64,000 nt of DNA. Source: Ceratodon purpureus (lineage: Eukaryota > Streptophyta > Bryopsida > Pseudoditrichales > Ditrichaceae). Shown piece by piece: positions 1-64,000 of the stretch (positions are counted from its first letter, which is position 1; each line of letters begins with the position of its first letter). The notes beneath the pieces are model-generated. The model searched no databases. It was not told the DNA's origin and saw only the letters and a program-made list of their open reading frames with translations. A program made the position numbers and the translations under genes. The stretch is taken from the NCBI GenBank assembly GCA_014871385.1, contig CM026426.1:14105810-14169809 (forward strand), read 5' to 3'.

Positions 1-2452
1 TCATCTCTCTTTAAACATGTTTTTAATGAATCAATGAACATTACTAAGTTTTCTCCTGTATGTTTGTGCATTTAGGTCCACTCGACCTAAATGACATGGG
101 CCTCATTGTTCCTTTAAGGTGTTTTTAATGATTCAATATTGATTTCCGCAAGATTGAAGTAAATGGGAAGGCACGAATGTGGCCATTTCTCTACACGCTG
201 ATTTCCCAAATTCAAGAATATCTCCCAAAATAACGAATATGGTGTTCCTCCTTGGTATTCACTGTCATCTATCTCAGACGGCAGGCTTATCGTATAGGCA
301 GGACTGATGACCTACTACTGCGTTGGACACAGAAGCAAACATAGACACTCCGACGATGTTGGCATTTGGGCAGTCGGCCGCGAACAACGACAACTATACC
401 ACTTCTGCTGCATTGCGTCCGTAACCGACAACGACCTTCCCCAGTGTCTTCCGTACGGGCAAAAACATATGGGATTCCGAAGCCAAGCGAGGCGCGAGCA
501 CGCGATACAAAGACAGTATCCCTCACAGTTGTGGAGAGGTCCGTGCACACCAAGTTCATACTCACGTATCACAGTGTCAATCCATCATGGTTCCCCACCG
601 AATCTACCTCGTATACCTGAATTCAACCCAAATTCGATGTCGTAGCCGAGAGACATCACTAAATGCAAGTAGCTTCTCTATGTCTGTACCGATGTGTTAT
701 AATTATGAGAAAACTATAGATCCATAAGGAAACGGGAGCCACGATGAGCTCAGTTGGTGTAATATCAAATGCTGGACTAAGTGTTATTGTCAAAGACTGT
801 GCCTCCACTAAGGACCTATTCAGCATAAGTGGAAGATCGCTCGCTCTCAGGGAATAAGCGTGTATAGTTGGGGGAAGAGTATTGGTCCGACCTTATACTA
901 ATGTGGCACTGCGTTCTCTAATGTAGGTCTTGATACGCTGCTTTACATTGGATGCAAGAGAATTTGGAGGGGCATTGATGTTAACAAATCTATTTCGAGC
1001 TACAGGACAAATCCCCTGGACTATGACAAATTACAAGGGATCGTTTTGACTATAAATTCTAATTCTTCCACCCCCAGCCACCTCGCCATAGGCTTCTTTC
1101 CTCAAGGGTATATGGTGTCATCTTTGTCATGAACGCAGAAGCCCTAAGCGGAATCGTCCAGCGCATCAATAGGTGGGTACATATTTCATTTAAGTTATTA
1201 TGACGTGTAGCATTTTGGTAGTCGTGTTTTGGAATGTACTGCGTAGCAGCATCAATCCTTTTGTAGCTAACTGACGTTGTTTTCTTAGCTTCTGAAATTT
1301 TCACCTATGCCAAATGCTGAAGACGGCGATTCTTTATTGCTATGTCCAATTTTGGGCATCGAGTTCCAGATAACGGAACCCTTACTCTGTCTTGTTTATT
1401 GTGTTTCCGGCGCAACAAGATATTATACATTGAGGAGAAAATGGCGTGTAGTACGACACACCCATCAATTGCAGGCGTGCCCAAAAACCCTAGTAGCACC
1501 TTTACCCCTCTTCAAACGTTAAGATTTTGCGTCAGCACTCCAGATAATTCGTCCGCGACGTCTCCATTAATCCCTTTGGTAAGCCGTTCCTCCCATTTCT
1601 GATTCTCTCTTGTGCGTTATTCAATTACAAGTTCACGGGGTTTTAGGTACACCCTTCTCTTCTGAATTGGTGGCGTCTTCATCCCCTTATAGAAACTATT
1701 GTTTGTCCACTATCGGTCCATATTTTTAATCGCGGTCAGTGTAGAACCAGACTTGTCATAGGATGTTTAAGGACATCATGCTTATCGTGATGTGCCCAAG
1801 AGTGAGGTGCCACCAATTCATGAGAGACAATCCATACCTTGGGGGAATAGGAATTCCTTGTATGAAGGCAATCTCTCTTTGTCCCTGTAGAATGTTGATT
1901 TAATTTACAATTTTTCTGGAATGATACAAATCGGATAAAACAACTTGTTCGAAGACAATGTTATTCTGGAAATGTCATGACGACCTTTGATGGGGATACT
2001 CTGCGTATTTGTTTCTTGGTTTAATGAACGACCCCGACAACTAGAGTGCATTATTTAAATTCATCAGTTCCATCCTCTGGCCTTCGATGGCAATGAAATG
2101 AATTTGCCCAGTCCATACTTGCATATTACTTGTCAAAATTGGCCATGTCCAATGTCAAAGGTAGGTTCCACATTTATGCCTCCAAGGAAATCTATGGTTT
2201 TATTATAATTTATGGAGCAGATTTACATTGGCTTGATGACTTCGTCTATTCAAGATCACACATATCTGTTGTTCAAACTCCTTGTAAATCAGCCATCGCT
2301 TGAAAAGTTCTCAATGTTTCAGTTTGAGAATTCAACATCGTCAACGATTATCTGTTAAAAAACCCTAAACATATGCTCGGAGTTTGCATAATGTCTACAT
2401 GTTCACTCTTATTAATGTGACACTTAGAGGGGAATCACAGAATTATATATCT
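1..2452. other. No confident gene; left-edge spacer
   Basis: I see no gene I can support here. On the minus strand, positions about 1-572 stay open over some 190 codons if TAG and TAA are read as sense. That stretch has a protein-like part around 130-290, but it matches no family I recognise and could be the edge of a transposon gene lying outside the window. A short stretch near 190-270 resembles 58,040-58,110 (shared core around accatatt...tttggga), which suggests a repeated element. The rest (about 700-2,450) is AT-rich without convincing coding signal on either strand. Confidence 0.4.
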
Positions 2453-2528
2453 TTTGCATGTGCAGGGTGCATATCCGATAACTATTCAATTCAATTTTCA
2501 GGAAAATTACAAAAACATCTTAGTCGAA

Positions 2529-5500
2529 ATGGATCCACCATCTAGTGCTTTGGGACCTGCTCAACCTAAGGTCAGAATCATATACTTTCAATATTTACCT
2601 TATCAGATAAACTGGAATACATGCTCATTCGTGCAATGTCCCATGGTAGCGTGCTGTGTCTTCGAAATTCTATTCGTGCCCATTTCTAGTTCAAATTCAA
2701 TGAACGCATGTCATGCACATATATTGAATTTGTTTGTCGACGTCACCTAACATATGCATTAGGAGAAAAATGAGCTCAAAATAAGGCCGTGTAAGCCTGC
2801 CCTTTCTAGGTGAACTCCCTGCTTTGGGCACCTCTGCCGCTGGCAGCGGATGCCAGAGTTGCTGCCCGCACAGAACTGCGTGGCGCACTCACAACAAAGG
2901 CCCTCGGAATATTAGGTGAGACATGAATGCCTCGGCTCGGGCTTTGGTCCCGAGTGGGCAGGTTGTGTGAGCCCGACACTGTAGATGTGCCCTCCACACG
3001 CCTCGCTCGGAGGTCATTGGTTCGAGTCCCCGTGGCGGTTGCTGGCACCACGGTGGCACAGCCAGTGCCATGTCAAAAAGTACGCGGGCAGCGCCCGTTT
3101 TTTTCTCTCACGTGCTGCTTACACGGCCTTTTTGTGACCTGATTTTTCTCCTAATGTAATCAATCGAAAGTGTATGCTTTTAGGGTGGAATTATGGGGGA
3201 GCCGACTTAGAGCGATGGCTACACTCCTAATTCTATGTTCATCCCTAAGTGGGGCAACGGACTTCCTTGCCGTGAGAATGGTACACCACCAAGTCAAGGA
3301 GCCAGTCCTTTGCATTTCATGTATGGTGGATTCCCCCCACACATAGTCCCTCAGACAGGGCCGCCACACCTTCAACCAGGAATCCAGTTCGTTGGCTCCG
3401 GGGGAGTCACCGGTAGGCAGAAAATGGCCATGGATTCCTCGTTGTTGAAGGGAGATGGGGGGTCCTCGTACACTGGCACTGATGTTTCAGAAGACGACGC
3501 TGTGAGAGGTGGCCCTGCACCTCTAAGTATGTCGTACTACTTTCATGAAGGGATGCCTTGGCCCATGTGGGGACAGCCAGAGCTCGGATCGAGCTTAGCT
3601 CACAGCAGTGCAAATGGCCAACGCCCTCAGTTGGCTCCTAATCGCGCCTCCGATGGCGTCTGTGCTCCTCAAGTGGAGTACGGAATGACAGAACCAGATA
3701 TTCACATGACAACCGATCCATAGCCAAAGAAGACAGTCTAGAAGGGTTAGCAACGTTTAGCAAAAAAAATATTCACTGAGAATTCAAGAGTTTGGCCCAT
3801 GAAGGTTCCAAGTGACTCAAAGGGGGAAATTGATCAGTCATGTCGCGTGTTTGTCCACAAGTATATAAAAGCCATTGCAAGCAGGTATATTGACATTGAC
3901 GTCATTAAGTTCCAGGATCATCCCGTCAAAATGGTCAATAACCTGAAAGAGGATCTCGACAGACGCTTTGAATTCGACGAGGGTTTGCAGAAGGACTACA
4001 TTTTGTGGTTAATCGAGACGTGCATGAAAAATATGAGATACGTTTACCATAAACGCTGGATTGCTACCGGAAGAGGTGAAAAACATCCTGATTATCCCGC
4101 TAAAAGTTTTCCCAAGTTAGTGAAATAATGGTTGACCATGGAGGCAGAGGAGGAAGCCCGCAAGCATCGTGACGAAGGAATTGCCACTAAAAAACAGAGG
4201 AAAAAGGCGGATCTTACCACAGAAAATGTTCCAAGCGATAGCGTAAGAAACTAGGAGGTCAGTCTATTACACTTTCTTATAACTCCTCATCTCCTAATAT
4301 TAAGAGTTCTATACAACTCCAGCCTCTACATTCCAATTTCTTACATCTCCCTCTGCCAGAATATTAAGTACTCCACTTTTCGTGTTCATTCTTGGATTTC
4401 GTGGACAATCCCTTAATTCAGAAATGGCTCGTAACTATATTTATTATATAACTTCATTCTCGAATGCTTCAGACAATGATAGGACGACGTGTCCTGAAAT
4501 GTAAACTGACGGGTTGCGCTATAACTGAACAATTATTTTCTGTAATCAGCCTATGCGGGAAGAAGAGGATCCAGACTTCCTGAAATGGGAAAACGGTGAC
4601 CCGCCAAGTGACTCCAAGTCCATGGATGAGCGTACCGAAGACAGCAGAGAAGTTGAACCAAAGCAGGAGGTGAGATTGTTCGCATGGAGTATTTTGTCCA
4701 ATCATACTGTTTTGTACACTCCCAACTTTTTAATGGGATGGTTTTGTATGTACTTTGTCTTCTACTATTTCTTTGTAAAACCTTTGCTAATTTCCTTTTC
4801 TTTGCCCAGTGAAACCATGTGAAATTGTTACAAGGAGTTTGTCACTGTTTGATGTGCTTCGACAGGTAGGTACCGGGAGCACTCCGGCATCGAACGAAAC
4901 GACTCTCTCCACTCCGGTGTGTATCCTCCTCCGTTTGATAGTTACATAATATGCTTCTACGAGCACTATATACTAGAGAGTGACCTTACATGGTATGAGT
5001 AATACTTAAGAATTCGAATTTTATTGCAATGCTCAATTTTAATTGGCATGATCTACCGTTGCAGTTGTCTCAGCCTAGTGCGAATTTGAGCCCACAGCAA
5101 GGATTAGCCACGCCTCAAAAAAGGCAAACAAATCTATCCTTGCAGAGACCATTGGGAGACAAACTCTCGGCTGTGAAGAGCTCTATGAAAGATGTTATTC
5201 TCTGGAAAGGATCAATGGAGAAGGAGTTAAAATCAACGGTGGCAAGTGTAGGATCAATGGAGAAACAGATGCTATCAACGGTGACCACAGTGGAAAGCAT
5301 GGAAAAGAAGCTGGACTTAGTGCTCCAATTGCATGCGAACCTGGTCGAAGCGGGGAAGAGTAAGGCTTCAGCGTCTTTTGCGGAATCCCCTTGTGTCTAC
5401 AGCCACGACATTGTTTGCCACGACACAATGACGATTCCAGGTGTAAGGCCTGACACACCTCGACTGACGTAGTTAGTGAACAAGAAATCCTCTTCTGCCT

Positions 5501-5818
5501 CTGGCCACTCTCGCGACATCAGTCGCAGCCCAGTTGCAATACCAGAGTTTGGTAAGTTATGAAATTCTTTCTCTTTTTCTAACTACCATTGTTGGAAAAT
5601 ATCCGAAAATAAATGGCTGCACAACTTCACCGGTATAATTGTTACGACACTTACTATTGTTCCGGGCCTCTTCTGAGGTGCAGATGATATTTTTATTTTG
5701 GAGGATCCTAATGAGGGACCCCACTTGACGGAGACGGATAGATTGGTCCAGGATCTCGACATCGTTAATGAAAGTCCCGTGGTGGGGGAGCCATCTCGTA
5801 CATTTCCCCTTCACTCTG
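2529..5818 (+). CDS. Six-exon transposon-type gene with helical and coiled-coil segments and in-frame TAG/TAA codons
   Basis: Product unknown. I infer an accessory transposon protein, perhaps like the DNA-binding ORF of CACTA-type elements. Exons read as 2529-2570 (MDPPSSALGP...), 3184-4257, 4550-4669, 4866-4916, 5065-5551 and 5684 to about 5818. All are bounded by GT/AG and join in one frame. Exon 2 starts with a Gly/Pro-rich region, then a helical domain (about 3800-4250) with WLIETCMKNMRYVYHKRW and a charged EAEEEARKHRDEG tail. Exon 5 has three SMEK heptad-like repeats (coiled coil) and a Ser/Arg tail. The frame contains TAG at 3208, 3721, 3739, 3748, 4252 and 5470 and TAA at 4126, but no TGA and no frameshift over about 590 codons. 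That is unusual for a decayed gene. A 400-bp TIR element sits in intron 1. The last exon is the least certain. Confidence 0.55.
2757..3156. mobile_element. 400-bp MITE-like element with 40-bp terminal inverted repeats and a Pol III B-box-like core
   Basis: The left end (2757-2796, CATTAGGAGAAAAATGAG...) and right end (3117-3156) are reverse complements over about 40 bases with few mismatches. The interior is much more GC-rich than its surroundings and has no long ORF of its own. It contains GGTTCGAGTCC near 3018-3028, which fits the tRNA/SINE B-box consensus, so it may derive from a tRNA-like unit. It lies in the first intron of the 2.5-5.8 kb gene. The ends are palindromic with the flanks, so I could not define a target duplication. 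The superfamily is unknown. Confidence 0.7.
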
Positions 5819-5819
5819 T

Positions 5820-5994
5820 ATGCAATGACGCTGTTGGCTCTACAAGGAAGTATACCGCATGGACACGCATCGATCACTATGTAATCAAAACCAACATCTC
5901 GTACCACCTTTCTGGCCTCTGCCTTTGTTTTACGAATGTTACTTTTAATGTCCACACCCTTGTTGTCTTTACCCTTCAGAACAATGAACACCAT
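5820..5994 (-). CDS. Possible exon of a convergent transposase-like gene
   Basis: A minus-strand frame starting ATG at 5994 reads MVFIVLKGKDNKG... and continues through a lysine-rich helix to DYIVIDACPCGILPC. The ACPC...C context loosely recalls the N-terminal cysteine region of TNP2-type CACTA transposases, which is only an analogy. The frame remains open to 5557 but then overlaps the last exon of the plus-strand gene, so only the upstream part is offered as coding. No upstream exon was resolved. Confidence 0.25.
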
Positions 5995-6189
5995 ATTAAT
6001 TAATTTGGGAATAAAGCATGTTCCATTTTGTCTATTACCTTAAACCAATGTCTTCATCTTAAAAAAATCAGCCTTGAATGAGAGTCTTTGTCCGCCAAAT
6101 TCAGAACGTTTTTTAATGAAATTCAGGCCAAATTTTGGTATAGGGTTAGGCAATAAAACCCATCTCACAACGGTTGCCTGAGCACATGC

Positions 6190-6290
6190 ATTGGGAACTC
6201 CGGAACATCTTCGGGAACATCTTGGGAACGTAGGGGAACATATTGGGAACGATATGGGAACGTAAGGGGAACCTCCATGGAACTGGATCC
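6190..6290. repeat. Degenerate GGGAAC-type short tandem repeats
   Basis: The run contains at least seven copies of GGGAAC or GGAAC followed by T/G-rich spacers, about every 12-16 bases. Arrays of short repeats like this are typical of subterminal regions bound by transposases of CACTA and related elements. The adjacent transposase-like frame at 5.8-6.0 kb makes that reading possible. No terminal repeat was identified. Confidence 0.55.
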
Positions 6291-6866
6291 TGATATAGAT
6301 ACATCATCATCCTCATAAGGTACAGCTCTTTAACAACCTTAGAATGTAACATATTTTTATTCCAGACAACAAATAAAAATACAGTACTAAGTGTTATAAC
6401 AAAAGCCGGGAGGTGCATCCATTTTAAAACAGTTTTGAAGAATGTTGAAATTAGATATAATTATGATTTATAAAATTATATATATATATATATTAATAAC
6501 TCTAACTGCTGGAAAAATTAATCGACCTTCAAAAGCTGTAAATAGTTATTTTAAATGTAGTCCAAGATAAGCCCTTCATTATGGCATTGGAATTTTTTTA
6601 TTTCAAAGTCTAGTAGATTTTAATATGAAAAGCAACTGGAAAACGGAGGCGGCCACTTCAAGTAGCACCAACTTTATTATGCCACCAAAATTAAGGTAAT
6701 CACCTTAATCACATTTTATATTCTTACAACAAATATTCAGTAAATGTAGAAACAACTCTCCTTTTTTCTAAGGTGCTCTTGCAGATACTATTGAATCTTG
6801 TCGCTCCCACCCACTTCATTAGCATACATCCAATGAAGAAAAGATGTAGTGAGAACTACATCTTGT

Positions 6867-7165
6867 TTTTTTTTTTTTGGCGGCAAGAGCCACCGTTGAA
6901 TCTTGTCACTGCATCTTCAAGCTCAGTTCAGGTGCTTCGAGTGGGCCCTTTTGGTTGGTACAACATTTCCTGCCTGTGAATTTCTCCCCAGCAGTGCCAA
7001 GCCATGATGTACCACATAATCGCTCATAACGAGTCCAATGGGTTTCGAACCCGGACCGATCGTATGTGATGCGCTCGTCCCAACCAACAGATTTGAGCTC
7101 ATGGCTTGGCGACAGAAACTCGTACTTTTTCTCTCATATAGTGATTCCACATTGCTAACTTTACA
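6867..7165 (-). mobile_element. SINE-like element (tRNA-type B box, poly-A tail)
   Basis: Read on the minus strand, GGTTCGAAACC at about 7040-7050 is an exact match to the tRNA B-box consensus GGTTCGANNCC. An A-box-like stretch lies some 30-40 bases upstream and a run of 12 or more A residues (poly-T at 6869-6880 on +) lies downstream. That order fits a tRNA-derived SINE. The tail abuts a small hairpin (agatgtagt...actacatct, near 6843-6866). I found no clean target duplication and no full cloverleaf, so it is not called a tRNA gene. Confidence 0.4.
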
Positions 7166-7170
7166 CATTC

Positions 7171-8171
7171 AAAATGAACGTTAGAGCTCTTGAGCTTACC
7201 ATGTATCGTTTATCTATGTCCATCAACAATATTCCTCCTAAATTGTAAAGTATGGTCAACATTTACATCATCAACCTATCATATTTATAATTCACGGAAA
7301 CTTTGTGTGACCACTTCCACTAGTTACATTAAGAAGGTCCCCTTAATTTGAATCACTACCCTCACTACCATAAAACGTATTTGGCTAAAATTATAAGATA
7401 CAAAAGTATTCTACAATGCACTTTGAAAAGACTTATGCCCTCATGTAATGGATTAATGCATTGGTATGCAGCCATTGAGAATTATTATAAACGACATAAT
7501 TTATTAAAAGATTAAGGTTAACATCCCAATCTGAGTCTTCATATGCATAGAATCTCCAGAGTGCATGACATGTACAACGTATATCGTCCAGTATGATCAA
7601 ACTCACTAATACTGACTTCGTATTAGCATCCGGAAGCCAAATGTCAGAGAATGAGAATCTACCCGGATCTCTTATACAATTAAGGTGACCACCTCAATCT
7701 ACATGCATCGACGCAAGATGCTTCAATCTATAACCTACAAAACAAATAGTAATGTCTTCAGGAGGACACTTGTATATTACATGTTTTAACTGTCTTCCAA
7801 CCCCCCTATCTTAAAAAATTAAGGTTACCACCTCAATCTTGACAGAGCAATGGAAAAATTCCTAAGATCCAAAGAATTGAAATCCGTTTCATTCATTTTG
7901 TCCTTAGTCATTTAACCTCCGCATGATTTAGAAACATGCATTCCTGGAACAAATCATCTATGAAGATAACTAAAACCATTGTGTATTATAAGCCAAACAT
8001 TGACAACTGTGTTCCCTTTTCTGGTCACACCGTATCATTCCACATGTGGATAGGTGATTTTAAATGGCGCAACCCATCATGGCAAGGAAGCATGAGGACT
8101 ATTCACAGTTTCTAGCATGCATTACAACCGTTTATTATTTTTCACTTGAAAATTTTACAAAATCATAGAAG
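7171..8171. other. Spacer without a gene
   Basis: AT-rich DNA with no credible reading frame. It holds three copies of the 18-bp palindrome (7329, 7680, 7819) and nothing else I can support. Confidence 0.5.
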
Positions 8172-8493
8172 ATGTCAGGAAGTAGTTCAAAGAGGGCAAG
8201 AAAACAAAGTACATCTCCCTGTCATTGTGACTTTGATGACCCACTGAGGGAGGCATTAGAAAATAAAATTAAGCAACTGCAAAAAAAATCTCCTGGATGA
8301 AGAGAGGATGTCCGCTCTTTTGCGTCGGGTAAAAGAGGACGCAATGCACTTGAAAGGAAGATTGGAGGGAGATGTGGCGGATCTCCGGTTCGATTTGCCC
8401 AGACAACAGAAACACAGTGAGAGTGTCGGGATAAAATATGCTCATCTCATGTTGCGGATTAGCGAGACTTATCCTGAATTGTCTATATGGTGA
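8172..8493 (+). CDS. Small coiled-coil protein, about 107 residues, with a one-base slip
   Basis: Starts at ATG 8172 (MSGSSSKRARKQ), a Ser/basic N-terminus suggestive of nuclear localisation, followed by CHCDFDDPLREALENKIKQLQ. An 8-A run at about 8281-8288 then shifts the frame by one base. The downstream frame continues with LLDEERMSALLRRVKEDAMHLK and ends RISETYPELSIW at TGA (8491-8493). The two halves join smoothly if the run had 7 A, so this is either a homopolymer sequencing slip or a mutation. The middle is a heptad-rich helix. The function is unknown. It lies among the palindromes of the outer element and may be one of its accessory genes. Confidence 0.4.
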
Positions 8494-9642
8494 AGACAGA
8501 ATAAGAAACCATTGAGCATGGCGGAATTGCAATACATACTCCACCTCCCTTCAGCAAGGTTGCTTATTATTAAATGCGTAATTTTAAATCATGCAAAATG
8601 CGAAAATACCATTATTTACTTGATGAGCAATACCTGTGCATTATAGTTAAATTAAACTTAGTTTGTCCGCAATACAGACTGTACTCAATGTTTAAGGTTA
8701 ATCTGCAATTGTACCATCGTCTTCGGAAGTATTCCAGTGCCACACAAAATTTGAACCCGAATTGCATGCTATACAAGTACACATCTCCGCGTGAATACAA
8801 ATTGAATTATTTAATGCAATTATAATCAACCCTTACATTTTGTAATATCCTCCATAAAAGTAACGGTAGATTAAGATGACCACCTTAAATCTGGACTCCA
8901 ATTGAAACTAGAGACGTACTCAATCACCGCCAATCAAGATTATACCAACCACCTGAATAATTCGGTTCCTGAAGCACCAACTTACACAGTCTGAGTCTCG
9001 AATTCGGTTCATTGATATAAGCCCCATCACACCGTGAAGCATCAAATGATGCATGTGTGCACGTCTATGAAACATCTGCAAGACGACTTAGACTTTTTAG
9101 TACACGAGTAGAACAAAAATCCAATAAGCATCCAAAGTGAAGGAACTCGTACGGTGTAGAATTATACCCCAAAACAGCTTGCCATGCCTTGAAGCGTAAA
9201 ATCAGATTGATTCTACACTAAATCTTGATCCTGAGTACTCGTCGTGCCAGTGGTTGCAGATGGAGTTCATGTACAGCTCGTTGCATCACATATATTAACT
9301 TAAATACTCTGAACGTGGTTTTTTAAAGCTAAATGGGATCAACAGCCAACTCCCTTAACTACAACCCGACTTCGCTACATATTCTAATTACTTCCAGACC
9401 TGCACTGAAAGACCTCCAACACTGACTAAAAATATGTACTAGTCAAAGCGAATTTACTAATTGGAATGCATCAAATAAATGTGAACCGAGAAGAAAATGG
9501 CATTACGACCTACAAAATTTCATGCAACAATGTCTACCGGAAGGTGAAGGTCTCATTACCTACTGAGAACATTTGCAAAACCTTGAGCCCTATTTCACAT
9601 CTAACATACAGAACTTCACAATATTAAGGTGGACACCTCAAT
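8494..9642. other. Spacer without a gene
   Basis: No supported coding sequence. One 18-bp palindrome at 8871 and another at 9624 near the end of the DUF7869 gene. Confidence 0.5.
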
Positions 9643-9867
9643 ATGTGCTTCTTCAATTCTGATATTACCCCTCATATACAACTTCCAAAGTATGAGGACA
9701 ACATTGCACTGCTGACATGCAAGGTAATCTATTCTGAATACGATGATCCAGGGTCCTCATCATCTTCGTCACATCGCTCTAGATTATCCTTCGCCAATCT
9801 CACTTGCAGATCCGGGATGGTAATGTGTTTGGCTCCAGCTCTTGGTTTCCAAGCAGTCAGAATCGAA

Positions 9868-12764
9868 TCAGTGTGTACCCTACATGGTGGCTGATTGGAT
9901 TCTGCCTTCTATATCCCATCCCTGGTACGATTCTTGTACAATTCGGTCTTTCTTGATGGGTGTGAAGTACTGGACCTGAATGTGTTGGTAGTGCTCACTC
10001 GTGGAGGAGTGTCTAGGATCGGACAGTGCCAGAGCGAGCCAAACAAGTTTCGGGTGAAGTCCGTCATCGCCAGGCCGGAGCAACAACATGTACCCTTTGC
10101 CACAGTCACGAGCAACTCGAAATGAAGGCATGGGTCGTTCCCTGGCAGGGTCAATATAGTGTTTGTCCTCAGCAAACTCCTCCCTGACGGTTCCATTGCC
10201 TGTGAAAATGTCGTTCGTACTCACTCGGCCTCGAGTGTTCGGCCAGAATCCATCGGCGAGGACAAGCCGCGCCGAAGGCAGCACGGTAGAGGGCAACTCC
10301 AAGGCCTCCTTCACACCCTTCCAATACTCGATCAATGCACCATGCGTGGCGAGGTAACTCCCAGACAAATCCTGCGCTCCCGGTGACTCCCAGTGCCTAA
10401 TGAAGCCCGCCAAGCCCGCCAATTTCGTCCTTGTTCCGCATAGGTATCGGAGTTGCCGCAAATGGATCTCCAAACGGCAATCTTTGCTTCCCTTCCGCAT
10501 CAGTAGACCACAGCTTAATTCCCCCCGCAGGCTTCCAGTTTTCCTCCATGCATAAAATCTTGAACTGCATGATAGGTTCACCTTCGCGCACGGTGAATTT
10601 GAAGTGCTGCCCCTTCGTGTGCCCAATAAGTTTGTCCCCATCCTTTGCAATATAAGGTAATACAAATGCCTTGAAATCAGGAACTTCTTTGATCAAGTGG
10701 AGGATCACCTTGCTAGTGTTCTCATCAAGATTCATATACGACTCCATTAGCGATGGAAGGGTTGGGTAATCATGCTCCGGAAGCTTCATACTCCATCTAC
10801 CGAAGGAGGCGTCAATATCCTCATGAGTGTGACCTACCAGAGGAAATGAAACAAACACCTCTTCGAAGACCCCCCTCGCAACCAGAAGGGACCAAAAGCA
10901 GAACACAAACCTACTCTTGTTATCCTTCCAGCAATTGTCAAGTTGCACATGTAGTACAGGAGGTAGAGGGGCTGCATCCGTGGATTCTCCAGAAACTCCT
11001 AATGCTTCAATGCATTGCGCCTTGTCTTGAAGCAGAGCACTGAACAGAGGCGTCGTCCAAGCATTTTGAAAAAGTTCACATGTAGCTGTGGCTTTGGGAC
11101 GCTCTAGGTCTCGAAGCAGTCTAGCAATGGAGCCAACAGTGTGGTTCGAGTCCGCTGGATACAGATCAAGAGAATAGTGTGCGTATCGAACATCACCATG
11201 CCCGTGGGCAATCATGCCAGTCACAGAAACGGGAAGTTTCATAAATCCCTCAGTGTTCTTGTTGCGGTTTGCAAAACAAGGCGATGCTGTCTTGGAATGA
11301 TCCATCTTATCATGTATAATTGTCAAAACCTGATCAGGCTTCTGGATTGACAAATACCTTGAAGCATAGTAGGCCTGTCGGTGCGCTTCTTGTTCAGCGA
11401 GGTTACGCTGGAGTGCGTCGGCATAATATACGTAAGCAGTGGATCCAATAGCATGAGCGCTCCTGAGTTGTTTCCTTCTGTCACATGTACCACACCTAGC
11501 AAACATATCGCCACGGCGTTTAATAATGCAATCACTGAACTCCGAGCGCCTAAGGTAGCTCACTGCTGAAGGGGATATGTCTGGCAATCTCAATGCTTTG
11601 TTAACCTGCATGGAAAGAGATCATTCAGTCATTATGCGTGGAGATGATGTTCACTTCAAATCTCGAGATGGACAATCCTAACAACTTTTAGTACAATTAT
11701 TCATGTTTACATATTTATTGATATCCAACCAACAATAACGGCGATTTTACACAATATATCTCTGGGTTTAAGGCGACCACTCTAATTCGTAACTTCCAAT
11801 CACTCAGGCAAGTGCACATCCAACCCAGTGCAAGCACCTAAGTTTGTTAATCATTATCTCAAAAAAGCCAGAGTACACCTTACACGAACAACTATGCATC
11901 CTGTTAATGTCAACATGTGGTTACATAGTATCTCACAGGATCACTATTCAATCACAGTCTTACAAATCAGTTGTAAACGATTGTCAATTAACATCCAAAT
12001 AACACTGCAAATCATCCAGCACAGATTAAGGGGGTCACCTTAAAACATCTACTAGTTATAATTTAAAAGGCCAATTACCGCATCCACATACTAAAGCTTA
12101 GCAGATACTAAATAGCGCACCTGAAATGTTACTCGAATGCTATCTATGATTAAAGCTAAACACAGTTTAGACTACAAGAATCTATGCTTCTTTCATACAG
12201 AAACAGTTAACTCACTTACATCATAAATATGGTTTTGCTATATTTAATACGTTTGTGCTTAGAGATGTAAAACATATCCCATCCTGATACGTCGTTCAAT
12301 GAAGACGTGAATGTGTGTACCCGAAAAGATTAAAATGGTTCAACTAATCACCGATACCCGAGTGGGCAAATTCTAATCAAAAAGTCCTCTACGTTAGGGC
12401 TATGGAGAATAGTAGATTTGGGTACTTGAACATAATATATTACAGAAACAACCATGCTTTCAATTTTCTGGTAGGATCCATTGCTACACAATATTTAGGA
12501 CATGGATCCATTAAAGTTGCAAACATAGCCGTGCATTATGTGGATAGGTGATCAGCGTATAGGTAAAAAACAAGACCACTCTTAGAGGTTGCCATGTCTA
12601 CAAACGTACCTCGTTCAGCTTCCCCTTGATATCCTTCCATTTTGTCCCGGCAGGCAGCACTTGTTCTACCACCCTCTTACCAGAAGGCACGGTTCGAAAC
12701 CTATGGGGCATGAGATCCGCAGACGCCTCGACGATGCAAGCAAGTGATGCGGAAGCCTGCCTTG
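9868..12764 (-). CDS. DUF7869-type transposase, 3' half (gene split by a 21.8-kb insertion)
   Basis: C-terminal part of a transposon protein of the DUF7869 family (RNase H-like transposase by family knowledge). Reading order: exon 12764-12610 (ADLMPHRFRTVPSGKRVVEQ...), donor GTACGT, an intron of about 1 kb holding two palindromes, then exon 11607-9868. Visible motifs are FARCGTCDRRKQ (Cys pair), HVQLDNCWKDNKSRF and FPLVGHTHEDIDASFGRW, the characteristic acidic/histidine block. Near 10,400-10,430 the frame shifts by one base at a tandem ggcgggctt repeat. The rest (FIRHWESPG...LVLADGFWPN...VQYFTPIKKDR) is in the new frame. A TAG at 9880-9882 precedes TGA at 9868-9870. The 5' half lies at 34,571-36,244. 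The gene is not functional as it stands because of the insertion and probably the frameshift. Confidence 0.8.
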
Positions 12765-12772
12765 TACCTGCT
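12765..12772. repeat. Left copy of the 8-bp target site duplication
   Basis: TACCTGCT directly precedes the left end of the nested element and is repeated exactly at 34563-34570 directly after its right end. Confidence 0.9.
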
Positions 12773-12850
12773 CGGGGGTAGCTTGTATGCGTGCGGCGAG
12801 CGGCGAGCGGAGAGCGGCGAGCGGAGATTTGGAGAGCGGAGAGCAGAAAA
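12773..12850 (+). repeat. Left terminal inverted repeat of the nested element
   Basis: CGGGGGTAGC at the outer end, then GCGTGCGGCGAGCGGCGAGC and further GCGGAGAGCGGCGAGCGG units, ending gatttggagag and agcagaaa. It matches the reverse complement of 34490-34562 with a few mismatches near the tip and a short extra GCGGAGA unit. Confidence 0.88.
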
Positions 12851-13089
12851 TGAAAGTCTAAATCTAAAAAAAGTAATTTTTTTACTAAAAATAAAGACTA
12901 CTTTAAGCAGATTAGAATATTCTTAGAATATTCCATGAATATTCTAAGAATATTACTATTTTTGGTAATTGTCATGACCCTATAACCGTGGACTGAAATT
13001 CACTATTTCTGATAATTCTCAATCCAGCTCTTATGTCCCTTTATTTAAAGGTGATATGACTGATTAACTAAATTTTGAATCCTATGTCA

Positions 13090-13485
13090 TTTTCTTCACA
13101 TTACTACATTTCTACCGATCTCATCATGTCATTTTTGATTATTTTTTATTCTTCCCATCTTTTCATTTCCAGTTCTATCTACCTTTTTCTTATCTCCAGT
13201 AATTCTGTAATAGCGTTGATGTTAATCGCCATTTAATCTTCCTTTTTTTGGTGTTCTAATTTTTCTAATTCACTTTTTTGATTTTTTATTTTAATTTTAA
13301 AATTATTCCCTTCTAATTTTATTTTTTAAATCCTGTTTTCTTTTCGTATTAACGCATCCTCTTTAAGTTGCATCTTTTTGAAATTAATGTCGATATTATT
13401 ATCTATATAAGTATTTGTTTGTTTTAATTTGTTTTATCTTTAATCATTTGATGGTGTTTATCATTTTTTCTATTTGACTTTAATT

Positions 13486-13523
<38 letters not shown>

Positions 13524-13795
13524 CATACCTTTTAACTTTTTATTGTTTTATCTTGTATCTTTTTAATTTTTTATTTCTTATACACTTCTTTCGATTTTTT
13601 CCCCAAAATATATATATATATATTTTTTTTCACTTCTATTTTTTAATTTTTAATTTTTTTAATCATTTATTCAATTTCTTCTTAATTTATTTCCATCATT
13701 TATCCTTTTTGTTTTATCTTGTAACTTTTTTACTCTTATTTTTTATTTTATTTTTCCTATTCTTTCACTCTGTAAATCTATATTTGTATTACTCA

Positions 13796-13841
<46 letters not shown>

Positions 13842-13980
13842 GTATTCACTCTGTATTCTATCATTTGTATTACAATTCAGTTATTATTTTTTATATGTGT
13901 TATCAGATTTATGTTATGTATTTTGAAGTATTAATTATAAATCTGTTAATTGAGAGAGCCCTTAAATGCATTAACGTCCA
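13090..13980. repeat. T-rich low-complexity block with poly-T and (TA)n
   Basis: A T-rich tract including a run of about 37 T near 13487-13523 and a (TA)n microsatellite at about 13796-13838. The long Phe/Tyr/Ile frame across it is a composition artefact. It lies just inside the left end of the nested element, and no gene is visible. Confidence 0.85.
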
Positions 13981-14259
13981 ACAATGATGCCTACCTTACC
14001 TTGTGATTATCCAGGACTACCTCTAATGAATGCCCTCCCTTCATGTTCACAAAAAGAATGATTTCCGACAATTCCAATCATAAAAATTTATTGCCTCATG
14101 CATTTTGCGGCTGTTTGCAACACTAGTCATAACTTTGTGCTTGATTACCACTTGTCCTTCAGTAGCCAGCATTCCATAGTTCAGCAAGTCTCTAGTTCAT
14201 AGTTGAGCATCGTCGTATACGTGTAGAGAAGATAGAAGTCAATAGTGAAATTTGAGAAG

Positions 14260-15744
14260 ATGACATCCAAGAGAAAGAAAGGTTGCAAGCGTCATCGGAC
14301 CATGCAACAGAGTGCTGGGCAGCGCGTAGCTGATGTTAGTGACGACAATAGTGGATCTCGGAGTGATGGAGAGGGTGGAAGTGATCGGGTTTTTAGCACA
14401 GAGGAGTTTGGAGACCCGTTTAACCTGAATGACATCGAAGAGGGACTTAGACAGCGTTTGATAGTTGCGGCCCCAATGCTCATGGGGCGAGATGCTGTCT
14501 ATGGTAGTGATTTCTTCACTGATGTTGTTGGACTATGTGATCAGGGGCCGGTTTTGAGAGATGTTTCCAAGGTTTAGAGCTTCATAACTGATGAGGAGGT
14601 GACAAGTGTGTGGAAGGAGGGAGTCTCAAAGGGCCGTTACGACTTCTCAAGGTGCGAGGATGAAGACCAGCTCAAGATGTTCGGACAACAGTACTTCAAG
14701 GTGTATGGTAACAGGCCCCATAACAACTACTTCTGTCTTCGTTTTTTAAAAGCTTGTTTCGCAACTTTTATTCATCAGAAGCCTGTAAATTGGTGTGCGG
14801 AAGCTCTGGATCGACACCAATCACGAATAAAGAGCGCATCCCGAAACCCATCTAAGTTAGGACCAGTCGCCACTAGATGCCAAGTGGAGGGTTTGTTGAA
14901 GATAATCAAGGGATTCTCAACTGTAGATATAGTTGAATCAGGACCTGATCCTAATGCTCGCGAGCTTCTAGTAGCAATAGAACTAGAGAAAGACAAGGCC
15001 GACATTGTGAAGACTATTGAAGAGCTGATTCAGAACTTACGGCTCAAGTACAACGACAGTCTTGAGAGGATGAGAGCCGAGTCATTTGAAATTGCTGAGG
15101 AGGATTTAAATGAGAAGTATGTTACAAAACAGAAGGAGGCTCAACAGATTCTTCGGAGTGTGGGTCCCACAGTCCAATACAAAGTGGCTGTTGCAGAATC
15201 TGAGTACTTATTCAAAGAACTCGCTAATATGAGGGAGGGTGATGCTCTTATTCGAGAGAACGTTGTTCAGTTGGAACTGAACTTGGCTAATGAAACTAAT
15301 CTCTTGGAGAATGCCCAAGCAGAGCTACAATCTTCTGCCATGGTAGTCTTGACAGCAAGGAGGCAGGTGCTCACTCTCAAGACTCCACGAGTCTTTCAAT
15401 ATCCTAAGCCTCCATCTGTACCACCACTGGGCTATGCTGGTAAGGAATCTTGTGCATATTGTGGCCTTGGATTTGTATGGAAAGCCGCTGTCCTCTCCTC
15501 ATTTGGGTGTTTCTTGCACCCTCCATGTGTTGCAGAAATAATCTCATCCCAGATTTACCAATGCAAGGTATGTAAGGATGTTCTCCTAGCCTCATCTCCT
15601 ATCCATCTAACTGAGGCATGGGTTGCCCAGTTCGGTGGCGTATTAAATCCACATCAGCAGATTGAGTGTGCAAGCTTCTCGGCCGTATTGGAAGTTGCAA
15701 GTGATTGTACTAATGCGCCTAAAAGTCTTGGAATCAAGAACTGA
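14260..15744 (+). CDS. Coiled-coil protein with C-terminal Cys/His zinc module, one in-frame TAG
   Basis: About 494 codons from ATG 14260 (basic N-terminus MTSKRKKGCKRHR, nuclear-like) to TGA 15742-15744, with no intron. An acidic Ser/Asp segment is followed by a TAG at 14575-14577 in a frame that stays open on both sides. Then come a helical domain (SRCEDEDQLKMFGQQYFKVY...) and a long coiled coil (about codons 240-370). At the end is CAYCGLGFVWKAA...GCFLHPPC...YQCKVC, spaced like a RING/PHD-type zinc module. I do not know its function; its place inside the nested element suggests a transposon accessory protein. The TAG means truncation, readthrough or reassignment. The codon use is clean and the reading frame is otherwise intact. 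Confidence 0.65.
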
Positions 15745-16389
15745 AATCTGAAAGAATTTTGAAGACAAAATTCAGTTTTCTTAATTCTGTTTCTCTTCTG
15801 ATTGATAGCCATAATCGTAGGATATACTTAGGCTTTAATATAGGCTATATGCTCTAAGGTTGAGTTAGTCTCGGCTGTTACTGCAACATAGGACTACAGG
15901 ATTTTAATAGAAAAAGTGTTCCAAAGACAACTACCTTAATATTGAGACTTTGACCTTCTAAGGTGTGGAAATATATTGTAATAGTACTTATTATTTCATT
16001 GCCCTTCATTCTTTATGGCTATCTGGGCATGTTACTCTAGTAGGACTTGATATTGATTACATGTAATATGTTCCACCTTGCATACTGTTTTGTAAAAGTT
16101 CTGATTATTATTGCTGTTATATATTACATTCCAGCGTCCATTTTATAGCATGTTGAATAGGACTTTGAGAATTTATTTCATGTTAAGCTGTCATTGTATG
16201 TTGCTGACGTTAAAGTAGATAATCTGTCCAGAAATATTGCGTTGAGACGTAAGCAGTGAGTATATATTTTAACGCTTGTAGTTGATAAACGTGCTAAACT
16301 GATCGGTTTCCCATGAGAAATTTTTATACGACAATGGTAACAAAATTCGAGTCTTGATGTTCAAAAGATATCAGTTATATGTTGGTTGT
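15745..16389. other. Spacer without a gene
   Basis: AT-rich DNA between the coiled-coil gene and the captured LRR exons. I see no coding or structural signal. Confidence 0.5.
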
Positions 16390-18305
16390 GCAGATGAGGT
16401 TGGCTCCACTCACTGCTCTGAGAAAGCTTATTTTGCTGGGCAATTAGCAATCAGAGTTGAACATTCCAGAGCTTGAGGTAGTGCTTGAGTTAAGCTTGAG
16501 GTAAGCTTCAGGTTTTCAGACATGTCAATTGACTATAATGGAATGCTCAGATGCATATCAATCAAGTTTACAATGTGCACGTTCTAGGTGTCTCCTACAA
16601 CCTTCTGGATGATACGACTGTCATAGCGCTATCATTGATGCCCTCATTGCGTAGATTTAACATGAACAAAAAAAAACTTGGAGTATTTGTGCGTATAGAT
16701 ACATTGGGTCTCGCAGGGAACAGTTTATCTTCTCTATTATCACTAAGCAATGTACTAGCTAATGAATGTTGTTTCTCCTGCGTCCTTCCTTTATGCAGCA
16801 ATATGATCCATTTCTTGAATTACATTTTCCACTTATGACTTCTCCTTGTGCGCAGTTACCATGGCTTGAAATGCTGCATCTGCACAGAAATCACAGTGAT
16901 GGTATTCCAGTCCAGATGAGTGAAGGGAGACCACAATTTGATTGTAAATCGTTTGTATTTCCATGAAGCAAAATGTACTATCATGTTTGCAGCTGTGAAG
17001 TTAGCCTACGGCCTGAACAGTAAGCAGGGCAATTTTCTATCTAGAATGCACTTGCAACCATCAGAAGCCACTTGTTCTTATCTTAATGTAGCATATTGCA
17101 GATCGTATCTATGGCAAGAGCATTTTCTTTGGAGACTGTGGACCTAGCTGAGAACCCAAACAATTATCACCACAATCTTATTGCCTTAGAAAAATTGCTA
17201 AAGTTGAGGAAGATGCAACTTATTAGAACCTTTTATTATACTATAAAACCGCTATATAATTGCTAGAAAGTAAGTACGTTCAAGAGGCATGTTTGAATTG
17301 AATTTCATTTAGAGTTAAAATCTGTAAAAATTTGTTGAGAAATTTGGGCTCACTTAATGTGATTCTTGCATTATTACAGGTGTTTCTATGGGTCACACCG
17401 TTATCTCGAACAATTAGTTATGATGGATCGGGAAAGTGCCATGTAGGCGTTCTGAACTTGAAGAGCTGCTGAGTGAGGTACTAAAAAAACACCTACCTTC
17501 TTGTACAAGTATTGTATTTATTTTTTCACTTCCGTTGACGACGCAAACAGATTACAAAACATCACAAGAGCCTACCATGTTCAAGGAATGCAGGAAATGA
17601 AAAAACTCAATAATGCACCAAGTCCTATCGAGCCATACCTGTCCAAGCAAGCAGCTGTAGCAGCAGCAAGAAATGCCTTAAAATTGAGTCCTCTTGAGGT
17701 ACTATTACATCGAATTCTGGAGCTATAATCACTACCAGCGACAATAGCTGACAAATGCCTTCTTATCTTAATGCTAAGACATCATTTTCACCATGACTGG
17801 AACACATCTCCGTATCGAACATTCTGAAGAACCGAAATATACTTCGACGCAGAGCCTATTGTTTTCAATATTTATCATACCTGATATTTGAGATCTTCAT
17901 TATCACGGAATATGCAATTATACGGAAGTTCATTATCTGGTATTAGCATACGCAATCAAATATCCAGTTAACCATATCAACACTAACCGACGCACAGTTC
18001 ATTTACCCATGTCCACTTTACTGTATTTCTGCAATACAAGAACTAACAGTGGCTCATCTGAACTGATGTGACAGGTTAAGGATACCGCAGAAGGCCAAAG
18101 GCAACGTTCTCAGGAAGATGGATCATATCCACTCTGCAAAATAGCATGGAAGTAAGCTACTGAAACATTAAACAATATAAGGTCGTCTACTGAGACAACA
18201 AGTAAAAGGCCTTCTACAGAGCAAAGAAAGAGGACTTCTACAGACACCAACAGCAAAAGGCCTTTCACAAAGCATAGACCAAGGTCTTCTGCAAAACCAA
18301 AATAG
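16390..18305 (+). pseudogene. Captured exons of a leucine-rich-repeat protein gene
   Basis: Several short plus-strand exon-like pieces encode LRR units separated by AT-rich, intron-like DNA. They are LTALRKLILLGN (16,405 on), MPSLRRFNMNKKKL (about 16,640), LPWLEMLHLHRN (about 16,858, after a clear AG acceptor) and FSLETVDLAENPNN...LEKLLKLRKMQL (about 17,125-17,215). Next come VDDANRLQNITRAYHVQGM... (about 17,535-17,697) and a basic Ser/Thr repeat (about 18,180-18,300, units like SKRPSTEQRK). The one-LRR-per-exon pattern looks like a host intron-containing gene copied as genomic DNA into the transposon, as in Pack-MULEs. No complete ORF can be assembled. A TAG occurs in the first LRR (16445). 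Confidence 0.5.
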
Positions 18306-19010
18306 GGTGCTTATAAACTCATTTAAGACGTGCAAAAACGATCATGGGAAGAGAATTGTGTTAATCTCGGACCCAGAAGAATCCATTCTCAATCATCATC
18401 TTGTGGTAAGTTACTTGCCAATCCTGGTGACTTTTCTAGCTGAATTTTTACACATGATTCATTTTGAACTATTGAGAGTTTTCATGCAATGATCTAGCAA
18501 ACAACAGGGGAGTTTAATCGACAAATTAAGTCGATATCCATGTCGCTAAAGTTGACATAATCCTATCAAAGTCGCAATCACCAACATTCCACAAAGAAAT
18601 GTTGGAGGCAACACAGTTTTGAACAAACGATACTCATCAAGGAATACTTCCCCTTTGAATTGAACCAACTGAACGTCAACGTGGGCCATTATTGGATGTA
18701 TTTAATTGTATGATCTGAAATCCAAGTGAGTTTCATGTGTCTCACATGAATACGAGCACTTTTTACTGCTTAATGCACGTGTAAGTTTCTGTGTGTTGCA
18801 TATTTTGCACAAAGAATTTGGACTCTGAATTACCGGATAAGTCATTACCGTATTGTGTATATTTTTTCACTTCCGTTGACGACGCTAACAGATTACTAAA
18901 CATCACAAGAGCCTACCATGTTCAAGAAATGCAGGAAATGAAATAAATGTCCTAGCGAGCCATACCTGTCCCAAGCGCAAGCAGCGGTAACAGCAGCAAA
19001 AAAATCCTAA
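17519..19010 (+). repeat. Direct repeat of one captured exon (about 17519-17690 and 18866-19010)
   Basis: The two intervals share long identical stretches, for example cacttccgttgacgacgc and aacatcacaagagcctacca. The second copy carries small deletions and substitutions. The downstream copy breaks the reading frame (ATGAAATAA context), so it is the more degraded one. Confidence 0.75.
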
Positions 19011-19213
19011 AAAACCTTAATTGAACAGAAAATGAACCAGGGAGGGAATGCTATTCTGGCTCAACTCTAAAGGCAATTACTTCAAATGGAAATCATTTCA
19101 TTACAAAATATGGACTGAAGTAAGGATTTGCATATAACACCAGAAAATAATCCATACAAGTATTACAAGTTATGGGGTCAACATAAGTCTCGAAATGTAA
19201 AAAATATTTCAAT

Positions 19214-22200
19214 CTAAGGTATGAACTCATCGTCGCTCTCTTCTGCAATATCATCTACAAAATAGAGTACCCTAGGATCATAATCCCTCTGATGGCTAGA
19301 TGAGGAGCTTGAGCTTGTTGTGGATTCTGCTGCATATCGACAGGCGGCCTCTTCAGCATAGCAAGGAAGTTCAAACCGCGAGCTTCTTGGTGAAGAATAG
19401 TTCCAACATGTAGTGGTGGTTTTCAAACTGAAGGAGAGAAAAGAAGTTAATCAATTACCAGAACTCGAATATAGAAGTATTATGAAACTCAAACAATAAA
19501 TAAATACGGACTTACTCACATAGATTAACCTCATCCTCCTCAGGTAGGTCTTCCTTGTAATCATCCTCTTCCTCTTCGTTCTGAATCAGCCGCGCCTCGT
19601 TTTTCTTGGTAGACTCTTGGAGGGGGCGGAGAATTTCTTCAAATATGGACGCGTCAGCCTCAAGAGCAACAACGTGCTTGTTGTAAGATATGGCTGCACG
19701 GACCGAATTCCTTGCAAAATACAGATCACGGTCAGAAAACCGAATATAATATTGAAAACAAAGTTACAGAGAATACTAGTGTCAAGGAACCACTCACCAA
19801 TGCCAGCAGTGAGGTCCGCCACAAGGCCGGCTCTTGGACAAAGTCCACCTATGAGAAGCTGCATGAGAGCCTCGGATTTCTCCTTGGGACCTCTCCAGAG
19901 CTTCTCATCCGACTTTCTCTTGAGTGCATTTTCTTTGGTGACGACATTGAAAAGTACGTCATCTTTGAGAAGATCAACGTTCTCAAAGCGGGGATCGGTT
20001 GTAATCAGAAGCTCCGCAGGTTGCCGTTTAGAGGAGTCACTTTTCAATCGAACGCACACCATCGCCTTAAACTTGAGAGTCTGAAATATCAAATTTTAAG
20101 AGACATTAGAATGTGCTCAAACATCGAAATGAGAAGTACACAGTATCTTAGAGAGTATGAATATTGGAAACTTACCAATTCTGAAGAATCCAAAGGATGA
20201 GCTAGATGGAGGGAGTTGATGATAGTCCACTCTCTTTTCAGCGTCAGTCTGTTCTTTTTGAAGAAGCTCGAAATCTCCTTGCCGGTGACAACACTGTCAG
20301 GGTAGAATATGAGTAATGCTCCATCGTCGTGAAGATACCCCCCGCAGAATCCTACGGTGTATCTGATAAAATCCTTCACTGTTGCATTCCAGTGGGGGAC
20401 ATCTGTTGCTGAAGTAGAGATTCCCGGGACATGACTTCCATCCGGGAAATCTGCAATGACCAGGTCCATAGCTGGCTTTAGGAGAAGCTTGCCATCGAAG
20501 TAATACTCTCGACCTCCACCAACCTAACATGATGTTATAAACTTATTAGTAAAGGCATCCGAATTGAAAAAGAGATATACAAAGAGTAAACAATACTGGA
20601 AGAGAGTAATTTACCTTTGTCATAAAAGCCACCATGGAATTCCATGTCTGAGGAAATTCCTTGTGCTTGTCCTTGTATGCCATGATCGCAGGAAAGGAAT
20701 CATTAATGACGAGCACATCCGAGGAGGGTAGGGTTGAAGAGCCAGGCTTGGCAGCAACCATGAACTTCATCGAAGGGGGAGTGAAAGCGTGTTTTGATAC
20801 TGGGAGGCTTGTTGATGCTGGGGCCGTGACTGCTGGGCGCTTGGCTTCTGGCTCAGTTTGACTTCGATTGTCAAGCTTTTTGGTCACAGCAACCATGGCT
20901 TCGATGTCCTCCTCCTCCTCGTCATCAAGAACCTCAACTACCTTCCTCTTCTCTCCTCTGCTTCTAGCATTTTTTCCTTTACCTCTTGATGTAGCCGCAA
21001 CTTTCTGGTTGGGTGAATCGGATGCAGGGGCCGAAATGGCTGGAGCCGGCATCTTAGATAGAGCGGGTTGGAGTGAGTCACGGAGTTCAATGTCAAAGGC
21101 AGGTGGTTTCTTCACAGGGCAGTCGAGGTACCATCTGCAACTGTCGTAGTGACATGGGTCCCAGACCTTCGTAATCCCCGGAGTGAACATAGTGTCTAGA
21201 TGGGCGGTATCCAAGTAATTTGGAAAAAAGGCCGGGACTCTAGTCACAACCTTTCGTTTTAGGAGAACATATTTGAAATACCTGTACAGAGTTCTTCGTA
21301 AAGCCTGCTGAAATCCCGGTTGTTGTGCCGAAGTCTTGTTCTTATGAGCTTGGTCCTCCCCAGTGAACGCCCGGAAAAATGCAGTATCCCAAAGGGAGCA
21401 TCGCATCTCCTCAACCCAGTCGAATATTGTAGGGATAACGTTCTCACCCTCTGGAGAATAATTTATTGTAACCCTAGGTCCGTTAAAACACCTTCAAATA
21501 AGATCTCTGCCTCATCAGCCAACTGCAAACAAAGAACATTGGAATTAGTCTACGACTTTACTTGCACAAATAAGTCCTAAAGTGTCAAAGAAACCGGGCC
21601 GGCACTTCCAATATTTACTGAAGCACTTAAAAATTTGCCGATGCCTTCACCCAGGATTTCACCCGAGACTAAGTGCCGGCACCGGCACTTCAGTTGAATG
21701 CCAACCACGAGCTACATTCTCACAGGTTTCCAGCTGCAGCGAACGACTGCCGGCACCGACAGTTCCCATGAAGCCTTCACCATAGGTATTTTGCCAACAC
21801 CGGTAATTTGCACATCTAAAAACTTTCTAGTTCTTTGTCCCCAAACTTTCTAGTTCTCTGTTCAAAAGACCAAATCCTCTTGGATTAGAATATTCTTTGT
21901 CAATGAAATCCGTGTCCAAGGAGTCTGTTGAGTATGAATATGGTTCGTGGAACACAATCCTGAAACATGCACAGAATTGTAAGTACTGGCAATAAAATGA
22001 TCCACCAATATAACCATCATGAACTCTAGCAATTCTGGAGTGCAATCAAAAACTGTAATCAAGGACTTCGAACTCGATCATCATCAGCGAAGCGAAATTG
22101 CAACTTTAAGGAAATAATGGACACACTAGACCAAAATTTAAGAATTGAGTACCTAGAACCTTTCAGAACCCTGCAATACTAACATCAAGCAATATCCGAA

Positions 22201-25200
22201 TCAAGAGTTTCACTTTGTTAACTTAGTGATGACCACTGATTCAGACTCAAGATGGATATGATCGATTGGCAATCAACAAACACAAGTTACTTAAGTTTGA
22301 ATCACGATAAGTTCGATGCATACCTGATGCTCTGCAAGATTAAATCAGCCGGTAACCAATGTTCGAGTTCAGAGTCATTGTGCTGTCTCGAACACGTAGC
22401 AGAAGCCTCTGTCTCCTTGGATCCTCAACCAATAACAAGAAGCTGGCAAGTGCCGGCACTGGCACTTCATTTTAAGATTCTCATTGTAATCTATTGGCAA
22501 CTCCGACAATCGATCAGCCCATATATTGGCCAGTCGACCACCACAGTCTTGGGGAGGAGGTTTTTGCACCTTTCATGCTACAGTCGATATCTGCAAACAC
22601 AATGGGTCCTCTTGGTTCTACGGCCGTAAGCTCGTACAATGTTGGAGCAGGTTCGGCACCATCATCACCAAGGATGAACTACAGGGATCCGTCCAACATG
22701 CAGTCTCAGTCCCAGCTGCAGCAGGTTCATCGGACGTGGCTGAGCAACAACAGCAGCATGGCCTTAGACATCATCCACATAGCGATGGTGGAACTAGGTT
22801 AAGACCGGCAACCTCTCCTTCACGCTACAGAGATCATCTCGGTCAAACAGATGACAGACTTCTTAGGCCGCTTCAACAACCAGTGGTCGTAACTTCGGAT
22901 ATATTGCAACAAGAACTCTTTTTGTTCGATGGTCACAAAAGCGCACACAGTCAATATGCGGAAGGAGTAGCTAGGGTCCAAGTTCCTCAGTATCTAGGCC
23001 ACAACCCATTCCAAGACGGCCGTAGCAGCTTCTCAGAGTCCAGCTATTCGGAAGCACAAGATGGCGGGGATGGGAGGCGCCAGAGAGAGAGAGGATTGTT
23101 CAACAGCCCTTTCATCCCTCGCATTTCAATTCTCGAGAAGATTTTCAAGACCACAGTATCCCCTCGGCAGAGCCACTATCGGTTCACTCAAGATACCAAG
23201 AGAAACTCATGGATTGGGGTGTTCATCATCGTGGCCATGAAATCGACGAGAGCGGGTCTTGGCGTGGTGGCAGGGGACGCACAGGCCAGAATGAACAAAT
23301 AAACGAAAGCGGTGGGGCAGATTTGGAAGCATCCGATGGAGGTTTTCTTCATTTTAAAATTCTCATTTCGGTTGCAGAGGTGAGTCACATGGGCGGCAAA
23401 GACTCAGTCCTCGTCAAAGAGAGCAGCCGAAATCAACTGCCGGCACCGGCACTTACATTGGGGCTGAGGACTCGAGCAACTACATTAGAGAACAAAGAAA
23501 ATATTGACAAGGGTGTATAGACTTACTTGTGCCCACCACGTGGCTCGATGAAGCCAGGGAAGGAACACGGCAGCACCAAAATTTTCTTTTGGGAACTTGT
23601 GACCCTCCCTTATAGCTTTCGGGGAGTTCCATCGCTGCAACCACTTAATTTTCATTTTCACGGGCATCGCCGACAGCGCAAACATCCATAGTTTCTCCTG
23701 TTGCATCTCTGGTTGCTCAAATTTTTCGTAATGCTGCTTAACTTGGTCAAGAAACGCCAAAGTTTGAATGGGATCCGCGACAGGTAGTAATTTCCTGTGC
23801 TCAGCCTGCAGTGATTTTTCAGCATTTTTTACGGTTTTACTGACCCAGTCGTCGACGGACCTGCTCGTCCACTCATTAGATTGCGGGAATCTTTCATAAA
23901 ACCTTCGCTCAGCGGCAGCAGCGGCTTCTCCAAGCTCTGTCTGTATATTAAGGTCATTTGCTTAAGGTCAGTAAATTCTGATTAAAAGAAAAACTACTAA
24001 CATTAACAAATCAAAAGAACGAGATGAACAGATTGTACTTACTTGATAAAGTACAACATTCAGCGCCTCCACCGTAAGCGTATACCCGGTTTTTTTCGGG
24101 CCCGACTGCTTCTTTTTAGAACTCTCCATAGCTGCTGGCGAAATTAGTTTCTCAAAGTACGAAAAGGGTTGTGGAGCGATCCTCTGAATTTGATACGGTT
24201 TGTGCACAATGTTTGTGGCTACATGTGACTTTTGATTCCTCCTGCGCAAGTTCAAAAGAGCAGGTGAGATGGGGAGGTTGAAATCTATTTCTAATCTCTA
24301 AGATGGCAGTCCTAAAAAATGAATTGCTGGATGATTACTCACCAATAAACCTCATGAAGGGCAGTAATCACGGAGGGGACATCACCTCGTGGATCAAGTA
24401 CAACACACTCAACTTTGTAGTGCCAATTGATGTCGTCGGAATGGTATTCTTCAATTATTGGCATCCATGCTTGAAGGCGATGGTTACCATCCCAAACCAT
24501 AAACATCTTGTTACTGAATACCTTTAAATCCGGATCAGACCTCAATGACTCTTCAAAGTCTTCGTTCACCTCCAACCAATGCTGACTCCACTTCGCTGTA
24601 ATTGAAGGTGTGACATCAATTGTATGACCGTTGTTGTCCTCAAGAGCAACATAAAAATACCCATTGCCATCCATGTAGCCACAAGTTGTGAAATGAGAAG
24701 CCAACTGGGAGACGTCATTCTTCAAATAGGGTCTAACCACAGGTAGGGATATCATCCTGCACAAGGGAATAAAAAGACGCCCTTTCGATTTAGGTTCCCA
24801 CTTCAGTTGTTCCAGCCTCGAAGCAGTATTGACGGTCTCTTTCGCCACCAAATCGTGTAACTTTCTCTTAACCTGATCGCCGGATAAAGGGACTTGGGGC
24901 TCATCTGACTCCTTCCCTTTCTGGCTACCTCCTTCACTAATGGAGGAGTCTGTAATACAAGTTAACATAAGTTAGAAAAATATTAAGAACTTAAAATATA
25001 TTTTGCAAATAAAAATCTAACTTAATAAGAGTGCCGGCACCGGCAGTGCTATCACTGTCGATATGAGCAAGGATAAGTTAGAAGACAATCAGTAGTTCAG
25101 AGCAGTGCCGGTGCCGGCACTACTCAAAGCAGAAAAAAACGAACATAGAGATCAGTCCAAACCTTTGAGAAAAACATATATTTCTGTAACCTACAATACA

Positions 25201-27686
25201 ACATGCATAACATAATGATTACAAAATGACTCCAGAACTTAACAACAAACAGGATGCTTCGGCATCAACAGAGCAAAAGTGTTTTCAAAACAAATCCACA
25301 AAAGAACTGCCGGTGCCGGCACTTCTTTGCATTGCTCGGGTGACGAAAATAAAATGTGCACCGATTCCGTAAAATGTAGGAAACTGACAGTCCAAAGGTC
25401 CATTAAAAGAATAGCCGGCACCGGCAGATGTCTTAGAATCTTGAAGTTAGCCAATATTACTGTACAATATAAGTGAAATACGCTCTACCGGCACGATAAT
25501 ATTGGAGGTTGATATTTAGTAGTTTCTGGAAGAATACGGGTGTTTCAAGCAATGCCGGCACCGGCAGTAAAGAAAGTAGCCTTAAATTGACAATACAATA
25601 GTCTCACCTGTTACTGCAAGCAAGAATCTTTTGGAGCCAATGCCGGCACCGGCGGTTCTAATTTGACCTAAGTAGAAACATGTTACCACTAACAAGAGCT
25701 CGGTTCTGAACGCCATGCTCCACAATTATCAACATATCCTATGTATATAGAACTGCCGGCACCGGCAATGCTAGATAAAGGTTTGAAAAACCATGTGAAC
25801 TCGTTGCCTAATTATGCTCCGTCTTGTACAGTGGGCTGACATTGCAAATTGTAGACTAATGGCTCCTAAACAAATGACATTATGTATCTCATGTTATGGA
25901 ACCGCTGACACCGGCACTACTTGAGAAGGGATGAATGTTCCTAATATTCTACTGATCGCATTGCTTGGGATGGTCTACGTTTTGTTTTTTAATCTTGTGA
26001 ACTTGCTGTCTACGATGCCCTCTAAGGAACTGCCGGTGCCGGCAGTTCGTAATGTAGCCAAAATGCATATCAATACTCTACTCAAAACTTACTGCTCTCG
26101 GGAACCGCCGGCACCGGCACTCCTAATCTAGACAATTAAAGACAGACGCCTCACAACTGCATCCGTCACAACTACCGAACCACTCACAAACAAAACCAAA
26201 AAAATAAAATAATAAAAAATGCCGACGCTCCACCACTCACCGCAATTCCTCTGCGAAGCTCCATACCCTAACTCGAGGCCACAAACCTGACCTCCATCGC
26301 AACGAGCCTCCATCGGAAATCCAGGTTTTGTGAGGCATCACGGTAACCGCCGGCACCGGCACTTGTTATGGAGGTCTAGAATTGCCGAAACCTAATTCGA
26401 AACTATCCTCTTCTATGCGGGAATTTCTTTGGAGGGCATGCGCAGTAGGGCACATACTGTCAGGATTAATAATTTCCTAACCATCGCTCACCACCGAGAC
26501 TGAACTCTAAACTTGCACTAGGCTTTGAAGATGGGAAGCACTACAGCGATGAAAACCAATCAAACGAGAACAGAAGTGAAAAAATGCAAACAAAGTTATC
26601 AACAAGCTCACCTTCAACATGCTCGCGATTTGAGTTTCCATCGTTGTTGCCGTCAGTCTCTTGTCTGGATCTTTGAGTACACGGCAACTCCTGCTCCTGC
26701 AACCCTTTAGAAATCTCCTGCTCCGGAGTCACTTTCGACATCGCTGCGGCCTTTTTGTTGTTAATTGTCTGTGAGTCAACATGAAAGCAAGAGGTTAGCA
26801 GAAATTAGGGATTAGCTACACAAAAAAAACCCTCATACTGAATGACAAAATGATAGCCACAAATTGTAAAACTAACCAAACAATACCACAACAGCGCAAA
26901 ACTTTGAAGTATCGCTGGAGTGCGAAGGTTACACACAGACGAGGAGATACTCGAAGTCCTGCAGACCTAGCTCGCGGCAGATGATTCGAAAAAGAGCTCT
27001 AGGTCTGTTTGCGACAATATTATATACTATTACCTTAGGAACCCTAACAAGAAAGGACTCTGAATCGAAAGGTTGATAGTTGAGAGTGCCAGTTCTAAAT
27101 CCACATCATGACTTGATAGTTGAGATCAAAATAAGACCCACAAGATGTAAAATGTACCCAACAATGCTACAACAGCGCAAACACTTTGGTGAAACACTGC
27201 ATTACCAAGGAAACAGTTGCGTAGAAATAGAGCTCGGCAATGGAAGGTCTCGGCAGTTGGTTCGAAATCGAGCTTTGGGGTCTGTGTGGTGATCGACAAT
27301 ATAATAATACCAAGGGAACCATAACAAGAAAGGACATTGAACCGAAAGTGACATTCTTAATCCACATCATGACTTGTGCATTCCAGGGTCAAATCAAAAT
27401 GCTGGCCATTACATACCTTTTCACCACCACTGTTGTTGGAGGTAGAGTCCGAGATAATAGGTTTCCTTGATTTACCACGACGCTCATATTGCTTCGTGCT
27501 TTCGTCCTCTCCTTTCTCTACCTGTGAAGTTTCGGCCGTTCTATCGAAATCTAATGTTTTCGCAACGCCAGCCATCTCAATCACGGCGTCCTTCTTCTTC
27601 CTCCCCATTCTACTAACCTCTAACTGCCTCTTAGTACTATAATAAAACTTGCCTCTCTTCTTCCTCTTCCTAGTCTCAGCTTGCAT
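19214..27686 (-). CDS. ParB/Srx-like + beta-class DNA amino-methyltransferase-like fusion protein (multi-exon)
   Basis: Exons on - run about 27686-27417 (ATG, basic NLS-like RKRKKRGK), 26770-26613, 24952-24353, 24243-24042, 23941-23526, 21524-20616, 20526-20178, 20081-19798, about 19714-19520 and about 19430-19214. A ParB/sulfiredoxin-like domain ends in FMVWDGNHRLQAW (about 24468-24506). A helical middle and an acidic linker (DDEEEEDIEAM) follow. The C-terminal part shows MDLVIADFPDG (about 20434-20465, in the place of motif IV DPPY), then GLVADLTAGIG (motif I) and HVVALEADASIFEEIL (motif II). The IV-then-I order is that of beta-class N4C/N6A methyltransferases, and ParB-methylase fusions are known in bacteria and phages. 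The DFPD departs from DPPY, so activity is uncertain. One-base slips are likely near 21490 (T run) and 19700. The last exon has TAG before TGA, and the final splice phase is unresolved. Confidence 0.6.
21597..26363. repeat. Array of about 16 copies of palindrome ACTGCCGG-CA-CCGGCAGT in introns of the methyltransferase gene
   Basis: Copies (most full-length) start at 21671, 21746, 22448, 23436, 25030, 25104, 25306, 25412, 25551, 25639, 25752, 25901, 26029, 26104 and 26346, with half sites near 21597 and 25488. The arms are 8 bases around a 2-base CA/TG centre. All lie in two introns of the ParB-like/methyltransferase gene: 5 in the 23.5-21.5 kb intron and 11 in the 26.6-24.95 kb intron. Spacing is irregular (about 75-260 bp) and spacers share nothing, so this is neither CRISPR nor a simple satellite. 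Confidence 0.9.
22526..23302 (+). CDS. Unclassified 258-codon ORF nested in an intron on the opposite strand
   Basis: The frame is open over 777 bases, GC-richer than the flanking intron, with a Ser/Gln-rich composition (SSDVAEQQQQH, DGRSSFSESSYSEAQDGG). A second frame from 22494 also looks protein-like for about 100 codons (SAPSSPRMNYRDPSN), so a frameshift between them is possible. It lies antisense within the largest intron of the methyltransferase gene. It may be a captured host gene fragment. No family is recognised. Confidence 0.25.
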   Translation: MASRPPQSWGGGFCTFHATVDICKHNGSSWFYGRKLVQCWSRFGTIITKDELQGSVQHAVSVPAAAGSSDVAEQQQQHGLRHHPHSDGGTRLRPATSPSRYRDHLGQTDDRLLRPLQQPVVVTSDILQQELFLFDGHKSAHSQYAEGVARVQVPQYLGHNPFQDGRSSFSESSYSEAQDGGDGRRQRERGLFNSPFIPRISILEKIFKTTVSPRQSHYRFTQDTKRNSWIGVFIIVAMKSTRAGLGVVAGDAQARMNK

Positions 27687-28365
27687 GTCACATCAAAAGA
27701 AGCAGTTGCATACAAAGCTAGACATATATAAGAATGACTCCAGTACATTGGGCAATGATGTTCTATTGGCATAGGACGATGAATGTGATGCACTGTTCCT
27801 TTACAAGATTCGATTAGAAACGGCGCTTATTATAAATATATATAAAAGTTAAAAGGACAAAAATTAAAGTTAGTCCACGACATAAATAAATCAAGAATGA
27901 CGGCGCATATCTAACAATCATAAATGTCCAACAAATAAAATAACAGGCATGATGGCAAGGAGTTTTTTATAATAATTAGTGGCAAATCTATTTCAATCTG
28001 GGGTACTCTAAATACAATGTACTCTTGCGTTAGAGAACTAATAATAAGTTAGTATTTATGATTCATTCTACATTTAAAACATTATTCTACTTTACGCTTA
28101 ATGGGACGGCTAATATTAATGAGAGAGAATTAGGTGAGCAAGTAGAATTCTAAGCATGATGTTCCAATCAGTAAGGGCGGCTACATGATAACAATAAGTA
28201 GAATGCCAGCTAACCTAACGAACTACATTCGTTCATTTATGTTTTTTTGAAAATTAGGTGGGTCCTGACAGTTACACTATTGCATAAATTGATTACAATC
28301 GAAGCAACATTCCTCTCATTCTAGAATTTCGAATTCTTTACTCAAGTACTATCCTCTCCCCTGCG
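27687..28365. promoter_or_regulatory. Divergent intergenic region between the methyltransferase gene and the MULE transposase
   Basis: A 679-bp gene-free interval separates ATG 27686 (-) from ATG 28366 (+). It is AT-rich with several TATA-like runs, for example tataaatatatataaaag near 27830-27850. By position it must hold both promoters, so the two genes could be co-regulated. No copy of either dispersed palindrome occurs here. Confidence 0.45.
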
Positions 28366-31300
28366 ATGGCTCATCTCCCTGCAGACAGAGTGTTAGGCAT
28401 GGCCGTGCTCAGAGCACATGGTGTTGGTATTCCACTTACAGTACGTGTAGATGAGGATGGCTTGGCCCTTGTGACGGCACAACGCCTTAGCCTCAGATTT
28501 CACTTCAGAGAGGAGACTGTCTGTTTAGAGGAAGAGATTTATGATGATGAGACAAATGAGATTACACATACGCTAGATCAGGTTTCTGAGAAAGATGATG
28601 ATGATAACAGGTTCTGGAACCTTTATTCTAGTAGATACAGAATTTATGGTCTTACAGAGTCCCAGATGCAGGCGTCTACAAAGATTCTAACTTCTCGTAG
28701 ATCCTCTACTATTCAGACTCCTCTGCCTCGTGATGTGAAGGTTAAGGTAGAGCCTGGCTTGGACACTCCTGATGTAACACCAGTCATCTCCCTCTCCTCA
28801 GATGAAGAGACTAGTCCCCTGAAAGCATCACTTCCTTTGCCTAGAGAGAATGTAGTTTCTAGCACGCCAGCTACAGTACCAGACAAATGTGCCAGTACCT
28901 CCCAGACATCAAAGGAGGAGACTGTCAACATACAGCCACTCATTAGGACACTTGCAGAGAGACCTGGGAGGAAAAATATTTTAAAGAGAATAGATTTCGC
29001 TACAGTTCTTCAGGAGAAGGTGGAGTACTTACCTGCAGTCTTCAACAACAATATGATATTTGAGCTTCCTCCAGTTGGTGACGGGGCTTCCAAGACGCAA
29101 GCGAAGGCTATGAAGGGGATGGACAAGCGTTACGACGGCCACGTTTGGACGAAGACAATCACTACCAACATCACTAACGAGTTCGGTCTGTCGTTCCGTC
29201 ATTCCACCTGCGTTGGTTGGCTGCGCTGCGTCAACAAAGAATGTGAATTTCTCAACCGTCGACCTCGAATCGTTGAGGTAAACGAGACTGAGTTTGAGGG
29301 CAGTACCCTCCAAGCTTTTACAGTGAATCAGCCACCCCGAGCGGATGCAACACTTGTCTGCAAGGTATGTAAAGAACCTCCTGCATGTATCGCTACATGC
29401 GGAGCCAAGATTTATTACGTTCTAGGTAAATCCAACCAGACTAGGGCATGTATCCATCAAGGAACACATAATCATCCAGTGAAGGTTGGGGACTATAGAG
29501 ACACTAAGGAAGAGATGAATAGCTTGATTGAAGAGCAGGTGGAGAATACTCCCCGGGCTACGTAGAGTGCCGTTGTCTTATAGGCCAGCAAGATTCTTAT
29601 TGGGAACTACCTCCTACAGCCTGAGGACGCTCCACCGAAGAAGCTGAGCATGGAGGAGCTCATTCCTGTACTTGACCGGTGCAAGGACATGGCTTCCCCA
29701 AATATCCGCAACAAGGTGATGACGTTCAAGCAATTGAGAAGGTAGGGAGTGATAGACGCCATCACCAAACTCCGTGGGATCAGTTTGTGGGCCTTCGTCC
29801 AGGAGAACAAGTTCCCGGGCCAGGGAGCTGAGAGAGAGAAGGTCTTTGTCTTCAAGATGTCAGAGATTGGGAAAGGTAGTGGAGTCGACTTGGTCACCAG
29901 AATGCAGCCAGGTGGGGATCTGGACAATGCTTGGATCATGTTCGACCACGTAAAGCGGGTGCGGGATTGGTCCACGATGGCTTGCCATGTATATGACTCC
30001 AGCTACTGCGGGGTCATGACGATTGCAAGTTGCGACATGCAATCTGAGGACACTGAAGCCCAGCTGGTCTTCTGGAAGAACCTCAACATCGTTATGGAGA
30101 GGAATGGCGTTGCAGCGCCAAACTTCAAGGGCTTCATGGCGGACAACGCACAAGCAAATTGGAATGCGGTGCGTATCCTCTACGGAAATGGCAACAAAGA
30201 AGACAAAATGGAGGATCGGGAAAGGTCCTGCTTGTTCCACTGGACCCAGAACATGGTCCAGTATACTGACAAGTATTTTTCCGAAGAGCTCCGGGAACAG
30301 CACAAGAAGATGTGCAACCAGTATAGGACAGCGACGACTTTGACAGAGGCGGACACTCTTTATCACGCGTTGCAAGCATGGTGGATATCTACTGGGGTCC
30401 TGGGAGAGAAGGCCCTAACCAATCTGGGGACTTGGCTCGCATTCTGGCACCACCGCTTCCGTCAGTGGGGTGGATTCATGTCTGCGGTATGATGCTACTA
30501 AACCCTTCTACTGTACTTGTTTTCTGTTTAGGTAAACTTAATCGACATCACTTCTATAATTGATTCTAATTACTGTAATTGCTTCAACTGCAGAAATTTA
30601 CTGAAGAAGAACTCACGGAGATGCCGACTTGTAACCTCGCCGAAACAGTTCACAATTAGTGGTTACAAGCATGAGGTAATAACGGCAGCGACCTCTATGT
30701 TGCGACTGTGGACGATTACGTTAGAGGCTTTCTGCAAGTGGTAAACTACTACCAGTTCCTGAAAGGTGATGTAGGCGGAACTGGACCTTCGAAGAAGGAA
30801 CTCAAGCTTTAAATGGCGGAACGCAGGGCGAAGAAAACAGGAAATCCTGTAGTCCTTGAAGATCCCATGCTTGATATGCCTGGAGCAGATGAGTTCTGCA
30901 CCCGTCAGCCTGTCATGCCGGGTGAGGAAGTGTTTGGATCACAGAAGCGTAAGGCAGACGTTCCCATCAGAGCTGACGAGGAGTCACACCGACCAGACAA
31001 GGTTAACTTCTCACGTCCTAGAGGTGTAGGACGTAACGTTCGAGCTTGCCCTGTCCAGCTGCCCATCATCGTGGAGGACAATTCTGAAGAAGAAGAGGCC
31101 CAAGAATCTCCCGCCCAAGAAGTTTACTGGCCCTCAGCGTCTCCTGTGAACGAGGTCGGGGTTCGCCATGTCAACGCTGTTGAAGAAACCAAGGTTGATG
31201 TGAAGGAGTGGCACATTGCAAGACTTCACAAAGCTTCTGCAAAGTGCTGCTGGGCCCAAAGAGCTGGTACCAAAAAGAAGTGTACTGAGAGAATCGTCAG

Positions 31301-32126
31301 GGGCCCAATCTTCACTACTGCACCGACCTACACCGGAGTTTGGACTAACTATCGCAGGAATACGGTTGAGAGGACAGAGTTCTTCTTCTGCTCCGATGAT
31401 ATTGAGCGCTGCGTGAAAGGCACAAGGCGCAAGTGGGTTGCACACTACTCCAAGGACCAGGAAGTGCCGCCAATTCCAGAGGTCTGGCCCGTAAAACTAG
31501 GTACTAACTTGAAGCTCCCAGAGATCCTCGCCCTTGAAGCTGCAGGGTTCCAACTCCCGCCAAAGAAGCCAGTCTCCCCAAGATGTCTCTTCTCGTGTGC
31601 TCCGCCTCCTGCAAACCTCGCTTCGATGCCGATTCCAGCAGAAGCTGACCGCTACCCTGGTAAGCGAGATGGGAAGATGGTCAAACGCACAGCAACTCAA
31701 CCTAACCCGGCGCAGCGACTCTCCATGGGCTCCTCTCAGTCCCTCAAGGCTCGCCTCCGTTCCATCACCATGATACCTCATCCAAGCCATGGTTGCATCA
31801 TCAGGCTGGATTCGGGCATTGCTCCGAACATCACACAGTACCACATCACCATCACCTCTTACCCGAGTTGCACTTGTTCAGCTTTCACGAAGACGATGAC
31901 TAAGTTCCGAGGAAAGATACAGTTTTCATACTGTAAACATATTTATTACATCCTATTAAAGGTCTGCAACCGCAATCCAGAGGCCGAGCTTTTCATCCAT
32001 GCGCCTACCTTTAGTTTCAACGAAGTCAAGCTAGTCCTAGAGAACGGAATCTTGACACACCCTTTGGCCAAAAAGTAGGAGGCACTTTACTATTATGGCT
32101 TCATGCAAATATTTAGCCTTTGGTGA
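28366..32126 (+). CDS. MULE-type transposase (FLYWCH/GCM-like zinc finger, MULE DDE domain, SWIM finger)
   Basis: Exon 1 is 28366-30486 and exon 2 is 30594-32126, joined in phase 0 across a 107-bp GT-AG intron. The N-terminal half has an acidic, SUMO-like motif region (VKVEPG, VISLSSDEE). The zinc finger HSTCVGWLRCVNKECEFL...HNHPVK follows at about codons 280-375. The MULE core shows MTIASCDMQSEDTEAQ and GFMADNAQANWNAV with the first two acidic residues. The C-terminus has CTCSAFTK...SYCKHIYY, a SWIM CxC-CxH finger. In-frame TAG occurs at 29563, 29581, 29743, 30657 and 32076 and TAA at 30810. A single TGA at 30672 is a true nonsense codon under any code considered. With no frameshift in 1,200 codons the copy is young or unusual. 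It is the likely mobiliser of the 21.8-kb element. Confidence 0.8.
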
Positions 32127-32282
32127 TTGAATTTTTCCTTGTACTGAGTCAGCAATACAAATCTCGTATTGCCTATTTCAATATAAAGGTTTTGTCATTC
32201 ACATTTATTACATTGTGTTACAATAGCATTCATTTCGACAAGTGGCATTTGTTATTTATATCAACGCACAATTGGACTGTAC

Positions 32283-32813
32283 TCATTCCATGAATACATT
32301 TAAATATAGATTTTATTGCTTGAACTTAATGCGTTTAGGTATCCCTTTCGCATTTTCACCAAAATCACTAACTACCTCCTGCACTACAGGACAGGCTACA
32401 CTGCACTTCATTGTTCGTTCCCCAATTGGCACTTGTCGTAAACGGGGACGTTTCAACAATGGAATAGCTTCACTCTTTCCACGTAATGCCTCCCTAGAAT
32501 AAGTCCCCGGTGGAATCTTCCCGACCTTAGAGTATGCATGAGGTGCCAAAGGGACAACCGGTTCCTCTAGGGAAACTACGTGAACACTTGGCTCTGACAC
32601 AGCCACTAGGTCTCCTATCACATCTACTTTCACTTCCACGCCATCATTTCCAGAATGCCCTTCAGTGCACCCATTCAACTCCTCTTCCCCATCGACCTCC
32701 ACATACGGATGAAATGGGCCAACGACATCACCAAGTGAGATAGTGGTTTCCGCAGCAGCTTCCATATCACAACATGCTCTCATTAGAACCTGATTCAAGA
32801 AGAGAACAAACAA
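32283..32813 (-). CDS. Small acidic protein, unknown function
   Basis: A probable exon begins after an AG near 32,795 (VLMRACCDMEAAAETTISL...), runs through an acidic/valine-rich stretch (EVDGEEELNGC, VKVDVIGDLVAVSEPSVHVVSLEEP) and ends in a basic tail (PRLRQVPIGERTMKCSV...KRIKFKQ). A TAA at 32313-32315 is followed ten codons later by TGA at 32283-32285. It is convergent with the MULE transposase. No family is recognised and the upstream exon was not found. Confidence 0.4.
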
Positions 32814-33376
32814 AGAGGATGAGACCTTCTACTGCAACTACTTAAATATCAAAGAGGTAGGTGCTCGGCGCCCTTAATTAGTGGGATATATAAGAATGTA
32901 TAAATATTATAACCTTAGTGACTTGAATAGGTATTGAAGTCTATATCTATCTCTTGAATTTTAATCCTTCTTTTATTTTCCACATTTCATCTACATGTTT
33001 TACAAGTTATATTTTTCTACCCTTGAATCTATCTTTCTTTTTTCTACCCTTCAGTCCATCATTCTTTATATATAATTCACCTTATTTCAATTTCTTTTCT
33101 TTTCCTTTAACTGATTTATGAATTTGTATTCATAACTTATTCCCTACACATGCAATATATCCTCATGCTACGTTCTCAATCTAATTTTGCTTTTTTTTAT
33201 ATGTCTAGTAATGATTTTTAATATTCACTTGATATGATTCATTTACCTCCCTCCACCACTGTCTTTAATTTTTTTATTTTTTTAAAAATGGTACAAAAAA
33301 ATACAACAGTTAAGAAAGTCCAGGTCATTTCAATATATATGTTTATTAATGCAGAGATGCTGATGTATCAATAATT
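32814..33376. other. Spacer without a gene
   Basis: T-rich, low-complexity DNA. I see no coding signal. Confidence 0.5.
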
Positions 33377-33835
33377 TCAAAATGATCTATGCATAGAAGA
33401 GACCCATATATCAGGTGCTGGCACCACCTTTTCTCGTGGCTGAAACCAAAGAAAATTGACCCTATACTCTCTTAGGAATAACCTCAGCCGATCTAATTCA
33501 CAACAACTCAATTCGCCTAAAGATGCTCTCTCTAATCTATCATCATTAATTGGACGAGTTAATGACCAAGAACTCTTAAAGATTTTCCAGTTCTCGTTAA
33601 AGCTGCATGATTCATACTCCTTCTTCGAAGTCCAGTGTTGTCCCGGGTATGTATCATAATCCCACTTGGCAAGTCGAAGACAAGCGTATTCGGAACTGCC
33701 ATCAATCTCACGTTTCCATAACTTCGATACAGCACGAGCATTCTCAACATCTTGAAAGGTTATCACCGCTAGAGTACTCCTAAACCTTGATGTACTACAC
33801 TCCACTAAATCCCAGGGGTCAGGTCCATTCGCCAT
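33377..33835 (-). CDS. Intact 152-residue ORF with F-box-tail-like sequence, possibly captured
   Basis: Starts at ATG 33835 and ends at TGA 33377-33379, with no internal TAG or TAA. The sequence has DVENARAVSKLWKREIDG, which resembles the VCKxW turn of F-box proteins. Tryptophan-rich segments follow (YDTYPGQHW, FKSSWSLTRP) with ERASLGELSCCELDRLR later. The F-box reading rests on one short motif. It lies near the right end of the nested element and is not a transposase, so it may be cargo. Confidence 0.45.
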   Translation of the reverse strand: MANGPDPWDLVECSTSRFRSTLAVITFQDVENARAVSKLWKREIDGSSEYACLRLAKWDYDTYPGQHWTSKKEYESCSFNENWKIFKSSWSLTRPINDDRLERASLGELSCCELDRLRLFLREYRVNFLWFQPREKVVPAPDIWVSSMHRSF

Positions 33836-34489
33836 GCGCTGAAGTAGTCAATGTAGAACTGTTTCACAAGCAATAACCTCAAGGGAGTCACTCATTCTCA
33901 CTAAAGTGTGCCTAAAACAACCCTAAATTGTATTCTACAAATCAATGCTCCTAGTGAGGTGAGGATCAAACTTGTGAGGTTTATATACGATTATGCTAGA
34001 CAAAATAAGCACCATCTGATCTTATCCGATAAGCTGAAATTATTGTTAGGGACAAAAACGTTTTCAAGGAATATATCTCGGTTCTAGCTACAACATTATC
34101 AAACCACTTTTTAATAATATCAGGATATTTTCAAAGTTTACATTTATGATTTTTGAATTATGTTTTAACTTTCTATATTAGCTAGTAACTAGCAAAAGCA
34201 AATAGCGTACTTTCACATCTTCAAAGAAATTCAGAATGACTCTACGAAAAAATTTCGTATTCATAGGAAAAAATGCATTTATAGTTGTAGATCTTTAAAA
34301 TGACATCATCATGACGTCAGCCCTAAATTTACAATATGAATGTGAATCTATTTAAAAAATTAGGTTTCAGATAATATATCCACGGCAATACATACACTTA
34401 GTTAATAAAATCTAAAATTATAACTCTTAATTTAGTAGTGGCCCACGGTTATAGGGTATACTCTTCTTCAGAAAAGTTGATGAAAAGTA
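33836..34489. other. Spacer without a gene
   Basis: AT-rich subterminal DNA of the nested element, with no coding or repeat signal I can support. Confidence 0.5.
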
Positions 34490-34562
34490 ATATTTCTGCT
34501 CTCCAAATCTCCGCTCGCCGCTCTCCGCTTGCCGCTCGCCGCACGCATGCTAACTTTCCCCG
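34490..34562 (-). repeat. Right terminal inverted repeat of the nested element
   Basis: Reverse complement of the left end: outer tip ...TTTCCCCG, then GCGGCGAGCGG/GCGGAGAGCGG units and gatttggagagcagaaa on the minus strand. Confidence 0.88.
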
Positions 34563-34570
34563 TACCTGCT
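34563..34570. repeat. Right copy of the 8-bp target site duplication
   Basis: TACCTGCT, identical to 12765-12772, directly outside the right end of the nested element. Confidence 0.9.
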
Positions 34571-36244
34571 CTACGCTTCTTTGTACCGCGATTCCCATGG
34601 TGACTTGATCGAACACCCAACCCTGCATTAGCGCGCTGTCTATAGAACTCAGTTTTAGAGACTGCCATGATGATCATCCAGCCTTTAAGGCAAACTTCAT
34701 CGTTTTCAAGGAGAACATACTTCCTATCTCCCCCACGACGTACATGTCTATGGACTTCTAGTTTGATGTGTGACCGTAGTTTGTGATCCGAAGACCACAT
34801 TTCGTGTCGCAGACTTTTCACCACTTTAGGGCTGATCTTCCTTGTGCACCTCCTCATGCAACAAGCTTTAGTAGACACTTCAAACAGCGACTGCTCGCTC
34901 GTCAGGCGCTGTAGTTTATCTGAACGCATGCGCTGTCGAACACGTGTTGTTCTGTATTGTCGTTTAGGGCCGACCCTCCGATCTCCCTGCACTTGCTTTT
35001 TGAACACTCTACCTAGGTCGAATAAAGACACACCATCGCAATTGGTAGCTCTTGACGACCATCGACAAAGCGAGTACTTCCAACCGGCAGGCACAAAGTC
35101 TTCGGCAAACGATTCCAAAATCAAGATGCCCACATCCTCTGAACCAAGTGGTTGACTGTCGACACAATCGGAGGGGTCGCAATTCCAAACCAAACCAGCA
35201 CCAACAAGTACTCCATCACTATTTAGAAGTTTGACGTTACGGTTCAGCCATTCAGGCCGAGGTAGTCCAGCACGGATAGGTTCAGGGTTTTCTCCACCAT
35301 ATTTCGTCTCACCCTCAGATTCAGGCCCACTTGATTCACCGTCAATCTCACTCTGCAGCACATGAGAGAATAGATACATTAATCTGTGCATGTTTTAATT
35401 ACGACACTAGTACAACAAGCATTGTATGTTATAATAGGGCGATGAACGGTCTTAGAAACAACTATGAGAGTAGTATTATAATTAGATGTAGTCTTACCGC
35501 AGTTGGAGTAGCCATTGGAGTCGGGTCTGGAAGACTGTCTCCAAGTAGAGCAGGATCTGTACATACAACAAGGGGTACCTTTTAACAATTCATATATTCG
35601 AATTGCTCCGACAATATAGAGCACTTGATATAGACATATTATCTCAATAAGTTACACCACGTTTGACTCGAAGTACCCCAAAAGGGAAGTAGTCGAATAT
35701 CATCTAGGTAAGCAAGAGAAATAACTTAATCCTGTTTAAAACCTGATTCGGATATAGAAATTTATTTTAATAAGCAGTAATAGTTCAGAGCGAACATTAC
35801 AGTGGACTCAAATAAATGTGGCAAGGATAAATCAGACGTTCAACAAAGAAGCTCAAGTTCATATGAAAAAATTATTAAGTGTAGGAACGAAAACAAATAT
35901 GCACATAATTTGTTGGAATTCAGGAGGGCTCCTTAATCCAAACTACATGTGAATCACCCTGTAATATATAAGCAATTCAATCATTTTCATTAATGTTAAT
36001 ACATATACATGCAACGTAAACAAACCATGATTCTATAACTTGGAAAGTATCTCACCGTTTAAGATGTCGGGCACGCGGATTGCAGCCTCCTCGATTTCTC
36101 CTTCAAAGAGAATCTGTGTTGCATACAACTCACATATATTAATAGCCTAGTCAGCGGAAACAAACACCAGATTGCCACGAAACATTCTCACGAAATGCAA
36201 TAAATATATACCTCTTCGGACACAGGGGCCTGGATATCCGCCAT
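34571..36244 (-). CDS. DUF7869-type transposase, 5' half (gene split by the nested element)
   Basis: Exons on - are 36244-36212 (ATG, MADIQAPVSEE), 36113-36057, 35560-35498 and 35352-34571, all with GT/AG borders and compatible phases. The first three encode an acidic, Pro-rich leader. The fourth holds a basic linker, then KACCMRRCTRKISPKVVKSL with paired cysteines and NDEVCLKGWMIIMAVSKTEFYR, the usual N-terminal pattern of DUF7869 transposon proteins. The exon stops at the target duplication. Across the nested element it continues in frame into 12764 (KKRRAGT + RQASAS). It was therefore one gene of at least seven coding segments before the insertion. Confidence 0.75.
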
Positions 36245-37674
36245 GGAGTACAATCCACCTACAAAGAATCCAAATAAAGACATGTTACACAGACTTCTCT
36301 GACTCCCCAGTGGGGTCAACGTATTGTCAATTGCAATGTGTCGTGCATGGCTTCATTAGATGATACTGCAGAAACACCTTAAATAGCACACGTGTGTAAA
36401 TCCAAATCACCCTGAATAGATTAAACTTTTGAATATCTTAATACGTAAAAGATTCATTGACCTCGTTAGGAAACTAATAATAACCAAAACCGACGAATCT
36501 CACAAATGATCCGCAAAGATTGAGGAGGCCACCTGAATCTAGAAAACCGCCTACATTGCCGACAAGAATACAGTAACGGAAAAGCAAGTATCAGTTGACT
36601 AACAAAAAGACCTACCAGAATAGCAAACAATCATAAGGGAAGTATCTGACATCTGCGGGACTTGATGCATCCAAGGAAGGCCATTATGAAACAAAAGTCT
36701 ACCGGTGGATCAGCATGCACAGAATCTACGTACGTGATCAAGATACCGACTGGAAATTCGATTGAGAGGAAACTCTGTGCCAGTAACTGAGATATCTCAA
36801 TTGAAGGTCAGAACCGAGGTTCATGCTAATTTGAATGTGAAGTGTTTCAATAGTCATTCATAGCAAGAGAAGAACTAGATTTAAATTTCGTGAATTAATG
36901 GAAACCTTAGTATCCGAGTATTATCGGAACCCGGATCCCATCCAATACGGTAAAGATTCAGATGGTTACCTTAAATAATGTAATTATGAAATTTACGGTA
37001 TTCTGAATCTGGACTACACGACCATCATTACTATATGAACTCCAAATTAAGGTGATCATCTAAAAATGCTTATAGGAACACACACAGGATTCAATGATAC
37101 AAGATTCATATGCAGACCGTAGATACGATGAATGAACTGAACACTTATACGGTTAGTACGTGCATGGAAAGCTAAATGTCAAGCTCCATCATTTAACAAC
37201 AACAAAGTTTAACACAACTACGCAACGAAGAGCAGTGGTTTATGAACACGTTGGGGAACAAGTGCACGGATGACATTCCAACTAGATGATGCACATATCG
37301 AAACTTCTAACAAAACTAGTGATTCCAGTTCCCACATGCAGAGATAGAGTAACTGTCATCATTGATAGACTTGGAAGTTTTAATAACTCACCTACAAAAC
37401 TTGCCTTCAGATAAAGGAGTAAATAGTAGTAGACAAAAGAGAACCAGAGCTGTAACGCTGCATCAAATTCACAGCGTGCGCATCTGCAAGACAGTGTAGT
37501 ATTATAAGTTGACAGTGACCAAAATATTAACGCACATGCTATCGTTGTGAAGAAAAAGCAACATCAAAATGTGAGTTCACAATGCAGTCTTAACATGCAA
37601 GTTTTGAAGCTATTAATTCATGAAAACGACCGAACACACATAACCAAAACATATAAATTAATAACTACTTACAA
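36245..37674. other. Upstream region of the DUF7869 gene with palindromes
   Basis: No gene is seen. Three copies of the TTAAGGTG palindrome start at 36520, 36957 and 37047. By position this holds the promoter of the minus-strand DUF7869 gene. Confidence 0.45.
36520..37064. repeat. Dispersed 18-bp palindrome, middle cluster (3 copies)
   Basis: TTGAGGAGGCCACCTGAA at 36520, TTCAGATGGTTACCTTAA at 36957 and TTAAGGTGATCATCTAAA at 37047, upstream of the DUF7869 start codon. Confidence 0.8.
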
Positions 37675-38019
37675 ATGTCCGTCTACATAGAGTTCGCACC
37701 TACTTTACAAGCAGGTGTAGAAGAGTTCGCAGCGACTTCGAGTGCAGATGTAGAAGGCAGAAGGTGTCGCTGCGTGCAAGCTCTCCAGCAACAAGAAGCA
37801 GATGTGGAAGATAGGAAACAATTTTGGGAACTGCGCCAGCTTATATACAATAGTGGACGTCGAGCAAGTTACAACAAACAGGCGGGAAAGATTCTACGTA
37901 AGATTATTGGAGGGAAACAAAGCTTCATTTCAAACTCCAGATTCAGTAAAGTAATGTATCCATCTACTGGAATAGGATTCCTCCATAATTCCAGTGGCCG
38001 CAACATTTTCCTAGGATGA
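37675..38019 (+). CDS. Small 114-residue ORF, unknown
   Basis: ATG 37675 to TGA 38017-38019, with no internal TAG or TAA. It contains a Cys/Gln/Glu-rich helix (RRCRCVQALQQQEADVEDRKQFWELRQL shown only in part: CRCVQALQQQEADVEDRK) and a basic region (ASYNKQAGKILRKIIGG). It is divergent from the DUF7869 gene. No family is recognised; it could be an exon of a longer gene. Confidence 0.3.
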   Translation: MSVYIEFAPTLQAGVEEFAATSSADVEGRRCRCVQALQQQEADVEDRKQFWELRQLIYNSGRRASYNKQAGKILRKIIGGKQSFISNSRFSKVMYPSTGIGFLHNSSGRNIFLG

Positions 38020-38471
38020 CAGCTGCAGTGGTGATACCTGTTTCTTCAATTAAAGTGCATGCGCCAAAGAATGTGAACGTTGAATGATTCCAATATCTGA
38101 TATGCAACGGTGACTATTGATTCTATAGAGGTACTGATGGTTCTAGAACGCATTTCCTTAGAAGGGTATAAATGCTACTCCGTTTTTCTGGAAGCCAAAG
38201 CATATTTAGGAATGTGCAGAACAAACTTTTTTTTTTTGGATTACGTGCAACTTAGAGTTACTATTTAGTACCAGTGTATCTATAAATGACTCCAAGCACA
38301 TGCACAAGACTGGAGATTAGATTAAAAACTCAGTAATTGATTCATTCCTGAACTCTTCCGTGCGGAGGATGCGCATTTAACAAAGTTGCCACCATAACAA
38401 AAATTTACACTCCAGTTAAAAGTCCAACTCAAAATGGGTCGTGTACAACACGAGAATGTCATTGCATCACT

Positions 38472-39346
38472 TCAAAAATGTAGGATTTTAAGCAACCTTA
38501 CAGTGTTTGCTAGAGCGTTTACAGTAAGAGAAGCCTTCGAATAGTCATCGAGAACGACATGCTGTGAGAAGCACGGAATACAGAATTTGAAATACCAAAA
38601 CATACTATAGTTATCTAAACCCTCTTGAATTTCATCACCTAAATTGCAGTTACTACAAATAGTGATGTGGCCTTCACAGGCTAGAAGACAACCGTGAATG
38701 TGAGAATTAGTAAGGATTGGGCTCTCGGCCCGAAACCCTGATGAACGGGCTGGGGCTTTCTTCTTCCTCGGATTCCAGAGCCTCGTAAGTGTAAGTACCA
38801 CCGCGTCCACTTCGGTCAACTTCTTGAACGCTTTGGGTTGAACTTTTGGCGCCTTCATTGTGGGTCCCGTCTTCCAGATGCAGCAATGGATCATTAGGCG
38901 CTGTAGCGGGCACCAACGCTTGAGATGAAGAAGCCTCCTCCGCGCATAAAGTGCACAGTGGATTAAAGGCCCGTCTATGAACGCCATGCTCCAATCCGGA
39001 AGATCCACCTGCAACGCGTTGTTGGGACGTTCTGAAGATGCGTGGTCGATGCATGGGTCGATAGGGAGGGCTTGCCCTCACCAAAGTCAGCTGAGCTGGC
39101 ACAGAATTCGATGCAGCTTGCCCCCCCCCCCCCCCTTCGCACAGGTCTGTGGCGACAAGTTCGGAAAGGATCGGCTGTTATTGCGGCCGCCACTTGGTGG
39201 GGTACACCTGCAGGTAAGACTACATCCGCAACACCTCGTGGTACATGCACATTAGGGACGAAGGTGAAGTTGAACGCATTATTCACAGATTCAAATTGAG
39301 TTTGACAAGTTAGTGTCCATGGAAACATTGCTCCAGTGTTCAGCAA
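38472..39346 (-). CDS. Putative zinc-ribbon protein, frame broken at a poly-C run
   Basis: Three overlapping minus-strand frames look like parts of one protein. The first is 39346 to about 39140 (FNFTFVPNVHVPRGVADVVL). After the 15-C run at 39121-39135 comes 39102 to about 38715 (RRAFNPLCTLCAEEASSSQ...EALESEEEESPSPF). From about 38720 to 38472 follows CEGHITICSNCNLGDEIQEG...FKFCIPCFSQHVVLDDYSK. The paired CxxC and CxxH-like motifs suggest a zinc ribbon. The frame changes fall at a homopolymer and at a second site, so the gene is either mis-sequenced or decayed. Function and true start are unknown. Confidence 0.35.
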
Positions 39347-39645
39347 TGCTAGAACGATTGCATCGTGATCTGGGATACCCCGGAAGCCTCTTCGCTCATG
39401 GATCCTACAAATTTCGAGTAACCACTGCAGGAGTTCTACTGAAGACTCCGGATGAGGGGGAGAGTCATTGTATTCTACAAAGAGGTGATCAAATTCGAGA
39501 ACGCAAAATCAGAAAACTTGGGAGAGAAGAGAACAATGCCGTAACTATACTAAAGAAGGCCTTCAGAGTCACCATTGAGGAGAACAGAGGATTTGCAGAG
39601 GCAGAAATGGCGGCACGAACTACACTCTAGCTCCGTCACCAATGA
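39319..39645 (+). CDS. Small ORF ending TAG...TGA, unknown
   Basis: ATG 39319 reads METLLQCSAMLERLHRDLG... with SLFAHGSYKFRVTTAGVLLK and a charged helix (REENNAVTILKKAFRVTIEE). TAG at 39628-39630 is followed four codons later by TGA at 39643-39645. No intron is apparent. No family is recognised. The composition differs from the AT-rich DNA that follows, which favours real coding. Confidence 0.35.
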
Positions 39646-39839
39646 TTCATGTTATCGACATGAAAGGCTGAGTGATCTCTATCTTAGAGAGTTACATCAA
39701 GCTCCCATACATATGACTAGTTACCTCCACGTAAAAGTGCTATTATTAATCATATACAAATGTCAAAGTGATTTATCCTTTCAATTAAGACGTAACCTTG
39801 ACAGTAAGTTAAATTTTACCTTTCAATAACTGAGGGATC

Positions 39840-41199
39840 CCACTTTTCAACACTAAATAATTGAAACCGTATTCAATAATAAAAGAATATCCGATAAAAA
39901 AAACAAATCTCAAATTATAAGCGAAATGGAGGAAAATTGCAGTATCTAGATAACAGAAATAAATTGAAACAAAATGTTGAGAAGAGGGAACGAATTCATG
40001 GCCCAGAAATAAAAAAATAAAATAAAAGTAAATAGTGCAAATAAGGAAATTAAGAAATAAAAAACCATATAACCAAAGAGAAAACGAGAGAAGTTAAAGA
40101 AAATATATTATAGAAATGTAAACAACAATCTTAAATTTGAAATAAATTCTTCCTATGGAGAGAAGAGGTTCCTGGCAAAAAATAAATAAATAAAAACAAT
40201 AAATTTTATTAAAAAATTAAGATAAAATAGATCAATAAACAAAATAAAATAGAAAATACGAAAATGATGAGTTAAGATAAAAGATAAATGATAACACGTG
40301 GAGATAATGAGTTATTTCCAAAAAAAAATTAAAAAATATGAAGAGAAGATAATTAATTTATAAAAAAAGAAAAATAATTAAATAAATAAACAAGAATCAA
40401 ATAGAGAATGAGAAAATGGGCGGTATAAATTATAAGAGGATTGATAACACGTGGAGAGATTTAATTATTGGAATAAAAACAACAAAAAATATGTAGAGAA
40501 GATAAAGAAAGGATAAAGCAACTAAAAATAAAATAAAAAATATATAAACTTGAGGATATTGATGAGAAAATTATAAGAGAAATGAAAAAGAAAAATTTCA
40601 AAATAAATTTACAAAAACTAAAAATTGAAGAACGGAAAGAGGATGGAAGAAATTTTTTTACTAAAACAGGACTGAAAAACGAGTACAAATATAAAAAAGT
40701 AGAGAATGACTATTAACGGACTAAACAAATAATAATAACTATTAAAAAAATACCATTTCACTTGAAGTAATTGAGTAGAAATCGTTGAATTCTATATATA
40801 TATATTTATATATATACACATACAAATGTTGGTATATGTATATGTAAACATACATAAACTATTGAATACATAGCAATATATGTAAATTTACATATACATA
40901 CAAGCTTGCATACACAATTACGAATGGATATATATAGTACTCATTAATGTTCATTAAACAAAAAGTAGAGAGCATGTTATAAATCAACCACTCTTTAATA
41001 TTAGAATCTTAGAATAAAAATTCAATTGTTGTACTTCTGTTATAATTTTTTATTTGAATATTACATATATATGTTGTGATATATATAAATAATAATTTAT
41101 TACCTACATTCTCTATTTGTTTAATAATTATGGAATACAATAGAATTATATATGTGTCAATATATATATATATAAACATATATAAACATATACTTACTT

Positions 41200-41260
<61 letters not shown>

Positions 41261-42480
41261 GTAGTCTATATAAAATTATTATATGTTAAAACGTTAATAT
41301 ATAACTCTATATATGTGTGTACTTACATTAATGTGTTTATATATATATCTATACATATACGTGTATATTTGCATGTATGTACATATAATATAGTTATTTA
41401 TTGTTGTAGTAGAATATACAAGAGGTTTAAACATTTGTTTGAAATAATTTAGGTTGACATGTAGCATAATGGGTCAAGTAGATAAATTAAGAGGTTGAGA
41501 AAAGCAGTTGATATTAAACTATTTAAAGAAAGAAAAGTATAGTTATTGAAGTTTCATGCTTATTATCATTGAATATTATTCATAAAAGCATTAGATCACT
41601 TTTTGGATCTTATTCTTGTGCACATAGAACAAGATATGAGTATATTCGATAAGATGGTAATCACTTTCACATTGAGCATTGTTATCCTATGTGCTTTTAT
41701 TATAGTGCAAGCCAAAATAATAGATATATATATATCAGTTGCTACTCACATGCAATTCAAATATTACATTTTAAAAATTATGATGTATTCGAGGATATAG
41801 TATTAAACTAATTTTATGGAAATTCAATTTTATATAATATTTGAATGTTAAAAAAATTATAAATTACTAAGAAATCAATTTTCTTTGACTTTTATAGAAA
41901 AGATTTTGTTATTTTCGTATTCTTAAAAATGTTCAAGTTAACTTACAACACATAAGATATTTTAGTAGTTTTGCTAGTGAATTATGACTTTTTCAATACA
42001 TTCCGGTATTATTTTGTAAAAATAAACGTAAAAGTGCATTCTGTCAAATTTGTCAAAGCGTGTCTCTTCAACTTCCTGCTTAATTACGTTCACAAGGAAT
42101 TGCTTGAAATCTCTTGTATATACATAAAGAACACTTTAATTTAAATAATATTGGATTTTCTAATTTCACAATATTTATCATGAAAGTTACATCCATTTAT
42201 TTGATTGCTGATAGACAATTATAAATTCAATTAAATTGGAATTACAAAATAAAAAATATTATTCCTGGAATCCTCATCCAAGTAAGCTTTTGATTTCGTT
42301 GCAGTTTCGTTGTTACCACTATGAATATTTCAATATTGGTATTAGGTTTTCATTTACTACAGTGCCTTTTCTTCGACGGAATTGTAGGTTTTCATTGGGA
42401 ACAACAGGGTATCGTTCAAAGGTGCAGATGTTCATTCGCAACATCAAGTTATCGTTGGCAGGAGCTGCTTGATATTGTTA
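39840..42480. repeat. A-rich low-complexity block with (TA)n microsatellites
   Basis: A long A/AT-rich tract. It has repeated phrases such as gataacacgtggaga (near 40290 and 40444) and (TA)n arrays at about 40796-40815, 41158-41174 and 41207-41258. It resembles in composition, on the other strand, the T-rich block at 13.1-14.0 kb. No gene is visible. Confidence 0.8.
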
Positions 42481-43032
42481 AAATATTGGAATATCCTTAG
42501 ACCGCAGACACGGCCAAAAACTATGCATTACATTTTATTTTTTTTGGAAGCAATAAAAGAAAATTCATTGCCCGAAAATAGAGTACAAACCCTCTTCAGA
42601 CAAAAGTCCAGGGCGTAAAGAATCAGGAACAACTATGCATTACATTCATGTCATGCAGCCATGCGTGAATTCTAAAATGAGCATCTTCCTAAGTATTTAA
42701 TCCAAGATGAATTTTTAATCCAAATGCTGCCGTTATTCTTCTGACACAACCTATCTAAATATCGATCAGAACTGCTACAATTAGTAAATAAACCACTTTG
42801 TAGAAAGTCGCACCTTACAAGTAGCATGTTTTAAAATATGCTACAAAGAGGGCTTGTTTTCTTTTTTCTGCAATGGAATCCCTTTGCGTCCAAAAAAATA
42901 AATACAATAAAAAATGCTACATAGCGCGCTTAAATTAGAAAGATTTGAGTCCACCAAGATCATAGCATTGCTTGTTTAGATCCCACTGTATTTAGATAAA
43001 ACGACAAACCTTTATCTCAATGGACCATTTTC

Positions 43033-43841
43033 GACTCCGCGAATTAAGGTGTACATCTAAATATAGTACATTCTCTAGCGTCTGCTCTGAACTCCACATT
43101 CTTCATAACTTTAATTGAATACGATGAGTTTTCACGGGAAGCACCAGTAGTTAATGGTGCTGGTAAACGGGGGTGGGTAGGCAGTAATTCATTTTGTCTC
43201 AGACCCTATCTATCTTCCAAGGACAAGGCGGGGGAAAATTGATGATCTGCAATGCATGAGTTGTAAGGTTGATTCTCCTGTAAAACTTAGATGTAAGTAC
43301 TTGATGTGTGAATTTCCTATAATCATCAGTAATTGGAAGATTAGAAACGACTCTACAAACGAAAGCACTCACAATTCCCATTAATGTTTTGGATGTTTTT
43401 CTTAACGATAAATATTCTGTTATAAATTCCTTATTTTTTTCAGTATATTTCAAAATGAAAGTGTTAGTAACACTAATTCGAATTTAAGATACAAATTGCA
43501 TAAACAACATCCACTCTTTATACTCAAGGTGGTTTTTAGTAATGGTAAAAATTAGGCTCCGGGAAATAAGGTGCACATCTAAAATTACTATATTTACTTG
43601 ATGTATGATTTTCCTAGAATCGTCAGGAATTGGAAGATTAAAAACGACTCTACAAGCGAAAGCATTCCCAAATCCCATTAATGTTTTGGATGTTTTACTA
43701 AACAATAAATATTCGGTTATTAATTTTATATTCTTTTCAGAATATTTCAAAATGAAACTTTTAGTAACACTATTTCGAGTTTAAGATACAAATTTCATAA
43801 ATGTCATCCACTCTTTATGTTCAAGTAATTTTTAGTAATGG
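43033..43841 (+). repeat. Diverged tandem duplication, unit about 250-300 bp, each copy preceded by the palindrome
   Basis: 43299-43545 and 43594-43841 share long stretches (for example tcaggaattggaagatta versus tcagtaattggaagatta and cattaatgttttggatgttt in both). The similarity extends upstream to the palindromes at 43044 and 43566, but the first copy has about 220 extra bases after it. The palindrome was thus duplicated together with its surroundings. Confidence 0.75.
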
Positions 43842-44149
43842 AGTTAAATGAACCTCCGTTTCATGATACTGCCTTCCATCAAATGGGACTGATGCAACAT
43901 GTTATTTTTCCATGCAGCCTAAATCGAGCACTCTTATCGTATCATTAGTCATCATGAATTACCATTACCAGTTTTCACATATCAAAGGATGACTGAAGGA
44001 AGTGTATGATTTGCATAATGACTTGTCGAGGGCATTGTCACATTAATATGATTTTCCAGCATGTAGCCGCCAGTGGAAGCCCACATTTTTGTGATCTGAT
44101 CATAACTTGTTCCCGCCATGATTCAGTTATCTCTTCTACGTCATCATTC

Positions 44150-45839
44150 TGATTCAAAGAACTTCCTGAATGTTCCCAGTGACGACCTTCTACTGTTCTC
44201 CACATGTTAATAAACATGTTTGTGCGTTCCCCTCACCGTTCGAATGACCTTCAGGGTCATCGACCTCCTCCTCTCTGCTGTATCCCTTCCTCATTCTCTG
44301 TCCTTCTCCTCGTAGCCTTCAGTTATCCTCCCCGTTGTCTCGTCTCTCTCTCTCGTGTCTCAAATTGTGTGCTTTGGTGCCGCAGTCTACACCATCTTCG
44401 CGATTCGTAAAAAAATATTGTTGTGTAGAAGTTGGAGTTGAGGTTTTGGAGGTCATAGAGCTGTCATTTGGCGGTGTTGGAGATCGAGCTGGAAGGTGGA
44501 GGGTTGTTGTTTTTTGGTGTGCGTGTGAGATCTGCACATCGTCTCGCAGCTACGACGTACTCTATCTAGGGTTTCTGAGACTTCAGGTGGTTAGTAGTGC
44601 ACGTTGTTTCGACGTTGGCGAATCGCTATCAACACCTTGTCATACGCTGCGTATGTCAGGTAATTGTTTTGCACCACATCTTTGTTGAGTAATTTATCGC
44701 TGTGATCGTATTGTAACATGAAGCAGCATCTTCCAGATAGTTTGTAATGTTGTACTTTTATTTCTGCTTCTGTTGCACTGCAAAGTCTGTGACGTCTTCG
44801 TTTAGAACTCCATATCTGTCGTTGGATTTGATGAAGTGATGTTTCTGTGGAGCGCTACTTGGATGCGTAATGTAAATTGTGGTCTGTAAGTCATTTGCGG
44901 GGTCTGCTTACGTAGTCCTGAAACGCTGTTCGGTACGAAGCCTTGGGTATTCTCAGTAGTCTAATATGTTCTAGTGTAATTTTGCACATGGTCAAGCATG
45001 TCTGTCTACACCCCCTCAGCTTCAGTCGTGTTTTTCCTCTACTTTTTGCTGGAAGTTCACATTTTGATAGGTTTTAAATATTGGTCAATGTCTTCGTGTC
45101 AATGATGTTTTAGAGTAGTTGTTCAAGTTGTATTAGCACAGACACATTGTTAGAGGTCAATCGTCCACGCTTAATCCCTACTTATGCTCAGTAGTGATCG
45201 TATCCGTGTCTGTACAGTCCACTGTAATTATACGTATAGAGCCAATGATACGGTCATCAAGTGTTTCTTCATTTTTGTACTCCATTTTAGCATTGAGGTG
45301 ATCAGCTTAAATTTATTCCATAAGGTTTTTAAGCACTCTATTACTGGGTATCCTGAAAACCGAGTTCATTACGGTTTCTAGTGAGCTTCATAATCTGAGA
45401 TTACCAGATTGGAAGTTTTTTTCAGTTTCCACGTGTAGAATCATTCTCTATGATATTTTCTAAACCTTATTGATAGCACGGTTTCAGTACCACTCTTCAG
45501 ATGAGATTCAGGTGCCCACCTTATTCCCAGTCCATATGTCTAGGTTCTCACTTATTTTTCTACAAATAGAGAATGTGGTATTCCTTTGATGATGCATATG
45601 TAGTTTGTTGTTGTCAGTGTCTACTCTGATACATTGGGATTGAGGTGCCTAGCTTATTTCAACATCAGATTAGGTTCCGGAAATCGCATATCAAACATGG
45701 AACGTTGAGAATTTTGTTTAGGGTTTAATGTTTAGTTCTCTAACAATGCGTTGGTATTCAGGTGCCCTTCTCATGAATTGTACTAAATTTTAATACAGGG
45801 TTCTAAATTTCTAAACTGTTTACCTTTGTGAGATGCAGG
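44150..45839. promoter_or_regulatory. Probable 5' region (promoter/UTR/intron) of the second methyltransferase gene
   Basis: Around 44,200-44,360 the plus strand is C/T-rich (ctcctcctctctgctgtatc, cgtctctctctctcgtgtct), as in plant-type 5' UTRs, and GC content is higher than in the flanks. Downstream to 45.8 kb it is intron-like with four palindromes (45293, 45507, 45640, 45757). No convincing coding exon was found, though a short first exon could be hidden here. Confidence 0.4.
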
Positions 45840-48800
45840 ATGACTACAAACGACCCTTTTCTCTTCAGGATTGCTATTCGGCAGGACGATTGTCCAAGCG
45901 ATTGCGACACAGATTTTTTTGAGGAGATAGAAGAAGTTTGCTTTACGGTTCGAAGCGAGGTGGTGGATACAAGTGCAGGGTGGTTTTTGGCAAGAGAGTC
46001 CGCAACGTCACCTACAGCTTCCCTGTACGTCAAATTTCTAGAGACAGACAGCCATGTTCTAGTGACGGGCCACGATATAGTATCCTGCAAAGCCACACAT
46101 CCTTACATATATCTAGTGCTTCAGTGACCCGATGGTCTACGGGAGTCCTTATTGATCAAGACTTTGGATTTTGGTCTAAACCACCTTGAATTGCGAAATG
46201 CATGGAAGGACACTAATCTAGCCGCATTCATTCCTGAGGCTTTCAACAAGGAATCGAACAAGTCTGGCGTCATTCAAACACAAGTGGAGAAGTTGATCAC
46301 TAAATTGAAGGAGTCCGTCACGAAAAAGAAGAAAAAGGAGAGGAACAAGAAGAAGGACAAGGGGAGTTCCTCAATTGGTGATAGATCCGAATATAGAACC
46401 AGCCGTTGTTGATAGTGTATGAGGTGCTCCTAAGAAGGTGCCTAGAGGCAAGAAGCAGCATAAGAAATCTACAGAGGTGGTGGTGGAACAAACTGTTACC
46501 GAGACAACAGATCATGAAGCACTAGAAGATATTCCTAGTGGCCATAACCTATCTTCGAATAGCAATGCGGACGGTACAGTTGTGGCAGAGGAGTGCATCC
46601 GGAGGTTCAAGAACTTCCGAGATGATTTCAGGAAGTATTACCCTCTCGGGTATGATACTCTGGTGGATATTGATGTGGAACAGGTGGATATTGCACCGTG
46701 CAACTACATTGTCCGAGTCCTGGAGAGTGAGGGTGTTACCGCGGTTTATAACACTCTGTTGACGCAGGTTATTCCAAATAAGCAAGTCCTATGTCTCTAT
46801 CCGCAGGGCTTGACAAAGATCCCAACTTCATGGGAAGATATCAAGAATCTCCGATTTTACGCCATCAACGGCCAACACACTGTGAAGGCAGCTCAAAATA
46901 TCTTGAAGTCCCTCGGAAGGACATGCTGCGTAAATGGAAAGCGCAGATTGTATGGGATCTTGAAGCTTGGAAGATCCAAGCAATATCGGATTACTATAAC
47001 CAGTCCAACCAAATCAATCCGTTCAAACCAACATGGGCTTTGAACTTGGTTCATGTGAGGCGGATCTGGGTTGAGATGGGGAAGCCGGAGAGAGTTAGGG
47101 GTAATGCGTCTGACAAGGCAAGCCCCGAGATGTCCAAGAAACGGAACGATTGGAATGTAAGTGACGCTCCTGAACCATCTCTTTGAATTGTAATTTACCT
47201 GCCACCGATATTGAGTTGGTTAATATGAACTCAGGTCTGACTATGACAGAGTAGTACTGCTTTGAGAGTATATCAAGGCGGTATCCCGAATCTCAATTAA
47301 ATTTTCTTTTAAGATGATCACATGTATCGGATGTTTAGAAGAAGATTGCCCTTTAAATCACTAGTAGTCAAATAAGTATCCATTCGAACTCGTAGAAAAC
47401 ATTAAGACAAAAGGTTGATATGGAAGTAACAGTTCTGGTAGATCTTGACAGTTCCGTTCTTTCGATGTCCACATTTACGTTTCTTAGAAAATGTAATTGA
47501 CACCTAAATCTCCAGCGATAAAGAATGACTCCATTCGACCTTAGACAATGTTAAGATGGTCTGCTTAATCTGGGAGTTGCAATTCATGCTAGATATTAGA
47601 AGTGTTTCTTTGGAAAACCAAGTTTACGTGATCTATAAAATACGAATTGCACCTTTATCGCCAGTAGTGAAGATTTTATCCATTTCTACTTCAAGACAAC
47701 ATTAAGATGGACAGCCTAATCTTAACATTACCATGATCGCTCGATTTGTTTTTATTTTTTATTTGATTAGCAGCTTTACTAGATCTATTGAGGACGAGTA
47801 AAACCAAAATGACGAGTAGCAAAGACAATATCCCTTTGTATTCAACAAGAAAATTAAGAAGACCACCTTAATATGAATGTAAAAGTTCTTGTTGGTCTGT
47901 GTATTTTCCTTTTAGGTCTAATGTTTTCGCGAATTAGTTATTCATACTTTCTCTTACTTGACAACAATTTGCAACAATTGATCAAGTAGTGTGAGTGAAT
48001 ATTGTTGCACGAGTTTACAAAAAGGACTGACCTAAAGCTCTGCTTTGGACGAGTTTGTGGGATTCGTACTTCTTTCTTGATCTAACTGGTTATATCCTAC
48101 TCCATTACAAACTACTCTAGATTTTACCGTATTAGGTGTGTACCCTGATACTTAAAAGGGGAAATAATCATCAGTCAACATTAAGGTGTCCAGCTTAATT
48201 CAATTATTGTCAATCAATTGTTTATTATTCTCTTGGGTTGACCAGTTTCGTATAATGTTATTGGACTGACATACCCTTCTCCCTCCCGCAGAGATTCTTG
48301 AATTCTATGATACAGACGCTGTCAAGTGTGCGGTCAAAGAAGGACACCGCAGAGAGAGATGACAAACTCATCAAGTGGACTTTCAACGAAGTCAGATTTG
48401 AGTGGACGTTAGTCAGATCTTGCGATGACTGCCGGAAGAAGTGGGAGCGATTCTTTACGAAGCACGTCAAAAGAGAACTGATTTGCCCTGAGCTTGGACA
48501 CCAGATTAAGGATACACCAAACTTCAAGAGCAACATGAAGATAATTGCCCCACTAACAAAGAACTGGTTCAAATGCGTAGAGTCCCTTACCGAACGAGAA
48601 ATTGACAAGCTCGTCACGTATCTCTTGAACGAGAAGACTGATGATGACAAGCCTATCCCTGTATACCCCAAGGTAATCCCCTTTACAGTGAAAGGCGCTT
48701 GGAGGAGTCGCAGCATTCTCTCACCTCTAGAGTGGGGAAACAGGAAGAGAACAAAGAGGCATGTCATTGGGGAATTCAATCGTTACACTAAGGGTGAATT

Positions 48801-51800
48801 AGGATTGATTGAAACTACGGCAGTGAAGGGACTAGACGAAGCTCACGATGTACACCGCAAGAACTGGAGGACGTTCAAGAAGGTCCACATGATCTCTTCG
48901 AAGACGATGGCAAATGTGGTGGAGTCAGCAGGGGAGAAATTCTTCAACAATTTTGAGGGAAGGAATAGACTCGACAAAGGATTCTTACCCGCACCGTTCA
49001 TTGAGTCAATTCGAGCCGTTGTTGAAACGAAATCCAAAGATGTCCTCACTACCGATGTTGGTGCTTGCATTCTGGTAAAAAATGAAATCACAACACGAAG
49101 AGGCGAGGGGGTAAAGAAGGGGAATTTCACCACAGTAGGGGATATGCAAACAGGGGACATTAGAGAGAAGACTGATTCTGAATGGGTGGCATTCATTGAT
49201 TTTTGCAATGTAGAAGGTGTCGTACCTAGTTCCGACGTAGAGCATCTTTTCTGGGAGTCATTTGTCAAGAAGCTTGAGGCATTTAAGATTCCTAGATGGT
49301 CCGAGACACCAGTTTGGATCTAGATTGCTGACGATTCACGGAAAGAGTTCAGGAGTTATATAAAAGGAAGCTGAAAACAACTCATCTGAAATCGGCCGAG
49401 GCATACTACCACCCGGACGCTATGGAAGGATTTAGAAGCGAGAAAAAGGTTAAGGGGAATGTGGTGACCATTTATTACATTGTGAAAGAACAGTGGGTCG
49501 TGCCGGCATTGACTAATGTCTTCAGGTGTCTGAAGTTGAAGGTGTACACGGAAGGTAAATACCGGTACTACACAGGAGAACTCCGGATGGAAACTTATAT
49601 GAGGATCCTTCAGGAAGTATCCGGAGCATTCAGGCCGGTTTTCAACATCTACGGCGGGCAAAAGCTAATGCTTGCGTGTCAGGTAAACATCCTAACCAGA
49701 TTCATAGAGATATATAGATTTTCTACTTGAATCCTCTTCTGCGATTGTGTCCACCAGAGTGTTATTATGTTGCATGACTTATAAGAGATGATTGTACATG
49801 TATGATGCAATTGCCACATTTTTATATCTGCGTTTTTGTAAATAATAGGCAACATATAAATGCAAACTGAATTAAGGTGGTCTCCTTAATTCATTGGAAA
49901 TATTGGACGTTGTCGTACAGCCTAAGACCGTCAGCTGACTACTTTGATAGATTCTATGTACATTACGTAGTCCTTACAATACATGAAACTATTTTAAAAA
50001 CAATTATACTTGTGTTTGGGGGGGAGAGCACAATAAAGTGGACCACAAAGTGCAAAATGTGACCACTAACAAGTGAATATGAAGTGTGCTGTTTTTGAAG
50101 GCTCAAAGCTGATTTTGAGGATTTTGGTGTAGTTTTTGAGCATTTTAGTCACTTTCTAAGGTGTCATAAGGTATCTTACACACACCTTCACAAAAAGAAC
50201 ATCCTGAATTGAAACTAAATTTGACCACTAGTTCTAAATCATGAAAATGAAATTTTCCAAAGTCTTGATTTCTTCATTTGGGGCCCTCTATTGTCTTTAG
50301 ATGATGTTTTTTTCAATTTAAAAAACAATGTTCGGTGAAAAAAAAGTGACAAAAAGTATCGCGGAAAAGACCCTCTTAAAAAGCATCCTTGCGATACTTT
50401 TGGAACCCTAAATCAATCAATGAGTATATGAATTGACTATTTTAGAATACCTCTTAAACATACGGAGGGCCCCGCAAAATTAAAAGTGATTTCGGACAAA
50501 ACTGTAAACCGTTTTGTTCACTTTTCCAAATGAGACCATTCACTTTGCCCGAGTTCGACGTCTCCGATTTCCATTGTAAACTCAATGTCATCTCCCGCAA
50601 CTTTGAGAAGTTGAAGAAGATCAAGTCTACTTTCCGTATCCCAAACTTAATCTTGCATCGACATAACATAGATCCCACTTTCTCTAGTGTTTACGGAAGG
50701 GGCTGAAATTGGTGAAAAGATAAGCACTTTTTTGGTTCACTTTATTGTGCTTCCCCCCTTGGATGACCTTGATTAAGATGATCACCTGAATCTTGAATAT
50801 GTTATGTCTTTGTTGATACGATATTCTTTTGGATCAGACAGTGTGTAATTGAATATGTCCGTTTGGAGTTTAAACAAAGGAATTGCTAGTCAGTCACTTG
50901 CAATGTCAAAGTCTAAGTATTTGTATGTTGTTCGCAGATGCTGAAAATGAATGTGTATACCTTTTGTGACCAAGACTCCTTAGACGATCTCCTTTCCCTC
51001 AAGTCAAAGGCTGCAACCATGAATCATCAAGACTTTCTTGCTCCTCAGCGTTTAGGTAATCCTAGAACGATCGTTGCTTTGGGTGCTACTAGCAGTGCTC
51101 AATAAGAGCCAAGTAGTGGACAAGTAGAACCTAGTACTGGAGGAACACAGTCTTCAGATTTGGGTGACCGAGTTGTACAGAGTGGATCTTTTACAGCACG
51201 TACAAATGCTTCTTTGGAAGAGACTATGGAATCTGGTGTTCTGACTAATCAATCTTTTCGGAAACGTCCACATGGAGGAGATTCTGATGACTTTGGACCC
51301 AACAAAAATGACTTCATCTCTCCAATGAGTCACGGGAGTTCTCCTACATTCAACCAGTCCGGTGGTCCCTCTGATCAGCGTGAGACTAGGACGCAGTTTA
51401 CCAAAAAACCCCGTGATAGCGCTGTTGAAGATTATCCCGACATTAAACTCTTGCAGAAGTTGATAAAGAAGGCAGAGTTAGAAGTGAAGCTCAAAGAGCT
51501 ACAGGATAAGCTACAGCCAGCTGCTCCACTTGGACTTCCGCGTGGTGGATTCGGGCCGCCCTTGTATGCGTCTTACAACTACCCCTATCGCACAGGTCCT
51601 TACGGGGAAAGCAGTGATACTCAGATGGTTGATGATTTTGGTTATGATGAGTGCGGGACAATGAATCCACCATAGTATATACGTGGAAATTCTAACCAGT
51701 TTGATGGAAGAAGAGATGCTATCCGTTTTCAGACGCACTCTCGAAACCACAATCAACTTACGCTTACGAACACGTCGGTGGTTCCTTTGAGACAACGAAC

Positions 51801-53888
51801 TCCAATCATTGTCGAACCTATGGATACTGAGCATCAAGTAGGGTCAGAGGAAGATAGAGTAGGGTCAGAGGAAGATAGATAGATCATCCGATGGACGATA
51901 TGGTCACCAATGTGGAGCAGGTGTTGGAGAATCAGCATGTCAATACGTGTAGTGTTGTGGAGGAAAATACGAACATCGTGATGGAGCAGCAGGTTGCGAC
52001 ATCTATGGAGCCATCACTAAACAAGCCAAACCAGATTAAGGAGGTCTCCTTAATTCCTCCTAGTCCAACAGTCGTAGAACATGAATCTGCGACCGTCCTA
52101 ACCAAAGGTCTCGGAAATCTAGAAGTGAGTGCGATTCCCTCTACAGACACTGAGATGAACGACGACATGATTGAGGGGTCGATCTTAATCCTATCAGGTG
52201 CAGATTCCGTAGATCGAACTGCAAAGACTTCTTAGATATCAGTGCCAACTCCAGATTCAAACTCGGTATCACCCGCTTGCACAGAGACTGAGTCTGAGCA
52301 AATTAAGAAGACAAGCTTAATTCCAGAAGTAGTCCATAACGAAGGGTTGGATGATGTGAGGGATCATCAGGTTGCTTCCATAGATGAAGCGTTGTGTGGA
52401 GAATCTAGGAGTCCTTTGAATTCTCCCATTGAACCTGATGTTATGACGAGCAAGAACTCCAGTGACATTTTGTTGCATCCTTTAGAAAATGTCGCTCAGG
52501 AAGCTATCCCGGTTGTGGATGATGATGATGATATAGAAGAGGGTATTAGAAAGGATGCAGCGGATATTACTGGACCCCGGGATATAGAAATGACAGGTGG
52601 AGAACAAACAGACATGAAATTGGGGGGTCAGGAGCTGAAGGTGAATTGTGATGACGAGAAGGAGACAGTCAGCAGTGACACTAGCGGGGGAAAGAAGCCC
52701 TCCGAGAAGACATTGGAGACGGATAACGAGGCAACGCAGAGTGATGCTAGCTTGTCAAGGAAGAGATCATCGCTCCGACTTGGCAAACGACAAGAGGATG
52801 CCGGGAATGTTGTGGTTGCAAGCCAGTCTCCATCAACAAAGAAGATCACGGAGAATAAGAAAACCGAAGCAGCGTTGTACAGTGGGAAGGGGAAGGTACG
52901 TGAATTAAAAGATCTTTGATAATCGCAATATGTAATGCTAGGATGCTTGGTCACTGTCTACGTGATGATATCCGGATCTTCTTAATAGGTTTAAGGTGTC
53001 ATCCTTAATCCTCGGTTAAGATTAGGTGACGTAGATACCCTGTTTGCACAGGATTGCGCTATACCCAGTAGGATCGAAGCAGCAACGTCGGTGCCCAACA
53101 TTGAAGCGCCTTTAAGAGCACCTGTCCCTATGAAAGCATATTTCATTATCTTTGAAATTCAGAGAGTGTTGGCAGCAATCCAATATTTAGGGGATTCTGA
53201 AGTCTCAGGTCTTGTTCACACGCCGCTAGATTGTTGTTACGATGAAGTCTCGCTCACCTTAGTTGGAAAATGTGATTTAGTTCGTGTGCGTTCCAACTTC
53301 CTGGAGTTCTGGGAGAAACTCTCTGCACTTGAGAATGTTTTTCCATTAGTCTGGAGTGATCTCCAATATGATCGTGTACGAGACATCAGTTCTTTTTTAT
53401 TTCAGGAGTGTAGAGTGAAACCGGGTAGGATATTTTCTCGGTATGACATGAAGGAAATGAAAGATAAGAGTGGCTACAAGCATAGGAAACCCCTCGCTGT
53501 AGATTCTCTTAAGAAACATGGCGATGTGTATTATTTGAAAGACTTGAGGGAAACTCTTTGGACAAGACCATACCAATGGAAGTTCAACCCCAAGCCCCCA
53601 GAAGGAGTTTATTTAGAAGTTACTAATATCCTGTTGATGAATTCAAATCGAGAGACAAATGTAACTTCTCCTGGGAATGTACTCTATACATCTCCATGGC
53701 CTTATCCAACCGATCGTCACTCCAACCTTGTGAAGAATCTCTTTCCGTTTATCCGAGAACTAGCCGGCTCTGGAGAGAATGTTAGGGAATTTATGAAGAA
53801 GAATCGGAACATGGTTCTTGGCTTGGATCCATTGGGTAGTAAGGATCATGTTGTAGTCGAACTGAGGAAATGGCAGAGAGCTAAATGA
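45840..53888 (+). CDS. Second ParB/Srx-like + beta-class methyltransferase-like gene (multi-exon)
   Basis: Segments: an uncertain leader 45840-46410, a ParB-like exon to 47156, then exons 48293-49682, 50938-52895 and 53052-53888 (TGA). All later introns are GT-AG. The ParB-like fold shows VDIAPCNYIVRVLESEGV and FYAINGQHTVKAAQNIL; GQHT stands where ParB has GxHR. A long helical domain (DKLIKWTFNEVRFEW...) follows. Next come a disordered region with a coiled coil (LLQKLIKKAELEVKLKELQ) and an acidic Ser-rich tail. The last exon has a methyltransferase-like end: TDRHSNLVKNLFPFIREL (motif X-like), AGSGENVREFM (motif I) and NMVLGLDPLGSKD (motif II). TAG/TAA lie in frame at 49321, 51103, 51673 and 52233. 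One-base slips are likely near 46400, 46918 and 49345, with a gata slip near 51880. Palindromes fill the introns. Its relation to the 19-28 kb gene is architectural, not close. Confidence 0.5.
50018..50758. mobile_element. About 740-bp non-autonomous TIR element in an intron
   Basis: GGGGGGAGAGCACAATAAAG at 50018 is matched by its reverse complement CACTTTATTGTGCTTCCCCC at 50739-50758, with the repeat running about 24 bases. The interior has no transposase-like frame. It lies in the intron 49683-50937 of the second methyltransferase gene, just upstream of a palindrome copy at 50773. I could not fix the target duplication, so the superfamily is open. Confidence 0.65.
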
Positions 53889-54924
53889 TTGATGTGTTGA
53901 TTCCATGGAATAGATAATTGAGAAAGCAGAAGTTTACCTATCAAGGATTTATGTAAGAATTTCTTTTTAGTAGTGTGATAGCACTTCTTGAGTGCTGATA
54001 AGTAATATATGTTCTCGAGGACAATATTTCTGAATATACTGCTTCTTTTGATTGAATGTAAAGGTTAATTCACGGTTGATTTATATAGTACTCGTATGGT
54101 TTGAATGTGATGTCTAAGAGTAATGTGGAGAGTGTTTAATGCAACTGTCTGGTTTCTCTGATTTCTGTAATATATATTTCACGCATTTGGATAATTTTTT
54201 TGTTCCCAATGTGGTAATATGATTTGGATCTGGCTCTTATGATCTCAAACAATTCGCATTAGAGTCTTAGATTGCTTTTACAACCGAGATCAGAGATTTG
54301 ATACTGTTTAGTTTCTTTGGTCCGTTGAATACGTCTTACAGGAATTTGACTTGAAGTTCTTTCTCTTTTACTGGTACGTGTGTGCTTAATATTCCATTTC
54401 TTTCACCTATTCCTTTTTCCTATCTTGTGTTTGTACTTTGAGAATTAACGTATTCATCTGAATGCTAGATCAATGTACCATTTATTAAATTTTGTTTTGG
54501 TATGTTGTCTTACAACTGATATTTTTCTGTTGTTCATGTCGTTCATCTGCTTATGTATTCTTTTTCAGAGATGGACATGTCTGTTCTATATGGGCTTCGC
54601 ATTTAAGATGACCATCTTAATCCACACCTTAAACAGTGGTATAAGGTTAAGTAGTCCTCCATTCTATTCATCCCTTGATCCTTGGTGGACCAAATTTTAA
54701 ATTGTATTTGACGTCTACTAAGAATATGGCTGTTCGATATATTCGTTGAATATATTATTTGTCTCTTGTATTGTCCTTTCCGTCATTACTTCAGGTTACA
54801 CTTTGTGTAGATATGGTCATTTTTTTTAATTTCTTTTTTGTTTTTAAAAATTCCGTGGTATTGAATCAATATGCAAATTCGATTGAATCTACTAGATATG
54901 AAGCATAACAAGAGTTTGATAGAT

Positions 54925-55190
54925 ATCCTTGGTATATGAGTCCTGCGGTCTTGGATTAAGATGATCGTCTTAATCTGAGACCGCAGAGGTCATATACCAA
55001 GGATATGTACTGAACTCTAGTAGATACCCTCAGTATATAACATCTAAGGTTATGGATTAAGATGGTCATCTGAATCCATGACCGCCGATGATATATACTA
55101 AGGGTATCTACTGGAGTTTAGTACATATCCTTGGTTTATGACTTCTGCGGTCTTGAATTAAGATGATCACCTTAATCCATCCCCGTCTGC
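54925..55190. repeat. Three tandem 101-bp units forming long hairpins centred on the palindrome
   Basis: The 18-bp palindromes at 54956, 55057 and 55158 are spaced exactly 101 bp. Unit 1 is an almost perfect inverted repeat of about 84 bp: atatccttggtatatga + tgcggtct + palindrome + agaccgca + tcatataccaaggatat. Unit 2 has a similar but different arm (agataccctcagtatata...tatatactaagggtatct). Unit 3 keeps only the left arm. This is the only place where the palindrome is the core of a larger stem. Confidence 0.9.
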
Positions 55191-55319
55191 AAATGGACTC
55201 TTTTCTCGGATGGATTTGTATGTTTTCACTAATCGTGAATTCGTTTTCAAGATCATTTCAGCGTCGTTCTTGAGGCATTTTATAATTTTATGTTTATCTG
55301 TCTTCAGAGATCTTCAAGA

Positions 55320-56445
55320 ATGTCTAAAACAGCAGTTCGTGGCGTTAAGGGAATTTGTGTTACATCGGATACATGCTTTCTAGAGGATATACATACTTCT
55401 CCTGTCCATCGAACTCGTTCGATGGCCCGACATACTAGAGGAGCTGAGTAGCTGGAAGTTGGATGAGGACAATTTTTAAGTAGATGGTAGAGTATATGTG
55501 GTCTACTGTTTAAGTAGAATGGAAGATACGAATTGTTATTGTAATTGAAGTTATATCTGAACTTAAGTCGTTCTTTGATTAAGGTCTTAAATTCTGTGGT
55601 GTCGTTATGCTCCACAAGATACCTTGGGTGTGGCATCGAAGATTCAAACGGTTCCCTCAGGCAATACTAGAACGAGATTGGTCATTCTCGACCTAAACCA
55701 CCTGCTGTGCAATATTGTTTTTGTCCATACAAAGAAAAAAGAAGAGATTCCCGCGCACACTTATGTGGAATGTCAGGAGGATATTCAGTATGAGAAGCCG
55801 GTTCCGATTAAGGCTTCTACAAGGGAATCGTATAGGCTAGTGACTGCTCGTCCAAATGTCCGTTTATTTCTTCAGAGGCTCATGGCGTTAGCACATGTTG
55901 GGGTTTGGACGTGCATGTCGAAGGATATGGCTATCCCAATAGTGTCGTGGTTGTTTGGAGAATCTCAACCGATGTTTCTTCTAACCCAAGAGTATTGCAC
56001 TACTCTGAAACATGGCGAGAAGAGTTTAATGTATCGTTCTCAGGATGCACTTCATGAGGATTTCTTCAAAGAACTTCCTCTCTTCTAGAAGTTGGAATGG
56101 CCTATAGATTTGGGAGGCTTTGTGCCATCACCCGAGAATACGGTCATTGTTGATGATACTCCCTTGGAGAATTACCTGAATCCAGAGGGAATTTGTATTT
56201 ATCCTAAGCCTTGGCATAGCGCAAATGAATCGCACAGTGATATTCTTAAAGATATGCGCGATCTCTTCAACTTGAGTCGTTCGGATCTGTTTGTACCACA
56301 GTATGTAGATATCTTGATGGTGGATCCTAAGGGATTTAGAGCTTATGGGCAAAATCCAATTTCAAGAGATAGACAGATTGCGGATACGCTGAAGCCGTTC
56401 ACTAGGCTAGTTAGACCTAGTATACTGTTCTTGCGAAGACGTTGA
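55320..56445 (+). CDS. FCP1/SCP-like HAD phosphatase-like protein with altered catalytic motif
   Basis: A probable first exon starts at ATG 55320 (MSKTAVRGVKGICVTSD...) and is followed by an intron of uncertain borders (about 55450-55617). The main exon then runs to TGA 56443-56445. Motif I reads LVILDLNHLLCNIV. FCP1-family enzymes have DxDxT, so the nucleophile Asp is kept but the second Asp is Asn and Thr is Leu. The T/S motif is seen in VGVWTCMSKDMAIP and motif IV in NTVIVDDTPLENYLNP. TAG at 56086-56088 lies between the motifs in an otherwise continuous frame (ELPLF/KLEWPIDL). The protein is thus probably a pseudo-phosphatase or non-catalytic binder. It follows the second methyltransferase gene on the same strand and may be cargo of the outer element. 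Confidence 0.6.
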
Positions 56446-56470
56446 AGTCGTTCACTAGGCTAGTTAGACT
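56399..56470 (+). repeat. Short direct repeat across the stop of the HAD-like gene
   Basis: The phrase cgttcactaggctagttaga occurs at about 56397-56416 and again at about 56449-56468, separated by 52 bp and spanning the TGA stop. It looks like a recent local duplication. Confidence 0.7.
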
Positions 56471-57170
56471 CCAGTAGATGGTATTAACGGAGACTATGAG
56501 ATTAAAGAGACAGTCTTAATCATTTTGAACATCCTCCAGGTGGTCCGTAATCTGCCTTCATACTCTTACTAATTTGTGGATCGATTACTTTGGAGTAAAA
56601 CGTGATCGATTAATTTTTGAAAATCAGATTGTGTTTGGTCTCGTCTTATTTGCCTTATTCATCCATTACATGTTAGTAAGGAATAAGTGTAAGCTGTGCT
56701 TTGAAGTAATCAATGTCCTTAGGGAATGTATGCATTTCGTTTCAGTATCTTGGAATAGTGCATTTACTGTGTCCTCTATTCTTCGATTCGGTGCATGTTG
56801 TTTTGGGTTCTATACATTGACGAATTGGTTACAGTGGAGGACTTGGAATCACGTCTATACAATGCACATATTCCCTTGATTTTATGTTCTTCATTGAGGC
56901 CGTGTAGTCGGACAAGCTTTAATTGAAAGAGTATTCTTAATCTATCAGTCGCAAATATTTAGTGTTTTTCTGCTTTTTTATGTAGAGAGTGAGTATCCGA
57001 AATCACTTTCGATGTAGAATGTGAACCTGAGGTTGTACCCTAAACTTTTGGCACCATTTGATGTCAAAGTTACATCCCGAAATCAAGTTCAAAATGTATT
57101 TGGTTCTGTATGCCTATAACTGTTCTTTACCTTGGCAACTTCTGACATTTGCTAGATTATATATGACAGG
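56446..57170. other. Spacer without a supported gene
   Basis: It contains palindrome copies at 56502 and 56923 and a hydrophobic open frame (56574-56879) that I judge to be composition noise. Nothing else is supported. Confidence 0.45.
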
Positions 57171-57570
57171 TCTTCATAGACACGCGTGGTGGTCAGCCTA
57201 CTCCACATATGAATGCAACCAATGCCGAGGTTCGCAAGAACATTTGTGAGCGCTATGTTTTGCCAGCAATGGACTACTCTTCACCTTCTGATATAGACGT
57301 CGGCGTCGTCAACAGCTCGCCACATCGGCCTAAGAAAGTAATAAATCCACACAACATAGCACGCATTCTTATGCAAACGTCAATGCAAGCTTCTACGATG
57401 GTATGTACAGTAGATTCTTTGGAAGGCGTCCTAGGAGTGGAATACCTTCAAAAGTCAGGATAGAAGGTCCAATGCCACCTGGAAGTACTAGATTGAATAG
57501 AAGTGTTCTTATGAGGATTTATGAAGAAAGAAAGGCATCTATAGCAGCAGGGACTCATTCACTGGTCTGA
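57171..57570 (+). CDS. Basic C-terminal exon of an unidentified gene, with one frameshift
   Basis: After a clear acceptor (gacag at 57166-57170) the frame reads VFIDTRGGQPTPHMNATNAE... and DIDVGVVNSSPHRPKKV. Near 57370-57390 it shifts one base to ASFYDGMYSRFFGRRPRSG, then VRIEGPMPPGSTRLNRSVLM and TGA at 57568-57570. The end is basic and helical. It is possibly the last exon of a gene whose upstream exons are diverged. No family is recognised. Confidence 0.35.
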
Positions 57571-58160
57571 TGCTAGTTAGATTCTTGTAATATATGATAT
57601 GTAGTGCATATGATGAGAGTAGCCTACATTGGGGAAAGTGTGTGCAGTACATATTACATTAATATACATCAAAAGATGTTTTGGAGAATAAGAGGTTTTC
57701 GAAGTTGGTGAAAATTCAGTGTGAAATTCAGATGTTTTAAAAACCATTTGATCTATGCAATAAATCTCATTTAGAGCTCTCTGGAATATTGAGTGTTTAA
57801 GCACTTAACCAATCGTATATTATTTCTTCTACATTCTCCTTTCAAAGCAACAGTATTCTTAAAATAGGTCTTATCCTATAAATTTTCATATAGATTAGGG
57901 ACTATAACATTATGAAACTCAATAATGAATGGGCTTATAGTATGAATAACAAATAATGAATAGGTTAGAACAGAGTTTGGAGGGAGATGGGTCTGAAATT
58001 ACAAAACGTGCGAGATATATTCAACGACGCAATTTTGTTCCAATGTCCCAAATTCGCCCGTTGTTCCCAAATTAATTAATATGGTGTTAATGTCATCCCA
58101 AACAAGTTTGAGCAAATCATCCATTGCAATATCGGAAACCTTGTGCCTGGATTGCCAACT

Positions 58161-59960
58161 TTAAATTTTGATTATAAAGTTCAGACGGCTCTGTTGTGCA
58201 CCAGTGTATACTGGTGTAGATAGTTCTTGCTCAATGTAGGGTGTATTAGGATCGGGTCCCGCATCCAAATTTATGTTCAAGTCCCTCGACATATTGGTGG
58301 TTTGCGAAAGCAGCATGGGTTCGGTTATGTGGGCTTCCCAGTTGTCTTGGACAGTGGATTCTGTTCTTGCGTCACGCGGGTTACCTTGGACATTTTGAGT
58401 GCTCCTTGGTTCATCATGTCCCTATAAGGAAGAGAAAAAAACAAAGACATATAACTGTGAATTAGTAATGGGATTGGAAATGTCGATTCCAAACCACAGT
58501 ATAAGTACTGGGGAGTTTTTCACATGTAGTAATTGATTGGCAACCTCTGTCAAATAATCTGGGTATATTAGCTATTAAAAAGGTAATTATGATTAAATCA
58601 CATTATGAGAGCTGTGACTATCATCTTTGCAGCAATATACCCCCATCTATTTACCACATGTTCATGTGAACAAGCAATATACACATTGATTCACAAATAA
58701 TTATGGCTTGTTACTATGTCAAAATATAAAATTATCTAAAATAATTCCAATATTAAGTTTATTAATAAATCAATATCAAAACAAATTCACACATATATCC
58801 ATTTTGATAGCTATTAATAAAAATGATAGGTGACCACTCCACTGGACTGTTGAAGCGATTATAACACGAGAGTATAGTACGTTTACCAGCAGCTTGGATA
58901 TTGTTTTAGATAAAATGCAATGTAAAATCAAACACTTGTTAGGCTATTACGAAAACTAAATCTAGAGGTCAGATAATCTTAACTTACATTTTGCAATAAA
59001 CTCTCCAAAACCATCCCATTCCACTACCAATACAATCTTGTAATTTATTTTATTATTGGACACATAGGTTCATAAATTTTGAAATTACTTGGACGGACTA
59101 GTGAATTTTCTTTTTCCACTTATGCTAACATTCCCATACGTTATTGACATATTGGATGTCAAGTAAACTTAACGTATTATATATGTATATACCAATAAGT
59201 GTACGACTGGAATGACATGGGACACGGTAGGATGTGGGCCTTGAATATTGATCCAATAATGAGGGTTTGGTAGGACAACATATATCTAGTGTTTTGAAAC
59301 TCCTGGATTAATTGATTACATTGTTTGGAACAAAGGAAAATGGGTAGGTCAGACTTACATCCGAAGGAGGAGAATCAGTCTGAAGTGATGTTAGTTCCAC
59401 ATACCGTAGACCAGCTTTTTTGAGGCTCTCCACATATTCATCCTGAAACATGTGACAGAAAGTTATATTTTTAATATTAAACTCACGCTGGATATACGTA
59501 GACCTTAATGGACTTCCAAAACCAATATCATCTATACTACATAATTAAAATTAAACAAATTTGTGGTTACAGTTTGTTTTTAGGGACGGTATTGACAAAT
59601 ACATTTGCAATAATTCCTTGTCAGATTTTTTTTGTAATTTTGAGTGAAAATAGACACCTTAAATCGCTGACTCATTTGATAGTTTCGGAGATGTCGTAGC
59701 ACTGTGCTATGGAGGCGGATGTGTGGTTTTTCATCCCTTGAACAGAATGCACAAGGATAAATAATCCTGAATCTCTCAGTGTCTATTGTCGGATGAGGTG
59801 AAGTGTTACGTCTAGGTCTTGTACACCGGACATCGTCCTCTTCGATTTTAAGATTTTCTTCTCGGGAAGATTGGGTTCTTCTTCTGTCTTCGGGCGTAGG
59901 GGCGTCAAAGTGAACAGTAATCCAATCATCAACAACCTGGGACTTACGCGTTCTAACCAT
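58161..59960 (-). CDS. Three-exon gene with a Cys/His zinc-finger-like N-terminal domain
   Basis: Exon 1, ATG 59960 to about 59659, encodes MVRTRKSQVVDDWITVHFDA, an Arg/Glu-rich stretch, and IIYPCAFCSRDEKPHIRLHSTVLRHLRNY (in part: CAFCSRDEKPHIRLHSTVL). This is a C-x2-C...H-x(n)-H finger like those in plant transposon proteins. Exon 2 is 59442-59359 (DEYVESLKKAGLRYVELTSL), exactly 28 codons. Exon 3 starts at 58421 (GHDEPRSTQNVQGN...). All borders are GT/AG in phase 0. The first in-frame stop-type codon is TAA at 58161-58163. The frame then continues in protein-like fashion (DIAMDDLLKLVWDDINTI) for about 45 codons before another TAA, so the true end is uncertain. It may act in DNA binding. Confidence 0.5.
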
Positions 59961-60619
59961 GATGACTCACTCGAAAAGATATTGCCAATTTTTTGGTAGA
60001 GGTAAAAGCAATATGAGGTCTTTGACAAACCTGCAAATGGAAAAGGATACACAATCACATCCCGTTTGAATTCCAATAACATAGTTTCACGACAAAAATG
60101 AATTTCAATCACTTAAGATACATGATAGTCTGTGCCTATGAGGAAGAAATAATGAAAAAAAATTCCAAAACAAATGAATTATCATAGATAACAACTTAAA
60201 CAAGGTAGATAAGGTATGTAGCGGAGATTTAGAGGTTCTCCTTCATTGTTGTTGTAAGAGCATCCCCAATAGCACACTATAATGCCTCCCTCTAAACCAA
60301 ATCTATCTTTTGACTGACTTAAAATTAGACATTGAAATTACCATCATTAGAAGCGCATTAAAATAAACGTGAGATATTTCTTAAGAAAAAAAAATTGTAA
60401 AAATTTGACAAAGGTGAAATGTCCCATTGAAAATACCACATTTTCAAATTTTAGAGGGAGTACACCAAATCTTGCTTAAAAATGGAAAGATCCACCTACA
60501 CTACCTCTACATTTTCTGGGAGGATGGCGCTGTCAAGACAAAGTTGAAATTGCAACAACGACTTGGAGCATGAAGGTGAAATAGAGCAATACCTAGAAGG
60601 GTCAAGCAGAAAATTAACC
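59961..60619. other. Divergent intergenic region
   Basis: About 660 bp between two divergent start codons, AT-rich, and it must contain the promoters of both neighbours. No specific site is recognised. Confidence 0.4.
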
Positions 60620-61968
60620 ATGAGCAGCGAAGGCCGATCAAGTGAGCGTAACTGGGGAGCAGCGGACGTGTTAAGCGAGCATACAGGTAATACAAACCCT
60701 AAACTCCTGCTTCTCTTTCGTAGTATGGTGTTATTTTCATCTACACGTGTGCACACTGCGGTTGTTGCTGAATCTAATTCAATATGTTGACGGCAGGGAT
60801 GCAACGTGCGAAAGTTGCCCTGCAGCGTGGTGGGGGTTCTCAGCAAGCGCCTTTGAACTCGGTGGACCGTGATACACAAGTTGACTTGGAGGCAGAGGCG
60901 TTGGAACGCCTACACAACCTACTGGACAGGCTCCATCCGGCAAAGGAGGCTGCCTTTATTAGGGCCCATGTTCTACGCGACGGCAGCTCAACAGATGACG
61001 TTGCAGCAAGCATAGACGTGGGAGTGACTTACATAGTGAAACCCTACAGTGTCACATAAAAGTAAGCACAACATGTGGAGCGGAGGACTCACCGACTACT
61101 TTGTTTCAGAGATGTGGAGAATACAACGCCACGGAGGGAAGCCCGACAGAGATTGCGTCGCAGGGTGCGAGTATCAGGACGCCCTATTCTCAGGTCAGGT
61201 CTATACTGAGATTGACGTCTCAGGATGCAGGCTTTTGATTCAGGAAATCAAAATCGCCAATTGGTAGGTCTGGATCTGGAGCAAGAGGTGGAGAGAAGAG
61301 CAAAAGAGCATGAACATCTGCCAACACCAACTACCTGGCGGAGAAGACAGGGAAGCAGTGACATAAACGCGGAGACTGAGGTTCAGAGGCTTTGGAGAGA
61401 GCTCGCTGCAGCAGAGGAGGCGGAGCTAAGAAGGTCTGCAAGTGTAGTTTTATTACAAACCAGCAGCAAAGTAAACGATGGAGTTGATGATGGGCGGTCA
61501 GACCAAGTCAAAAACTTGCAAAGTAAAAGGAGGTTGGACGGGGAAGTCGACCCCCACCAATACTCACCTAAGCAGGTAAGGACTATCATGAATCGGTTAG
61601 TCATTCAACTCCATGCAAGAGATTTTCCATTCTGAATTGATACGAACTTCTCAACCAGAGCCGTAACTTAAAATTCATCAGTCACAGATATCTATCACAG
61701 CATGTGGATTCACTAAGCAAGATACTAAATCACAAGCATGTGGTATAGCCTCTGCAATCACTTGGGTCTAGACATTTAAAAGGATTAAGAGGTTTAAGCT
61801 GGAATGCAATCAACACAGGCTGAGATATTAACATCTGCAAGCGTAGAGGTGAGAGTTCCTTCCTGCATTCCTTAAACCATGTTAAGTTAGGGAAGGTGAT
61901 AAGAGCATCCGACGAGGAAGCTGTGGGTCAACCTCAGTGGATGTCAGACTATGTGGTTATGCACGTGA
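60620..61968 (+). CDS. Multi-exon gene for a charged coiled-coil protein, unknown family
   Basis: Exon 1 is 60620-60686 (MSSEGRSSERNWGAADVLSE), followed by a GT-AG intron. Exon 2 starts at 60797 and reads MQRAKVALQRGGGSQQAPLN, a helical DLEAEALERLHNLLDRLHPA and FIRAHVLRDGSSTDDVAASI. Exon 3, from about 61111, reads RCGEYNATEGSPTEIASQ and joins the next frame near 61225. That frame has VGLDLEQEVERRAKEHEHL and EVQRLWRELAAAEEAELRR (coiled coil), to a donor at 61578. A further exon at about 61880-61968 reads VIRASDEEAVGQPQWMSDYV before GTGAGT. Internal boundaries after exon 2 are approximate, and I did not find the end. Confidence 0.45.
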
Positions 61969-62455
61969 GTCCTTTGGCACACAATTTAATGGCTCTTTCT
62001 GGTTGATTTTCACGTGTTGGTGAGCTCTTGACAGCTCCTGCATGTATTGATCTGAATGCTTTTGCAAATTGTGAGTACACAAATTCTGGCCTAGTAATAT
62101 AAAAGAAGTTTGTAGTGTGTACGCGTTGAAGTTTTTGAGAATTTTTTGAGAGATATGCACACGACCAAGATGTACCCGAGATAGGAGGTATGGACACGTC
62201 CAATTAGTTTTGACAATTGTAGCGACTGTAAAATTATATTTACTTTATAATAGGTTTTGATTTATTACAAAAGAACGATTGATAATATTAAAAGATGTAG
62301 TGTTTATAAATACTAAAAACTCAAGCCAACAACCAAATAAAAAACCAATCCAAATAACAAAGTTAAAGTAAATTAAAAAGTTCTGTTGTGAATTGATTAG
62401 AACTTCTTAACCAGAGCCGTAACTTAGAATTCATCAGTCACAGATATCTATAATT
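61636..62455 (+). repeat. Direct repeat of about 65 bp (61636-61700 and 62391-62455)
   Basis: Both contain aaccagagccgtaactta and attcatcagtcacagatatc with a few differences. The copies are 755 bp apart and could be duplicated ends or a local duplication of intronic DNA. Confidence 0.75.
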
Positions 62456-64000
62456 CCCTCGGATGATGATCTCGCCTTCTCCTGTCGATCCATGATTTAC
62501 ATTATCAATTTTTTTTTCTATTTTTCTTTTTACACCTTGTCGTCACCAACTCTTGATGAGGTGGTAGGGACGGGCGGGAGTATAGGCAGGTGGAGATGAG
62601 GTTGTTTTTTTTGTTGTTGATTGGTGAGATTCCGTCTCTCGATCTCTGCGCAGAGTCGTTGCCGCGTTTATTGCGCTGCCGTTGATGTGCACTGTTGCTT
62701 TTAATTTTATTTTTTCTTCACTGTTGCTTTTTATTTTATTTTTTCTTCTTAAATATTTTTCTCCGCGGTTGCAGTTGGTGATTGGTGTAGTAATTAGTGT
62801 GGTGAACGATTGTCTCTGTTTCTGTTTCCTCCGTCTTGATGTGTTGTGTGTGAGTTCGAGAGAATGTGGTGATGAGAGGGTGAGTAAGTAGCTTTTATGA
62901 TGTTGGTGAGGGGAATCGAAGGGTGAGGTAGGTGTTTGTTGTTATTGTTGTGACGTTGTGAGCGCCTGCCGTTTGGAAAATATCAAGGTGAGGTTCGTGT
63001 TGGAGTAATTGCTCTATGTAAGTGTGTGCGGTCCAGGGAGAGCGAAATCATCTTGCGTAGGTTTTTACGTAAAATAGTCAGATGCATTTAGTTTGATACT
63101 CTGGCGATACGTGTTAGTTTGTGATCTTGGTTTTGAAGAGTTGTAAGTTATTGCAGCCCTATTTTCCTCAACCCTCGGGTCTTGATCTTTGTTCAGCCGT
63201 GCATAGCCGTTCGAGTGGTGGATCTATGTTCTGTTGCATCTTGTTTTTTGTCGTCGTAGCCTCTGTATTGAACCTTTCAGAAATTCTCATTTTTTCGTCT
63301 ATTTTGTTAGGCCTCTTAACGTAGGAAAATGCCTCGAAGCCTGGCGAATACTAAATAGCAAGCGTGATTTGAATTTTATATATGCATGTAGTGAAGTGTT
63401 TGAGTTTATCAGCGAACTGTTCAAGGTCGATCTTGATCATTCTTCCCCAATAAACTCCCAGTATCTGCTCCAAAAGTTTATTATGTAGACAACCGTGTTA
63501 GAGGATATTTAGTTGTTGATGTTCAGCGGGCTAGAATGTCAGCAGTCGTTGAAACATACAAAAGCATATTATGTGTGGGCATATGGTTTGGTTAGTGAAG
63601 GATGTGCAGGAAATCAACAGCTAGGAAGTTCAAACACATCCTGTTTGGACGATACTTTTAAACAGGGTTTCATGAGCATAGTAAGTGATCCATGTTTGAT
63701 TTCGCAACAGCAGGTAGTCTGGAAATAAAACATGTTAGCAGAATGGAACATTATTGAGTGGGTTGTGACGCCAGCTATCTGAAAGTCTTTCCAATGTCTG
63801 ATTGTGAATTACAACGTATAAATGAATACATAAATCAGATATTTCATGAGCATAACTGCTTATAGATAAGTAACACCTAATCTAACTTGTGTAGTCTTGC
63901 TACCAGTACGTTAGAATGTGGAGTAGACTTGGAATTGGCTTAAAACGTTTCATCGTCAAGATTAGGTTTGGGAATGGTTGACAAACTGTTTCTGTGGAGT
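62456..64000. other. Right-edge region without a supported gene
   Basis: GC content rises and T/G-rich, C/T-rich phrases appear around 62,480-62,900, somewhat like a 5' UTR or promoter. No reading frame looks convincingly coding through 64,000. Confidence 0.4.

What the first reader, a model, noticed from the sequence alone, without database searches (positions are those of the whole stretch)
12773..56940. Two transposon systems each pair a ParB-methyltransferase gene with its own 8-2-8 palindrome: possible self-marking or anti-silencing
Both motifs are 18 bp with 8-base arms and a 2-base centre, but they are completely different in sequence. Each is concentrated in the non-coding DNA of its own element and absent from the other. 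Known precedent in logic: VANC proteins of VANDAL MULEs bind short motifs in their own non-coding DNA and remove silencing, and ParB proteins bind palindromic parS sites. Inference: protein and motif have co-diverged so that each element recognises only itself.
Basis: inference. Interest (0 to 1): 0.9.

Follow-up and report, generated by a model that had tools for sequence, protein, structure and literature searches.

The report
Moss transposons carry co-diverging palindrome arrays
Two nested giant plant transposons each carry many copies of their own long palindromic DNA site around a gene for a probable DNA-binding, methyltransferase-like protein, and in related copies in the same genome the site changes together with the protein, which looks like a way for a transposon to recognise its own DNA.

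Summary
Element A (12774-34561, 10-bp target duplication) is nested in element B (5987-58088) and splits B's DUF7869 gene. A blind palindrome scan finds two families: all 15 motif-A sites lie in two predicted introns of A's gene, and 33 of 34 motif-B sites lie in B. Half-sites vary independently, as expected of dimer binding sites. A's gene is a methyltransferase relative with a non-canonical catalytic motif; ParB rests on a local box only, and B's methyltransferase is not established. The host genome (362 Mb, unnamed; fits the moss Ceratodon purpureus, recalled) holds many relatives of both genes. A-type copies at 79-97% identity carry TGCCGGCACCGGCA arrays; copies at 68-76% carry TGCCGTTAACGGCA; one at 63% carries mixed half-sites. 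Between the 97% and 82% groups the introns share only the motif sites, while the protein is under purifying selection. This supports co-divergence of protein and site within A's family, with one exception at 66%. Best reading: VANC-like self-recognition by a ParB/methyltransferase-like protein. Similar proteins are known from algal transposons; the co-diverging palindromes are the new part.

The parts
12774..34561 (.). Element A, 21,788 bp, long terminal inverted repeats, MULE-like
   Evidence: 68-bp inverted repeats 90% complementary; perfect 10-bp duplication GTACCTGCTC; weak SWIM hit in ORF 30813-32075
12764..12773 (.). Target duplication of A, left copy
34562..34571 (.). Target duplication of A, right copy
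5987..58088 (.). Element B, about 30.3 kb without A; A nested inside
   Evidence: 25-bp perfect terminal inverted repeat 5987-6011 / 58064-58088; AATG both sides; motif B in both arms, none outside
19515..26741 (-). Gene A (ParB/DndB-like box + N6/N4 methyltransferase-like): predicted exons 26741-26612, 24949-24343, 24241-24043, 23940-23527, about 21473-20615, 20523-20176, 20080-19798, 19711 to about 19515; with the acceptors tested the frame could not be joined between the fourth and fifth exon
   Evidence: splice-site scores and open frames; no transcript data
24343..24949 (-). ParB-like exon of gene A (WDGNHRLQA box)
   Evidence: DndB sub-threshold 0.12; 150 scored matches in the own genome, this copy included; dN/dS medians 0.04-0.12
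19515..20523 (-). Methyltransferase-like part of gene A, order motif IV - X - I; motif IV is DFPD
   Evidence: PHROG 3008 E 1.1e-7; PADLOC methyltransferase models; hhalign 61.7 vs maximum 23.0 of 30 shuffles; DFPDG-type in all 18 relatives in which the exon was found
24950..26611 (-). Predicted intron 1 of gene A, 11 of 15 motif-A sites (25030-26363)
21492..23526 (-). Predicted fourth intron of gene A, 4 of 15 motif-A sites (21672-23453)
28288..32078 (+). Probable transposase ORFs of A (CxC...CxH SWIM-like); no motif A here
   Evidence: ORFs; SWIM E 0.38; MULE assignment also by reading
6691..12043 (.). Motif B, left-arm set, 9 sites
35919..55175 (.). Motif B, right-arm set, 24 sites; includes a 101-bp tandem array 54947-55180
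10400..11620 (-). DUF7869 exon of B, candidate transposase
   Evidence: Pfam 5.5e-42
34471..35394 (-). Upstream part of the same B gene, cut off by A; continues at 12763-12600
   Evidence: joining the flanks over the empty site gives one open frame of 332 aa
46423..53885 (+). Gene B: ParB-like exon (YAINGQHTVKAA), several further ORFs, C-terminal ORF 52995-53885; this copy's frame breaks after residue 163 of the first exon
   Evidence: relatives at 94-98%, most with 464-aa open frames
55591..56442 (+). NIF-like phosphatase ORFs in B
   Evidence: Pfam NIF 4.6e-8 and 0.089

Best explanation
Each element encodes a DNA-binding protein that recognises a long palindrome carried in many copies by its own non-coding DNA. 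For A this is a ParB/DndB-like protein fused to an N6/N4-methyltransferase-like domain, and the sites sit in two introns of its own gene. The protein most likely binds as a symmetric dimer and keeps its own element active, by countering host silencing or by regulating its own gene. Protein and site change together between subfamilies, so each recognises mainly itself. SHOWN: element-specific sites, their place in predicted introns, independent half-sites, subfamily-specific site variants (A family), purifying selection on the protein, loss of intron similarity except at the sites. INFERRED: that this protein binds these sites, that it binds as a dimer, and the anti-silencing or autoregulatory outcome.
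For: Sites: two palindrome families, one per element. All 15 motif-A sites in two predicted introns of gene A, 17% of A; P about 3e-12 if placed at random. The arms do not covary (permutation p 0.76 and 0.61): each half-site fits a consensus by itself, as protein sites do; a hairpin under selection should show matched changes. Genome: motif A (up to 3 mismatches) in 30 of 30 A-type loci read (the window copy and 29 others), upstream of the ParB exon at the intron-1 position and again downstream, none inside that exon. Intron pieces of the 97% and 82% groups share only short matches: 72 of 91 pairs have any, the longest 40 bp, and 136 of 136 matches overlap a motif site although sites make up 13% of the sequence (medians). 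Site variants follow subfamily. Counts: TTAA type 1344, reversed control 0; CCGG type 556, control 19; motif B 357, control 0; a made-up palindrome of the same shape 0. Motif B: 45 of 50 listed sites within 30 kb of a B-type ParB exon, 13 of 15 such exons with a site, none within 10 kb of a listed A-type exon. Protein: dN/dS medians 0.04-0.12 (ParB exon), 0.11 and 0.31 (motif-IV and motif-I exons).
Against: No binding, expression or methylation data. ParB is not supported by any significant profile match. B's gene is not shown to be a methyltransferase. The part that would read the site was not identified; protein letters of TTAA-type copies could not be fetched, so residue-to-site covariation was not tested. 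Three CCGG clusters (20 of 50 listed sites) and 6 of 50 TTAA sites have no scored ParB exon nearby; 10 more TTAA sites lie 5-22 kb from one. One 66% exon has a CCGG site. Flanks of motif-A copies are slightly more alike than random places (30.9% against 28.5%, sd 0.5), so some local duplication took part. Many copies are decayed: stops in the aligned piece of the fourth exon in 5 of 20 regions and of the fifth in 8 of 19. Gene models are predictions.
Confidence: 0.6

Rival explanations
1. The palindromes are sites of the element's transposase, used in transposition.
For: Large transposons often carry internal or subterminal transposase sites (recalled). Motif B occurs from 0.7 kb inside B's left end. 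Some TTAA sites on C1 lie 5-22 kb from the ParB exon, possibly elsewhere in the same element.
Against: In the window all motif-A sites are more than 8 kb from both ends of A, in introns of the other gene, none in the transposase ORFs.
Confidence: 0.12
2. The palindromes are bound by a host transcription factor and act as intron enhancers of the ParB/methyltransferase gene.
For: Intron-1 position and high copy number.
Against: Subfamilies in one genome use different sites; a host factor would favour one site.
Confidence: 0.12
3. The protein methylates its own element at or near the palindromes and so marks it (self-marking).
For: Methyltransferase relation of A. The Ectocarpus paper proposes binding and modification of the own transposon sequence for a similar protein (PMC12477816, passages read).
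Against: Motif IV is DFPDG-like in all 18 relatives in which the exon was found, never DPP followed by an aromatic residue.
Confidence: 0.12
4. The arrays are repeats spread by tandem duplication and gene conversion without function.
For: Recurrent 74-75, about 106 and about 140 bp steps between sites; a 101-bp tandem array in B; slight excess similarity of motif-A flanks.
Against: Sites are the only thing shared between introns of the 97% and 82% groups.
Confidence: 0.04

Closest known systems
VANC proteins of VANDAL elements, Arabidopsis (PMC5735166, PMC10398659; passages read)
   Same: Element-encoded protein, short motif in many copies in the element's own non-coding DNA including introns of the VANC and VANB genes, tandem dynamics, different motifs in related elements
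   Different: VANC21 motif is the 9-base YAGTATTAY, and 'palindrom' does not occur in PMC5735166; no ParB or methyltransferase part is mentioned in the passages read; anti-silencing is shown for VANC and untested here
ParB-like + N4/N6 methyltransferase genes of algal giant transposons, e.g. Sola1-1_Ec32 of Ectocarpus (PMC12477816; passages read)
   Same: A 21.5-kb transposon with such a gene on the strand opposite the transposase, as in A; proposed to bind and modify its own element
   Different: There a Sola element in a brown alga; 'palindrom' does not occur in the paper; here MULE-like, with candidate sites and a non-canonical motif IV
Phage ParB-CTPase-fold proteins fused to N6_N4 methyltransferase (PMC12704722; passages read)
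   Same: Same pair of domain types, if A's ParB-like exon is one
   Different: Prokaryotic; no tblastn match of the ParB-like exons to 50,697 phage records at E up to 10
ParB-parS (recalled)
   Same: Palindromic sites in several copies near the gene
   Different: No ParA or segregation context seen in the window, no significant ParB profile match

Membership tests
VANC-type anti-silencing system | Element-encoded protein with a motif array in the element's own non-coding DNA | tested here: met
VANC-type anti-silencing system | Motif and protein diverge together between related elements | tested here: met
   A family only; one exception at 66% identity
VANC-type anti-silencing system | Protein binds the motif | not testable with these tools
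   needs EMSA, DAP-seq or ChIP
VANC-type anti-silencing system | Loss of DNA methylation on target copies | not testable with these tools
   needs methylomes
VANC-type anti-silencing system | Homology to VANC proteins | not tested
   no VANC sequence was fetched
N6/N4 DNA methyltransferase (gene A) | Profile relation over motifs X-I-II | tested here: met
   PHROG 3008 1.1e-7; four methyltransferase models and mad2 in PADLOC, E 0.0008-0.025; hhalign; Pfam N6_N4_Mtase 0.0011, below its cut-off; no methyltransferase relative found among PDB sequences
N6/N4 DNA methyltransferase (gene A) | Catalytic motif IV [DNS]PP[YFW] (recalled) | tested here: not met
   DFPDG in 14, DFAEG, DYPDG, DFPEG, DFLDG in one each of 18 relatives; so related by descent, activity doubtful
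N6/N4 DNA methyltransferase (gene B) | Profile relation | tested here: inconclusive
   score 21.0 vs maximum 20.4 of 30 shuffles, 14.2 vs 22.7 of 60 with a four-row profile; no hits
ParB superfamily (A and B) | Significant profile match | tested here: not met
   no ParB hit; DndB (a ParB-superfamily protein per PMC10853773, passages read) at E 0.12 for A only; PF02195 finds nothing in the own genome
ParB superfamily (A and B) | Fold | not testable with these tools
MULE (element A) | 8-11 bp target duplication and terminal inverted repeats (lengths recalled) | tested here: met
   10-bp duplication, 68-bp repeats
MULE (element A) | MULE transposase domain | tested here: inconclusive
   no MULE Pfam hit; SWIM E 0.38

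The most novel reading that the evidence does not exclude
A eukaryotic self/non-self code of transposons: a prokaryote-type ParB/methyltransferase fusion, its enzyme part turned into a non-catalytic module, reads a long palindrome that each transposon lineage stores in arrays within introns of the protein's own gene, and protein and palindrome have radiated together into several mutually exclusive pairs within one plant genome.
Probability: 0.45. Interest if true: 0.92.

Novelty: new variant of a known kind. Interest (0 to 1): 0.82.

Why it matters
Here a second system with an apparently different kind of protein shows the same signature. Algal ParB-methyltransferase transposon proteins have been proposed to bind their own element; this gives candidate sites for such a protein, and natural site variants in one genome to test with. 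Specificity becomes testable by changing one base pair in each half-site and one in the centre.

Tried and rejected
Hairpin, RNA or cruciform function: rejected as main reading because arms do not covary. Dispersed larger repeat as carrier of the motif: no flank pair of 105 (A) and 1 of 528 (B) reaches 60% identity, though motif-A flanks are slightly above random. Rfam and tRNA: nothing. CpG protection: sequence around motif A, sites masked, is not more CpG-depleted than the rest of A; dropped. Homology between the A and B proteins: no significant hit; the single-sequence hhalign top match falls on the ParB-like box, without significance. Relatives of the ParB-like exons and of B's C-terminal ORF in viral contigs, of DUF7869 in prokaryote contigs, of the ParB-like exons in phages: none. 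PDB sequence searches: nothing meaningful. The name DUF7869 occurs in no held paper. Species: C. purpureus is recalled from genome size and the 110-Mb contig; no call names it (the taxonomy look-up, and a paper listing, do not settle it).

Rows dropped and limits of counts: the one weak motif-B site inside A (23948) was left out, giving 33 of 34. Phage SIO-2, not annotated as a methyltransferase, was in the profile (A score 49.1, B 14.2) and left out (61.7, 21.0). The regions L035-L054 re-cover the loci L006-L025 and are not counted as further loci. Site consensus was taken over sites chosen for likeness to the core, so its conservation there is partly by construction; one search does not have this flaw for the shared matches. 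The 'mixed' pattern was written after seeing L058 and is descriptive only; the TTAA pattern came from L055-L057, and the C1 exons used to test it had not been read. Genome pattern listings show only the first 50 sites. In one search one 58% fragment had been missed among B-type exons (13 of 14); one search recounts 13 of 15. The length of contig C5 in the sequence fraction was assumed. The motif-I column was mis-set and redone.
Full report
WHAT WAS CHECKED. The finding says that two transposon systems in one window each have a ParB-methyltransferase gene and their own 18-bp palindrome. The two palindromes are real. Position weight matrices give 15 sites for motif A, all inside element A, against a mean of 0.05 in 20 shuffled windows, and 34 sites for motif B against 1.1. 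A scan for palindrome families with 8-base arms and spacers 0-6, made without using the motifs and with low-complexity sequence left out, returns these two families (26 and 13 members at spacer 2) and otherwise nothing larger than 4; one shuffle per spacer gave at most 3.

ARCHITECTURE. A has 68-bp inverted ends, 90% complementary, and a perfect 10-bp target duplication, so it spans 12774-34561. Outside it lies a second, larger element: a 25-bp perfect inverted repeat at 5987-6011 and 58064-58088 with AATG on both outer sides. Motif B fills both arms (9 and 24 sites), with 1 weak site in A and none in the outer flanks. So A jumped into B. The insertion cut an exon of B's DUF7869 gene: joining the two flanks over the empty site gives one open frame of 332 residues, and DUF7869 itself matches further downstream at 5.5e-42. 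DUF7869 as B's transposase is an inference.

GENE A. Splice-site scoring gives an open frame of 450 codons from an ATG at 26741 through four exons. Intron 1 holds 11 motif-A sites and the fourth intron 4, together all 15, in 3.7 of 21.8 kb (P about 3e-12). The last three exons are a methyltransferase relative: PHROG 3008 at 1.1e-7, the best of five methyltransferase families, four methyltransferase models and mad2 in PADLOC, and a comparison with a profile of three phage methyltransferases scoring 61.7 where 30 shuffles reach at most 23.0, with A's motif IV (DFPD) aligned to the phage DPPF. A PDB sequence search found no methyltransferase. The exon limits are predictions. In this copy the frame could not be joined between the fourth and fifth exon with the acceptors tested.

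GENE B. The ParB-like exon and several long ORFs lie at 46423-53885. This copy's frame breaks after residue 163 of that exon, while most relatives at 94-98% identity have 464-aa open frames. No profile names a ParB or methyltransferase domain. The C-terminal ORF scores 21.0 against the phage methyltransferases with shuffles up to 20.4, while four other segments of the two genes sit at or below the shuffle median; with a four-row profile it did not stand out. The label for B stays open.

PARB. No ParB profile reaches significance. For A the nearest is DndB, E 0.12, which a paper places in the ParB superfamily (PMC10853773, passages read). The box WDGNHRLQA of A and INGQHTVKA of B resemble the ParB/DndB box by my reading.

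WHAT KIND OF SITE. The outer positions of both motifs carry information beyond the 18 bp. The two arms of each copy do not covary (p 0.76 and 0.61): departures from consensus on one side are not matched on the other. This argues for a double-stranded site read by two protein subunits and against a hairpin. Surroundings of the sites in the window are not copies of one larger repeat: no flank pair of 105 for A and 1 of 528 for B reaches 60% identity; mean flank identity is 29.9% for B against 29.3% at random places, and for A 30.9% against 28.5% (sd 0.5), a small real excess.

THE GENOME. The window is part of an unnamed 362-Mb genome; size and a 110-Mb contig fit the moss Ceratodon purpureus (recalled). 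A's ParB-like exon has 150 scored matches, this copy included, out of 1878 candidates. In all 30 A-type loci whose DNA was read (the window copy and 29 others, 81-97% identity) motif A is present with up to 3 mismatches, 7-17 times per 3.6-kb locus and 8-21 times in the 9.3-kb regions of 20 of them. Sites lie upstream of the ParB exon, at the intron-1 position, and again 1.5-3.4 kb downstream; none is inside the ParB exon; one locus has one at +1217. Numbers and positions differ between copies, with repeated 74-75 bp steps. Between the 97% and 82% groups the 1440-bp intron pieces share almost nothing: 72 of 91 pairs have any match, the longest is 40 bp, and all 136 matches overlap a motif site although sites make up 13% of the sequence (one search gives a median longest match of 24 bp, and 1060 bp within the 97% group). 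The ParB exon shows dN/dS medians of 0.04-0.12 (dS between the far groups is saturated, so the lowest values are rough). Many copies are decayed: stops in the aligned piece of the fourth exon in 5 of 20 regions, of the fifth in 8 of 19.

CO-DIVERGENCE. Four more distant copies were read for 1.1 kb upstream of the exon. At 76, 72 and 69% identity the exact TTAA-type core TGCCGTTAACGGCA occurs 7, 3 and 5 times; at 63% there are 14 sites with mixed half-sites; none of the four has the CCGG type. The 29 nearer loci have 215 CCGG-type sites, 0 TTAA-type and 2 mixed. Between CCGG and TTAA type one base pair changes in each half-site, symmetrically, and one in the centre. Genome counts: TTAA type 1344, reversed control 0; CCGG type 556, control 19; a made-up palindrome of the same shape 0. 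On C1, whose 68-76% copies had not been read, the exons at 76, 75, 72 and 68% have TTAA sites within 5 kb and the 79% exon none; 34 of 50 listed TTAA sites lie within 5 kb of these exons, 0.2% of the sequence. The listing ended before the 74% exon. CCGG arrays (10, 8 and 11 sites within 5 kb) sit at the 95, 79 and 81% exons of C1 and the first 7.8 Mb of C2, none at the eight exons of 68-76%, and one site at a 66% exon where the listing ended (Fisher p 0.018). Against the reading: three CCGG clusters (20 of 50 listed sites), five TTAA sites at C1:7.09 Mb and one at 21.2 Mb have no scored exon nearby, which may be a limit of the 150 scored or real solo arrays; ten further TTAA sites lie 5-22 kb from an exon and may be elsewhere in the same elements.

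FAMILY B. Its exon has 150 scored match rows of 386 candidates; these include second pieces of the same copies and a distant group at 27-40% identity. Motif B has 357 exact genome sites, control 0. Of 50 listed, 45 lie within 30 kb of a B-type exon of 50-98% identity, and 13 of 15 such exons in the stretch listed have a site, the two without being fragments; none of the 50 is within 10 kb of a listed A-type exon. So motif B is kept across a wide range of identity. A change of motif within family B was not looked for, because no more letters could be fetched.

MECHANISM. The pattern fits a protein that finds its own element: sites tied to the own family, placed in the protein gene's own introns (A), kept while the surroundings turn over, and different where the protein differs, all in one host with one set of host factors. 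VANC proteins show this pattern and there it serves anti-silencing (PMC5735166, PMC10398659; passages read). I commit to VANC-like self-recognition, with anti-silencing or autoregulation as the outcome; binding and outcome are inferred. Methylation as a mark is less likely: the exon with motif IV was found in 18 of 20 regions, and in all 18 it reads DFPDG or a close variant, not DPP plus an aromatic residue. This exon is under purifying selection (dN/dS 0.11; 0.31 for the motif-I exon). A conserved but non-canonical motif suggests a kept, changed role.

NOVELTY. ParB-like plus methyltransferase proteins are reported for an Ectocarpus Sola transposon, with mention of green and red algal ones, and were proposed to bind and modify their own element (PMC12477816, passages read). 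My searches, judged by titles and abstract starts, listed no paper that gives binding sites for them and none on such proteins in a land plant; most subscription papers are not held. The new parts are the co-diverging palindromes, their intron position, the nested pair and the non-canonical motif IV. I file it as a new variant of a known kind.

Noticed in passing
55591-56442 +: B carries a NIF/SCP-like phosphatase gene fragment (Pfam NIF 4.6e-8) whose first motif reads DLNH where a second Asp is usual (recalled).
   Followed up: no
G000:C6 (110.5 Mb): By my reading of the listings, a large share of the A-type and B-type ParB exons lie on the giant contig C6, a possible sex chromosome; not counted or normalised.
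   Followed up: no
52036-52320 +: Three motif-B sites fall in ORFs of gene B's linker region; two of them (52036, 52303) encode a repeated IKxxSLIP peptide, so the site seems to have been tolerated inside coding sequence.
   Followed up: partly
L058 (G000:C3:3687438-3688537): In the 63% subfamily the site is built of two different half-sites, in tandem units of about 140 bp with one site in each orientation per unit.
   Followed up: partly
G000:C1:16394904-16397128; C2:4487508-4490430; C2:5384081-5385469: CCGG-type palindrome clusters without a scored ParB exon: possible solo arrays, degenerate copies or lower-scoring relatives.
   Followed up: no
G000:C1:18072539-18084139: An A-type ParB exon (68%) and a distant B-type one (39%) lie about 11 kb apart on the same strand: another nest or one element with both.
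   Followed up: no
17509-17605 and 18850-18946: A 97-bp direct repeat, 94% identical, 1.3 kb apart within A; meaning unknown.
   Followed up: no
40205-41420: Very AT-rich stretch (21% GC over 40001-42000) with a 153-bp tandem repeat and TA runs inside B's right arm, free of motif B.
   Followed up: no
43298-43825 +: 231-bp direct repeat pair, 87% identical, 297 bp apart, in B.
   Followed up: no
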